Positions 1 through 64,000 of a stretch of 64,000 nt of DNA are shown piece after piece (the first letter of the stretch is position 1; every line of letters starts with the position of its first letter). The stretch is taken from positions 2,852,001 to 2,916,000 of the forward strand of contig OZ017803.1 of the NCBI GenBank assembly GCA_963969395.1, in the 5' to 3' direction. A model generated the notes under the pieces. It did not search any database, had not been told where the DNA came from, and saw only the letters and a program-made list of their open reading frames with translations. The DNA is from Pseudoscleropodium purum (lineage: Eukaryota; Streptophyta; Bryopsida; Hypnales; Brachytheciaceae). The translations under genes were made by a program, and so were the position numbers.

Positions 1-2249
1 TGCATTTTGAGAAATTGCTCCCTACGGCCTTGACCTCTACGTTTTTGAAATGAGCATTCCGAAGGCGGCTGATAGCAAACTGCGAGACCGGCTTCATATT
101 GCATATTCCATTGACCTGAAGAACATGACTGCATGGATGAGTTTCCATGGAAGACTATAGAGTTGTATCGGCTGGCAGCCAACAAAACTGCAAATGACAG
201 CCTATAGAAAGGAAAGATCAATGGCTTCTACATTCAAAGTCCAGACATGATTGTATCGGCTGGCAGCCAATAAAAGGACTTTTCTACTATAGACGAAGAG
301 ACAGATGATGGACTTACATAATTGACTTGTTCGCGCATGTGATCCCAATTCATTGCAGAGGGGAGGACCTTGAGATTGTCGACGCGTTTATTTCCAACCA
401 TTCTGAACTCGTTTGGCATTTTGTCGGCATTGTCGTCGATGATCGTTTTGAGGGTTGCTTGAGCTTGGATTGTTTGTGGCCGTGGCCGTCGGGCCCCCGC
501 ATTTCCATGCGAGCCGTTAATGGATCCTCCCACGGCCGCAGCCTTGTAAACATGATAGGCCGACCTCGATACCCCATGAATGATATACCATGCATTCTCG
601 CAGACGTCTGTATTTGCAAGAGTAATGAATTTTTTTCCTGGAATAACCCCTGCATGAAGTTGACACTGCACCGCATATGCTACCTCCCTCCTACTCTTGA
701 ATGTGCAAGCGAAGAACTTTCGTCGTATAGACCTCGTGTCCTCCCAGGGAAACGTTTGGCAGCATCTGAGCTTACAGCACTTCTGTGAGCTGACCTTACG
801 TACCTCCGTCTCCGAGGTCTTCATTTGCAGCCTGGATTGGCTTTCGTGATCCTTGGGAATCACCCTTCTGCGCACAGAGCGGTATGGATTCCTCGGTACC
901 CCCTGCATTCCGTTATCGTACGACTCATTCAATAGAGCAGCCTTTGAGCAAAGCGTGACAATTTCAGATAGTAGCCTTCCACCCTCCAACCTTGTGTGTG
1001 TGAGCCTCCAGCGCATGGTTGTCATTTGCAGTTTGTCATTGTCCGATACGAACATGACCCCGACATCCGTGTTGCCCAGGACGCCATCATCGCAGGCCTC
1101 ATCTGGTAGGCAGACTTGGATCATGGCTCTTCCGAGAACCGAGAAGTCGTCATTGAGAAGTTCACAGTATTGATTTCTCCAGAGCGGTCTATCTGGGATT
1201 GGAAGCCCAGCTTGCATTCCATCCGGATGGCCATTATCTCCACTTTGAGTATCAGCTCTAAACGCGTTCGAATGCTCCATGCTGTCAGCAACACTTGTGT
1301 TGGAAACGGCAGTGCCAGAGGTACTGTAACCATGAACATCGCGGTGATCCTCTACAGACCCGCGGTTGTCATCGTCGGACGAATAGAGCCTATCATCTCG
1401 CTCGTCTTCATCTGATGCAGTAGGAAGTACTCGTTGTGTTCCCGGATCACATAATTCTACCTGTACATCGTTCGAACTCCCACCACTCTCGTAGTTACCA
1501 TCGACTTGAGCCTGCATGAAATGGGTCGCAGGTTCTCTTGTCGGTTGGCAGCCGACAACCTTGGTTATTGGGACGGAGGTCTCGATTGGTCTGACCTTAT
1601 AACCACTCCAGAGTATTTTGAATCCAACACAGCGTTTGAGTGTCATGAATTCAGGAATCTCGCAATAAGCACTCTGATCCTGGAAATCATCGACGACGTG
1701 CAATAGCTTCACAACGAGGAAAAAGTTGTGTGGAACGCGAAAGCCTTTCCAGTAACCCTTCGGAGAGCATTGTACAATTGTACCTACACCAGCATATAGC
1801 AGATCCGTGCCCACAGTCTGCAGTAGTGAGACATCCATATTGACAGTGAGTGACAGGAATTGTTGTATGGGTTTTTCATCTGTGACCACTTGTATCGGCT
1901 GCCGGTCGACATTAGCAGAAGAAGACCCTTCAGACTCTGCATGGGGTTAGATGCTCTCCGCCTCCCACACGATTGCCCTTCCCGGGCAGTGTCGCAGGAA
2001 CACCATGTCTCCCTCAGGAAACGGAAGAGGCATATCGAGGTTATTTGGAACGTCTAGGACATGAACGCGTACGAGGTAGGGATCACGGCTCACCACCCTT
2101 TCTACGACCGCCCTTCCGGAGTAGTATAATCCTTCCAGTGTAAGAGCCACAACAACTCCCTTCTGCATTTTCAGTCTTCCGGAGCCTCCATTTTTCGTGA
2201 ATGCCTCAATAGGACTTGCACCCGATGTCCAGTCATCAGATCCACTCAT
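1..2249 (-). CDS. Gene A, copy 1: DUF7869-type transposase-like protein, N-terminal part
   Basis: Likely transposase; its C-terminal half runs off the left edge and is seen in copy 2. Proposed exons, all joining in phase 0, are 2249-1971 (ATG at 2247-2249), 1898-1596, 1511-318, and 154 to beyond position 1. Introns at 155-317 and 1512-1595 have clear GT-AG ends. The first (1899-1970) is tentative, because its acceptor would be the CAG inside a palindrome copy; a second possible acceptor at 1880-1881 does not fit the phase. The long exon has an acidic Ser/Asp-rich stretch, then a Cys-rich patch (KCCKLRCC), then an HGVS/HGNAG region and an ADKMPNEFR region, an order typical of proteins upstream of DUF7869. 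No internal stop is present in this copy. Each intron holds the palindrome. The gene is divergent from gene B. Confidence 0.65.
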
Positions 2250-2332
2250 GATTTGAAATCGGAGTCAGAACCCACAATGTCGGAATCTCTGTCAGATCCG
2301 TGATGACCGTATCGGCTGGCAGCCGATATGTT

Positions 2333-2464
2333 TGTGAACCTAGTGCTTCACAACCTTCTTGGTATAGAAATTGGTATCGGCTGGCAGCCGATACGTCTGT
2401 GTACCTGGTGCGTCACGATCTTCCTGGTACAGAAATTGGTATCGGTTGGCAGCCGATACCATTG
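2333..2464. repeat. 66-bp tandem duplication containing the palindrome
   Basis: Units 2333-2398 and 2399-2464 both run from a GTGAACCTAG/GTGTACCTGG start, through CTTCNTGGTA and AGAAATTGG, to a full palindrome. This shows that the palindrome can be multiplied locally by tandem duplication. Confidence 0.85.
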
Positions 2465-3289
2465 TCCATACGGCAAAGCACAGAGGCAGGACTGTACAGC
2501 TAGAACTTTGGGGATAATGCAAGAAGCTAGATTTTGCGCTTCTTATGATCTAGGCACTGTCCACAGATGCTCTGACCAGTAAAAATAATGAAATGGAAAC
2601 ACATGTGCAACCGAATAGGAAATCCTGAACCTTTGTCAGGCAACTAATTTTCGAGAATGCTCCTGACTACTACTGCAATTAGAATCCTATTGCAATTCAA
2701 ATGTAGCTTGGAGCAACTCAAATCCTACTGCAAATCCTACGTAAGCCTAAACGCCAAATAACAACTGTCGAAGAGCGCTTCCTGAACCCGAAGACTACTC
2801 AATGCTGCACTGAACTGAGGTCTACTGAATTCCCTGTCACGTTGCATCCCTCATAAACATTCCACAACAAGCCACTGCAAATCCTTGACGGTTCTTGGAC
2901 GCTCTGAGTGCGTGTGTGGGGCAAATGAAAATGAAAATGGAAGTCCTCTAAGATCTGATCCTAGGTGAGCAAGCTTGAAACTGAATTTGGCGTCTGAAAT
3001 TTGAATCTGGAAGAGGTAGAAGTTGTGGTGATTGCAAGAGAGACAAGTCCGTGCATCGGGAGATCGTGTTGGGAAACGTACGCATCTCTCCAATGAGTGT
3101 TAGTAACTTCCATGTACTTTGTTGGATGTGGAGTACATGCTAATGGATGAAAACCTGCGATGGATGAAATTTATGGAAGAACGGACTCGGTTTGTCATGA
3201 TTGTGCCTACCGGCTGGCAGCCGAGGGTTTAGGAGGTATACACCCTTGGCCACTTTCATTTTCTCTCATTTGCCATTTGCGTCTCCTGC

Positions 3290-3371
3290 TCTCTCTTTGT
3301 CACTCACTCTCACTCACTTTCACTTACTCTCAGCCTCACTCACTCTCACTCTACCATTCTCCCTCCTTCAG
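3290..3371 (+). promoter_or_regulatory. CT-rich tract upstream of gene B
   Basis: Imperfect repeats of CACTCACTCT run for about 75 bp, roughly 170-250 bp upstream of the proposed gene B ATG. Pyrimidine patches of this kind are common in plant core promoters and 5' leaders. The assignment as promoter or leader is inference. Confidence 0.4.
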
Positions 3372-3529
3372 TCTGGCTTGCAGCTGACATCCCCTCGCAA
3401 AGCAAAGCAGCAGCTGATACATCTTAGTGCAGCCGATACTCATTTCAGGCCAGCCGACAGTGAAGGAGAGCGAGGCAAGCGTGTTTTTTCAGCAGCCGAC
3501 AAGTCATCTTCAGCAGTCGATAAGCGACA
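3372..3529 (+). repeat. Cluster of half-palindromes before gene B start
   Basis: Six half-sites of the form CAGCYGAYA lie in about 155 bp, all in the same orientation and without the mirror arm: CAGCTGACA, CAGCTGATA, CAGCCGATA, CAGCCGACA, CAGCCGACA and CAGTCGATA. They end just before the proposed ATG at 3543. They look like directly repeated monomer sites as opposed to inverted sites, which could be read by the same DNA-binding protein. Confidence 0.7.
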
Positions 3530-3542
3530 GAGTCCATTAGCG

Positions 3543-6500
3543 ATGGCGTCCTCCGATTTGGCGACTAAGAGGTACTTTTCACTACATGTATTGGCTGCCA
3601 GCCGATACATTGTCATTTGCTATATCATATAGGATAGCCATTGAGATTCTGAGGCACCTATTACTTGCTCTATTGGCTGGCAGCCGACATACATTGCAGC
3701 ACTCATTAGGAGCCTGAGCTTAATCTTTGTCGGCTGCCAGCCTATATGATCCCGGGACGGTTGACATAGGAATTTCTAGAAATGTCTTCCGACGGTAGGG
3801 TTTAGGGACTGAGAGGTTGTATCGGCTGGCAGCCGATACAGTGGATGCACAAGGTGAAGGTGCATAGTGTGAGTGTACTGAGAATTCAATTGTATTGTTC
3901 TGTAGGAAACTGACTCTCTTGGCCCGCCTTCTGGGACAGCAAATCCCAAACTCTCGGATATTGGGAGACGGGTTTCCATCGAGGGCAACATGGCGAGCGA
4001 TCGAGGCCATCCAAGAATGGGGTCTGTGTTGGAGGCAGTTACCCGACACGACAGTGGAGATCGTATGCTCCTTCAAGCTGAAAGGGAACATGACCCCTGG
4101 CAAAGGAAGTGTATTGTCCGTCATGGCTGTTGGCGATTCTGTCCACGTCATGATATGCTTGATGCCACTGGGAAGCACAGATGGAGTTGCCGATTATTTC
4201 GCGGTGGAGTTGCCGGTGAACAAGTGCACGGAGGAGGTTTGTGGACAAAAGTCAATGTCGATGGGCATGACGTTCGCGGAAAACACGCCGTCCAGTACAG
4301 AGGAGCTCATCCAGGGCTGGGAGTGCTTGAAGATAGAGCGCGATGAACACAATGCGTTCATCGCTTGTGAGTTGGAAAAGGGGAAGAAAAAGGTACCCTC
4401 GGCGAGGATGCAAGTGGCAGCGAGAGTGACTGAAGACGCTGCAACTGATCTGCAGAAGACCGGGTTGCCCAGCAAACCGAAGAGAAAAGCGAAGGCCAGG
4501 GACGACCCCAACAAGCCGCTAAAGCTGACACTCGACGAGGCACTCCGACGTGGAAATCATCTCACAACCAAGACGAAGGAGAACGAGGTGAACGCTATTT
4601 ACCACGCGTTGGAAACAGGGCTCCTGCACGCGTTTCCTTACAAGAAGCAGCGTCTTCTGGGGGTCATTCACTCGGACAAATTCCACATTGCACCGAACGA
4701 GTTGAAGTACCAGAAGATTGCAAAGGACCGACTTGGCCAGGTAATTTGACGATCACTTACATCCTTTACTGGTTTTTATCTTCCCATATAATGTATTGGC
4801 TGGCAGCCGACATCTGTAGCTGGTCTTTAATATTTTGGCCTTCTCTCAATTCAGGTGAAGACCATGTACAAGGGATACGGGTCCATCAGGAAGAAGCCGA
4901 AAATCCATGGGATTCCTCTGAAGCGGGCTCCACTGCCAACGGACAAAGGGCTAGATGTCGTGATGGACGAGTGTCCCAGGAAGGAACAGACTGTTGTTGT
5001 CGACGGCATCTCAATGCCGTGGTGGAAGGCGCCAAATGTCCACTGGTATATCATTGGTGGGCAACACACAGTGACGGCTTGTCGAGAATTGGCCGAGCAA
5101 TATCCGGACGGCTCTGAAGCCAAAACCGACCTCTTGGAGTTCGAGGTCATTCCGGTATTCAGTAGAGACCCGGACACACTCGTTAGAGTCTCCAATGCCC
5201 TCAATCTCAACATCGCGGAGAAAGTGGCAAAGGAGACCTTCAGATCCTGCGCAGAGATGGGAAGAGCGGCGTGGGTGCAGGCGGGGTGCCCAGAGCCGCA
5301 TCGTGGAGGTGGAAAGCCGTCAGCAGCATTTGAGGTAATTCCCACGCACCTTTATTTTTTTCTCCCTTTTGATTAATATATTATGTATCGGCTGCCAGCC
5401 GATACCATTCTCGCATGTTCTAAACATTGCGGTGGAACTCCTCCAGGCTGCGAAGCTGAAGGTGATGGCGCACTTCGTGGATGAGAAGGTGTCCTCCAAG
5501 TTGCCCCTCATCTTCATCAAGGAGACCACCTGGGTGCTATGGACGGAGGTCTTCGATGCGTGGGAGAATGGGGAGCTTATTGGAGATGATGGGACTGTGC
5601 CGAATCTCCTCGTCAATCGGAAGCCGCTCACTCACATCACCAAAACGGATCTCACACCAACGCTGGGGCTTCGGGATTCGGATCTGTGCGAGCTAGGGCG
5701 GGAGATCGTTGCACTTTGCGTGAGCATCAAGAACATCGCGAAGGCCAAGTCCTCGGGGAAGATCACTCTCTTCGACTGGTGCAAGGACAAAAAGCTGGAC
5801 AGGATCGTCATGAACGAGATCATGTGGACCAGGAAGAAGCATCCCCTTCCCTGCAAGGACCAGGTCTGGACCCCATATATTGATGAGGATTAGATGGAGC
5901 TTGCTGAAAAGGACGGGTACTCGGCGGCCGTAGTCCGAAACGTCTGGAAGGACATGATGAAGTTCACGGACACCAACAATTGGTTGAAGGGGCGAGTGAA
6001 CCCTATGAATCCAACAACGGACAAGTCGAAGGATGGCAAGGCGCCGGGGGTCTTCTTCACGACGTTGGCGAACTACGCCAAAGTCAAATTGCCTCCGACG
6101 CGTGGGAAATCCGCCGACCTGAAATACGAATGCTATGTCGGAGAGAGTATTCCTGAGGTGGTTTACTTCGTCCGTCAATCGAAGGGGAATATGGCGCTGG
6201 AACCCGAGGACAAAAAATTCATTGTCCTCTTTGGGTATACAGATATGGGGGAACCGGTTCCAGTAAACAAGAACGATCTGCTCGATCTAGCACTGGCCGC
6301 TGAAATCCCTGCGTTGGACGGCCCGAATATCAGAGAGACCGAAGCGTACATCCCCCTGCCAATGCTCCTGATCGGGAACACGCGTTTCCGAGATTCTGTC
6401 GCGACGGCCTCGTACTCGTCCTCCTGGTACTACCATTCGGTGTACTATCAACCATCTCCCCGTGGAGGCTTTCAGAAGGCGGAGATTGAATCCATGCCTT

Positions 6501-7151
6501 TGGTCACTCTGTTCTTGACCTTCCCGGAGCCCGAGGACAGGTCCAGTATTTTCCCGGTCTTCAAGCGCTTCACTGGGATCAACAAGGCGCCCGACTGGTT
6601 CAATGTCGACGTTGAGGGCGAGGTCGACTGGAATGGCGGGATGTGCGGGGTTGGTCATGGACTTCTAGAGAAACTGATGATGCCGACCCTAAAATCCAAG
6701 GATGCCATCGTCATCAACATTTGGGGGGGCGGGAACATCACCAAGATCGCTCTGGTAAGTCTTCTTATCCCTTCCTCACATTTGCATTGTTCAGAGGAAG
6801 TGAAATCCTGTCGGCTGGCAGCTGATACAACATGTTACTCACTTGTACTCCATGGGTTCGTAGAGGAATGGGCGGGCCGTCATGGAGTTCGTTCGGGAGG
6901 AGGACGGATTGCAGAAGGCCATGGAACGTGTGAGGGGAATGAACCTCGTCTCCTCGGCTTCCTTGGGACCTTCTTCCGGGACGCCTGCGCTGACAGACCG
7001 GGGGGGCGCAAGCGGATCGGAGCAAGTGTCGCCTGCGGCATCACAACAGCGGCCGATCTCGACCCTCAATCTGACGGAGACTCCCGGTGGCGCGGAGACG
7101 GCCGCAGGGTCAGTCTCAGGAGCGACCAGAAATTCAGATGTTTCTGATTGA
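3543..7151 (+). CDS. Gene B: ParB-like protein with methyltransferase-like C-terminus (one in-frame TAG)
   Basis: Proposed exons are 3543-3571, 3906-4740, 4855-5334, 5447-6754 and 6864-7151, all GT-AG and phase-compatible, about 979 codons. The ATGGCGTCC start context is typical of plants; exon 1 is the least certain part. Residues near 350-425 contain WYIIGGQHTVTA followed by a helical NLNIAEKVAKETF segment, resembling the GxxH core of ParB/sulfiredoxin-fold domains. Residues about 860-900 (DAIVINIWGGGN, then RNGRAVMEFVREED across the last splice) resemble the C-terminal S-adenosylmethionine motif of permuted N6/N4 DNA methyltransferases, with the usual GSGT degenerated. Bacterial and phage proteins can pair these two domains. 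One in-frame TAG at 5891-5893 (codon 597) interrupts an otherwise open frame. Introns 2-4 each hold one palindrome 33-42 bp before the acceptor, and intron 1 holds four. Domain calls are from motif reading only. Confidence 0.6.
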
Positions 7152-7616
7152 CTCAGACAGTGATGACACCCGGAAGAGACACTCATTCGAAGGCAACAGC
7201 AACGAAGTCCTTCATCTCCGCGGCGTTCTCTCAATCTTCCCCCGGCTTCAAATTCGGAGACGCTCGGGATGCTCCGACCGGAAAATTCATCGGTCGCAAT
7301 GGTCATGGACTTGCACGTTCAGCCACCGTCAGAGGAGATTCGCAGGATTCCACAGGCTCCAGTGGTCAATCCTGCGACAGAGCCTCAAGTGGGAGTCACT
7401 GCAATTGGCCGCCCGGCTACTGCAGCTGACATTAGTATCAGCTGCCAACCGACACCCATGGTGGTTTCCCCGCTTGAACCACGACGGGGAAGAAGCAAGT
7501 CGGCCACGCTCGAAAAGGAGTCGGAGTCGGCGGATTCGCGGAGGTCAACTCGGGTTCAACAAAAGCGGAAACGACCGAGTGACGAGGAAGACGGTGGCAC
7601 GGTGGCGCGGGAGTAG
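7152..7616 (+). pseudogene. Frame-broken C-terminal tail following gene B
   Basis: Right after the gene B stop, an Asp/Ser-rich stretch (DSDSDDTRKRH) is readable one frame over. From about 7230 to the TAG at 7614-7616 a low-complexity tail rich in Arg, Lys, Ser and Glu (including RGRSKSATLEKE and QQKRKRPSDEEDGG) is open in the original gene B frame. This suggests that the real C-terminus was longer and is now interrupted by stops and small indels. Alternatively the tail is joined by an unrecognised intron. A degenerate palindrome at 7434-7453 lies in this segment, the only site that would fall in coding sequence. Confidence 0.4.
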
Positions 7617-7910
7617 GACTTCCCAAATGAAGCGATGTCTCCCGCTCGATCTCAGAGGCGGGCTCAGACTGGAGGTTCGTAGGCGATAGACATGCTCCGC
7701 GATGTTTGTGGAGTATCTAAAATAGCTCATGTATACGTAGCACTACCTGGCTCAGACTTGTGCGTAGACTTGTCAGTAGGAGCCTTCATCTCGGCAGACT
7801 AGAGTACTTATGGACTGTGTCGGCTGCCAGCCGATACGGTGCACGAATGTTTTGTTATGTACCTAGGTTCATTGCTTCTCATGCTCTATGTATTTCGTTT
7901 TGCAATGCAG
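7617..7910 (+). other. Spacer or intron upstream of gene C
   Basis: There is no confident coding sequence. The segment contains one palindrome (7818-7838) and ends in a good splice acceptor (TTTTGCAATGCAG at 7898-7910). I infer that an upstream exon of gene C should lie here or before, but I could not place it. Confidence 0.4.
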
Positions 7911-8755
7911 ATGATGACTCCACAACTTCTGAGAAATTCCCCGCCACCGCGTCTGAAGGTTGGCAGGAGTGTGACAAACTAGCTCTAGAAAAAAGGGCAG
8001 GGAAATCGTCTAGTGCTGGCCCGTCTCAGGGAGCGACTCCGAAGTTGTTTCTTTTCCTTGAGGTTCAATGAACTCTGCTCTTCTATGAGCCTCTCATTTT
8101 AAAAGGGAAAAGTATGCATCAGAGGTCGCAAGTAAGACCTCGACCAGGTCTTCAGGAGTTCATCAGGTTCTGTAAGGGTCGGGACATTCAGATCGTTTAT
8201 TGGTCGCATTTACCCAAGAAGACTCTTGAGCAGCGTCTTCATAACCTGAAATATATGGTGCCGGATATCAGAGACGATTACCTGGCTTTTGGACAGGAGG
8301 ACTGTGACGAGAGTGCTTATCGAGACCCTCAGAATCCCACACGACCAATTTTTCTGAAGCATCTCGCAAGGATTCTCGCTTCATCCTCCTTGTACGATAA
8401 TGGGACCACGATCAACAACTCATTGATCGTGGATCACGAGCCCTATCGGAACGTTTTGAATCAGCCATATAGTGCGATTCATCCACCCGCGGTTACTATG
8501 TATTCGGAGGGTTCGCTGAAGGGTGGAAAACTGCCTTTTCTCCAGGCGAAGCTCATCCCGTTCATTGAACGGTTTTTGTCTTCGGGACTTATGGTCCCAG
8601 AGTTCTGTCTAAAGAACTCTTCACTTGGGAGTGCACGTTGTATGCCAGGCTCTCTTCTTCATAATCAGTTCGTGAATGTGACACCGCCATATCAAAAGGG
8701 ATTCGAGGTGCCATATTCACTGGAGGAGCTGCAGGCCATGGGAGTTCCCAAATGA
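7911..8755 (+). pseudogene. Gene C: FCP1/NIF-like HAD phosphatase fold, decayed
   Basis: The visible exon follows an acceptor at 7910 and reads about 281 codons to TGA at 8753-8755. An in-frame TGA at 8069-8071 falls exactly where the HAD motif I (DxDGTL in active enzymes) belongs: the residues before it read LFLFLEVQ and those after it TLLFYEP. The following RPGLQEFIRFC and DIQIVYWSH segments match the RPGLxEFLxFC and VxxWSS parts of FCP1/NIF domains. The nucleotides suggest two small compensating changes inside motif I. The nucleophilic Asp is absent, so even with readthrough catalysis is unlikely. The gene is paired with gene D, a second diverged member of the same fold. Confidence 0.55.
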
Positions 8756-9232
8756 AGCGGGTCCTAATGGTGGAGGCGTAGTATATCGGCTGCCAGCCGA
8801 CACATATTTCTGTAGATTGTATATATTCTCTGTAGATAAAGGAGGACATCTAAAGACTACATCTTTTGTGTACATTATTTTCTTTTGTATTGATTAAACA
8901 ATTTTCTTGTAATGAAGGCATATCAGTCCGATTTTTCCTAAAACTTGCGCATGGGACACTCACTCTCAAAGCATTCAAATGTTTCCTTTGAGAGTTTCAG
9001 CATTAGGTCTTGGTCATTCTAATCAAGTGATCGCAATAATGTAGGTGCAGGCATTCACTCATCTATGCACAATCTATCTGGCACCTTTTGTTTGTTTCTC
9101 AATATGAATTATTGGTTGCTGTCGTGTGTCAGGCCAGAGTATCGGCTACCAGTCGATATCAACTGGCTTGTCTTCTTTCAGTGGATGTTGATGTTGTATA
9201 ATCTTGTAGCTACTAACTCATGTTCTGTTCAG
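8756..9232 (+). other. Spacer between genes C and D, with palindromes and possible gene D first exon
   Basis: Palindromes lie at 8782-8803 and 9139-9160. A short ATG-started reading frame at about 8981-9028 ends at a possible donor (CAA before GTGATC) in phase with the gene D exon at 9233, giving a candidate 16-residue first exon. This is weak. The acceptor at 9231-9232 (TGTTCTGTTCAG) is good. Confidence 0.35.
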
Positions 9233-9883
9233 GAGTCCAACGTGGGCCATCCACAGTCGTTCAAGAAATGTGTGGTTCTATGCGTCACGGGACTACTTTG
9301 TTATCTCGACCCGAATATCGAGGTGGACAAGTCGGACCCGCACAAAAATGTCATTAAAAGGCCAAGGCTAGTTGCAATGTTCATGACACTGTTTGAAAAG
9401 TTCCACGTAGGAATTTGGTCCAGGATGCCAATAGTTGATCTTAGGCCTCTGCTTGCGCACTTGCTTCCAAAACATGTCAAAGACAACCTAGCGTTCGTTT
9501 ATGGCAGAGAGTACTGTGTAGATAGCCAGAATTTCCCGTGGTGCTACAAAATGCTCTCAATACTTCACACTAAGAGACCATCCAAGATGACATGCTTCAC
9601 GGACGAAGTGCTCATGGTCGATGTGTGCCCGCTTTCGCTCAGGAGGACGCCGGATCCGGCGTGCTATATTCCGCTACCATTTACGGGGGATCTCAATTTT
9701 CCGAATATTAGTAGAGTTATTCCGAACATTTCAACGGATATTATTCCATTCATTTATCCCATGCACGAGCATGAGTCAGTCTCGGAATACATGAAAGGCG
9801 CAATCAGACCGGGACAATTACACTATGAGGTTGCACAGTCAATCAAGTACGGGAAGCCAAACTGGAATGGGATATTCTGGTGA
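9233..9883 (+). CDS. Gene D: FCP1/NIF-like HAD fold protein, motif I lost
   Basis: The visible exon gives 216 residues ending at TGA 9881-9883. KKCVVLCVTGLLC at residues 11-23 aligns with the HAD motif I region (hhhLDxxGxL), but the nucleophile Asp is replaced by Cys. It is followed by IKRPRLVAMF and FHVGIWSRM (residues 41-65), the RPxL and VGxWS signatures of the FCP1/NIF family. The C-terminal third is unrecognised. No frameshift or stop is present, so it could be expressed as a pseudophosphatase. It lies about 480 bp downstream of gene C on the same strand, as a diverged tandem relative. The upstream intron holds a palindrome about 75 bp before the acceptor. Confidence 0.55.
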   Translation, partial: ESNVGHPQSFKKCVVLCVTGLLCYLDPNIEVDKSDPHKNVIKRPRLVAMFMTLFEKFHVGIWSRMPIVDLRPLLAHLLPKHVKDNLAFVYGREYCVDSQNFPWCYKMLSILHTKRPSKMTCFTDEVLMVDVCPLSLRRTPDPACYIPLPFTGDLNFPNISRVIPNISTDIIPFIYPMHEHESVSEYMKGAIRPGQLHYEVAQSIKYGKPNWNGIFW

Positions 9884-10494
9884 TTTGCCCTACATGGTGT
9901 CGGCCGCCAGCCGATACCCTTGCAGAGTGGAATCAGGGGGGGGCTTCAATACCTTCCAATCTTGTCCCCTTTACCTTATTCACAAATTTGAACTACTTTA
10001 TTGTCAACGCCAATCTTATCGAATCGACTGCCTCTTCACTTCAAGACCTGTTCTCTGGAGCTTTTTGGGGAGGATATCGGCTGCCAGCTGATACGAGCAA
10101 TTCAGTTCATTGGATCGGATGGACTTAGGGTTTAGGGTTTAAGGAGGAGCATTCGTTGCTCTTCATCTTACAGATGGCTGCCATAGTCGATTTTCATACT
10201 TTACGTAGTGCAAACACTTTCATAGATCTAGGTGCTTTAGAGAATGATGTTAGAAATCGGTTGGCAGTATCAGGCGCCAGCCGATACTTTGTTCCAAATT
10301 TGGACACAACATAGGAGCTTATGAAATTATTCATTTAACTACTAATTGGATGCTCTGAACTCAATAACTTGCCGTGTGTTGTGGTACTTTGGTTTGTTTA
10401 GTGGTTGTGTCCATTTCTGTTTATTGCTTATGACACACAAATCTATGCATTCGACTATATCGGCTGACGGTCGATATATTTCTGGACTATGGAT
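9884..10494. other. Right subterminal region of the large transposon
   Basis: Non-coding. It carries palindromes at 9898, 10074, about 10266 and 10457, the last two degenerate, plus a short plant-telomere-like TTAGGGTTTAGGGTTT at about 10,127-10,142. No gene recognised. Confidence 0.6.
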
Positions 10495-10516
10495 TTGTCC
10501 ATAATTAGTTAAATAT
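10495..10516 (-). repeat. Terminal inverted repeat, right end of left copy
   Basis: The reverse complement of this 22-mer (starting ATATTTAACTAA, ending ATGGACAA) is identical to 57,892-57,913. Similarity continues inward: ATCCATAGTCC here against ATTCATAGTCC in the other end. The palindrome array stops immediately inside it. Confidence 0.8.
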
Positions 10517-10635
10517 CAGTTATTTGTCTATCAAATTGCATGTCGAGAGATGAAAGAGGAGTGAGATCAAAAAAGTGACATACAAGTTGGTTGACTTTGT
10601 AACCACTTATGCAATTTTGGCTTCCAATACCTAAT

Positions 10636-10870
10636 TAGACTTCTCAAGCAATTTTCAGACCTTCCTTGGGCAACTACAAGGCCTCGACCAATTTTAGACC
10701 TCTCTTAGGGCAATTTCAGGCATGTATGGAGCAGTTTTGGACCTCTCTTCGGCAATTTCAAACCTTCAGGGGGTAGTTTTAGACCTCTCTTTGGCAATTT
10801 CAGACCTTTTTGGGGGTAGTTTTGGACCTCTTCTAGAATAATTTCAGAACTCTCTAGGCAATTTTAGAAT
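10636..10870. repeat. Degenerate minisatellite
   Basis: Repeated units of the form CAATTTCAGACCT, a GGGGTAG- or TTGGGC-type spacer, then TTTTGGACCTCTCTT recur about seven times with an irregular 25-45 bp period. Non-coding. Confidence 0.7.
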
Positions 10871-10989
10871 AAAAATTAAAATAAAATAAAATCCAAGTCA
10901 GGCCCCTGTGGGGTATGCTCTTAATGGGGATTTTTGTCTGTATGGGTGCTAATCAAGCCAATGCCCAATCAAGGTACCTACGAGCTTGG

Positions 10990-13200
10990 GTTTTGACCTC
11001 CCTTCCAATCGATTGGCTGCTGGCCCTCTAGCTGGTCACTCGGGCTTCAAAACTGGTTCTAATAATTTGGCGGTTATTACCAATTTAATTCCAAATTTTG
11101 AAATTAATATCCACCCTCTTGGGTTTCCTTTTGGGGACCCTTTTAATACTAAAACAACACGGAAAATTGTTGTATCCAAGGGCAAAGCTTCGCCATATGG
11201 GGTGATTCTACCTCTACATTGACAAGCAAAATTTCCACTTAGTAAAGAAATGTTAGAAGGAGGACGATAGCTCCACTGTTCAAGGATTTATGCTAGATTT
11301 TTGGAACAAAACACAAAGGAGGTTGGTTATGAGGGCCTTAGGAAACCTTGAATCCACTCTAATTTTTCCCACAACCTCAATGGACCATGTATCTTGCTTG
11401 TCAAGACTCTAGGGGGATTTTTGACATATGAGGTAAAATTCTACACAAGGAGCTCGGAACAAAACACTGACACAAAAATCAACCAACACCCAAACTTAAT
11501 CACGAACTCACAAGGGATTTTCAACAAAAGATGTGAGATCCCACTCAATAAGCTTGGCATGTGGTTGGTACAATGAATAGCAAGAAAGAACATGATGCAA
11601 ATGGATTTTTTAACACTATATATGATGCCGATTCTCCAAAGGACCCTCACATCCTTTGAATAGGCTCAAAACACAAAGTAAGCAAGCAAACAAGGAGCAA
11701 GACTCCCAAATAGCATTCAAATACAAGAATTGGACAAGATGGCCTCAATTCTAAAACGAGGCTGCGACTTGGCCAAATACAAGCAAAGGCCTTGGACAAC
11801 CTAATAGAAATGCAAACAAGTAAAAGAAAGGGGTACAAAGGGAGTTGGTGGGGGCCCTTTTATACATTTCCAAGGGCCTCCACTTCCTCCTTTTACTCTA
11901 AAAACTAAGTAAATAAAAAACTACTAATACTAATTTTTACTATACCTAATTCTATCCTACTATTGATTGTCCTATATCTTTTGAAGGAAAAGTTCAAATG
12001 ACAAATGGTCTGTGCCGTTGGCTTCAAAAGATCCAAATTACTCCTTGAATCTAGGCCCCTAGCTTTCTAGTCCAAACTCCTTACAAAAAACAACATTTTT
12101 CATCTTAGTGGAAAAGGTGAAAAATCAAGTTTTGGAGTTTGTCATTTTTGCTAATTTTGATTGTCTAGGGTTGTCCGAAAGTTTCAAGAATGTAAAAAAA
12201 GAGTCCAAGATGACTCAATTTAGCCTTTGTATGCTTGTAGTTTGATGGTCAATTTGTAGAATGTCATGAAATTTTGTTAAAATCCGTTGGCACTGTTGGT
12301 TTGGGTAGTTATCGTTGTCGAAATGTCACAAAATTTAATTAGGTGCTTATTTAGCCTTAAACACACTAAATTGATTTTTAGTGGGATTTTAGCATTACCA
12401 GATGAATTTCCATGAATTTTTCTATTCTACGTAATAATGGTTGACTTCCCATGGAGTCATATTTTGTAATTTGGAAAATTACAAAACTTTTTTAGCAAAG
12501 TTTCAAAATCCTCTGTGCAAAGTTTTCAATTTTTAGAAGAAGAATAAATTTATTTATTTTTATTTTTATTCCTCCAAAGAAGAATCATTCCCATATAAGA
12601 GAATCTTGGCGGTTTGGCTTCACCATTACGCTCCTAGCATGTTTTTGTATTAAAAATACCTCCCTTCTCTTAGCAACCGTCTACATATAGTATTCATGGA
12701 TTTCATGTGCAAAGTGATAGCGGATTTTCAACTTTCGCAATTGAAATGCGATTTTCACCTATTTTTTTGCTACAAACTTCTGTGACACTAGGGGAGTTAG
12801 ATTGATCCTAACCTTGTTAAATTTAGCCAATATTGCCACATGCACTTTGACTGGCAAAATCCTACATGAAGTCCAAACTAAATGTTTTTACTACATTTTG
12901 CCGAGAATTGGAATCTACTCTCAATTCTTTAATTGACACTCAAACACCTATAAACACTCTTAAACTAACAAAAGGAAGTACTTATAGCACTTTCAAGGTC
13001 TTTGGAACATTCACCCATAAGAGTAGGGTTTTCTTCTAATTCTTCTTTAAATCTACTTTTTTGATCTTTTTGACCATAATTACCTATAAAAATGAGAAAA
13101 AATAAAAAATAAAAAAAATTCAGAGATCCAAGTGACATTCATGGGGCTCACATTGGAGGGAATAATGGTAGTCCGCTCTTTCTTTTGGAAATGCAAAACA
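10990..13200. repeat. Diverged 2-kb repeat, left member
   Basis: Several blocks match 50.0-51.95 kb in the same order and orientation. Examples are CAAAGCTTCGC about 11,182 vs 50,178, the TTTTTAGT-to-CCATGAATTTT block about 12,374-12,420 vs 51,180-51,225, TGGTTGACT about 12,437 vs 51,247, and CCAAGTGACA about 13,128 vs 51,910. No protein domain is recognised; the short reading frame at 10,986-11,222 is not diagnostic. It is probably an old LTR or non-autonomous retroelement. Confidence 0.5.
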
Positions 13201-14214
13201 TCCTATCAAACTTCTCCTCTCTAAGCATTTTTATTTATCTCCATGCATGTGTTCTTCCTTGTGAGTTGGAATAGTCATTTACTATATGCAATGTTCTCAT
13301 GGTGATTCCACATTCATGTTTTTGTAGTAATACATATGCAGTGAAAGTCACTTTAGGATTTCCACGTTGCTTAGATCAAAAGACGTACTATTTTACAACC
13401 TCAAGGCCAATCCTCCAAGACTATGTGTTGCTTTCGAGCTAGTCATCTAGTCCATCAATCACAAAAATGCAACTTCAAAGTGACTATAGAAAGAAAATTA
13501 TGAGTCATGTACCTAACTGCAAAATATGTAATAACTAGAGAATGATTGAAGAATGACATGTGAAGCCACTAACGACGTCACCTAAACCTTCTAGTGTTTC
13601 ACAACTTCTACGCAACTAGAAAATGATTGATATGTGGCAGTCCTAAGCATAATCAAAATCACTCATGCACAACTTGTAATGACTCCAAGGCAACTTCTCA
13701 CCTAAATGTCCACATCAAATTCAAGGGAAGTATGTTGAAATTGAAAAATGATTGGTAAATGAGAGCCTGCACAGATGTCCACATTAGATTGTGGAGGAGT
13801 CATTCATCAGTGCAAAATGATTAGTAAATGACTGCCTATGTAGAATTCCATGTTAGATTCATGTGGGGTAACCCACAACTTGAAAATGAATTAACATGTG
13901 GATATTCACGTCATTGGGGAAAAAGTTGTATTTTCCACATGGCAATTTTCAACACATCTTCTTTATGCTCTTTTCATTATCCATCTTTTTCCCTTCATTG
14001 TTATCATCCACTTTTTAATTCAAGGCAACATCGGATAGTGATAATAAACTAGGAATCATTTACGTAAATGATTTGTCTGAAATGATAGCTGGGCTCTAAA
14101 GTCATTTATCCGTTGCGCAACTGCAACATGATTGATTTGCAATCATTTGTTGCAGTCACATCAGATACCAATTTCTTGTAGTGAAAAGGTCATGGAATTA
14201 TGGAAGTATCCAGT
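13201..14214. other. AT-rich spacer, no gene seen
   Basis: This contains short recurring phrases such as AAAATGATTGRTAAATG near 13,500-13,830 and ATGATT-rich sequence near 14,060-14,150. It may be a decayed repeat. No supported gene. Confidence 0.4.
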
Positions 14215-14480
14215 TTGAATTCTATGAAGATGATGGCAATTTTGGACATGAGTAGAATGAGGCATTATTTGCCAAATGTAAGGAAGATAGAGAGTGCTTC
14301 AAGCAAATGGAAGAATTTGAAAAGGAGGCACAATCTTCTTTTAATGAAGATGCATGTTGTGCGGACAAGAGAGTCACCGCATTGTGCGCCAACAATTGAC
14401 ATGGATTGATCGTTGAGCAAAAAATCAAACATGAGATATGGGAGGCATAGATGGCCCCCCTTGATAGCCAAGGTCGAAGG
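14215..14480 (+). pseudogene. Decayed coding fragment, function unknown
   Basis: One frame reads a charged stretch (ECFKQMEEFEKEAQSS, then a Cys-containing segment) across a TAG, a TGA and another TAG without a frameshift. I do not recognise the family. It could be the N-terminal part of the pogo-like element that follows or an unrelated gag remnant. Confidence 0.25.
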
Positions 14481-15189
14481 CGTTGACAATCCACCATAAC
14501 AACATCTAGGTCAATCTGTACAAGAAGATAGAAGACCTCTGTGACTAGCAACAAGAATGGTGTTATCTTTGACAGCAGTGATAGGTACATTGGCAGGAAT
14601 TGTGCCAAATCCAACAACAAAAGAGCCCTCAACTTTCCCCAATGTCTTTGCTAGGCCTACCACCAATTAGCCAGGGTACAAATTGTTGGAGGATAGTAGC
14701 AATGAAGGCACTAGTAGCCCCTCCTTAATAGTCAGGAGTAGCAAGAGGGAGTGTAGTGGAATTTGGCGAGGACAACAATGATAGGGAGAAAAAAAAAAAA
14801 AAATCCCATCCAGTTAGATATTTCTTGCCTTAAACCTTACACTAAGGAGAAGTGTGGAGAACCCATTGCTAAAACTAAATCTATAATGAGAAAAAAAAAT
14901 GGGACTGGATAGATGAGTAGTTGCAATTTATCTTAGCTACTTTTGATGATGTCTTGCTAATTTGGGTTGTTGAAATGGCATCCCTACATCCACATTGAGA
15001 GGTTGCATTTATGGAACAACTTTACAAATAAAAGAAGTAAGAGTCTTTACACAACACAAAGAAACAAAGCTTGTAGATTATTTGATGAAGATGTAGAGCT
15101 TAGATTTTCCTTTCACTATAAGACAATTGAGAGAAAAAAATAGGGATATTTACCCAATCAAGAGTTACTCTTTTTAAAGAAGGGGTGCC

Positions 15190-17519
15190 AGGGCTTGGTT
15201 GAAATGCTTCAAAAAAAAACATCCAAAATTAGGAATAAGGAAAGTCCAAACTCTAGAGCAAAAACAATCAAAGAATTTGTCTCTTGAATTGGTTGATACC
15301 TTCTATAACAATTTCAAGAGGTTGTATGGTATAAACAATTATGCATCACATCAAGTGTGGAATTGTGACAAAAGTGGTGCTCATGCAAGAAAGGATGGAG
15401 GAGTTTATATTATAGTTAGAAGAAGTTCAAAAAACATCCTCAGAGTCATCATTGACCAAAGAAAATGGCGAATTGTCTTGTCTTGTATCAATGCAAAAGG
15501 ATAGTGCAAACCTAATTTCTACATTTTCAAAGGGAAAAAGAAAATGAAGAACTTCTTTAGAAGGAGAAGAAGGAGCTATATTATCTTTGCAAAAAAAGGC
15601 ATGGATGACTAATGAATTGTTCAAATCTAAGATGAGACATTTTCTTTTCAATTTGACAAAGCTTTATAACAATTCTCTGTAGAATAGGCACTTGTTGGTT
15701 TTAGATGACTATAAGTCTCATGTTACTTTGGAAGTGATTAAAATAGCTAGGGCAAAAGGTCTAAACATGCTAACATTTGTATCTCACACATCCCATGCTC
15801 TTTAGCCTTTAGACGTGACATATTTTAAGCCTCTTAACCCCTAAATGCCCAAACTACATTTTTTGGCAACATAGAAATTTTGGGTAGCTCACCACGAATG
15901 GAGTTTTTATTTTTTTTGGTTGAAAATTTAACACAACATGTGCCCAAGGAATAGCTTTAAGACCTAACAATTTTCATAGCTTTTGACTACATAGTTAAAA
16001 ATTTATTGTATGATATGTACTTTTCATTGCTCGGCGGGCAATTCGGGCAACAAAATAAACTTCTTAAAAAATCATTTTTTTAAGAAATTAAAATTTGAAA
16101 TTGATTCTCTAGATTTCTATATACTTGGAAAGATTTGAATCATTCCATTTTGATCAATGAGTCGAAAGTTATGAGGAATTTTAGTTTGTAATAGTTTAAA
16201 GATTATTATTGAATCTCTACTCTAAAATAAACCTTGAAGTCCTTTATTTAACTCAATTTTCAATACTTTTGGAAAAAAAATAAAAACATTGGGTGTAGAT
16301 TGTTTATTACAACATTACAACCATTGGGATTGGCATTTTTCAATTCCATAAATAAATTGTTAACAATTTAGTATTTTGAATCATTCTCTACTCTTTTCTA
16401 CTTACTATTTTTTTCCTATATGTTGTACAATTTCAAATGATCTGAAAGTTTTCAAGCATGTAGCCAAATTGACTTGAAAAATTAATCCAAAGAGTCGCAA
16501 CCATTTCGGACATTTTTTCATACAAATGTAACCTTCTGAAGTGTAGCTGCCCGAATTTTCGCAGGGCCAAAAAAAAGAAATTTGTCACTTCAAATGCTAA
16601 TATCTTGGAATCTAGATAGTGGAAATTTCTGAAATTTTTTCCACATGTTCTCAAACAATCTTACTTCAAGATCATATGGTTACATGTGTCCAAAACTGTT
16701 TTTCTTCTAAATTTTGGTACAAGTATTAGAAATGGTAGTTTGGAAGCGATTTTGGTGAAAACATAGTCAAAACCATTTAGGGGTTAAATGTCATTAAGAA
16801 CTTATAGGAATAAATGAACCTTAAATAACCAAGGTAAGATGCCAATGAAAGAGGACCTTGCCCAATGGATTTCACAAGATTTAAGGAGAACATTCTCTAC
16901 TTCTAATATAACCAAGGGTTTTGCAACTACTAGAATCTATCCTTTCAATGCATCTGCGATGGATTCCAAGATGAGTCCTAGTGAAGTATATAATAGGACT
17001 AAAAGGCAATTGAGTTTTGCAAACAAAGGAGCCAACACAAATTCAATTGAACATACAAGATAGTTGGAACAATGGAATATTCAAGAGATTTTGGGGGAGA
17101 CAACTTACAATAGAGCTACCAAATTGTACACAATATTTTGTTTATGTAGTTGGTGAAGAAGATGAAGGAAGTGAAGTAGCACAAGGACTCTCTAAGTTTC
17201 AGTAATGCTCATGAGGAAACAACTAAAATGTCAGAAAGCAATAGAGGAGGCCTTATGGAATCAACTCAATAAAGAAATGGCTATTCAACAAGATGCAAGA
17301 CCAACAAAGGGGAGGTAGTATAGCATGAATGATGGCTTCTCAAAGTTTTTGGAGTTTCCATATAAGCTTATTGTACCCATATCCAAAACTAGAGTCAAAC
17401 CACAAGTAGACTACCAAAGATCATTATCGTTGATCAAAGAAGCCTATGTGAAAGATTTTGAGCAACTAGCAAAGAGAAGTGAGGCAGCTCTAGCATACAA
17501 CAATAGAGAAGGCTACTAG
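15190..17519 (+). pseudogene. Pogo-like (Tc1/mariner superfamily) transposase, dead
   Basis: Segments in order are a CENP-B-type HTH tail (WLKCFKKKHPKLGIRK, about 15,193-15,240), VWNCDKSG (first DDE aspartate region, about 15,355), EEGAILSL with KKAWMTNELF (about 15,560-15,630), HLLVLDDYKSH (second aspartate, about 15,690), then HTSHAL-stop-PLDV (about 15,786-15,817), and after an insertion DLAQWISQDL and ITKGFATTRIYPFN (about 16,856-16,950) and a C-terminal KPQVDYQRSL (about 17,398). In-frame TAGs lie at 15,502, 15,680 and 15,803; there is also a TGA and a frameshift near 15,540 and a TGA near 16,815. The TAG at 15,803 replaces the almost invariant Gln of the HxLQPLDV motif. The gene is split by a TTAA-flanked MITE. 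Confidence 0.8.
15834..16787 (+). mobile_element. PiggyBac-like MITE inside the pogo gene
   Basis: It is bounded by TTAA on both sides (15,834-15,837 and 16,784-16,787), immediately inside which are the inverted ends CCCCTAAATG and CATTTAGGGG. Removing it plus one TTAA rejoins the pogo transposase between FKPL and its C-terminal part. TTAA target duplication with a CCC-starting TIR is the piggyBac hallmark. There is no transposase of its own. Related copies lie at 29.6-30.6 kb (inverted) and, in part, near 40.1-40.4 kb. Confidence 0.75.
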
Positions 17520-17660
17520 AAAGAGAAGTCTTGAAGAATAATAATGATCTATTCAAAAATTATCCTATTAGTATAATATGTTTGTTCCAAGGGAGGCTTG
17601 TCAATGGAAATTTTATATCAAAAGGAAAATGATCTTTGACTTCTAGTTCTAATTAAGGAT

Positions 17661-17865
17661 TGTTACGACACGACTTAAATCCTAGTCATCAAGTTAATCA
17701 GCTAGCCATAGATAGACTTGTAATACAGACACACCGTTACGTTAGATCAATAGTCACAGCTGTTAGTTACTCAAGAGGCACATCTGTGTGCTATATAAAC
17801 TCTTGATGTGTTCTGTAAATCTTCTTCTTAATATACATTATTTTCTTACTTCTCTCGTTTGAACA
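17661..17865 (+). repeat. Copia 5' LTR (205 bp)
   Basis: It starts TGTTACGACA and ends TTTGAACA, directly followed by the primer site. A TATA box (CTATATAAAC, 17,791-17,800) sits in the expected place about 70 bp before the LTR end. No partner LTR was found in the window. Confidence 0.75.
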
Positions 17866-17880
17866 TGGTATTAGAGCCAG
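17866..17880 (+). other. Primer binding site
   Basis: TGGTATTAGAGCCAG is one change from the TGGTATCAGAGC primer site complementary to the 3' end of plant initiator tRNA-Met. It abuts the LTR end. Confidence 0.8.
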
Positions 17881-18431
17881 GCTATGAGTCTGCATGATGA
17901 ACGAGCAGAAAACTTAATACTTCAATATGTGCTTCGCTCCAACCCCTCCACAGGAGTGTTCCAGCGAAGATGTTTTCGATGTACTAGTAATAGAAGAAGA
18001 GTAAATTGAAAATGAAAATCAGTTTCCCATGATACGATTCTTTCAACATTACCTGCAAGATGGATTCTTTCAAGTTGCAGATGAATTAGCAGTTGAAGAT
18101 GTTGGACTACCTCGGAATCCAGATCGTGAAATTATTCCATACAGAATCACCAACGCACCTGAAAGCTACATCGAATTACAAAATCAACCTGGCCAGTTCG
18201 ACGAGGTTATTCCTCAGTACTTCGCAGATGACTCGTACGACAACGTACCGTCCTATCTATATCAGGAGCTTTAAGCGTTAATCCTGGACTTCAGTTCGGT
18301 TCCCAAGAACTTTAAACAAGTTAAGATCTACTCTATCCTAGAAAATTATGACAACTGGCATCACCCCTAGAACTTACGCAATTGCACCGTTAACTGCATC
18401 AAGCTACTCTACCTAGAGTATCAAGGTAGAA

Positions 18432-21300
18432 ATGCTCCTCATCCGCTCCGATCTTTGGAGCGTGGTTGATGGATCTGAAGTCGCTCTTGCTGCAAGCGAT
18501 CTTGTCGGATTGACTGCTTGGAAATCAAAAGATTCCAAAGCACGATCCAATATACTTCTCCATTGTGGAGATAAGCAGTTAACTTTGCTAAAATCCCTCA
18601 CTACCTCAAAAGCAGTTTGGGACAAACTAAAGCAATTATATGAACGCTCTAATACAGCTTCCCAAGTTAGTTTATACAAACAACTCTGTCATTTAACAAT
18701 GTCAAATAATGAAGACGTTGTTAGTTTCCTTGAAAATTGGCAATCCATTTTGCACGATGCAGCCACGGCAGGTTGTACATTTACCGATGCCCAACAAATT
18801 ATGCTGCTACTTTCGGCATTACCAGACTCATGGAGTTCTTTTATCACAATATAGGGAGGAATTGCCAACCTCACTTTCTCGGAACTTCTCTCAAATATTC
18901 TCCAGCAACATGCAATCAATAGCTCTAAAAGTGAACCTTCTAAGAACTCTACCTTCTATGTTAAAGGCAAATTCGTAAAATCTGAAATGACGCCAAAACG
19001 ATTTAATAAACCGAGTACATCAGCGAATAAAACTTCTCAGCAACCCAAACGAGATATTCCTTCTTCGACAACCATTATCTGCCATTATTGTGGCATACTG
19101 GGCCACAAGGTCCCTGACTGTCGAAAGAAAAAGCGCGATATGAGAAATTCCAAGTCACATGTCAACACCTTTACATTTGAGGACACTGTATATATGTTTA
19201 CAGCTACATATTCATCATCCACAATATCCAATGAATGGTACTTAGACTCCGGCGCAAGTCAGCACATGTCACCACTTCAACATTTATTTCGTGACTATAA
19301 AGAACTACCTACTTTAAAAACTATCTTGCTTGGTGATAACAGTACATATAATGCCCTTGGAATTGGATCTGTACTCATCAAACTTCATACAGGACAATCC
19401 TTACTTATTAATGACATACTCTATGTACCCGGACTTACTAAAAATCTTTTATTTGTAGCTCAAATAACAAGTATTGGTCACACGGTTATAACTTTCTGAC
19501 GTGACCATTGTCTTATTAAAACAACCTCTCCAATTTCTCATCAAACTATGGCCTTTCGAGTTCATAAAGACGGAAATCTTTTTCCCTTGGGAATTGGTCA
19601 AGATTCATCTATTCAAAATTTTTCTGCCACCACACAAACTGAACGAGACACCTTTAAATGGCATTTACGCCTTGGACATCTAAATTTAAGATCCTTGAAT
19701 AAAATGCAAGCTCCAGACCTTGCTAAAGGATTACCACCACTACAAACATCTCAATTGTTCTGCCTGGGTTGTACCTTTGGCAAACACCACAGGGAACCAT
19801 ACCCTCGTACTCCAACCACTAGGGCTACAGAATCTCTTGCTCTTATTCATACAAACCTATGTGGTCCTATGAAGACCCCCTCTCACGGCGGTGCTTTGTA
19901 CTTCCTACTCATTATTGACGATTACTGTCGATACACTCATGTTTACTTCTTACAAAAGAAGTCAGATGTTTTCCAACACTTTACTCAATATAAGAGTTTA
20001 GTTGAAAACCATACAGGAAAGAAAATACTCATTCTCCGTTCTGACAACGGGGGCGAGTTTGTTTCCAAACATTTCAATCAATTTTGTGCAGATAATGGCA
20101 TACAATGCCAACTCACAAACCCCTATAATCCTGCACAAAATGGCGTCTCTAAACGCAAAAATCGTACTCTTGTGGAATCCGCTCGAAGTATGTTATATAC
20201 AGCTAAATTACCCAATATCTATTGGGCTGAAGCAATCTTTACAGCCTGTTATCTGCAAAATTGCTCCTATCATACATCTTTGGAAAATATCACCCCATTT
20301 GAGTTATGGACGGGAAGCAAACCCAATCTTAGCCATCTTTGTACTTTCGGTTGTCCGGCCTACTCTCACAAGCCTACTGAGATACGAAGCAAACTCGATA
20401 CTAAAACTACACCATGCATCTTTGTGGGCTATGGTATACCCTTGGGCATTAAAGGTTACCGTTTATATAATCCTCATACGCGGAAAATTTTCTACAGCCG
20501 TGATGTTATTTTTTACGAAGACCCATTACTTCTAACTGGAGCTTCTTCTGCTCCTGATCAAGTTTCTATCCCAGCTCAATCTGCACCCTACTATTTTGCA
20601 AGTGGTAAATCCACACCAACCCTTCCAGTGGTTAATCCACTCCCGATACCCCAACCTACTCTGAATTTATCCCCTCCAAAAAGCAGACCTCACAGTCCAC
20701 CTCTCCCATCCCAAAGTGACCTCCGTCAGGACAACTCACTTATTTTTAAACCCCAGTTACGCACTCATTGTCACTCTCCTACGACTCCAATCCGTGCTTC
20801 TCAACGCCAACACAAAGGACAGTGGTGGTCTACAAAATTCCATGATGAAGCTTCCTTTGCATGCGCCTTTTTTACACAAATTGCAGATCCCAGCTCAGTC
20901 TCTGAAGCCCTTTCTAGCCCAGAGGCCTCCCAGTGGCGTCAAGCCATGGAAACCGAGTACAGTTCTTTATTGAAGAACAATACTTGGATTTTGGTTGATC
21001 GACCAATTGATCGATCTATTGTCAGCACTAAGTGGTTGTTTCGGCGTAAATACAACTTTGACGGCACTTTGGCACGTTATAAAGCACGTTTTGTTGCTCG
21101 TGGATTCTCGTAGCAAGTAAGCCTCGATTATTCAGAAACTTTTTCACCTGTCATAAAGATTACCTCCTTACGTACTTTACTCTCTCTAGCTGCACTTTAT
21201 GGATATTATGTCCATCAAATGGACGTTACGACCGCATTCTTCAATGGTCTTCTTCGGGAAGAAATCTACATTACACAACCTGAAGGTTTTGTGCTCTCAG
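18432..21300 (+). pseudogene. Copia gag-pol polyprotein, broken by stops
   Basis: One reading frame holds the gag region (a typical SLTTSKAVWDKLKQLY helix), a CCHC zinc knuckle (CHYCGILGHKVPDC, about 19,080), an aspartic protease (WYLDSGASQHM, about 19,236), the integrase HHCC start and core (DDYCRYTHV near 19,920, then DNGGEF and an NGVSKRKNRT variant of the usual NGVxERxNRT), and early reverse transcriptase (KWLFRRKYNFDG, ARFVARGFS, ETFSPV, QMDVTTAFFNG). In-frame stops are TAG at 18,852, TGA at 19,498 and TAG at 21,111. The last replaces the conserved Gln after GFS. Frame is otherwise kept. A separate small open frame at 18,029-18,274 upstream is unassigned. Confidence 0.85.
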
Positions 21301-21330
21301 GCAATTCAATTGCTCAACACTCCAAATAGA

Positions 21331-22562
21331 CTTCTTACACAACATGAATAAATTTTATTTGTTCCAATTACTCACAAGATATACAATCAAATACTTACAA
21401 AACCAACAACATTCAACATTCATTTCTAATTTAAAACAATCATTTCCCAACTTGGTCATTATCCTTGCACTACACATGAAACCAATCACAATTTCTCAAT
21501 TTCCTCCACTCAACAAAGACATTCCAAATATTCCACATTAAAGACAACGTTGCAATTTGAAAAATAATAACAATCAATACAACAACGACACTTCAAACTC
21601 AAACTTGAACTTTTATTCCAAATTTCACCATTCAACATGCATTTTTCATACACACTTATTCCAACTTGAATTCACTTATACACATTGCAACCACTTAAGA
21701 CTAAAATTTTATCATATTAATTTAGGTGGTGAATACATCACCATTTACAAATTTTTAAGATTTTAAATATTTTTCAATCATATTTCAATCACTGCATTAA
21801 ATTAGTCTTTTACTCAATTCATCATCAAATTTCACAACCACTTAGCATATTCAATCTTCCTACTAGCTTCCATCATTAACTTCATAATACCATCTCACCC
21901 ATATATCCATCATACAAAAAACTAAAAATATGCAATTAACTCAGGGCTGAGACTTGCATAGGTACTCTCAATAGTGGGTGAAGAAAATTGAAATTGAAAA
22001 TCATCCTAATAGGCAACTAAAATTTGATGGCGTCCTATTGTAAATAACTTTATTATGTAAAAGTATCAAAGGATTAACCTTGAGCCCTAATACAAGAAAA
22101 GGGTTGAGATAGAAAAGGTGGGATCGTAGAGAAGTCCATGGTTTTGGGTTGTACTGAATCTTGTTACTTAGCTCAGATGGATAGGGTGGCTAGCTGATTA
22201 GTTGGCTGCTTATTTCCTACTTTCACTAGCAGTGCTAAGTTCTAGTTGTTTAGACCAAATCAACGAATCCGATAAGATTCGAACCCGGAATCGGCTAACA
22301 ATTAACTGAGGACTTCTTCAATCAACCAAGTCCGCAACTTGGCGACCATTGTCGATCCCGTAGTAGTTTTATACCATTGTAGGTTGATTGTTGGCATTTT
22401 GATTTTATTATAAAGATAGCTAGTATGATGTGATTGAAGTATTTAAAGAGAAAGCAAACTTCTCGAAGAAGCTATTAGATATAAAATAAAGAGAACTGAG
22501 TAGTTTTGCTTCTTATAATGTACTTTGATTTAGTTCTAGTTTGAATTTTAATATTTGTAGTG
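21331..22562. other. AT-rich spacer, no gene seen
   Basis: A C-rich, low-complexity stretch (many TTCAA and CATTCA) runs from 21,340 to 21,900, followed by unremarkable sequence. At about 22,167-22,290 there are tRNA-like A-box and B-box words (see rejected items). Confidence 0.4.
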
Positions 22563-22975
22563 ATGGATTTACAAGACCCTGATGAGTGGCAATTGTCGTT
22601 ATCGCAATTATCGATTGATCCAATTCAACCATCTATTTTAAGACGACATATGCGAGATGAATCAGGACCTTTTGAATGTTGTGTTCACCACAAACTGAGC
22701 CAAGTACCTAGCAATTTTCACTGCCAGTTTTGCAATTAGAAAATAGGACTTTGGTGATTGTTTTGGAATCTAAACCCACGCTTTCCGAGAACTATCAAAT
22801 GGTGTTTGAGAAGTGCTTTGAGAACAACAGTAAAGAACAAATGGTCAGCCATATTTTCAATGAAGTAGGCCATCGCTTTTGGCTTCAAGGACCATTCAAT
22901 CTATTGACCATAGAACGGAGAGCAAACTACATTGCTGCTATACTTTTGCGTATTTTGGAGTTCTTAAGTGTGTAA
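22563..22975 (+). pseudogene. Unrecognised reading frame in two frames
   Basis: An ATG-started frame from 22,563 (MDLQDPDEWQLSLSQL...) is open to a TAG at 22,737, and an overlapping frame is open to 22,975 with a plausible protein composition (an FEKCFENN segment, a hydrophobic end). A single-base shift near 22,700 would join them. I do not recognise the product. Confidence 0.25.
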
Positions 22976-23274
22976 AGTAAATGGTTTCAAAATTGGATTT
23001 TTGGTGCTAAGATAGAGTATTTTTATCTATGTTTTGAATTTGTATTACCACCATATAGTTTTTATTTAGATTGGATGAAAGTTAATAGGTTGTTTACCTC
23101 ATTTTAATTGAGTTTGGGATTTGTGAACCTAAAGAAGTATTTATAATTTTGAAAAAATAATATTTTATGGAGCTTATAGCATGAAAGATGCTCACATGGG
23201 TTGAAGTGGCCCATGTGAAAGGAGAAAGGGGGGAGATTCTCTCTTTTTTCTCGTCGATGTTGATATTTGTGTGG

Positions 23275-23693
23275 CAGGGTTGACAAGACAGTTGGACGTC
23301 CGGGACGTCCAACCGCGGACGTTCGGACATGGACGCTATGTCCGCAACGTCTGCTGACATTCGCAAGTCTAGCAGACGCAGTGTCCACCTGGAGCATCCG
23401 CCTCAACCGATGTCGCCATCCGCCTCGACCGCTTGACTGCTCCGACCGCTGACCATCTCCCTCGTCCGCTTCCCCGACCGCTCTATTCCAACCGTCCCGC
23501 GGTCGCTCATCTGCCCTGCCCGTCCGCCCATCCCGTCTGCCCATCTCGTCCGCCCCGCCCGTCCGCCGCAGTTGAAGCGTCCGCTTTCCGACGGCGGAAA
23601 GGACATTGCGTCCGTGCGGACGAACTTCCAACCGTCCGGACGTCCGGGTTACGGACGCCTTTTCCGGGCAGACATAGAGATTCGTCAACCCTG
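23275..23693. mobile_element. GC-rich hAT-like MITE (419 bp)
   Basis: The inverted ends CAGGGTTGAC and GTCAACCCTG are flanked by TTGTGTGG (23,267-23,274) and CTGTGTGG (23,694-23,701), a 7-of-8 match to an 8-bp target duplication as expected for hAT elements. The interior is strikingly GC-rich in an AT-rich neighbourhood and built from GTCCG/CGGAC and CCGYCC words. The open frames on both strands here are composition artefacts. Confidence 0.75.
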
Positions 23694-23740
23694 CTGTGTG
23701 GTGTGCTAAAGTACGGAGAACCAAAACTTTAATCAGATAA

Positions 23741-23956
23741 TATATGTTATTGAAGAAAGATTTTAATACAAAATATGGTGAAGTTATACATGGTGGTATT
23801 GCGCTTTTTTTGGCTATAATTTCATTTGATTCCAAACTTATATGTGAATTTTATGGGTCTTTGAAGGAGGAATGGTCTATTGCTATCCAAAAGAGGAGCA
23901 AAGACTTTGTACCTCTTCTAAAGTTACGAATTTCGTTAGAGCAAAGTGGAAATTGA
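23741..23956 (+). other. Short unrecognised reading frame
   Basis: This frame of about 70 codons (a DFNTKYGEVIHGGIALFLAI segment) lies just after the hAT-like MITE. It might belong with the frame at 22.6-23.0 kb as a broken gene. No domain recognised. Confidence 0.2.
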
Positions 23957-23959
23957 GTA

Positions 23960-26330
23960 GAATATAGATTTTGTTGTTAGTTTTCTATTAAGTTATCACA
24001 CTTGTCAATATCATTCATATAAATTAAGTTATGAATAGAAAGGTGGAGTAGAGTACTATGGCTCAAATTTCTTATAGGGAATCTTTGAGAGCACATAGCT
24101 CATAGGCAATAGTTTTGCTTCAGATGAGATTTTGATGGATCAAAGCTTACTGTCTTAGCTTATAAAAAAGCTATCATTTACTTAAAGTGAAGCTATAGAA
24201 CGTTTTTGGTGCCTATTATAGTGTTGCTAACTTAAAGGAGGGTGGAAAAAAAGATTGAAAAATTGAAGACTTGAAGATTCGAAGATTCGAAGATTCAAGT
24301 GAAGACTTGAAGATTCAAATGAAAATTTGAAGACTCAAGAAAAAATTTACCTTGTAAGGACCTAGCCTATGTTGTGACTTGTGGCTTTGTTATTCCTAGC
24401 CGGATTTGAAGGCTCGTTGTCATTTCGTGTTGTGGGCATGTAGCTTTGTCAAATTTTTGCATTCTAAATTATGTTTGTAGGTTGGCCTGACATTACGTAC
24501 ATGGCCTTATCTCATTTTGTGTTGTAGGCAACAAAGTAGGGTTAATGACCCACATGGTTGAATCTTATGTCATTCTCACGATGAGATTGGATTGATCATC
24601 AGTAAACCGTAAATTTGAAAGTTTAAGAGTCATATTTACAGACAATTTAGCTCGTGGTCTGCCGTCCATTCTACATGTCCCGTATCTTGTGGCTTCAGAG
24701 AGCTGCGGTATTTTGTGATTTCTTAAAAATGATGTGTACGGACCATAGTGTGATGATAAATGTCAATAAGTTTGACATTTTGCGACTAGAATTCCAGATG
24801 CAAATAAAATTGCAATACCACAGTACCCGTTGGCAAGTGGCAACAGATGTTGGAGATTATGGCTATTATCCATTTCTTCTGGGGGATCCATTTCTATTTT
24901 ATAAATGAGTTCTCTAAGACCAGATATGAACCAATGACAAGATGGTTGGAGTACCAACGCACTAACAATCCGAGACTGTTAGACCGGAATGAGGACATAC
25001 GAAAGGCATGTGACCGCACCTACCAAAAGAAAGTACGAGACTAAGACAAAGGCTGAAACAAAAGACTTAAGTACCATTGACGGGGATGTCAATGGGCTAA
25101 GTAGGGGGTTATGTAGATAAGATTTTAAATTCATAATAGCAAATTTAGATTATTAGGAGCCATTAGGGGCCCCTTATTAGATAAAAGTAGAAAAAACTTT
25201 AAAAATAAAGTTAATTTATATGTTATAGTATGAATAGGATTTAATTAAATAATTAATTAAAAGTAAAAATTGAAAATAGTAAAAGTAAAAATTAGAAAGA
25301 CACACCCTTTGGGAGGGGGTGCCAAGAAAACTATAAATAGATATTAAAAACAATAAAAAAATTCGAATTCATTATATGACCCATGTAAGTATTCTTAATA
25401 TATATATTTGAATTTTAATACTTGTCTTGTGTAACTTATATGTTTGAAAATAAAAGATTATTTCCTTGTGAGTGTGTTGTACTGTTGATTGTACCATTTT
25501 CAAAGTTTAGGGATTTGCATACTGTGAAAATTTGGACTATGGTAATCCTGATTGATTTGAGAAGTCTGGTTCACAAATCCTTTGTGGAAGTTGGAAAAGT
25601 GTGAGGACAAGAGATGAAATCAAAATTGAAACGATCCTTCAAAAATTGACTTAGGAGGCGTAGACAGAAGCTTGCAGTCGATGGAAAACGGAAATTTCGA
25701 TTCTTTGTGAAATCCCAACAATTTGAGTGCCTTTGAGTTGTGTTGATTGATATGAATTTGTCTTGAAGACAAGAATGAGAAATTGGAGACAATTGGTGTG
25801 AATTTGGGTGGAAATTTGGTCACAGGTAGTAGTACAATGGAGTTGCTCAACAATTGCGGAAATCAGTTCAAGATTGGAGCGTGCGTGTGAGTCTTGGAGA
25901 AGGGTCTAGAGTTTGGATCAACGTGATGTTGGACAAATTGCTAGTCAACTAATTGCCCTAAAAGTTGGAGAAAAACTTAAGGAAAAGACAAAACTTTGGT
26001 ATAATACTGAAACTCTCATTCTTTGTATTAACTAGACAAATTGTCCTACAGGGACAAACATAGACATTTTGCATTAGGATTTGTTCATGGTGAGCACTTA
26101 TTGGACTAATTGCCCTAAATATAAAAAGGTTTAATTAAGGAATTACGTGTATTATTTTCAAAGTATTACCTTATATGATTAGGTCTAGTGTATGCATTGC
26201 ATAAGACAAATTGTCCAACCTAACTTATTGCCCAGGCTCATTGCTCATCTTTAGGACACTATATAAACTGTCAACAAAATTTAAATCCTTGAGAATAAGA
26301 GTGAAAAACCTAACTTTACAAACTAAACAA
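23960..26330. other. AT-rich stretch with small repeats, no confident gene
   Basis: A GAAGATTC/GAAGACTTGAA microrepeat lies at 24,255-24,345. Two overlapping short frames at 24,654-25,044, the second ending in a charged RYEPMTRWLEYQRTN segment, may be a coding remnant of unknown type. No other feature is supported. Confidence 0.35.
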
Positions 26331-26333
26331 CTT

Positions 26334-26336
<3 letters not shown>

Positions 26337-26398
<62 letters not shown>
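26337..26398. repeat. (TA)n microsatellite
   Basis: An almost pure TA dinucleotide run of about 60 bp. Confidence 0.95.
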
Positions 26399-26399
<1 letters not shown>

Positions 26400-26577
26400 C
26401 CCTAAATCTAATATACATGTGACTTTAGCCACAAAACAATAGACGATTTGACCATTCCCCTAGAAATTTGGAACCCCTATACTTAGTCCTGGATTTTTGG
26501 TAAACTAGACAAAACCTAGACTACAAACCCCTAGAGCTTTAGCAGAATAGGCCAATGGAGAGCTGATTCAAGATTTG

Positions 26578-27003
26578 TTGAAGATTTAAGGTTTGAAGGG
26601 ACATTCTATTGAAGATTCAAGGTTTGAAGGAACATCAAGTAAAAATCCCTACCCTCAAGTCATTTCTAGCAGTAGTCAGAATCCCCATGATTTCCCAAAT
26701 CAAACTCCTCTCAATACAACAACGGTTACCAATTTGGAAGTTCCAATTTGGCACATTCACATCAATCTAGACATGTTGAATTGCAATTCCAACTTGAAAC
26801 CTCAAAATAAAAACTATCCTCCAAATTGGCTAACCATCATTCTAAAATTACCAACTTGGAAGCAAAATAAAGGAACAACTTGCCAAACTAAGGTAAAAGG
26901 TCACTCAATTATATACCAAAAATTCAAAATTCAATACCAACTAGCATATTTACAAGAAGCCATAAAGCAAAAAAGGGCGCATGAGAAAAAATTGAAGTTG
27001 TAA
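26578..27003 (+). other. 31-bp tandem duplication and unassigned open frame
   Basis: TTGAAGATTTAAGGTTTGAA and TTGAAGATTCAAGGTTTGAA start two 31-bp units at 26,578 and 26,609. An open frame of 136 codons (26,593-27,003) follows, with low-complexity, Asn/Thr-rich composition and no recognised domain. I doubt that it is a gene. Confidence 0.3.
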
Positions 27004-29640
27004 GCTAAAGTAACAAGAGGTGGATTGGCAAAGTCAAGGAAAAAACATAATGAACAGTGGAGTGTCAAGAATGTTTGAGCTCAAGGAGACAAGATACATG
27101 AAACAATATGTGCAAGTGCACCTACTATTGGCTATAAGGTATTACATTGTAGAATTGTTCCCCAAATTTGTAAAGATAATAAGAAAATAGCAATCCAAAG
27201 TAGGAGAGCCAAGAAAAGAGGTGAAGATACAAGTTCCATACTTGCTCTAAAAGAAGTGCGGATGCAATTTATAAGCATTAATGGAAACTTGACATCCACA
27301 TATTTTTCTAATACAATGCTACAGTCTATAGTTAAGTAGAACTAGAGGACATTCTATTTAGTCATAAAATCAACTTCAACAACAATAAGTGCACCACCTA
27401 TTAAGTACTACAATTTCTAATAGTAATGACCTTCAACTTTTGATTCAAAAAGGAGATTAAAGAAGAGACAATGGCAAGTATGTTTACCAAAAGTGGAAAA
27501 TGACAAAGGTGTGGTTGTGGCAGTGAAGATCATTTACAACAAACATGACAAAGTTTATTAGTGAAGGACATTAACAATGAAATTTTCTCATCAAAACACA
27601 AAGGTAAAATAGAAGAGAAAGAGGAGTTTATTTGCTCCGTAGAAGTGATCAAAGAGGGTCATTGAATTGTCAACAACAGTTTTACAACATGTATCTGTTC
27701 AATACCTCACTAACGTGAATAGGCAATGATCTAGAAGTTGGAGAGGTAGGTCCAATGAAGATGGAGAGCAACTTCAATGAAAGTGCGGATGGAGGTCCAT
27801 TGAACATGGGAAGCAGGTTGGTTGAAGGTGGGGAGCAAGTAGAATTCAATAAACAAGAGGTCGACTAAAGCCGGGGAATAGACAAACATTGGTAGTTTTG
27901 TGGGGACCACATGGACCTCGCTAGAGAGCAAGGGACTAGATGAACTTGGAAGAAGAGCAACTCAACTTGGATAGAGAAGAAGTTGATTCCAGGTGGGGAG
28001 CACGTTGATTGAAGTTAGCAAAGAAGCAAGTCCTCAAAAGATGAAGAGGCTGAATTTCATGATGTTGGCATTCAAATATGGAGCTACATCAACATTGGGT
28101 AGGAAAGGAGATCAACAAAAGGCGGGGAGACAATGGCAATGGAGAAATGTCAATTCCAGATCTAAAATCATGCAATGTATTCCTCTCCATCAAGGTTGCC
28201 CCCAATTTTTTTTTTGGTTTAAAAAATGAATATTACCTCAATGGCCCTGTACATATTTCAAAGCTAGGCAACAACTTTATCTTGAATTTGTCATACAATT
28301 GGACAGATGGATGCTTCTTTGTAAAGTAAATGAAGGCAATTTTTAGTATCTGGTAGTCCATTTTAGGATATTGTTTGTGCATTTCATTGATGCATGTTGG
28401 AAGAATGGATACTCTTTTGACACGTGAAATCATAGTTAGACAATACATTTTATGAACATTTAGTGAACTAAAATAATGGCTCTTCTAGTTTATATTATGG
28501 ATGCCATGGTGTCATTTTGGATATGAACTAGATGTCTCTTGAAGTATATTATACATAAAAGACATGTATTGTCGTTATTAGTTTCAACTAAAACCTAGTT
28601 TATTCACTAGCTTCTTCTATTCCATGAATGTTGTATTCTACAAGCATGAATAGAGACCTACTAGCATTCCTCTTCCAAAAATTGTCAATATTTCATTTCA
28701 AATGCAAAAATTATGAAAAAAAAAATTAGATCTACTATGTCTTGAATTTCTCTTTTAATAAAAAAAACTACAAAAGATTTGGCTTCATTAACTAAATTGC
28801 ATAGTCCTATTTTCTCTTAAACAAACCATTACTGAGCCTTCTACCTTAATTGTAATGCATGAGTGATTACATCAAAAAATGTTGCACATTCTTAATATTG
28901 AAGACTACATCCACTAAAACTTCAAAAAGATTTATCAGTATTGAATTAGTCATGTCCTAATGTCTTTCTTGATTTAAGTATTTTGGATTAAATACATGGA
29001 TTTCTTTGAAAATGATATAATTTGGATAAGATTAATTTTTTTACTTTTGCATTTTTATTTTTAGGGACGATTTTGACCTTTAGAGTTTAGAATGATTTTT
29101 CTTGCTTTGAGCAAATTCATTGAAATGACATTTTTCAAGTCATTGTTTTATTCTAAAAGAATAAATCCTTGAAGTGCCCTTTCTTAGGAGATTAATCCCT
29201 AAAGTTTTTTCATGTTTAGAACCCCCAAATTGCTTTAAAATATTAGTCTTCAAAGCAAGGCTAAAATCTTCATCTATATTTATTTTTTAAGAAATCCAAA
29301 TATAAGACCCTTTATTAAACTTATTAGAATACAATCCCCTAAAATTTCAGAATAAAAAAATCCTATCAATTGCAAGATCATGATTCTTGGATTTCAAAGA
29401 AAAGTAGTTTTAATTTTTCCTATATTGTGATATTGTCTAATTTCATCTTTCAAACTTTTTATCCAAAATTGTGACATCTTATGAGATCTTGCAACTTCCA
29501 TTTCTCCCTAATATTATGAAAAAAGAAGTTGGGAATACATTTAAACTTTAAAAAAAAATTCATACTCTTGCTTGAAAAAAAAGTAATTAAGTAGAAAGAA
29601 ATAGAAAATGATTTAAATACTAAATTATTAAGAATTATTT
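27004..29640. other. AT-rich, no gene recognised
   Basis: A purine-rich part at 27,730-28,020 has recurring GGTGGGGAGCA and GTTGATTGAAG phrases, suggestive of an old decayed repeat. The rest to 29,640 is featureless AT-rich sequence. Confidence 0.35.
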
Positions 29641-30601
29641 ATGGAATTGAAAAATGCCAATTCCATTGGTTTAGTGTTGTAATAAATAAACTATATCCTA
29701 TAAAAAAATTTTGCAAAATATTGAAATTGAGTTAAATGAAGGACTTCAAAGTTTATTTTAGAGTTGGGATTCCATGATTGCCTCCAAACTAAAACTCTTC
29801 ATAACTTCCATCTCATTAATTTAAAATAGAATGATTCAAAGCTTTTCAAGTATATATAAATTTAGGGAATCAATTTCAAATCTTTATTTCTTAAGAAGGT
29901 GATTTTCTAAGCAATGTGTTGTCCATGCCACCTAGAGTAAAAGAAATTACATATCATACAATAATTTTTTGATCATATAGTCAAAAGTTATGAAAATTGT
30001 TGTGCCTTAATCACTCCAGGCCTAATAACTTTTTGACAATAAAGGTTTTCAATGAATTGTTTCAATGTGATATTTTTTAGTACATAGATGTGCTTGAAAA
30101 TGTTTACTTTAATTTTACATAAGTAAATATATATTTTTTTAGTATGCATGGAAATAATTGTGTAAAATATTGACCATTTAATTTTTAGATTATAATAATT
30201 TGGATCATCAACTTTATAGGTATAAAATGCAACCTTATAAGAAGATGAATAATGCTTTTCTACCCTCCCTAACAAATGTATTAGAATCTACAACAGAAAT
30301 AGTATTTATTAATTTAAGAAAATGAGAAATAGAAAATTGTCTCAAACTTTTATACATTTTCAAATGAAAAAAAATTAGAAGCAAAAGTCAGATTTGGTTT
30401 ACCCACCCAAGAATTTGTCACTGAAAAATTGAACAAGACACATTATTTGTATCTTCTTAGTCTTAAGGGGGTTAAAGCTACTCCTTGACTAGATGTTGTG
30501 TTAAATTTTCAAAGATAAAAAATCAAAATTCCATTTGTAAATGGATGATTGAAAAGACTAAAATGTTGCCAAAAATGCTACTTGGGTCCTTTAGGGATTA
30601 A
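29640..30601 (-). mobile_element. Second member of the TTAA-flanked MITE family (inverted, interrupted)
   Basis: Read on the minus strand it matches 15,834-16,350. The end CTTTAGGGATTAA at 30,589-30,601 corresponds to the CATTTAGGGGTTAA end, and internal blocks such as TGTTGTGTTAAATTTTCAA and the TACATATCATACAATAA region agree. About 440 bp of unrelated sequence (roughly 30,015-30,455) splits the match. The other end is not defined. Confidence 0.55.
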
Positions 30602-31929
30602 AGTTAAAAAGCCAATGACCGTGTTTTTCAAGACAAATTCATTCTCCTTAGAAGATTTGTAAATTTTCTTACTCATATAAGACACGTGATTTCATCTTTG
30701 AAAAAGAATTATTTTTTAATTCATATATAGGTGTATGTAAGCTATTCCTAAAATACGCAAGTTTTACTGGTCACAATGCACTAAAATGCAATGTTTAGTG
30801 AAACTTGAAAATATCCACAATAAATATACATTGAACTTGTGATAAAAGACAATTTTTAAAGGAAATAGGCCTTCTAGGTTATTTGACCATCTAAAAAAAA
30901 TTTCAAAAAAACTTCAAATGCTCAAAATAGGATAATTTGCACTCAAAAATGCTTCCTTATGGTGGAAAGTGCATACTTAATTTAGACTTTATATTGATAA
31001 CTATTATAAAAAATTTCTATTTTTTTAATATAGTTTTTTACAATTGAAATAATTTTATTTTTCAAGTTCATTTAATTTCAATATTTAATAAAAAAAAATT
31101 ATATTCAACTTTGAAAGTTAAAGTCTTAAATTTAATTTTAAAGGTTAATTTTTTGTAATTCTTTAGTTTCGATGTTTATTTTATACAACTTGTAAAGTTG
31201 AACTTATCGTGAACTTTTGTTGAAGGTTGTAAATTATCTATGAAACAAAAGAATAAATATGCTTGTACAAATTTCAATGCAAAATTAGTGTATATAGAAC
31301 ATGCTATGAGTGCATCCAAAAGGCATGATGTGGCTTTGTGTATCTTAGTTGGACTACATATACCCATGTGCTAAAGATGCTAGTGTGTATGCAAAGATGT
31401 GAGCCTATAAGCCTTGAACCTAGTTATAGGTATGTACCCTACAACCACTTGAAGGTATTTATAATAAGTGCACCTCTAACATAGGACTAATGCACTATAA
31501 CATGGAAAGGTTTATAACATAGCTACATTATAACATGTAAAGAGTCTATAATGGAGGTACCTATAACATACACCTAGCTATAACTATAGCAGGTATTCAT
31601 AATATAGACTTTTAGACTCATGGGCTCATAGATTCTATACTTACATGCTAGCAATCCACATCCACATCCACATTAAAAATAGGGCATATAGAATGAAAAA
31701 TTTTGAGGTTTGACAACAAGTTTTTTTTTGAAGTATTAATACTCCTTGATAAGGAAGGCAAAATTGTGCCAATGAAATGTCACAATGAATTAAAAATTGG
31801 ATCAATTGAAGAATAGACTAAGATTGAATTGTATAAAACAAAGCTCAATTTTTCCCTTGCAATCAAAAAACTAAATTCAACCAATCACAAATTCCTTGCC
31901 TTTACGGAGTAGAATTGTTGATAGGAAAT
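30602..31929. other. AT-rich spacer downstream of the receptor kinase
   Basis: No gene is seen. A loosely repeated TATAACAT phrase occurs at 31,440-31,610. This should include the 3' UTR of the kinase gene, whose stop is at 31,930. Confidence 0.4.
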
Positions 31930-34900
31930 TTAAACCAATGAATTAGAAGGAGGTATAGAAAAATTGCTCAAGATAGTGCTACTTAAAAATTCCAATGAAT
32001 CGTGAAGTCCAAGTGGCTTCGTAGCTGGCAATGATGACATTGGTATCGTCTTGATGGAAGACTCATACTCTATGTCTCGAATTTGCTGCAATAGTCTATT
32101 TACTTCTTCCATAGAAGGTCGAGCCTTGGGATTGGGAAGGCAACAAAAGAGTCCCAATTGAAGCAAACTAACCACCATTGTTGTTTGGATTTTTGGATCC
32201 ACATGTTCTTCAACTATGGATCTTGGGGAAGTGCTACAACTCAAATTGGAAGAATCTAATGGCAAGTTTGGAACTTGTAATCTTTCATCAGAAATAGGTA
32301 CAAACCCACTTGATGGTTCGAAAGTCTCAAGCATTCTTGGATCTGCCATACCAAAGAGTGACCCACCTTCATGAGCTTGCCAAACTTTGAACAATAAGAC
32401 AAGATCCTCAGATTCTTTTGTCCCAAAGTCCAAAGGACGCCTTCCACACACCACTTCCAAGACCAAGATGCCAAAGCTATAAACATCTGATTCTTTTGTG
32501 GCTTTACCCGTGTATGGCAATTCAGGAGCCATGTAGCCAAATGTGCCGGCTGCCAAAGTGGTTTTGTCCAACTTGTGGTGGTCTATTAAACGAGCAAGTC
32601 CAAAGTCTCCAATGTAAGCTTTGAACTCCGCATCCAACAACACATTACTTGACTTGATGTCTCGGTGCAAAACACAACTCAAACAATCCTCATGCAAGTA
32701 TTTTAGGGCCGCACCCACCCCTTCAAGAATGGAGTGCCGCATTTTCAAAGATAGGACTTCATGGCTCCCACTTTTGTGAAGCCAATCACTGAGAGTTCCA
32801 TTGGGCAAGTATTCATACACCAATAATAGTTTGCCTTTTTCTTGACACCATCCATACAAGCTCACCACATTCCGATGTCGAATTTGGCCTAGACTTGTCA
32901 CTTCCGCATGGAAGAGTGCATGAGCTTGTTTATTTTCCAACATATTGATTTGTTTTACAGCAACCAAAAGACCATCACCTGGGCCAACGATATGGATTCA
33001 ATACTTCAAACTCCTTTCACAAAACATTGAATCATATGTGTCTTATAAAGATTGCATGTAATTTAGAGGCAAGATAATCATAGAATGTTTTTAAGCTAAA
33101 AAACTCTAGAAATATAGTCACATTTTTTTGTAATGAACATTGTAAAATTTTAAACTCTAAAAATGTTGATACAAATTTTGACAATTTTGCAAGATTTTTG
33201 AAATTGGATTTTTTCTCCAATTTTTGGATTTTTCTTTTTTCAAGCTTTTTTCCAAAAGGACATGTTTGTACTAGTATTTTACCCTACAAAAAATTTGGAC
33301 ATCATATTTTTGGATTTTCATGTCTAACTAGTGTATTTCTAATGTCACAACATACTAAAGACAAATATGTACAAAATAGTCAATGCTATTTTAGGATTTC
33401 GGTGGTTTCAATTTTATAGGATATATTTTTAGACATAGAACTAACTTATATCTAAACATACACTCTAAAATTAGTTGAAGCTTTTTTTTAAATAGTTAAT
33501 TAAGTGAAAATTCTCAAATGATAATTGTATCCAAATATCCAATAGGTAGGCTTTAGAGAGGTAGGGAAAGAGAATCTTCATATGGAAAGTATTCTTATGG
33601 GCTTCATGTTGTTTGTTATCTAAAAATGTCTAAATTTAACTATATTTTATAAATTTAGAATACCAATGGCATTACAAGTTTACAACCAATGCTAATTCCA
33701 AAGTACATTGATGATTGAGATTAGAAAATTTACAAATGCACTCCAAGGAATACTTATAGTGTGAATACACCCTATGCCAAATCATAATTCACAAAAAGAT
33801 TGATTTGGATGAAGCTTCGGCCTCTATAATTTTTTGAATCACAAGATTTCCAACATTTTCAAGAAGATAGATGGATAGAGTGTATGTCCATATGATTGAG
33901 TATTAAATCTATGAATGATTGATTGTTTGATTACTATAAAAAAAACCCTCAAAGTTCCTCTTTCTACATGTTCCTATTTAGCAACTATATATGAATAAAA
34001 TTCTTTTTCTTAAATTTTTCATAAAAGTAATCACATCTCTTTTATAAATTGTAAGAATGTAGAATTTCTTGAAAAAATTTGAAACTATTTGGATTTTTGA
34101 AAATAAAGTGAGATGAGATTCTATAGAATAGGAATTTTCTTAAAATATTTACAAATTTCTCTATAAGTGAACATTATATTACAAAACACCATGATACAAA
34201 AACATTTAACATAATATTCTAAAATAAAAAATTTGAAATCCTTGATAATAGGCCCAAAGTTCAAATTGCAATAATATATTCAAATTTAGAAATTTTTCAC
34301 TATTTCAAATTGGAGTGAGAGACTAGATTGAAACAATAAACTTCATTTCATTAGTTGGTTCCAAATTCAAAAACAATCATATGTTTGGCTTAAATTTAGA
34401 TTCAAAGAAAAGAGTAGAAATTATCAAAGTACACTATATGATGATTTATGGATATGCCATTTTTTAAATTTTTCTATGGAAGAAAGTTGAAAACCTATCT
34501 AAGGAAAAGAATGTACAACATCTTCCACTGAAATTGGGCTCAAAGAATTGCCCTAGAAGATTTGGATGAAAAAATGTTCTTTTACATCTACAAGGCCTCC
34601 TTAAAATCATAAAAAGACACAAACCATCCTTTCAGGCATTCCAAAGTTAACAAAAAATGGCTAAGAAGACATTTCATATCGTTTGGTTGATTTGAAAGAC
34701 ACCTAGAAGATGGAAAAATGTTTTATCATTCAATTCTTGGTCAATAGATGGTATTGAATCACCCCTCCCATCACAAAGGATTCTAAATTCTTTTGCACCC
34801 TAATATGTTTACTATGGGTACATTGAAAAATACAATTGGTACACTAATTATGAAAGAAATAAAATAACGTAAAAAAAAGTAAAATAGTAAAAGAAATAAA

Positions 34901-36212
34901 GAATAAAAAATATATTCCCCTATATTAGCAAATGATTTTAAAGCTTGAATTGTTTTAGGACCTCGTACCTTAGTAAGTTGGAAGATGAGAGCATACACAG
35001 AGACGGATGTCTAAAGGTCAATGAAAAGTGTAATTCTACAGAAACTCTCAAGTTCTCACCTTCGAAAGAGCCTTTGTAAACAACTCCTGATCCGCCACGT
35101 CCGAGTAAATTTCTGTCATCAAAGTTCTTAGTTGCCTTGCGGAGCTCATTATACGAAAAGACACGTGGCCCGGTGGAATATCTTAATGCAGAGTAACTCG
35201 TGGACGGCGTTGCAAATGAAAAGATGGACCAGAGAATCACCGAAGCAGCAAGCGTTCCGAACAGAACTCCTCCCGTGGTTACACTAACCCAGGTTCTTGA
35301 CCTCAAATAGCGAAGTATTATTTGGAGCTTCGACTCTGATATTTCGGTGTTGGAGAAGCTCCAGGACAAGAGCTCATGCTCTTCCAGACGGTGGACATCT
35401 GAGATTCCCCAGAATGAGAGGTACGCGTCATCTCCGATTCTCATGGGAAATTCGTAATTGGAAACGAGCAACAGAGCTTGCGAAGGTTTGGGATGTGATC
35501 CGTCTGCCATCCTGATTTCTACTGTCTGAGATGAGCTATCGAAATCAATCCAAGCCGTTAATATTCTCCCGTTGGAGAAATACGAGCAATGCGTGTCATT
35601 GCCACAAAGGTTGTGAGTGTACGCTTCCAGATCATACTCATATTCAAGATTTTTCCCGACCCGGATGAAGTTATTGCTGAGCCTCTGTTTGAGATTCGGA
35701 ATATAATCTGTCTCAAAGTTCACTTGAAATATTGTACGAGTGAATATAACGGTTTGAGTGTGTACCGGTATCCGCCTGCATGCACCGACCTTTCCCGGTT
35801 GGGAGACCAAATCGTACAGAGTAGCCATGGGTAATTTTCTGATGATGGCAAAGCTGAATCCGGTTCCCTCCAAGACCTTTCTACTGTAATCCCAAGGCAA
35901 GCCGTGCTTGGTCAATGTGAAGGAGAAAGAGGTGCTGAAGGAAGCCACCCTCCTAGTTGCTACATTTTGAATATGGACCGGTTTCCTATAAAACAGAGCT
36001 CCACAAGACCCTCTGGGGGCAATCGTCCTGGCACTTGCGTTGATGATGTAGGAACTATTGGCGGCATCGTATGCAACATCTCCAGTTGTGAAGATGTCAT
36101 CCCGAGATTCAGGCGAGAATGATGGGAAAGAAAACTGCGTGGCTGCAGTTGCAGTTGAGAGAAGAAACCCAAACAGGATGGTGAGACGTTGTACAGACAT
36201 GGGTGCCCTCAT
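31930..36212 (-). CDS. L-type lectin-domain receptor-like kinase
   Basis: Plasma-membrane receptor kinase of the L-type LecRK family. Two exons, 36,212-35,060 and 32,978-31,930, join across a 2.08-kb GT-AG intron (GAAG/gtgaga ... ccag/GTGAT) to give 733 residues. A signal peptide (residues about 1-24) is followed by a legume-lectin-like ectodomain, a membrane segment (about 307-327), a juxtamembrane YNELRKATKNF motif, a GRGGSGVV loop, VAVK lysine, HRDIKSSN, DFGLAR and GTFGYMAPE, so all kinase catalytic residues are present. The splice lies between the glycine loop and the VAVK lysine. Oddities: the lectin metal-binding signature (usual DxFxN...D-x-NHVG) is not recognisable in VNFETDYIPN, and the kinase C-lobe carries an extra segment of about 45 residues before the QLGLFC helix. 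Most L-type LecRKs have no intron in the kinase domain. This is the only intact host-type gene I see in the window. Confidence 0.9.
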
Positions 36213-36700
36213 TGAATCAAATTGTATCTCTTGTCCGTGGAATCAATTGAGGTGGCCTTGTGTCGGTGTTTCTCCCACGAGAGATGGTCTCTGGTTTCCG
36301 GATTGGCGGGATTGCCAATATGGAAAAGTTGTGCTCCTTATTCACCGTGTTCGCCGCTTTGACTTGACCCACCTGATGCCCCCTTGCGCTTCAAGTGTAA
36401 CAGCATCTGGATTTTGAAACTTCTGGTATTTCCAATGGAGATAGTCAGACCAGGAAACCTCTCATTAACCCTAGTGATGCTTCCCCCGATGACAGGATGC
36501 CCTCGATCTCTCAGAGCACTAGTCCAGCAACTGGCGTTCAGCATTCGAAGTTTTAAGTTCGAACCACCTCTCAGCTGCTGAATCCTCTTGTAATATTGTA
36601 CCTAGCTTGCTCAATTACATCGGCAACTTTTGGAGTTGTCTTCGTCCGCAGTTCTGACGTGATAATCTGATATATATCTCTGGAACAGGGACATGGGTGG
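36213..36700 (-). promoter_or_regulatory. Upstream region of the lectin receptor kinase
   Basis: This is GC-richer than the surroundings and without a supported gene. A symmetric GATATATATC at 36,669-36,678 could serve as a distant TATA box about 455 bp before the start codon, which is further than usual unless there is a long or spliced leader. Weak. Confidence 0.25.
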
Positions 36701-36839
36701 GGACCTTGTATCAGTCGTATTGCATCATTCGCATCTTCAAACTGAAACTAAGGCGGTGGCCGGAATGTAGTTCAGCTGGTTGCGGCGGTGGGGCGACCCA
36801 AACCGCGTTTTTCCGACAGCGGGCAAGTTTCGTATGCCC

Positions 36840-36925
36840 ACGTCGTGCGTGTGAGCCGGCAACATGGATAGTTCCTGAAAGGCAATTGTTAAGTGGGCAC
36901 CATAGCAAGCAACTTGGGGAATCAA
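36840..36925 (+). repeat. Inverted duplicate of a segment near 41.65-41.75 kb
   Basis: GTGTGAGCCGGCAAC and AGGCAATTG...GGCACCATAGCAAGCAA here match the reverse complement of 41,650-41,750 (GTTGCCGGCTCACAC; TTGCTTGCTATGGTGCC). Between them the spacing differs slightly. It is probably an old repeat or a duplicated upstream fragment of the receptor kinase region. Confidence 0.6.
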
Positions 36926-37569
36926 TGTACACTTTACTAAATTGGCTTCTAGAAAGTAGGCGAGCCGTTAAACAACCCGATCGAGCTATTTATGATCGGG
37001 TCCAGATGGCAGTCTCCGTGGCAGGGCGGGTCGGTTCGCCGTGGACGGTACTCCCCTCCGTCCTGAATGCAGATCATCTCCAGTTCAATAGAATCTCATC
37101 ACAATGCTGATCTTGAATCCCGAATCCCTTCCCTGTAGCATTGAAGACACACAGATCACTTAAATAATATAAAAACGAGTAATGCCAACATAGATGTGCC
37201 TCCAAGATTCTGCGACATCAAAACCAGGAGGCATGTATTCCAAGACTGCTACATTAGAAATTTAGAACGATGATGACTTACGATTCAAGAGTTGAGAAGT
37301 TTGCTTTCAAATGTTGAAATCAACACATGAACGCAAGTGTGTCATCAAAAGGAAAGGATGAGATACTGCTGATGAGCAAGGCTTAGGCTATAGAGCAATA
37401 TGGGACATGATGTCAAGTTCTAATAGTTCATGACAAACATCCATATTTTTACTTTTTGAAATCTAAGGGTGTAATTATGGACATGAAGAGGGACAACATT
37501 AAAATCGATGTAATAGTTTTTTGACTATCCAATGGAATGGTGACAAATGTGCCTCGAAAACCAAACTTG

Positions 37570-38681
37570 GGGTGAATGCAAGAAAGACCGGTCTTATTTT
37601 ATGTCACTTGAAGCTTTTGAGTTGTTATTGGCCATAACTTTTGCACATTAAAGTTGATGTACTTGAATTTTCTTTTTTTTTAAAGATTAGCAACTGGACA
37701 ATTATTAGAACACTTATTTTTCAAAAAATTTCAAAAATCATTTCATATTTTAAATTTAAATTTAGCTAATTTGTCAAACTTTGTACTTTCATGAGATTTT
37801 CATGAGATTTTGCACTTTTTTAGTTCTCCTACTTAGAATTTTTTTAATGCTTTTCCTTCCTAGGGAACCTTCTCTTTAAAAGTGTACACATTAAACATAT
37901 TAAAATATTAAAATATTATTTTCCTTTCAAATTAAAGTACTCTTGAAAACATCATGAGTATTGTGTAGTACCATAGAAAATGCTACGCAAAAGGATTGGG
38001 GTAAATGCAAGAAACACTAGTACTATTTTGCATCATACTTGCAATTTCCAAGTTGTGATTGACCATATCTTTTGTAGATTGAAGCCAATGTGCTTGAATT
38101 TTTATATTTAAATTTCACTTTAGTTAATTTGTTACATTTTCAAGTTTAGGGTTTTTTAGTACTAAGGACTGCCCAAAATTATTGACTTAGAGTTGAGACT
38201 TTTGTGCTCTATTTCCACACTAGAGAGACATGTGCCCACAAAAAAGAACTTAAAAAAAATATTATTTTATGTCCTCTACATGACTACATTCATGCAAATA
38301 GGGCTCCCTTGTGCATGCAATTTTAAACATTGAAAATGGTTTCAAGATCATTCTTTTGGTGAAATCTATCCATCATGGAGTCTTCTCAAATTTGACAATT
38401 TTTAGTTTGTTTTTTTAAATTCCCTATTTTTTACAAATTAAAATGTCAAAGTACCTATTTTCATGAGATTTTGCACTTTTCTAGTTTTCCTACTTAAATT
38501 TTTTTCTATGCTTTTCTTTCCTATCGTACCTTCTCTTTAAAGATTTATGCATCAAACATATTTTTCAATTTTTTGTCTAATTTTATAATGCTACTAAAAA
38601 AAATCATGAGTACTATGGACAACACAACAAAAATGGCCAGTGTTTCTTGCATTCATGCATTAGTCTTTCTTGCATTCACCC
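37570..38681. mobile_element. MITE with TIR GGGTGAATGCAAGAAAGAC, host of a nested copy
   Basis: The ends GGGTGAATGCAAGAAAGAC (37,570-37,588) and GTCTTTCTTGCATTCACCC (38,663-38,681) are perfect inverted repeats. Inside, a second pair, AATGCAAGAAACACT at about 38,004-38,018 and AGTGTTTCTTGCATT at 38,639-38,653, marks a nested relative about 660 bp long. Internal sequence is shared with 45,443-46,158. No coding capacity. Confidence 0.75.
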
Positions 38682-40089
38682 TTTGACATTACGAACAATG
38701 AATCAATGATCCTTGAATATTCTCATTCTTCCTTTACTAGCAAATGGACAAAAGTGGGAGTTAGTACTAGACATGCAAATGACCGTATTCATTTCACTTT
38801 TAAGATGTTTTTATATATGTAGGTAGCAAAGTTTTAATATTAGTTTCACAAAATATGAAAAAGTCTTGGATATTAGTGATGAATTCAAAAAGAAATTTGA
38901 ATTTGAATGTTCAACCTTTTTTCCATTTAGAAGACATTAGCTAATAATTATTATTGAAATTTGGTTCATTCATTCACAAAATTGCATGACCAAAATACAA
39001 AATGAAGAGGTAAGAAAATTTGCTTGAAAACAAAGATTTCTTGTTTGAAAGAGTTTTAATATAAGGTGAGAAATGTGTCGAATAGTACAATGCACATGCA
39101 CATTGATTTTTTAACCTATCTCCACTTATTAATAATCTATAGAAACTATCACGGTTCCCTCCTAAGTCACTAGATACAATGAGAGTCTACCTTTTAGAAG
39201 ATGGATGTCTTAGAATCACTTACTTTATTCCTAGGGGACACAAGTTCACTCAAAGAAATTTTTGTTGTTTGAGTTGATGGTTTTGGTGAAATCTAATATG
39301 ATTGTGTTTAAAATAATACAGTTTCAACATTATATTAGTCACAATTTTGTAAATCTACAAAATTTCCAACACAAATTTGTGTTAAATTTAATAAATAAAA
39401 AAATATTAACATGAATAATGCAAATTTCTTCTTGTAGTTGAATCTTCTTAACACCTAAAAGACCATCATCCCTTCAAGGGACAAAATAGGGTTTAGGTTT
39501 GCTCCTATGGTCTAAATTTCTGATTTAAAAAAAAATAGAAAAATAGAAAAATATATTAGGTTTATGGAAATAAAAAATTTATTTCAAATTGGTATCAATT
39601 GATTGCATATGAATATTGTAGAGCAAAATTTATGTCATCATAAATACAATTTTTGCTTTGTTGGGCATCAAAAGAAATGTACAATAATTTGAAATAAATA
39701 TTAAAATTTTTTTTTTTATAGATCATCTTTTTGTCTAAATAGAAAGTTTTGATTCATTGACTTTGGATTAATAATGTGAAAGTTATAGAGCATCTTGTTT
39801 TCCAAGCAATTTGATAGCATTTTTTTTTAAGAAAGCAACATATAGGATTTGTTTTTGAATTCAATTTCCACAATTCCAAAAAGAAGTTCGACAAGGATAA
39901 TTTTGCTTTCTAGGGCAATCTTATCATTGGAATTAGTGTATTTCATTCTCATCTTAGAGATATTTATAATTAAAATTTTCCTTCTACACCTAACAATTTT
40001 CTTAAGAATAAAATATAATTCTTTTTAATTTCATTTTTTTTTCTAGATTCTCGACTCAATTTTTTATTATAAATTTATAAATTCAAACT
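38682..40089. other. AT-rich spacer, no gene seen
   Basis: No coding frame, tandem repeat or terminal repeat is recognisable here. Confidence 0.4.
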
Positions 40090-40375
40090 TTGTAGTGCAA
40101 AAAAATTAAGTTATAAAGGTTCAAAGTCAAATAATCTAGTCATGCAAGATGCACAAAAGTTTATTTTTTTCACTTCAAATGCAAATAGCTTACAATCAAT
40201 AGTGCCAAAGTTTTTGAAATTTCTTCCACACATTTTCAAACTACTCCACTGCAAGATGCTATAGTTTGGTAGCAAAAACTTGATTTTTCACAAATTTTTA
40301 CTTTTTGCAATAGAAATGGCAATTTTGAGTGTTTTATGACCAAGAAAAGGCCCCAATCCACTTTGAACATCACCA
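40090..40375 (+). repeat. Partial third member of the TTAA MITE family
   Basis: A block running CACTTCAAATGCAAATA, then TTTTTGAAATTTCTTCCACA, then ATAGAAATGGCA matches 16,580-16,740 in the pogo-inserted MITE, in order. The ends are not clear. Confidence 0.5.
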
Positions 40376-40412
40376 TTGGACTTAAAAAAAAAGGCCAATA
40401 CTAGGAATTGGA

Positions 40413-41134
40413 TTAACCCCTACTGACCAAGTTACCATTTTCTGGTCATTGCCCCACTTTTTTTATTTGCTAGCTCTCAAATTTTGAATTTTTTGCAATA
40501 AATTTACTAATACAAAGTAGACTACATTATGAATCCAATGGTAATAGTTCATTAGATTCTAAGTGAAGTTAAATCCTGCTTTATGGAGTTTTTTAAAGTT
40601 CAATTCTATAGTATACTAAGTGTAGTTTATGGCTCATTTAGGTGGTTTAATTTGGACATAGACTAAAAAGTTTTTCAACCAATGCAAAGGGTAGATTCAA
40701 AGAGCTCAAAGAGAAGACAAGTGTACCATCCTTGTTTTTCTTACAAACACAACTTTCATTTCAGTGGCCACCATGCATTGTAAGCTCTACTCAAAATTGC
40801 ACAATGTGAAATTTTAGATGAGCATTTTCAACTCTCTTGTCTTTCACTAAGCATAGTCATGACTTCAAAATATTCTCACTAAAATATACTCTTTCAAAGT
40901 GCATGCTCTATTTTTCCATTGATCCAAAGAAAATTTCAAACTTAAATATCTACAAAATTGTGCAATCAAATAATCTAAATTTTTTTGAGGTGCTTACTTT
41001 CAATGTGAACTATGTGTAAGATCCTATGGTTGTAATCTATCCAATCTTTAGAAAAATGAGCAATCAAATTGCTCAAGTTCTTGGTAGTTTTGGCCCATTT
41101 TGAAAGTACCCCCCATTGGATCATTAGGAGTTAA
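40413..41134. mobile_element. Possible TTAA-flanked MITE
   Basis: TTAACCCCTACTGACC at 40,413-40,428 faces GGATCATTAGGAGTTAA at 41,118-41,134. The arms match at about 12 of 17 positions, and both are flanked by TTAA. No coding sequence. Confidence 0.4.
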
Positions 41135-41184
41135 TTTATGCTAATTTCATTTGGGATTGGAGTCTCTTCCCTTTATGGTGGGTA

Positions 41185-41337
41185 CATGGTTGTCATACTG
41201 AACAAGTTACTATTCATTTCATGTCCTGTAGGACGAGTTATTATTCATCAAATGTACCTAAGAGGTACATTTGATGAATAATAATTCGTCCTACAGGACA
41301 TGAAATAAATAGTAACTTGTCCAGTATGACAACCATG
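41185..41337. mobile_element. Foldback hairpin element, copy 1
   Basis: This is an inverted repeat with arms of about 75 bp, differing at only about three positions, and a 3-base loop near 41,260. It begins CATGGTTGTCATACTG and ends CAGTATGACAACCATG. It is related to 44,249-44,418. Confidence 0.9.
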
Positions 41338-41639
41338 GGTGGGTATAATACCACTAACTCTACAATATTCATAGGCAATCACTTTTTACATATAGGTCCC
41401 TAAATTAGCTCTTAAAGGACGTTGTAGCTGTTATTTGGCCAATAAATGATAGAGAATCCCTCTATACAGAACAAAAGTGCAACTTTTCATCCTCAAAATT
41501 TTGTGTGAAAAGGGGAGACCTTCTATAATAGTTTGACTTTCAATTGATGTTTTTTATATTTTTTTTAATACCAATTATACTCACAATACAAAAAGGGATG
41601 ATTTCTATGGTCTGTCCTTTTAAGGTTTAAAAGAAAGGG

Positions 41640-41760
41640 AATGGACTCCTCATGTTGCTTGCTTGCTATGGTGCCATTCAATTGCCTCAAATGCACTGCA
41701 AGTGTTGTAATACTGTCCAAGTTGCCGGCTCACACAACGTGGTCTCTTTATTATTCTCGT
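41640..41760 (-). repeat. Inverted partner of 36.84-36.92 kb
   Basis: TTGCTTGCTATGGTGCC and GTTGCCGGCTCACAC here are the reverse complements of sequence upstream of the lectin receptor kinase. The surrounding reading frames are not convincing. Confidence 0.55.
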
Positions 41761-44248
41761 ACGCTCTTGGAAATTCAAAGCTTTGGGCAGACGACCAGAC
41801 GTAGCCTGAGTTCACCACCTCAGTCTCCAATGTGGTCACAATGTTGTCCCCCTCGCAAGTTCTTATTTTTTTTTTCTTCTTGAAACACATGGACAAATTC
41901 CATTGATCAAGTTCTTAATCTCATCGTGAGTCCACAGAACTGGAAATAGAAATACAAGGACCTTCAATTATATCTACTTCAATACAATATATAGAAGTCG
42001 GAATTGTTACTGCTTCCAGAGTTGAGGGCAACAACGATTGAAGCAGCCAGCAAGTAGAAACGTACACTCCAGGAGAATTCAACCATTCCCCGGTTGGGCA
42101 TGACGTGCGATTCCACCTCATCTGCAGAAACTCCAGCACTGTTCAGGAAATTTTTGGAGCTCCTCCAGCTCATTTCCTCCTTTCACGAAAATGGACCACT
42201 TTTTTCCGATGGTCTACAATTGCTTCTTCTCAATCACAAAAAGTATCGGTTTATTTCTTGCAATATCAATTTCTTCCTGGCCAATTTTTTTCCAAACTTA
42301 AATTGGCAGTAGCAAAATTACTAAATTATTGTAATGCAATGAAAACTAGTTTCAAACTAAAAGTACAAATTAATATTGTATCCTTGGTAGGAATTGAAAT
42401 TGGCATAGTCCTTCACCATTTGAAGGCAAGGGATTCTCCCAACTCATCAAAGATGAAGTTGAAAATAGTAATGAAAAGCTTGTGCGAATTCAAAAGGAGT
42501 TTATGGTAGAACCACCCAATCACCTATTCTCAACCAAGGAGCCATACCTAACATGTAGGGTGCAACTATTTCCAACCAAGGTTGGAACATATTTTCAACC
42601 AAAGCTTAGAATGTTTTCTTTTCCTTTTTAGAGTTGGGACTAATCAAGTCATGACACATGTCCCAAAGTAGTGAGTAGTTCTTGAATGATCAGAATTAGA
42701 AGACTTTACATATTAGATATGGATTTAGTTTAGATGTTGGCTTTCAAAATTCATCTAATAATTTCAATTCAAAGCATAAAATTACCAAAAATATTGCAAT
42801 CCCTATGATTTCTATCTTTTGACAGGATAAAAATATACATTGACTTATATTGCTCCAAAATATATGTGGAATCACTAGAGTGGTTGACTATGGATGGTTC
42901 TACTACAAGAATGAAAGTTTTCACCTTCTTCAAATGGTTCTTTTGTTGCCTCTATAAGGTACCACTTAAAATTCATATATAAACAAAATGCTTATAGGCA
43001 GTAAATGCTTATGGAGTATGGACATTGGAACATACACACAACACACCTTATCTAAACCTTGAAGAAAAAAGGTTCATTTTTTTAAAATGACTAATTTAAC
43101 TTGTCATAATTTGAAAATTATAATTTAGTTTATGCCATATTCATATCATCAAAATCAATGAAGAATATTGTATGTGTAGATCCAACCAAAAAATTTGTAA
43201 AAAACAAAGTCACTATATTACCTATTCAAATTTGTGCCAACAAAAATGTAAACCAATTTTGGCCTTTTATACCTGGGTACGCAACTTCCGTATTATATGG
43301 CTTTGATTATAATCATTTATAATGCATTTTAGTGCAATCTCAAAGGATATAATTGGTTTCAATGTACAAAATTCTCGTAGCCCTTTCAACAAAGAATCCA
43401 AAAATGTAATTATATACATGAAATGAGTATTTTTTAGGACAATAATAGCATACAAATTCTAATTATACGAGTATTTTTAATACATGTATCATACGCCGAG
43501 CTACCCAACTTTTGGGGCTTTCTAATGAAAATTTAATATTTTTATTTATTATAAATAACACACTAAGAATGAATTTTTATTTTAATTGGAAAAAACTTTT
43601 TGTATGAATTTTTTAAAATTATGCATAGACAACTTGGGATGTGATTGTTGAGCTAGAAGATTATTGATTTATGTTGGGATCTTGTTGAGGTAGGTGTTAT
43701 TTATGACCAAATAAGTTATGTCACATTGTATCTAATGTATCTTGAAGGTGTGACAATTAGTAGTAATGAACCCTAGGTATTTCAAGGGTATTGAAGAAGT
43801 AGGTGTATCCCACACCATAGTGCTATTTCTATCTCCTTTTTCTCTAGTATGTTTTCCTGCCATGTTTTTTCTTTGCGTTGTTTCTCATTTTGTATTTGTC
43901 ATTTTGTATCATGTTTTTTCTATGGATTGTTGACTTTGATTTGGAAGGGTGTGAAAACGTTTTTTGAGGCTTTGATTCAATTTGGCAATCGTTGTGGAGA
44001 GGATCACATTTCAATTGGAGCATTGTTGTGAAGCATCAATGTGGAGATCACGTTTGGCAATCATGCATTTATGCTCATGATCAAATTTGGCAATCTGTAG
44101 TTCACAAGTAAGCTCCCATTTCTTCTTCTTGTATCATGTGGCCTTAATGTTTGCCAGTTGATCCATCATTTTTGCAGCCCTTGTTTGTTTTTGTTTTTGA
44201 ACTTTGTGATCAATAGTTGGGCTTGTTTGGTTATTGCATAGGTTGCAT
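41761..44248. other. No gene recognised
   Basis: Moderately AT-rich sequence. The open frames around 41.9-42.5 kb overlap on both strands and show no domain. Nothing else is supported. Confidence 0.35.
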
Positions 44249-44418
44249 ATCTCAATCATGGTTGTCACATTGGACAAATTTTTATTCATTTCACATCCTA
44301 CAAGACAAGTTACTATTCATCACATGTACTTGAGGTGTACATTTGATGAATCGTAACTTGTCTTGTAGGATGTGAAATGAATAGTAAATTTGTCCAATGT
44401 GACAACCATGATTGAGAT
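44249..44418. mobile_element. Foldback hairpin element, copy 2
   Basis: Arms of about 80 bp, starting ATCTCAATCATGGTTGTCAC and ending GTGACAACCATGATTGAGAT, centred near 44,332. It shares the arm sequence of the 41.2-kb hairpin (GGTTGTCA, TTCATTTCA, GATGAAT blocks), with many substitutions that are partly matched in the opposite arm. Confidence 0.9.
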
Positions 44419-44573
44419 GAGGGTTTGCTTGATTTGGCCTTCCTAATTATTGTAATAATTTGCTTTCTACTTACAAAGTTGTGATCATGTGCTTTTAGTC
44501 TATTGAGCGTTGGTTGTTCCATATGTGGGTCATGTGTGTTGAATCCATCATTAATTTTGTATTGTTTCTGAAG

Positions 44574-44650
44574 TGAGGTTTAGAGATGGAGTTTTAAAGC
44601 TTGTTGGGTCTATGAGGTTTAGAAATGAAGTTTTAAAGCTTGTTGCGTTT
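44574..44650. repeat. 39-bp tandem duplication
   Basis: Two units starting TGAGGTTTAGAGATGGAG and TGAGGTTTAGAAATGAAG, both followed by TTTTAAAGCTTGTTG. Confidence 0.85.
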
Positions 44651-44769
44651 GGTGCTGTCTCATACTGGTCCATACTTTCCAAGAAAGATTAAAATTGTTC
44701 CTTTGTTCTGCTTGCACTTTCATGATATTTATTGGGTTTAGAAAGTGATTAGGAGCATGATCAAGAATG

Positions 44770-45190
44770 TGATAAGGATTTCCAATATTGAAGTCCTTTG
44801 TTTCTGTATTCTTGATTATTTTTTTGAATATGATCAAGGGTGTGATTGGTGAATATAATCAAGTGTGATATATCAGTAACGTGATTAGGACCATGATCAT
44901 AAACTTAATCACGAACATGAGCATGATCAGGCCAGAACAAGATCAGAGTCTCCAATACTGCAGTCCTTTGTTTCTCTATTTTTGATTCATTTTTGAATAT
45001 TATCAAGAGTGTGATCAATGAACATGATCAAGAACATGGTTACAAACTTGAATAGGAATGTGATTAGAATGTGTAATATTGCAGTCTCTTACTTTAGTAT
45101 TCTTGATTTCTTTTAGAATGTAATTAGGGGTATGATTAGTGAACATGATTAGGAATTTGATTAGGAACTTGATCAGTATCACATTTAATA
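44770..45190. repeat. Tandem array of degenerate 120-170 bp units
   Basis: Three units start near 44,780, 44,952 and 45,074, each with a CAATATTGAAGTC-type start, a TTCTTGATT middle and an AATATGATCAAGRGTGTGAT end. They are rich in GATCA words. Non-coding. Confidence 0.65.
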
Positions 45191-45229
45191 AAATAATAAG
45201 TATTTTTTGTATCGTAGCTACATGAAAAT

Positions 45230-45442
45230 TTGAAATCAACTACAGTGTTATTGCTGCAAAGAAAAAACAATGGAAGGAACCAGCCCAGTTGTCATTGCAA
45301 CTTGTCAATGGCATGGAAGACATACATGGACCTTGAAAGTCATCTTCTATTTGAGGAGATAAACAAGAAGTTGTTTGCTATTGGGCACATGTACGAAGAT
45401 GATGTATTGTTACTGTCAAAGGACATAAAGCTCTACGATGTT
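45230..45442 (+). other. Unrecognised short open frame before a MITE
   Basis: A frame starting at 45,230 (MKSTTVLLLQ...) with a plausible EEINKKLFAIGHMYEDDVLLL end runs up to the MITE boundary at 45,443. It may be an exon remnant interrupted by the MITE. No domain recognised. Confidence 0.2.
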
Positions 45443-46158
45443 GGGTTAATGTAAGAAACACTAATACTATTTTGTGTCACACTTGCAATTTCTAAGTTGT
45501 GTTTGGCCATATCTTTTGCGAATTAAGCCAATGTACTTGAATTTTTTTGTAAAGATCAATATCTAGACAATAATTAGAGAACTTATTTTTCAGAAATTTT
45601 CAAAAATCATTTTACATTTCAATTGCATTTTAGCTAATTTGTCACACTTTGCAATTTAGGGATTTTTAGTATTAGGGACTACCCAAAATTAATGATCTAG
45701 AGCTGAAATTTTTGTGTTCTATTTCTACACTAGAGAGGCATGTGCCCACCAAAAAGAATTAAAAAAAACATCATTTTATGTCTTCTACATTCATGCAAAC
45801 AAGACTCCCTTGCGCGTGCAATTCTGAACATTGAAAATGGTTTCAAGATCATTTATTTTGTGAAATCTATTCATCATGAAGTCTTCTCAAATCGACAATT
45901 TTTAATGTTCTTGAAAATTCCTTTTCCTATTTTTTACAAATTAAAATGTCAAAGTATCTATTTTCTTTAAAAACTTTGTTTTCTATTTTGTGAATAACTT
46001 TTGATCCAAATTTTTTTGAGATCTGAAATTTTGGTGACATGTTGTTTATAGTATTATGCTAATTATCCATATTTTTTTAATTTTTAAATATTTTTTCCAA
46101 AAGATCAGTAGTACTAGGTGAATGCAACCAAAATGGAAGGTGTTTCTTGCATTCACCC
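45443..46158. mobile_element. MITE of the GGGTGAATGCAAGAAACAC family
   Basis: The ends GGGTTAATGTAAGAAACACT and GGTGTTTCTTGCATTCACCC form an imperfect inverted repeat, 716 bp apart. The interior matches the nested copy at 38.0-38.65 kb block by block (for example CACTAGAGAGRCATGTGCCCAC). Confidence 0.8.
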
Positions 46159-47149
46159 TGTTAATGGATGGAAATACTTCGTGAAGTAGTGAATTTTTTT
46201 TTATGCATGCAGTGTTGAAATTGCAAGCATCATTTCAGTGAAATTGAGCTCTGAAATTGAATAAATGAGCCAACATCATTGTGAATATAAAAAAAATTTA
46301 GTCACTTAAAAAACAGAAGTTGACAGTGAGGGAACTTGAATCAGTTAGGAATTGACTGAGTTAGGAACTTGAATTTGAATCCTTATTTAACTACTAATTA
46401 AGTATAACCAATGGGTTAGTTAAGTGTCACCAATTAAATCAATTTTTTATTTAGTTTTTTTATTGATGGATGTATTGATCTAGTAACTCATTGTTGGCAT
46501 TGGTTTTTGATTTTTTAGAACATATTGCATTTTTCATTGTTGCATTCTTCAATCTACCAAAAACATTGGTTTTAGGGTTATTGCATCATCATCACATTTC
46601 AAGTATTAAAGCTCATCTCAATCTTGTTCCTTTTCAAGAACATTTTTGAATTTTTCTTTTTCTTTGTATCTAGAAGTTCTAGATTGCATGAAAATGACCT
46701 ATTCTAGGCTTTATACATGTGTGTTAGCTTTTTTGTGTATGTCATCAATAGAATTTTTTTTTCACATCTATTTATTTTAAGATAAACACATGCATAATTT
46801 TTCATCAATTTGGTGATGTAGAATTTGATCTAATTTGAATTACTATTTTGACAATATAATTCATTTAATTTATCATTTTCAAACCATGAATCCTTGGTCC
46901 TAAAGGTACTTGAAGTCCAGTCCATGGTTATAGAGATTAATAGGGTTTGGAATACAAAAGGCACATTTCATTTTCAAGATGTTCTAAAAGAAGTTCTATT
47001 AATTTCATATGTATTTGTTTTCAAATGTGGTGACACTATTGGTGTATTGCTCTGTGGTGATCTTCTTCAAATTGGGCTATATTGGAGCATACAAAGGTTA
47101 TTATTGTTTGGAACTAAGGATTCCAAAAGTTGAGGATGGATGGTGTTAA
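46159..47149. other. AT-rich, no confident gene
   Basis: An open frame at 46,894-47,133 precedes the Cys-rich fragment and could be part of the same dead gene, but it has no recognisable domain. Confidence 0.3.
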
Positions 47150-48170
47150 ATTCTTAAAGTGCAAATGTCTCATAGGTTGCAATGGAGATAGTTGTTTGAC
47201 CCTTCAAATGAAACCCCTTCCTTTGTGATTGTTGCACTTGTCACAGAAGCTTTCACTATGCAATTTTTGACAGACTTTTAAATAGTGGTGGTGCTTGTGT
47301 AAAGAAACACAATGGTGGGGTTGATGGTTGCCAATTGTTTTATCCTGATGTAGCCAATGCCTATATATGTGGTGCATGTAGATACCATAGATCATTATAT
47401 CAACATCCACCATCAGCCTCACTATCATGTTCACATCAAATTACATAGAATTTAGTTGTAAACATTGTTCCTTCTTCACATGGTGATATTATATTGACGG
47501 ATGATGATGAATGTTTGAAAGAACCTATAGCTAAAAAATTGAAAGTAAATGATGGTCTATCTAATATTAGTGGTACTCCACTTCTTTCAGCCAAGGTTAA
47601 ATTGGAGTTTCCTATGGGTGACACTAACTCTGAGGTTACTGACATGGATTTTAGTAATAACTTGGAGGTTGATATGGTTGGCATATCTAAAAAGCTCTAG
47701 AAGAATTGAAAATTATTAGTGAAGAAATATCCTGAATGTGACTTTGGTAGATTTGTTCCATGTCTTTCTAAAGATGTAAAAAAGGATTTGTCAACTTAGA
47801 TCATTGGATGTGATCTTTGTCAAAAAGAGATGTATATTAATCCAAGGAAGTCATTTAACTTGTCTAACTTTGAGATTAATCTCCAACCCAAATTATCTCT
47901 TAAACGTGGAGTCCCTAGTGACAAATCAAAGCATGAAATGGCTTTGTTGGAACAAAAAAGAGTGATTGAGTTCAAGTTGAAAGTTGCTACAACTACTGAA
48001 CTTATTGAATTGAAGAAGAGATCTTGGATAGTGAAATATACTTTAAAAGGTAACTATATCATTTTCTTTCATATTAGATATAGTTTGTTTCATTTTATAT
48101 ATATGTATGATTTTAATGAAGGTTTGTGGTTATATCTCAGGGGCTGCAATGATTGATGACAATAATTGGA
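47150..48170 (+). pseudogene. Dead gene fragment with Cys/His zinc-binding cluster
   Basis: From about 47,220 one frame reads LCDCCTCHRSFHYAIFDRLL, later YICGACRYHRSL, a Cys/His arrangement fit for zinc binding. After a TAG it continues with an acidic segment to 47,700 and, after more stops, to 48,156. It could be the N-terminal part of the transposase whose remains lie at 52.2-55.2 kb, split by the repeat at 48.3-52 kb. That link is inference. Confidence 0.4.
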
Positions 48171-49439
48171 GATGAAGAATATATGACTATAAGGGAAAGT
48201 TTGGGCAAGGGCACACAATTGGTGTTCATATGAAAGGAGTATCACACATACAATCAATAAAAAAACAAGGGTGTTGTTGGTGGGGGAGGTGTAGGCGCTT
48301 GATTACCCATCTTTAGTAAGGAAGCAAATACGACGAAGTTCTTAGTTTGTATTCACTTTTTAATTTAAGAGGGTGTTGTGAGTGTGGTTCATTGTGCCTT
48401 CCGAGAAATGAATCTTGCTAATATTTTTTAGTTTCATGGATGGGTGAAAGAAATGTCTAGAGATGTGAGTGATGTAATGTCCAGTTATGGTCAATTATTG
48501 TGGTTCCATGTGAGTCCTATAATACTAAAAGCCTACCTACATGATTCTCTAGGTTGTATCTTCTAAGTTTTAATCATACATGATTCTAACTTCTAGTTTA
48601 TGTAACTCCCTACTTGATAGTTCAATTATAATAACCATTGCTAACTTAGTGTCTTACCTCGCCACTGTTGAGGTTGGACATGATGTTGTCCTAGGTAGGA
48701 TAAGTCCCTTCTGATTCCATGGAATTCTCCCTATTTGTGGCTACTCCTTGGGTTGATTCCAAGTTCACTACTCAATTGGAGGGGGATGGGCACCCTTAGG
48801 TTCTTTCTTCCCTTCTCCTTTTGTTTCTTACTCCTTTCTTTCCCCCCTACCTCTTTTTACACTAACACTATTCCACCAAGGGAATTAATAGGGGCCTTAT
48901 GCTATAGATCTGCATACCCAAGCTCCTTAATGGGACTCTTTCTCCTATCTTATGCACCCCTTTTTGTGTCATACTAATCTAGATTCTAACAATTATTATG
49001 GACCCTTTAGATTTCTCCTAGGACTTATCTAATCTATTAGCTAGCACACTATTTATCTCCTCTCTCCTTGAAGCCTATTTCACTCCTTTTCTAATCTCCT
49101 TCCATTGTTGTGGTGAGCCTTAGTTGGTGGGGGAGGATTTGGGACAATCGGTTGTATATAAGGTGGCAAGGTAAGGTATTTCCCCTTTCCCTCTTTAATT
49201 TGATGTGGTTGTTTCTATTTTTTTCTTAGGGGACCTTGGTCCCCTCCCTCCTTGCTTTGCTTTGGCTAACTCCTCCCTAGCCCTCCTTTCTCCAACCAAC
49301 TTCCTCCTTGGCCCTTCTTGCTTAGCAAACTTCTGCCTAGCCTCTTCATGCAACCAACTTCTTCCCTAGCTGCTCCCTAGGGTGCGCTGGCCCCTCTAGA
49401 GCTATGTTGGTTGACAGCTAGATTCTCCCAACACCTAGG
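48171..49439. other. No gene recognised
   Basis: The latter half is C- and T-rich (CCCTAGC, CTCCCT and CCAACTTC phrases), resembling the leader of the repeat that follows. Confidence 0.35.
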
Positions 49440-49665
49440 TTTGATGCTTGCGCATGTTGGGGGTATGCTATTCTCTTCCAAAGTTGCTTGTTGCCGCTAG
49501 CCTTTCCGATACTTGGTTTGATACCCGCCGCACGGTTGGGGTACATTGGCCGCCTTCGGAGCTAGTGGTTGCCGCTAGCCCTCTCGATACCCAAGTTCAA
49601 TACCCACCTACATTAGGGGTACACTGGCCTCCTTCAAAGCTATGTTAATCGTTGTTGGGCTCACC
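49440..49665. repeat. ~76-bp tandem repeat, three units
   Basis: The units are about 49,440-49,515, 49,516-49,592 and 49,593-49,665. Each has a GGGGTAYRCT word, a CCTTC-AAGCT/GGAGCT block and a TTGCCGCTAGCC or related end. Confidence 0.75.
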
Positions 49666-49999
49666 CTAGCTGGCTTCGAGGGTCCCTAGGATTGGTGTTT
49701 GAGGTCTCAACCCATTGCGGGGGGGTCCCTGACTAGGGGTTGGAGGTCTTGCGGTTGGATTCCTTCTAATTCCTTTCCCTCGGGTTTCCTTTGGAGAACA
49801 CACTAAATAAAAAAGAACCTGGATTTGGATTGGGAGGTTGGTAAATGCTAGGCTAGAGCTTTGCAACCCGAGGTCCTAAACCCGGTTTATAGCCATAATT
49901 GCAAAAAAACATGAAGGGAAGGCTAATGGACCAAATCCATTGGCATGCTATGACTCTCCCTCAATTACTTCCCTAATCTTAAAAGTTAAACTTTAGACT

Positions 50000-51960
50000 T
50001 TTCCAAGAATGTCTTGGAAACTAGACTTTGGTACTATGGCCTAAGGGGGTTCAAAGCTCTATCGTCATGTTGGATTTAACACCAACTGTAGGACTTTGAA
50101 ATGCCTCAGGGGTTTGTGGCTTTGCTATATGTAACTATTTAATACATACTGTAGGACTTGATCCTAGCTATGGATTCAAAGCTTCGCTATCCCAATGGGG
50201 TTCCACTCCACCAAAACAACTTTAGATAAAGGTTAGTTATCACAGAAGTACACAAGGGTAGACAATGGTTAATAGTTCAAATCAATTCTTTACTAACACA
50301 CCACTCAAACACTAAAGGCCCCCCAAAGTGGCAACGCCAAATTATAGTGGAGGGTTGCTTTAAGATTAGTACAAGACACCAAAAGACCCTTTATACCACA
50401 TGTATGACCTTACAACTTGCAAGACAATACCTCCAACTCCACCACACGAGGGTACACAAGGCAAGATAGAAGGGCTCTTGAGGACCTTCAGAAAACTTGA
50501 GATAAAATGACAAAGGAGCCAAAAGTGCCTCCAAAACACTATAGGGAGTTTTGGCTTCAAATGCCAAAAGAAATCCAAAACAACTTGGACCCATGGACCT
50601 AAGAACAAAATGAAAGGGGTGATTTTAGAGAGGGAAATGGAGCCCTTAAATAGGTTTCAAGAGACCACTCCCCACCTAAACTCTTACTAGTAACCTTATT
50701 AATTTGAATTTTCGTCCTTATCCTCAAAGATTTTCATGCTACTTCTAAACTTTTAACAATCTATCACATGTTGGACCAACATCCTAGCTTTTGAAGATTA
50801 AATCCAAATGCCAAACAAATTGCGTTGTTGGTTCCAAAACACCATTTTTAGTCTAAGAATCTTCAACCCCCATACCAAGACTAAAAAGACAACAAAAGCT
50901 AACATAGATTAAAAACCAAATTGGGATAAATTTTCAAATCTTAGTGGTTCCCTATTTTGAGAAAAGTAACTAGTGTGTGGTCTCCAATAGGTGCAAGGGA
51001 GTAAGAGAAGTCCCTTGTTGATTTCATTTTGCCGGCATGTACTCCCAAAGTGCCGGTCAACGTCGCAAGATACTGCCACATAGTTAATTCCCAAGGAATC
51101 TGGCCTCTATTGGAATCTTGCTACTATCGGAATGTTGCAAAATTTGGTGGAGCGCATTATTAGCATAAAAAAGCTAGTCTAATTTTTAGTCAGATTTTAC
51201 CGCAACTTCGGTAATTTCCATGAAATTCTCATTGGAGGTTAGAATGGTTGACTACCCAAAAGAGATTCTTTTACAAGTCAGAAGATGTCGGGAATCTCTA
51301 TAAGACCTTTTAGAGAGTCTCATGGGAGGCGTGCAGGTCTGCTTAGTCCATAGTACACTTGGTCAATGGAGATCCAAAATGGCATCTCTTCGTGTTGTTG
51401 ATGGTGTGGAAATCTTCTACAAATGAAGGAATTTGAGGAAGTCGATTTTGCCGTTGGACTCCTAACATGGGATTTACCCTAGACACCATCCTTAGGTAGT
51501 AAATTCCTCCATGGCTTCATACTTCGGTTCTAGCACTTGCATACTACCAATTGGAGGTTCTTAGGAACTCATCGATCTAATGGGGAATTTGAAACTTAAT
51601 TCTAGGACCTGACCTATTGGCCTCATTATGGATCCCTCGAACCAACTTAGCCTTGAATTGCCACATTTATGGTGGGATTTAGCCCTTAAAGGGCTATGTG
51701 ACTCAAACCTACAAAACTAGCTATCTTGTGATCTCCTCACTATTCCCAAGCTGGTTTGGAGGGAGTTCTATGTAAACAATCAAAACTAGACGAATTACTA
51801 TAATAGATATGTTACAACCCTATTTCGGTTCTACACTCTTTTTATGGATTTTTGTATACTTTTATCTATTCTAAATTACAGTTTAAAACCAAAAAAAATC
51901 TATAAGTCCCAAGTGACAAATTGGGAGCTCATAGGAGGTAACCAACTTACCATTGTTGCC
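50000..51960. repeat. Diverged 2-kb repeat, right member
   Basis: Collinear with 10,990-13,200 in the same orientation (anchor blocks given there). No protein domain. Confidence 0.5.
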
Positions 51961-52199
51961 TCTTGAGCAAAAGGAGTCAGATCAAGAGTAGTTGAGTATC
52001 CTCCATCTTTTATTTCTAATCTTATTGATATTCCACATCATTTGTTATTGAGTTATTTTTCAAAAAATGTTTGTCATGGATTTTACAAAAGTCATTAGTT
52101 ATAATGAATGAGGTGGTAGATTGTAGATTATTACTAAATGATCTTTAGGTTGGAACAATATGGTATTTTGACCCACATTATTCTCAATGTATTGTAAAA

Positions 52200-55100
52200 A
52201 ATGATCAAACTCTCTACATTAAAGGGACATTTAGGTATGTTGATTGTTCTATCATGTTTTGTAACATGTGCCCCTTAATCCCAAAATTAAATGATTTCAG
52301 AAAAAGAGCTTGGCGTTCAAGTCATGTAGTAGTTCCTAGAAGAGAAAGATTTATACATTGGGGTACGCATTTTGATTATCTTCAGTATGAGGAATTAGTC
52401 ACCTTAGCTAGAAAGTAGGAAAGGAGAACTGATGCATGTAGGGGCCAAGTTTTTATGTTGAATTTAGCTTTGACTAGAGCAACTATAGCTAATCAATATC
52501 TTCAACATAAATTAAAGACTACTTTTGAAGGCTCACTCCCTAAGATAGCAAAGCTTTTTAGAAAGGTTGTAGATTTTGGAGTTTTCCAAAAAAGGTCCAT
52601 TTTATATAATCTTTTATTTGATACAGCCTCCAATTTATTATTTGTTCATAAACATGGTGGGAATGGTCATGGAAAGAGGTACCACCCACGCACTATGAAA
52701 TTATTTGAAGTAGTACACAATTTTGGTGGGGCTTGCACTTACAATTTTCTTTCTTCTAATTTACTAGGGCTTGTAATGAACACTAGCCAAAAGATATATA
52801 AAAGTAAGGGATTTTTTAATACAAATGATCTAAATGAGGATACATTTATTCACTTGTCATCAATACTAACAAAGTAAAAAGCCAAATTTGGAAATTCAAG
52901 TCCTATTCTTTTTGAATGCTCTGAAGATGAGACCACATGTGTTGCATTAGAAACTCTGAATAGGTGCAATGATTTTATAGATGGTTTTTGTGGAACCAAA
53001 GCTTCTTTTGAAACTTTTTATAAATGCTCATTTGATCCTAAACCATCAATTGCTAGCTTTGAGTCAATTACAAATGCTTTTTCAAGTTTGGAGGTTGGTA
53101 ATATGTATTGTGTTTTAGTGGCAAATCCCTTGGTGAAAGGAATGCCTAGATTGATCTATGGAATATTAACCACATATAACAAGTTTGATGCCAACTAGGT
53201 TAAGTTCCAATAGACATGTATTGCAACTTTGCACAAGAAGCATCTGAAGGTGGTTGTTGGTCCTCTTAGGGGACATGCAAGTGAGGTGATGCAAGGAGGA
53301 GAAAATTGATGTTGGAGAGCATTTACAAGGGTACATTTGGATTGAATGCAAAGGGCTTCTTGATGAAGTCAGAGGTTGTTGATGATCATCCATTGATTAT
53401 GGTACAAGATCCAATACATATAGGTAAGAAACTTCAGAACCTCTTTTTGATTTCTAGAACGACAATATTTTGGGGTCATTTTTTGGCTCACAAAAACCAT
53501 TTACAATCGGTCATTGAATTGTTTACTAGAAATGAGCATGGTTTTTTGGATGAAGATATAAGTGTACATGATAAACAAAACTATCCAATTGTACATCATA
53601 TTTTATTTCCTCAAGTTAGAGCATATATGTTTAGAAAAATTACATGCAAGAATAGTTGTAAAAGGGGTCTTTAGAAAGGAATGTGTATTAGACACAATCA
53701 TTCACTTAGAAGTGTAATGGGCATTCTTAGAGGTTTTCTATGGATGTGGAACAATGTATGAGAAGGTAATGCTTGCTTCATTTGTCACTCATATGCTTTA
53801 TTATGGAATAGAGTACATTCTCCATCAAAAGCATGGTTATACAATTAGGGGGAATTAGATGAGTAGAGAGACTTGCACTAATTACCTCATATCTTGTCAT
53901 GATGCTATTAATTATGTTAGAATGATGAGAAATAACTACCTCCATTTGCCATGCCCATTAAGTAACATTAGTTCAGATTATTGTGAGAACTTTTTTTCCC
54001 TCCTTGGGCAACAAATGAAGAACAAATATACATTTTCTATAGGAGAAGCTATTGAAAGATGCTCTCGTATTGGTAGAACTAAGCAAAATAAATATTCTGA
54101 TGAAGGAATATCATTTGCTGAATCTTGACAAAGAAAGAATATATGGTGGTTATCAAATGCTCAAGTGGTAGGTTCTAATTTGTATGATTATGCTTTAGTG
54201 ACTAATGAGAATCTTAAAAAAGCTTGGTGTGAAGGCACTACCATAGCATAGAATAGGGGTGAAAGGGCTGCCATGAAAGAAGTACTTCAAATATGAGGGA
54301 AGTGAATTGACCCTTGTCCTCTTTCTTTTAGTCATGAATCATTAGCTCATAATACACATGAAAATTGTATAGAAAAAACTAACAACCATGTTGTTGATGA
54401 TGGTCCTCTTAGAGAATCTACAATAGTTTTACAATCAACATTATTACATGATGAGCAAGGTGATGGTGTAGATAATAGATTTTTGAGTGAAGGCTCAAAG
54501 AATATTTTGAAACACTGTTCTACAATTGAAGTACCAGGTAAAGGTCAAGTGTATAAAATGAGGTTAATTTTTGAATTGAACATACATTCCCATGATAAGT
54601 TGCCTTTAGATAGGTTGAGGCGTGTAAGATATAAAAGTACAAATTTAGATGCTTATGTGCATGATGATGATCAAGTGCATGTTGGATTATTTGATAATGT
54701 AGGGCTTTTATTTGATGAGGGGAAGGAGAAGTTGGTATGGCACATTGGAAGGGTGTAAAAAATAATCAAGGTTGTTGGAAAAAAAGAAACTCAAGTAGAT
54801 TTATGTATGAAGTGTGTCACTTTTTGAAGAGAAAATTAGTATATTGCCAAAGTATTACAAACACATTGTAGGATTGCAATACACATATGGAGGTTATAAA
54901 GGAGCTAAATGTGACTTAATTGGCTTGGAGAGTGTTGTATGTATTATTACAATAGTTATTGATGTAGATAAGGATGTTTATACATTGGCTATAGAAGATC
55001 ATGATGCCTTGGACAAACATGTGGATTGTGAGATGAAGTGTAGAAGCCTATGTAGTGGAGTTAGAAATAAGAAAAAAGAATGTGGTACATCTGAAATTGT

Positions 55101-55215
55101 CACAACTCCTCTCAAAAGAGGGAGACCTCGAAAGGCCCTTACAATATCATCAAACACTATTTTGAGATCTACTTCCAACACACACATTAGATGGTCTACA
55201 AGATTAACAAAATAG
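52200..55215 (+). pseudogene. Decayed DNA transposase-like gene, family uncertain
   Basis: A long collinear coding remnant. Segments read ACRGQVFMLNLALTR, then HGKRYHPRTMKLFEVVHNFGG (52,675-52,730), then VVVGPLRGHASE with a one-base shift near 53,285 leading to DARRRKLMLESIYKG, then VQDPIHIGKKLQN and DKQNYPIVHHI, then SSDYCENFFSLLGQQMKNKY, and near the end an AT-hook (KRGRPRK, about 55,110). The GHASxxDARRRKLM, QDPIHIGxKLxN and ENFFSLLR-like blocks resemble a transposase family seen across eukaryotes that I cannot name securely. Stops include TAG at 52,416, 53,196, 53,211, 53,672, 53,856 and 54,249, TAA at 52,875 and 54,756, and TGAs after 54,126. Confidence 0.6.
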
Positions 55216-56598
55216 GTGTTTCAATTCTTTATACAAATTGTGAAGTTTTTTTTTAATAAATATGCAACCCAACATTTTCTACAACTATTTTATTTAATTT
55301 GATCTTCACCCAACTTTTTGGTCATTTTAATTCCATGTAATTTTTACAAATGCCATCCTCTAAGCCATTTTTAATGCCGATGACCCTTGTATATAATACG
55401 AGAGTTGTGTACCTAGACTTTTATATTGGTTTTCAAGTGGCTAGAAGTTCAAGTTGTGATTCTAATCAAGATTTATACAAGAGCTATAGTAGACTATCAG
55501 TCTATCACAACATAAATGGAATGCATCCAAAAGTTGCAAATCAAAGCCATGTGATTGCACAAGTGTTTTCAATATGCATTAATTTAATCCTATTACCTAA
55601 ATTCTTTAAAACCGCCTAAGTTGTTGAACCCTCTCGTTTGATACTTTGTACCTACAAGGCTAATATCTATGTACAACCCACCCTTTGTATAGATATTAAC
55701 CATTGAATATTATTCCATGGTGGCTAAATCTACCAAGTATTCAAAGGAGGAAGGGCTAGAGACAACGATGCTAGTATTGAGCATGTCAGCTAGATCTAAT
55801 TTTTGTGTTTCTTTTGTTATTGTGTCTTCATCAACGACGCTAACATGTGAGCATGTGAGTGTGAGCCTATAAATGGTGAATAGGGATTGTATGAGTCTAG
55901 AGCCTAAAAATTAAGAACATAATGTAATTTCTAATTTTTTTTGTTTAAATAGTTAAAAAAATTTGATGTTTTTTCATTAAAATTTATTATATTTAGAAAA
56001 TATGACCTATTACCATAGGACCCATGACCTTGGATTTTAGATTTAGAAGCTTGGAAAGTTGGTACTATTGCATGTTTTGAAATTTATATCAAATGCTAAG
56101 AGGTTGTTCTAGGGTGGAGTGATCAAGTGAGTACAAATAATTTAGAGGTAATTCTAAAGATGAGAGGAAGACAAATTCAATGAAAATATCATAGGATGTA
56201 GAATATTGTGTACATAATAAAATATTCTTACATTATAGCAAGGAATACGTATTGGAAGATGAATATAAGATTATGCTATTTGAATTTGGGGATTTTGAAG
56301 ATAATATATTGGTACTACATATCTACTTTATATCATGCTAATACTTATCAATTAACTTGCTCATTTGCACATCTCCATGATTCCAACAGCAACAAGCGTT
56401 TGTTAATTTCATCCAAACTAAGAATAAGAGTGTGGATGAACATATTTGTCTTGTAATCGAATTTGTAGAAGTAATGAAAGATGTAATAAAGGTATTTTGA
56501 AATTTTGTAAATGCCATTCTTTCCAATGGAAATCCCATTTATGCTTCTATAATGAAGACAAATATGAAATGAAAAATTGCAAAGTTTGATGCTATAGA
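55216..56598. other. AT-rich spacer, no gene seen
   Basis: This follows the transposase remnant. The short open frames at 55.3 and 56.2 kb have no recognisable content. The terminal repeats of the transposon were not identified. Confidence 0.4.
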
Positions 56599-56740
56599 CA
56601 CTACTAGAAAATTCAATTTTTCTGTTGTTTTGGTCGTGTTGATCCAAGTCAATTTTCTATTGATTTTTGTCAAAATCAACAAAAAACTAACTTGGATCAA
56701 CGTGACCAAAACAATAGAAAAATTGAATTTTCTAGTAGTG
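56599..56740. mobile_element. CACTA-type hairpin MITE (142 bp)
   Basis: It begins CACTACTAGAAAATTC and ends GAATTTTCTAGTAGTG. The two 69-bp arms are about 88% identical. CACTA ends are the mark of the CMC/EnSpm superfamily. Only GA on both sides is a possible target duplication. Confidence 0.8.
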
Positions 56741-57484
56741 GAATTTTTTAGTTAAGATCAGTCCAAAACAAAAGTGTAATAATAAGTCTAGCGCAAAAAT
56801 GGAAGTTCACCTTAGTCATACTTGTGGTAACATTCCTTGCATTTTTTCATTGATTGTGGTGATTTTCAATGGGTGCCATATTGTTTTGGCGAACTTGCTT
56901 GCTATTCCAAATGGAAAAGATTCTTTAAGTATGTGCTAGTCAAGAATGAGTCCACAACATAGGTTCGAATACCTTAGACAAAGTGATTAAACGTCAAGGT
57001 GACATTGAATTGGTAGACTACAAGCAGAATCCAACTTCTTGAAGCTTAATGATTTTAGTATAAGTAAGATTGGTATAAGTAAGAACATATTGGAGATCTT
57101 GAGTTGGATAAGAATATGGAGAATTTTAGGTTCCATGACGTACATATCATGCAATTTGATTTGTGCAAAACCAAAAATTGACTTAGTTAGAATAGTTGTG
57201 TCTTTATTCTTACGCTTCCATCCTTTACAAATAGGGGCAACAATAGATTTTTCATGCCTAACAATCAATATCTTGCATTTGGCATGTATGCACTTTTGAA
57301 TGGTTTGATATTGTTTCCTTAACTTGTGTAAAATTCTCACTATGTGTCATTCCTATATATTGCAATTTGTTTCCACCACATATCAAACTGTATGGGGCAT
57401 GGCCGTATTAAACTCCTCAAATGTACAATCCGGAGTTGCACTTTAGCAATGAACAATTTACTTTGAACCCAAGAATGAGAGAAG
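56741..57484. other. No gene recognised
   Basis: Overlapping open frames on both strands at 57.0-57.3 kb are of similar length and show no domain. Confidence 0.3.
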
Positions 57485-57563
57485 TTAACCCCTAAAGGAC
57501 CATAAGGCCACTACATGGCTTCTACAATACTTTTTTTTGCACCCTCGGTCCATTAGGAGTTAA
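57485..57563. mobile_element. Small TTAA-ended foldback (79 bp)
   Basis: TTAACCCCTAAAGGACC (57,485-57,501) faces GGTCCATTAGGAGTTAA (57,547-57,563). The ends resemble those of the piggyBac-like MITE family and of the element at 40.4-41.1 kb. Confidence 0.55.
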
Positions 57564-57891
57564 CCTTCTTGGGGTAGTAAGAATCACCTTCAAAATTGAT
57601 TAGAAGATCCAAGTTCTTTTTGTTGAACCTAAATACTTCTTCCATCTCTAAATGTAGAATTTGAGTGTAGATGTCTTCTATTCCAAGCATCTCACTAAGG
57701 GCATTTGCAATTTTCTTTTCATCTCTACATACCATAATTCTCTTCAATTTCAAACTCTTTTTAAGAGGACCTTTTTAGAAGGATCCTCACAAAGTTAAGC
57801 CATATAGTTGGTCATGTGCATGAAGGCTCAAATCTAGTCATCACATGTGGCAACTAATATATTAAATCTACAGTTCTTGAAAGTTTAACCT

Positions 57892-57913
57892 ATATTTAAC
57901 TAATTATGGACAA
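57892..57913 (+). repeat. Terminal inverted repeat, left end of right copy
   Basis: Identical to the reverse complement of 10,495-10,516 over 22 bp. A second AATTATGGACAA at 57,920-57,931 indicates a 19-bp local duplication before the inner ATTCATAGTCC block. Confidence 0.8.
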
Positions 57914-58613
57914 TTGCACAAATTATGGACAAATTCATAGTCCATAGCCACATTAAAAAAGGTAGAGAACATGCTTCAAATGATTAAAAAGTGTCGGCAG
58001 CCCACCCACACCTTGTTCAGAAGAACCGAGGGTACAAAAAAAAAGTGGATTGTTGTATTTTGGACCGGTTTCTATGCAATAGCAGAACCGGTGCCTATGA
58101 CCGTGCACCCATCCCGTGCCCATTGACATATAGGCTGGCAGCCGATAAGACAGCACAGTAAAGTGTGCAAAACCAAAAAGCAGGACAACGAACATGAAAG
58201 ATAGAGAAATGAGCAAATCGCATGTGCACTGAAGATAAAACAGTTGTAACATGGTTCCCATAGGAGATTCAAATAAATGTGATTTGTCAGCAGCCAACGG
58301 ATACATATTAAAAATGTCAAAACTGACTAGTCATAAGACTTATAGTCACAACCTATAAGATATGAAGGTACACCCTAAAAGATATGAAGGCACATTCACA
58401 AATGAGTAAATATTGTGGATATGCATGTAATCATCCTGAAGTGAAAACATCCTGTTCAAGAACCATGCAATCGACATGTAGCGAAGCCCTTAGTATTGGC
58501 TGGCAGCCGACACCTGCAGCGAGGACTCGGATCTGTCTAGCAATGTGATGGTGACACAACTCCAGAGCTAAACTATTGTATCGGCTGGCAGCCGATAGGT
58601 CCGAGGCGATATG

Positions 58614-61600
58614 TCAGTAATCCTCTTCGCCCTCGTCTGCATCTTTGTCCAAAGCTGCCCCCGCGGCCTCCAGATTCGCAATAACAGCAGCAACGAATGC
58701 CTCCGGGATGACATGAGATGTGGGAGGTCCTTTCTTTGCGTGCGGGGGCATTCTGTGCGAATACAAGACAATGTTGACATGGACCATCTGCAGAAGACAG
58801 AGTTCCTTGTGCCATCTTCGAGTCCAGCACTCCCTCGCAATGAGCGCTTTTGACTTCCTCTTGGCTTTCATTAGAGTCCACCACTCAATTTTAAAATTAC
58901 CATGCGTGGGCCCCGGAGACATGTCCACACATTGGAGTACCCGTCCCAGCCAAACAGGCAGATGATTGTTGTGACATGGTCGACAAAGAACAAAGTCTCC
59001 GAGCAGAACATCCCTGAATGGATTGAATCTCAAGCGCGGCCTGTCCTTCGCAAGTCCGCAGTATGGAGTGGGATCCCCTTCGTCCTCCGGAGTGGTGTCT
59101 ACTGAATAATTTTCCTCTGCCCCCTTGTCTACAAAAGTCGACGTGTGATCTCTTGTCTAGTCAGAGAGCGACCATAATCCTTCTTGAAGCAATGCAGGAG
59201 TTTGAGGCAGCGCCGAATTGATCTCCGATTGAATTCTTTCCCAGTAAGCCACACAGCCTGCCATTTCCTGTGCGTACCGTCTATCTCTGGCCATTCCCGA
59301 TTTCCAGAACTCAATGAACTTTGCTATTCCGTTTTTGATGAATGTCTGTTTCTCATTGCACTCTGTAGCCCTTGCGACTTCCTTTTCTGCATTTCGCCTT
59401 CTGGTATTAATGTCCACATTCCCCTAGAGTGCCTTGAAAGGCACAGGTCGAGGGTCCCCCTGTGGAATATTGGGTTGTCCATTTTCGTCCGCTGTCCACA
59501 TTTTGACAGGTGCGCTAGGAGGTAGCCACGAAGAATCTGTGGCCCTGAGCTTGTACCTCATGACCGGCCATCCACGATCCACACCATCCTCCACGACGTA
59601 AAACTTGAAGAGGTGTTTATCTCCGAGCCCGATGATTTTATTCACCCCATCATGATGGAAGCCCTTGAAGTATGATTTGAAGTCCGCCACTTCTTGCACG
59701 AACTCCGGAATGAAGGCTACAGTCTTCTGTGAATCCATGAACGCCTTCATGAGATCCGCAAGTACGTATGTGTTCTTCCTTTTGATCAGTTTCGAGAGAT
59801 AACTGAAGTGCGCATCAATGTCCTCGTGCGTATGCCCGACAATAAGGAACCCCACTGAAACTTCCTTGAATATGCGCCTGGCAGTGAGCAGTGAGCAGAA
59901 AGCCATGAGGAATCTATTTTTGTTGTCCTTTGCTGAATTGTCGAGTTGCAAGAACAGTTTCCTCGGAAGTGGGACTTGAGGTCGTCTTGGTCTCGCTGCG
60001 TCGATCACCATGTCCGAGGCCTGCGGAATTGACGAGTTGCATCTCGATTTCCCATGAAGCAGAGCCTCGAAGAAGGTGTTTAGCGGTGGAGTCGAGAAGA
60101 GGATCTTGGACTCCCGAACAGGTGGTAGTTCTAGGGCCCTGAGGACCCTACAGATGGACGAAATTGTGAAATTTGAATCCCCAAGCCAGAGTGATGTGGA
60201 GTAATGTGCATACGCGCCATCTCCATGTCCATGTGTGAGCATTCCAGTACACGAGATTGGTATTTGCCCTAGCCCTGCGGTGGCCTTGGTGATGTGCTGC
60301 ATCCTCGGAATGGCAGTCTTTGTGGTGTCTATTTTGTCATGAATAATGCAGAGGAACTCTGATGGATTTTGCACCGACTACGCGGTCCATCCACTGTATA
60401 CATTTCTACAAGCGCGCTGGTAATTGAGATGTCTCTCTCTGTCGTCGACCAGGGCCTGCCACTCATCACAACCTCTTGGATACTTTGCAATGAACTCTAT
60501 CAGGAAGTCACATTCTGTGCATTTTGAGAAATTGCTCCCTACGGCCTTGACCTCTACGTTTTTGAAATGAGCATTCCGAAGGCGGCTGATAGCAAACTGC
60601 GAGACCGGCTTCATATTGCATATTCCATTGACCTGAAGAACATGACTGCATGGATGAGTTTCCATGGAAGACTATAGAGTTGTATCGGCTGGCAGCCGAC
60701 AGAACTGCAAATGACGGCCTATAGAAAGGAAAGATCAATAGCTTCTACATTCAAAGTCCAGACATGATTGTATCGGCTGGCAGCCGATAAAAGGACTTTT
60801 CTACTGTAGACGAAGAGGCAGATGATGGACTTACATAATTGACTTGTTTGCGCATGTGATTCCAATTCATTGCAGAGGGGAGGACCTTGAGATTGTCGAC
60901 GCGTTTATTTCCAACCATTCTGAACTCGTTTGGCATTTTGTCGGCATTGTCGTCGATGATCGTTTTGAGGGTTGCTTGAGCTTGGATTGTTTGTGGCCGT
61001 GGCCGTCGGGCCCCCGCATTTCCATGCGAGCCGTTAATGGATCCTCCCACGGCCGCAGCCTTGTAAACATGATAGGCCGACCTCGATACCCCATGAATGA
61101 TATACCATGCATTCTCGCAGACGTCTGTATTTGCAAGAGTAATGAATTTTTTTCTTGGAATAACCCCTGCATGAAGTTGACTCTGCACCGCATACGCTAC
61201 CTCCCTCCTACTCTTGAATGTGCAAGCGAAGAACTTTCGTCGTATAGACCTCGTGTCCTCCCAAGGAAACGTCTGGCAGCATCTGAGCTTACAGCATTTC
61301 TATGAGCTGACCTTACGTACCTCCGTCTCCGAGGTCTTCATTTGCAGCCTGGATTGGCTTTCGTGATCCTTGGGAATCACCCTTCTGTGCACAGAGCGGT
61401 ATGGATTCCTCGGTACCCCCTACATTCCGTTATCGTCCGACTCATTCAATAGAGCAGCCTTTGAGCAAAGCGTGACAATTTCAGATAGTAGCCTTCCACC
61501 CTCCAACCTTGTGTGTGTGAGCCTCCAGCGCATGGTTGTCATTTGCAGTTTGTCATTGTCCGATACGAACATGACCCCGACATCCGTGTTGCCCAGGATG

Positions 61601-62028
61601 CCATCATCGCAGGCCTCATCTGGTAGGCAGACTTGGATTATGGCTCTTCCGAGAACCGAGAAGTCGTCATTGAGAAGTTCACAGTATTGATTTCTCCAGA
61701 GCGGTCTATCTGGGATTGGAAGCCCAGCTTGCATTCCATCCGGATGGCCATTATCTCCACTTTGAGTATCAGCTCTAAACGCGTTCGAATGCTCCATGCT
61801 GTCAGCAACACTTGTGTTGGAAACGGCAGTGCCAGAGGTACTGTAACCATGAACATCGCGGTGATCCTCTACAGACCCGCGGTTGTCATCGTCGGACGAA
61901 TAGAGCCTATCATCTCGCTCGTCTTCATCTGATGCAGTAGGAAGTACTCGTTGTGTTCCCGGATCACATAATTCTACCTGTACATCGTTCGAACTCCCAC
62001 CACTCTCGTAGTTACCATCAACTTGAGC
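58614..62028 (-). pseudogene. Gene A, copy 2: DUF7869-type transposase-like, five in-frame TAGs
   Basis: Exons are 62,028-60,835 and 60,671-58,614 (TGA at 58,614-58,616), joined across a 163-bp intron with two palindromes. The second exon holds KCTECDF, a Cys-containing lead-in, then the DUF7869 region: IHDKIDTTKTAIPR, LFLQLDNSAKDNKN and VGHTHEDIDAHFSYLSK. These Asp/Glu positions fit an RNase H-fold DDE-like catalytic core. The full product, with copy 1 exons, would be about 1,277 residues. In-frame TAGs lie at 61,420-61,422, 61,300-61,302, 60,378-60,380, 59,424-59,426 and 59,157-59,159; there is no TAA, TGA or frameshift before the terminal stop. Copy 1 has CAG at the first two positions. 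Upstream exons are cut off by the LTR element. Confidence 0.85.
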
Positions 62029-62069
62029 CTGCATGAAATGGGTCGCAGGTTCTCTTGTCGGTTGGCAGC
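60518..62069. repeat. Direct repeat of positions 1-1552
   Basis: Aligned without gaps at a constant offset of 60,517. I count about 22 differences, 20 of them transitions. This is the overlap between the two transposon copies. Confidence 0.95.
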
Positions 62070-64000
62070 TGTCGCAGCACAGGGCAGGTCAATTCCCCAT
62101 TATACTCACAAAAATCGCTCTAGAGTATAACTAAGTGACTCTAAAGATCGAACCCACGAGATCCTGTGAAGTATCTAGCTCTATTAAGCAGTTAAGCTCA
62201 GTCAGTATCCCAATCTTACTTTCCGGTCCTAGATCTAGAACCAGAAATACTACCACACCGGATAACTACAGACCGGATTACTCCTTCTTCCGGTCCTACT
62301 AACTATCCGGTTCGTACAAATACCGAAATTCCAGGATCTCACAACTTCCGATCCTGGAAATCTGTCCTGACCAATCCGGTCGGGATGATCATCCTGTACC
62401 CGTAATCCTATCCGGTTTGGTTTTGCCTCTGTTTCACCATCAGAGGGGTCGCCGCTTAATTTTGAGAGTGGTAGGCCCACCACTCCTTCCGTGACTTATA
62501 GTGGCTGAAGACCCACTGTCCTACCTTCTAGACTCCTAAGCTAATCCGGATCCGGTTTGGTCCTTCACAACAACCCAGATAGCAATCCGGGTCGTAGGTC
62601 ACACAAAGACCCCACACTCGACCCTCTCGTACTACAACGACCTTGATGCTACTTCCGATCCGTGCGAAGACAGGTGGTTACAAGTGCACCCGTCCGTTCC
62701 AACATCCACTAAAGTTCTTCCGTTACCCATACAGGTGGTGAGACCTCACAGGAGATCGGACACTCAACCGGATTTCCCACCCGGGAGTTCTAGCGCAGCT
62801 AAGGAATCCCTCCCTACCCGCCTAGCCTAACAACGGCTTTCTCACCCGGAATCTCAAACTCTAGACGTGCTGAGGAACTAAGTTCACTCCCAACTCTTCG
62901 GTACCTACTCACATGCACCTTGGATCGGAAAATAAACACCAAGGGGAGAAATCACTTACAAACTCACTCGTACTATCCTAACTCCACATCATACAATCCT
63001 GTCGCGCTGGAGAGAGAGATACACAACGAAGAGAATGGAAAGGTACAAGAAGTTTGCAAAATGGAAAAACTCCCAATTCCCATCTCAGGAACCGATTTAT
63101 ATACAAAGGGTCAAAACCCTAAAAGCACAAAAAGGAGCGGAAAACCCGTGGGGGTCCGCCGCCACCTAAATCTAACTTCCGGTCTAACCTAATACTATTG
63201 AGCCGGATCCGGATCCGGATCCGCTCCTACTCCTAACTGAAATTAAAATCCTATCTACCCTACAACTCTAGATCCTATCGTCGGACTTCCGACCTCCGGG
63301 GTTAGCTCCTCGAAGACTTCGCTCAAATTCCGGACCCGTTCCCCCTCCTCAGGATTCGGTCCGGGTGGAGACTCCAAGTCGATGGTAATATCCGGTCTCG
63401 ATCCCGGAGTCCCAGTCCGTGCAGACTTCTTGGACTCAGGAGTCCAATCCTTCCTGTCCTTTGCCATAGTTGAATCCGGAAAGAGGTCCGGTAGAGAGAT
63501 GTCCGAAAGGTGAATACCTTTGTCGCATGTCGCTCCCGTCAGCTTCCGGCTGCTCTCCTCGATCCGGTCCGCAGCCTTCCGCCCCTCCACCATTGCCGTC
63601 TCCACCTGCTCGGCGAAGTCCGCGAGAATCCGGACCATCCGGGAACCGGATAGTTTCTTCTCTTCGTGGATCTTCTCGTCGAAGAGCTTCGCCTTGGCCG
63701 CTGCCGTTCCGGTCTCTCCCAGGACCGCCTTGATCTGCTCGGCCACCTTCCGAGTCTCCTCCGCCATCTCCCGAGCGGCGGTCACGTCTTCCTGATAGGC
63801 GAAAAGGGTTGCCTTCAGTCTATCTACCTCCTCCTGCAACCGGCGGATCTCGGCTTCCTGCTTCCGGGTCTCTTCCGGATTCGTGATGCAGTGCGCCACT
63901 TGTTCCGCCAAGTTGCTGTCCGGTGCAGCACCCACCAACTTGCCGATTGCCGCAAGCGTCCTGTGCTTCACCTCCCAATCCGCCCTGATGTTGCAGAGGA
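62070..64000 (-). mobile_element. LTR retrotransposon, minus orientation, running off the right edge
   Basis: It begins TGTCGCAGCAC exactly where the transposon copy stops. Sequence to about 63,250 has no gene but has a minus-strand TATA box (TTTATATA at 63,096-63,103) and a CCGGAT microrepeat (about 63,200-63,225), consistent with a long LTR of about 1.2 kb read leftwards. An open frame on the minus strand lies upstream of it. Superfamily cannot be told, because no pol domain is inside the window. Confidence 0.6.
63255..64000 (-). CDS. Coiled-coil protein of the LTR element, partial
   Basis: The frame is open from the window edge to TAG at 63,255-63,257, at least 248 residues. A heptad-rich helix (EAEIRRLQEEVDRLKATL and the following Glu/Ala/Lys-rich segment) suggests a long coiled coil, then a Pro/Ser/Asp-rich tail. 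There is no zinc knuckle, protease or polymerase motif. It may be a gag-like or extra 3' protein of a non-autonomous or large element. Its start is outside the window, since the frame has no in-frame ATG near the edge. Confidence 0.45.
   Translation of the reverse strand, partial: LCNIRADWEVKHRTLAAIGKLVGAAPDSNLAEQVAHCITNPEETRKQEAEIRRLQEEVDRLKATLFAYQEDVTAAREMAEETRKVAEQIKAVLGETGTAAAKAKLFDEKIHEEKKLSGSRMVRILADFAEQVETAMVEGRKAADRIEESSRKLTGATCDKGIHLSDISLPDLFPDSTMAKDRKDWTPESKKSARTGTPGSRPDITIDLESPPGPNPEEGERVRNLSEVFEELTPEVGSPTIGSRVVG

Follow-up and report, generated by a model that had tools for sequence, protein, structure and literature searches.

The window (the whole stretch of 64,000 nucleotides that was analysed, C47:2852001-2916000) contains two copies of a large DNA transposon. 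We read this transposon, with a probability of about 0.6, as a member of a recent family of autonomous type that has a DUF7869 transposase, carries a family-specific palindrome as predicted self-recognition site and would by now be methylated and decaying. Transposons must act on themselves and spare the host, and a family-specific palindrome along the element, if it has this role, would be a clean natural case of a protein coevolving with its address.

An earlier reading made from the sequence alone (the sequence-only reading) had proposed a DNA transposon of about 13 kb, and this is supported: the ends are inverted, dispersed copies are numerous and the target duplications are 4 bp long. The full length of the element is 13,152 bp in copy 1, both ends of which were found once 10 kb of left flank and 20 kb of right flank had been added to the window. 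The terminal inverted repeats are 27 bp long, with AACCTATATTTAACTAATTATGGACAA as the left and AACTGATATTTAACTAATTATGGACAA (reversed) as the right terminus; the left/right pair of family end sequences is AACCTATATTTAAC / AACTGATATTTAAC. A 22-bp inverted repeat named earlier, ATATTTAACTAATTATGGACAA, is exact at both visible ends (57892-57913, + strand; 10495-10516, - strand; chance expectation 0), and the true termini lie 5 bases further out (AACCT on the left, AACTG on the right). Copy 1 occupies 1-10521, with its right terminus at 10495-10521 (- strand); its first 2,631 bases lie upstream of the window and its left terminus AACCTG is at C47:2849370. Copy 2 starts with a left terminus at 57887-57913 (+ strand), and its left part covers 57887-62069. 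The remainder lies outside the window past nested insertions; the right end was reached, and the copy is otherwise the same as copy 1. The 1,552-bp overlap reported for the two segments was found again (1-1552 against 60518-62069, 98.6% identical). The two copies and the 47 kb between them do not form a unit, and that 47 kb is incidental. The pair represents the family poorly, because the flanks of copy 1 (AGAA on one side, ATTT on the other) show no matching target duplication and the right terminus of copy 2 lacks CAGTT. Ectopic recombination between copies would explain the unmatched flanks of copy 1.

We screened the assembly (313 Mb, 52 contigs) for further copies. The left end gave 131 first-look candidates and an internal stretch 133, and the 40 scored in each search all showed 97-100% identity. 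Thirty loci were extracted from the left-end hits, and every one had the left terminus (at most 3 edits), preceded by differing DNA, and the right end, sought at the distance predicted from the element length, was recovered in 6 of 10 copies. A 4-bp target duplication was found in all six copies with both ends read (CAAG, ATAT, CTAA, TCTA, ATAT and TTGT), and the fifth base differs. In the loci read, the ends and target duplications that the sequence-only reading had proposed to look for came out in its favour. So did its expectation that genes A to D travel together: in the DNA read, the whole of copy 2 and six copies fetched over approximately element positions 2,100-12,000 retain all gene blocks, apart from insertions. 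Over this stretch the six fetched copies are 94-96% identical to copy 1, which is below the identity at the left end.

Divergence from the majority sequence was 0.8-2.6% in 29 of 30 copies over the first 2.2 kb of the element. The 34% of the remaining copy, L011, comes from a misalignment, probably at an insertion, so that this copy makes the total counts of differences too high. Changes of C to T or G to A made up 1,146 of 1,843 differences (30 copies, L011 included), the rates per site were 6.0% for CG, 6.3% for CHG and 1.9% for CHH (L011 included), and 914 of 1,213 variants in the first 2.2 kb of the 30 copies were singletons. The sequence-context rule of plant DNA methylation is well established. 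The mutation pattern (C/G transitions, context rates and singletons) fits a recent burst of the window family followed by methylation and decay; a large family of autonomous type would have spread recently and, judging from the mutation types, now be methylated and decaying.

Gene A had been called transposase-like with a DUF7869 domain, and this held (Pfam PF25273, E 3.5e-41). Its main exon with this domain lies in copy 2 at 58617-60644 (- strand; homology block at element 734-2758) and contains an in-frame stop at 59424-59426. The upstream exon, encoding the N-terminal part, was located in copy 1 at 270-1946 (- strand; homology covers element 2901-3839), next to an intron at 128-269 (- strand). 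The predicted structure of a gene A homolog (P0003, with VIA rows) showed a DDE transposase fold, its nearest folds included retroviral integrases, and the homolog rows gave D82/D214/E253 as candidate catalytic residues of the family. The resulting model of gene A is an RNase-H transposase of the DD(39)E type, which, from fold and conserved residues, would cut and join the 27-bp inverted ends and generate on insertion the 4-bp target duplications that we observed. A sequence search of solved structures with genes A and B gave nothing at E up to 1, and Foldseek gave no match at E <= 0.001. Riccia sorocarpa, a liverwort, was the only organism named among the 120 gene A relatives listed. DUF7869, a domain of unknown function, would by this model gain a concrete role as a transposase that acts on defined ends and leaves target duplications of 4 bp.

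Gene B is encoded in copy 1 by three exons on the + strand (3868-4746, 4840-5370 and 5438-6760), the third with an in-frame TAG at 5891-5893 that is common to copies 1 and 2. By eye, the motif WYIIGGQHTVTA (GGQHT) in exon 2 resembles what we take to be a ParB motif, and VINIWGGGNITKIAL resembles what is presumably motif I of DNA methyltransferases. Gene B as ParB/methyltransferase is unproven: it had no significant match in Pfam or PHROGs and its structure prediction reached a pLDDT of 41. Its homologs are scarce (15 for the first part, 10 for the second part). Linkage of genes A and B elsewhere is suggested by P0029, a homolog of gene A, and P0136, a homolog of gene B, which are both listed with a longest contig of 204,689 bases. 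Of two genes described as FCP1/NIF-like, gene D (9065-9883, + strand) exceeded the Pfam cut-off of 21.8 with 23.2 bits for NIF, and gene C (7969-8752, + strand) fell below it with 15.2 bits. The catalytic motif of NIF/FCP1 phosphatases is DxDxT. At the expected place, located by eye, gene C has LEVQGT in 5 of 8 copies and FEVQGT, LEV*GT and LEVQ*T in one each, gene D has VLCVTGLL (copy 1 only), and the Pfam matches of both genes begin downstream of it. Genes C and D may therefore be inactive enzymes, as LEVQGT and CVTGLL stand where DxDxT is expected. A viral origin of the element was considered and rejected; the viral contigs, from which records near the window's genome were possibly excluded, contained neither relatives of genes A or B nor the palindrome.

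Throughout the element we found a 19-bp odd palindrome with the founder form TRTCGGCTG-S-CAGCCGAYA. Copy 1 carries 26 sites (at most 4 mismatches), approximately one every 500 bp along the whole 13 kb. In the window there are 28 sites with at most 3 mismatches (expected 0), all within the two element copies, and at this threshold the 47 kb separating the copies contain none. At 14 core positions the majority form was free of mismatches in 19 of the 26 sites; four sites had a single mismatch, two sites had two and one site had three. The majority forms were derived from 8 copies (both window copies and the six fetched ones) and for 7 of the 26 sites from copies 1 and 2 only. The palindromes had been overlooked in the sequence-only reading and were first spotted by reading the sequence.

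The sites are located chiefly in noncoding DNA, in introns and in intergenic gaps. All four introns inferred from homology blocks and open frames hold at least one: the gene A intron of copy 1 (166-184 and 254-272, the latter overlapping the intron edge; two sites in copy 2 within 60683-60789, at 60683 and 60771) and gene B introns 1 (4794-4812), 2 (5386-5404) and 3 (6809-6827). Five further sites lie between the divergent genes A and B (3208-3838; at 3208, 3589, 3671, 3728 and 3820), three follow each other at a spacing of 65 bp (2310-2458; at 2310, 2375 and 2440), two are found 3' of gene B exon 3 (7436-7836; at 7436, which may be coding, and 7818) and one 3' of gene C (8784-8802). Four stand next to the right end of copy 1 (9898-10476; at 9898, 10075, 10268 and 10458) and three next to the left end of copy 2 (58129-58597; at 58129, 58494 and 58579). 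A few sites are possibly coding; one lies in the open frame of the gene A upstream exon without homology cover and perhaps marks a short intron (1539-1557), another is close to the start of that frame (1893-1911), and a third is in the gene D open frame ahead of the NIF match (9140-9158). Midpoints of 3 of the 26 sites fell within homology-covered blocks, the homology covering only parts of genes A and B, and two of these three we read as introns that the alignments cross with a gap or by read-through. If the coding share is set, as we did, at 6,400/13,153, the binomial chance of at most one coding site among 26 is 7.6e-7.

Genome-wide, the palindrome had 487 exact sites and a reversed-pattern control had 0. 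The 50 listed sites formed 14 clusters on C1, two of these being single sites. Three of the 14 had a listed DUF7869 match no more than 20 kb away (150 of 885 DUF7869 candidates scored), and six were tied to a known copy once the listed left-end and internal-stretch copies were counted too.

At the level of sequence, three families were shown in this genome, each with a 19-bp odd palindrome of its own. Family X, a DUF7869 family with an open frame of 967 aa (L062, L063), carries TYAGCGCGA-S-TCGCGCTGA, and each of two copies has seven such sites (at most 4 mismatches) within the stretch that they share. Its 15-base core has 255 exact sites in the genome (control 0), and 10 of 11 clusters (50 listed places, C1 and C40) have a listed DUF7869 match at a distance of 20 kb or less. 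At its end, the stretch shared by the two copies reads AACGTCATATTCAA (reverse strand), a form similar to the termini of the window family. Family Z, which adjoins family X in L062, has a gene-B-like frame (33% identity to gene B over 63 residues, E 1.4e-9; profile E 5.7e-7; both E-values computed against two sequences only) and the palindrome TATCCTTGA-N-TCAATGATA. Seven of its nine sites lie in or near tandem repeats; the other two, which fall in an 81-bp duplication of 80% identity, lie between the ParB-like frame and the next frame, where the window family likewise has a palindrome. This palindrome has 113 exact genome sites (control 0), and 22 of 28 clusters (100 listed sites) have a listed DUF7869 match at most 40 kb away, against 1.2 expected. 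One of the 22 adjoins a family X gene, and the other 21 are at distances of 8-34 kb, which would mean that family Z elements are very large if the link to the DUF7869 genes is physical.

Traces of the window-family palindrome were also recognised among gene B homologs, some of which seem to read through a splice site into an intron, so that the palindrome becomes legible as protein letters. Among 25 gene B homologs, exact core peptides matched 8 times, in four proteins (P0122, P0138, P0141 and P0146). Chance predicts 0.11 matches and none of 500 shuffles gave more than 2; the test was devised after such tails had been seen. Gene A homologs gave one match in 120, which is the chance level. The four homologs are 38-69% identical to the gene B query, a range at which intron sequence would otherwise hardly be recognisable. 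In P0146, two of three matches lie in a long tail that is possibly coding.

We propose that the palindrome is a family-specific binding site for a dimeric protein encoded by the element. Bound along its whole length, the element would be recognised as self, which most likely counters host silencing, like VANC on VANDAL, or aids assembly of the transposase. A palindrome of its own would keep each related family separate, the sequences being in hand for three families and the function predicted. A dimeric protein binding a dyad would be the simplest reader of such a site. At the one position that commonly varies, each arm changes independently of the other, which half-site recognition would predict and a hairpin would not. 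Among candidates for the reader, gene B comes first, because its relatives are tied to the palindrome.

The transposase of VANDAL elements is Mutator-like and is unrelated to gene A. According to the VANC study (PMC5735166), VANC targets in Arabidopsis are a 9-bp motif, YAGTATTAY, arrayed in one orientation, and both binding and the loss of methylation on VANDAL were demonstrated. As described there, the systems are alike in that a DNA transposon has a short family-specific motif enriched in its introns and other noncoding DNA, and that this motif differs between related families and occurs partly in tandem repeats; they differ in that ours is a 19-bp odd palindrome known from sequence alone. 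Because the spread over introns and spacers, the clustering in elements and the family-specific sequence are reported features of VANC targets, we would place anti-silencing or self-marking ahead of an accessory role in transposition, which comes second. More tentatively, and as a possibility that we consider doubtful at present, the palindromes might form an address system of the whole superfamily in this plant lineage. In giant DUF7869 transposons, the 19-bp odd palindrome of each family (9-bp arms and one centre base) would stud 13 to 30 kb or more and be read by a co-evolving element protein, with the ParB-like/pseudo-methylase gene B as candidate, that coats and marks only its own family and protects it from silencing. 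If the family-specific palindrome has the role proposed above, it would be comparable to VANC/VANDAL, of different make and in an unrelated transposon.

En/Spm has TnpA sites, and the palindromes might similarly be internal sites of the transposase itself that serve synapsis and have no role in silencing. They adjoin both element ends, and all three palindromes occur near genes of one transposase family. Their distribution over the whole 13 kb including introns, and not just near the ends, makes this explanation unlikely in our view. A role at the RNA level, in which the palindromes would fold into hairpins within introns or untranslated regions and take part in splicing, export or termination, we regard as distinctly improbable. 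Their presence in all four inferred introns and between genes would agree with such a role; however, they also occur outside genes close to both ends, and Rfam found nothing in window 1-10600 at E 0.1. A link of palindrome orientation to transcription, suggested by the first count on copy 1 alone (Fisher p 0.005), was not upheld on 8 copies; in the majority sequences orientation tracks position, with centre G in 16 of 18 sites from 243 to 9440 and centre C in 7 of 7 from 10067 to 12899. The variable pair 2/18 was A/C seven times and G/C once, without pairing covariation.

Lanisha was reportedly described by authors working on a moss genome, and the window family might belong to this group or to another CMCT (CACTA-like) lineage. 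CMCT transposases (EnSpm/CACTA, Plavaka, Lanisha) are described as sharing two signatures, C(2)C and H(3-4)H, in the stretch from the second D to the last E, with target duplications of 2-5 bp and mostly 5'-CA..TG-3' termini (PMC12730594). A DDE transposase and a 4-bp duplication within this range are in agreement, but 36 of 36 gene A homologs have neither C(2)C nor H(3-4)H, and the termini are AACCT...CAGTT (AAC...GTT) instead of CA..TG. On these two grounds membership appears very doubtful and the window family is not filed under Lanisha/EnSpm, Lanisha being compared by its description in PMC12730594 only. PMC10045372 gives 4-bp target duplications for Ginger1/IS481EU, as one of several lengths in IS481EU, which matches our element, as do the retroviral integrases among the nearest folds of the gene A homolog; in contrast, Pfam gave DUF7869 and no integrase core family for the ORFs scanned, and the element here is a multi-gene one of 13 kb. 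KDZ (Kyakuja-Dileera-Zisupton) elements are likewise DNA transposons that can carry accessory genes, in their case TET/JBP, but PMC12730594 reports duplications of 7 or 8 bp against 4 bp here, and the ORFs scanned gave no KDZ match. The open literature searched, outside of which lie subscription papers and Repbase, showed no description of this element, either under moss transposons with palindromes and new superfamilies or under DUF7869 by name.

The least credible explanation is that a tiny sequence, mobile or able to duplicate itself, happens to gather in these elements as the palindrome: some sites do lie in short tandem repeats (window 2309-2438; family Z arrays), but within the window the palindrome occurs in the element only, the flanks of other sites are without repeat in a window self-comparison, the listed genome sites cluster at element size, and every family has a palindrome sequence of its own.

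The three nested insertions in copy 2 are approximately 3.3 kb each, start with TGTCGC and finish with GCGACA (GCAACA in the third). The palindrome was rejected as their target, as only one of the three lies within a palindrome. A clear 5-bp repeat was found at two of them. The first, TGTCGC...GCGACA, occupies 62070-64000 and runs on past the window, and its presence is the sole cause for the overlap between the two copies breaking off at 62069.

The DUF7869 domain is hugely amplified in the genome of Pseudoscleropodium purum. A whole-genome search returned 885 first-look candidates and gave 181 matches from the 150 that were scored, and no DUF7869 was found across 14 control genomes. Some of these genes belong to a second DUF7869 family, read at two loci (L062:3122-6022 and L063) as a 967-aa open frame without introns. 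Among the loci listed in the genome search this frame length occurred in 7 of 150, and the second family may therefore be the more recently active one. It also carries a palindrome of its own.

Locus L062 further encoded a third family (L062:6545-10000), which combines a ParB-like gene with ~120-bp tandem repeats; its palindrome is located within these repeats. The distance from this family to DUF7869 genes was mostly 8-34 kb, and its members may be transposons at least 30 kb long.

Within the main element, gene B, a candidate ParB/methyltransferase-like gene, showed an in-frame TAG (window 5891-5893) directly followed by an ATG and common to copies 1 and 2. Either this stop was fixed in the source copy, or it marks the boundary of two separate genes.

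Three nested insertions of ~3.3 kb each (TGTCGC...GCGACA) were found in copy 2 (window 62070-64000 and loci L040-L041). The one translated encoded a long frame of 554 residues, coiled-coil and gag-like in character, with no polymerase visible by eye; these insertions look like a non-autonomous LTR-type element. The window also contained Copia-type gag/integrase frames, recognized by eye (18987-21113), and fragments of a lectin receptor-like kinase (31930-36212).
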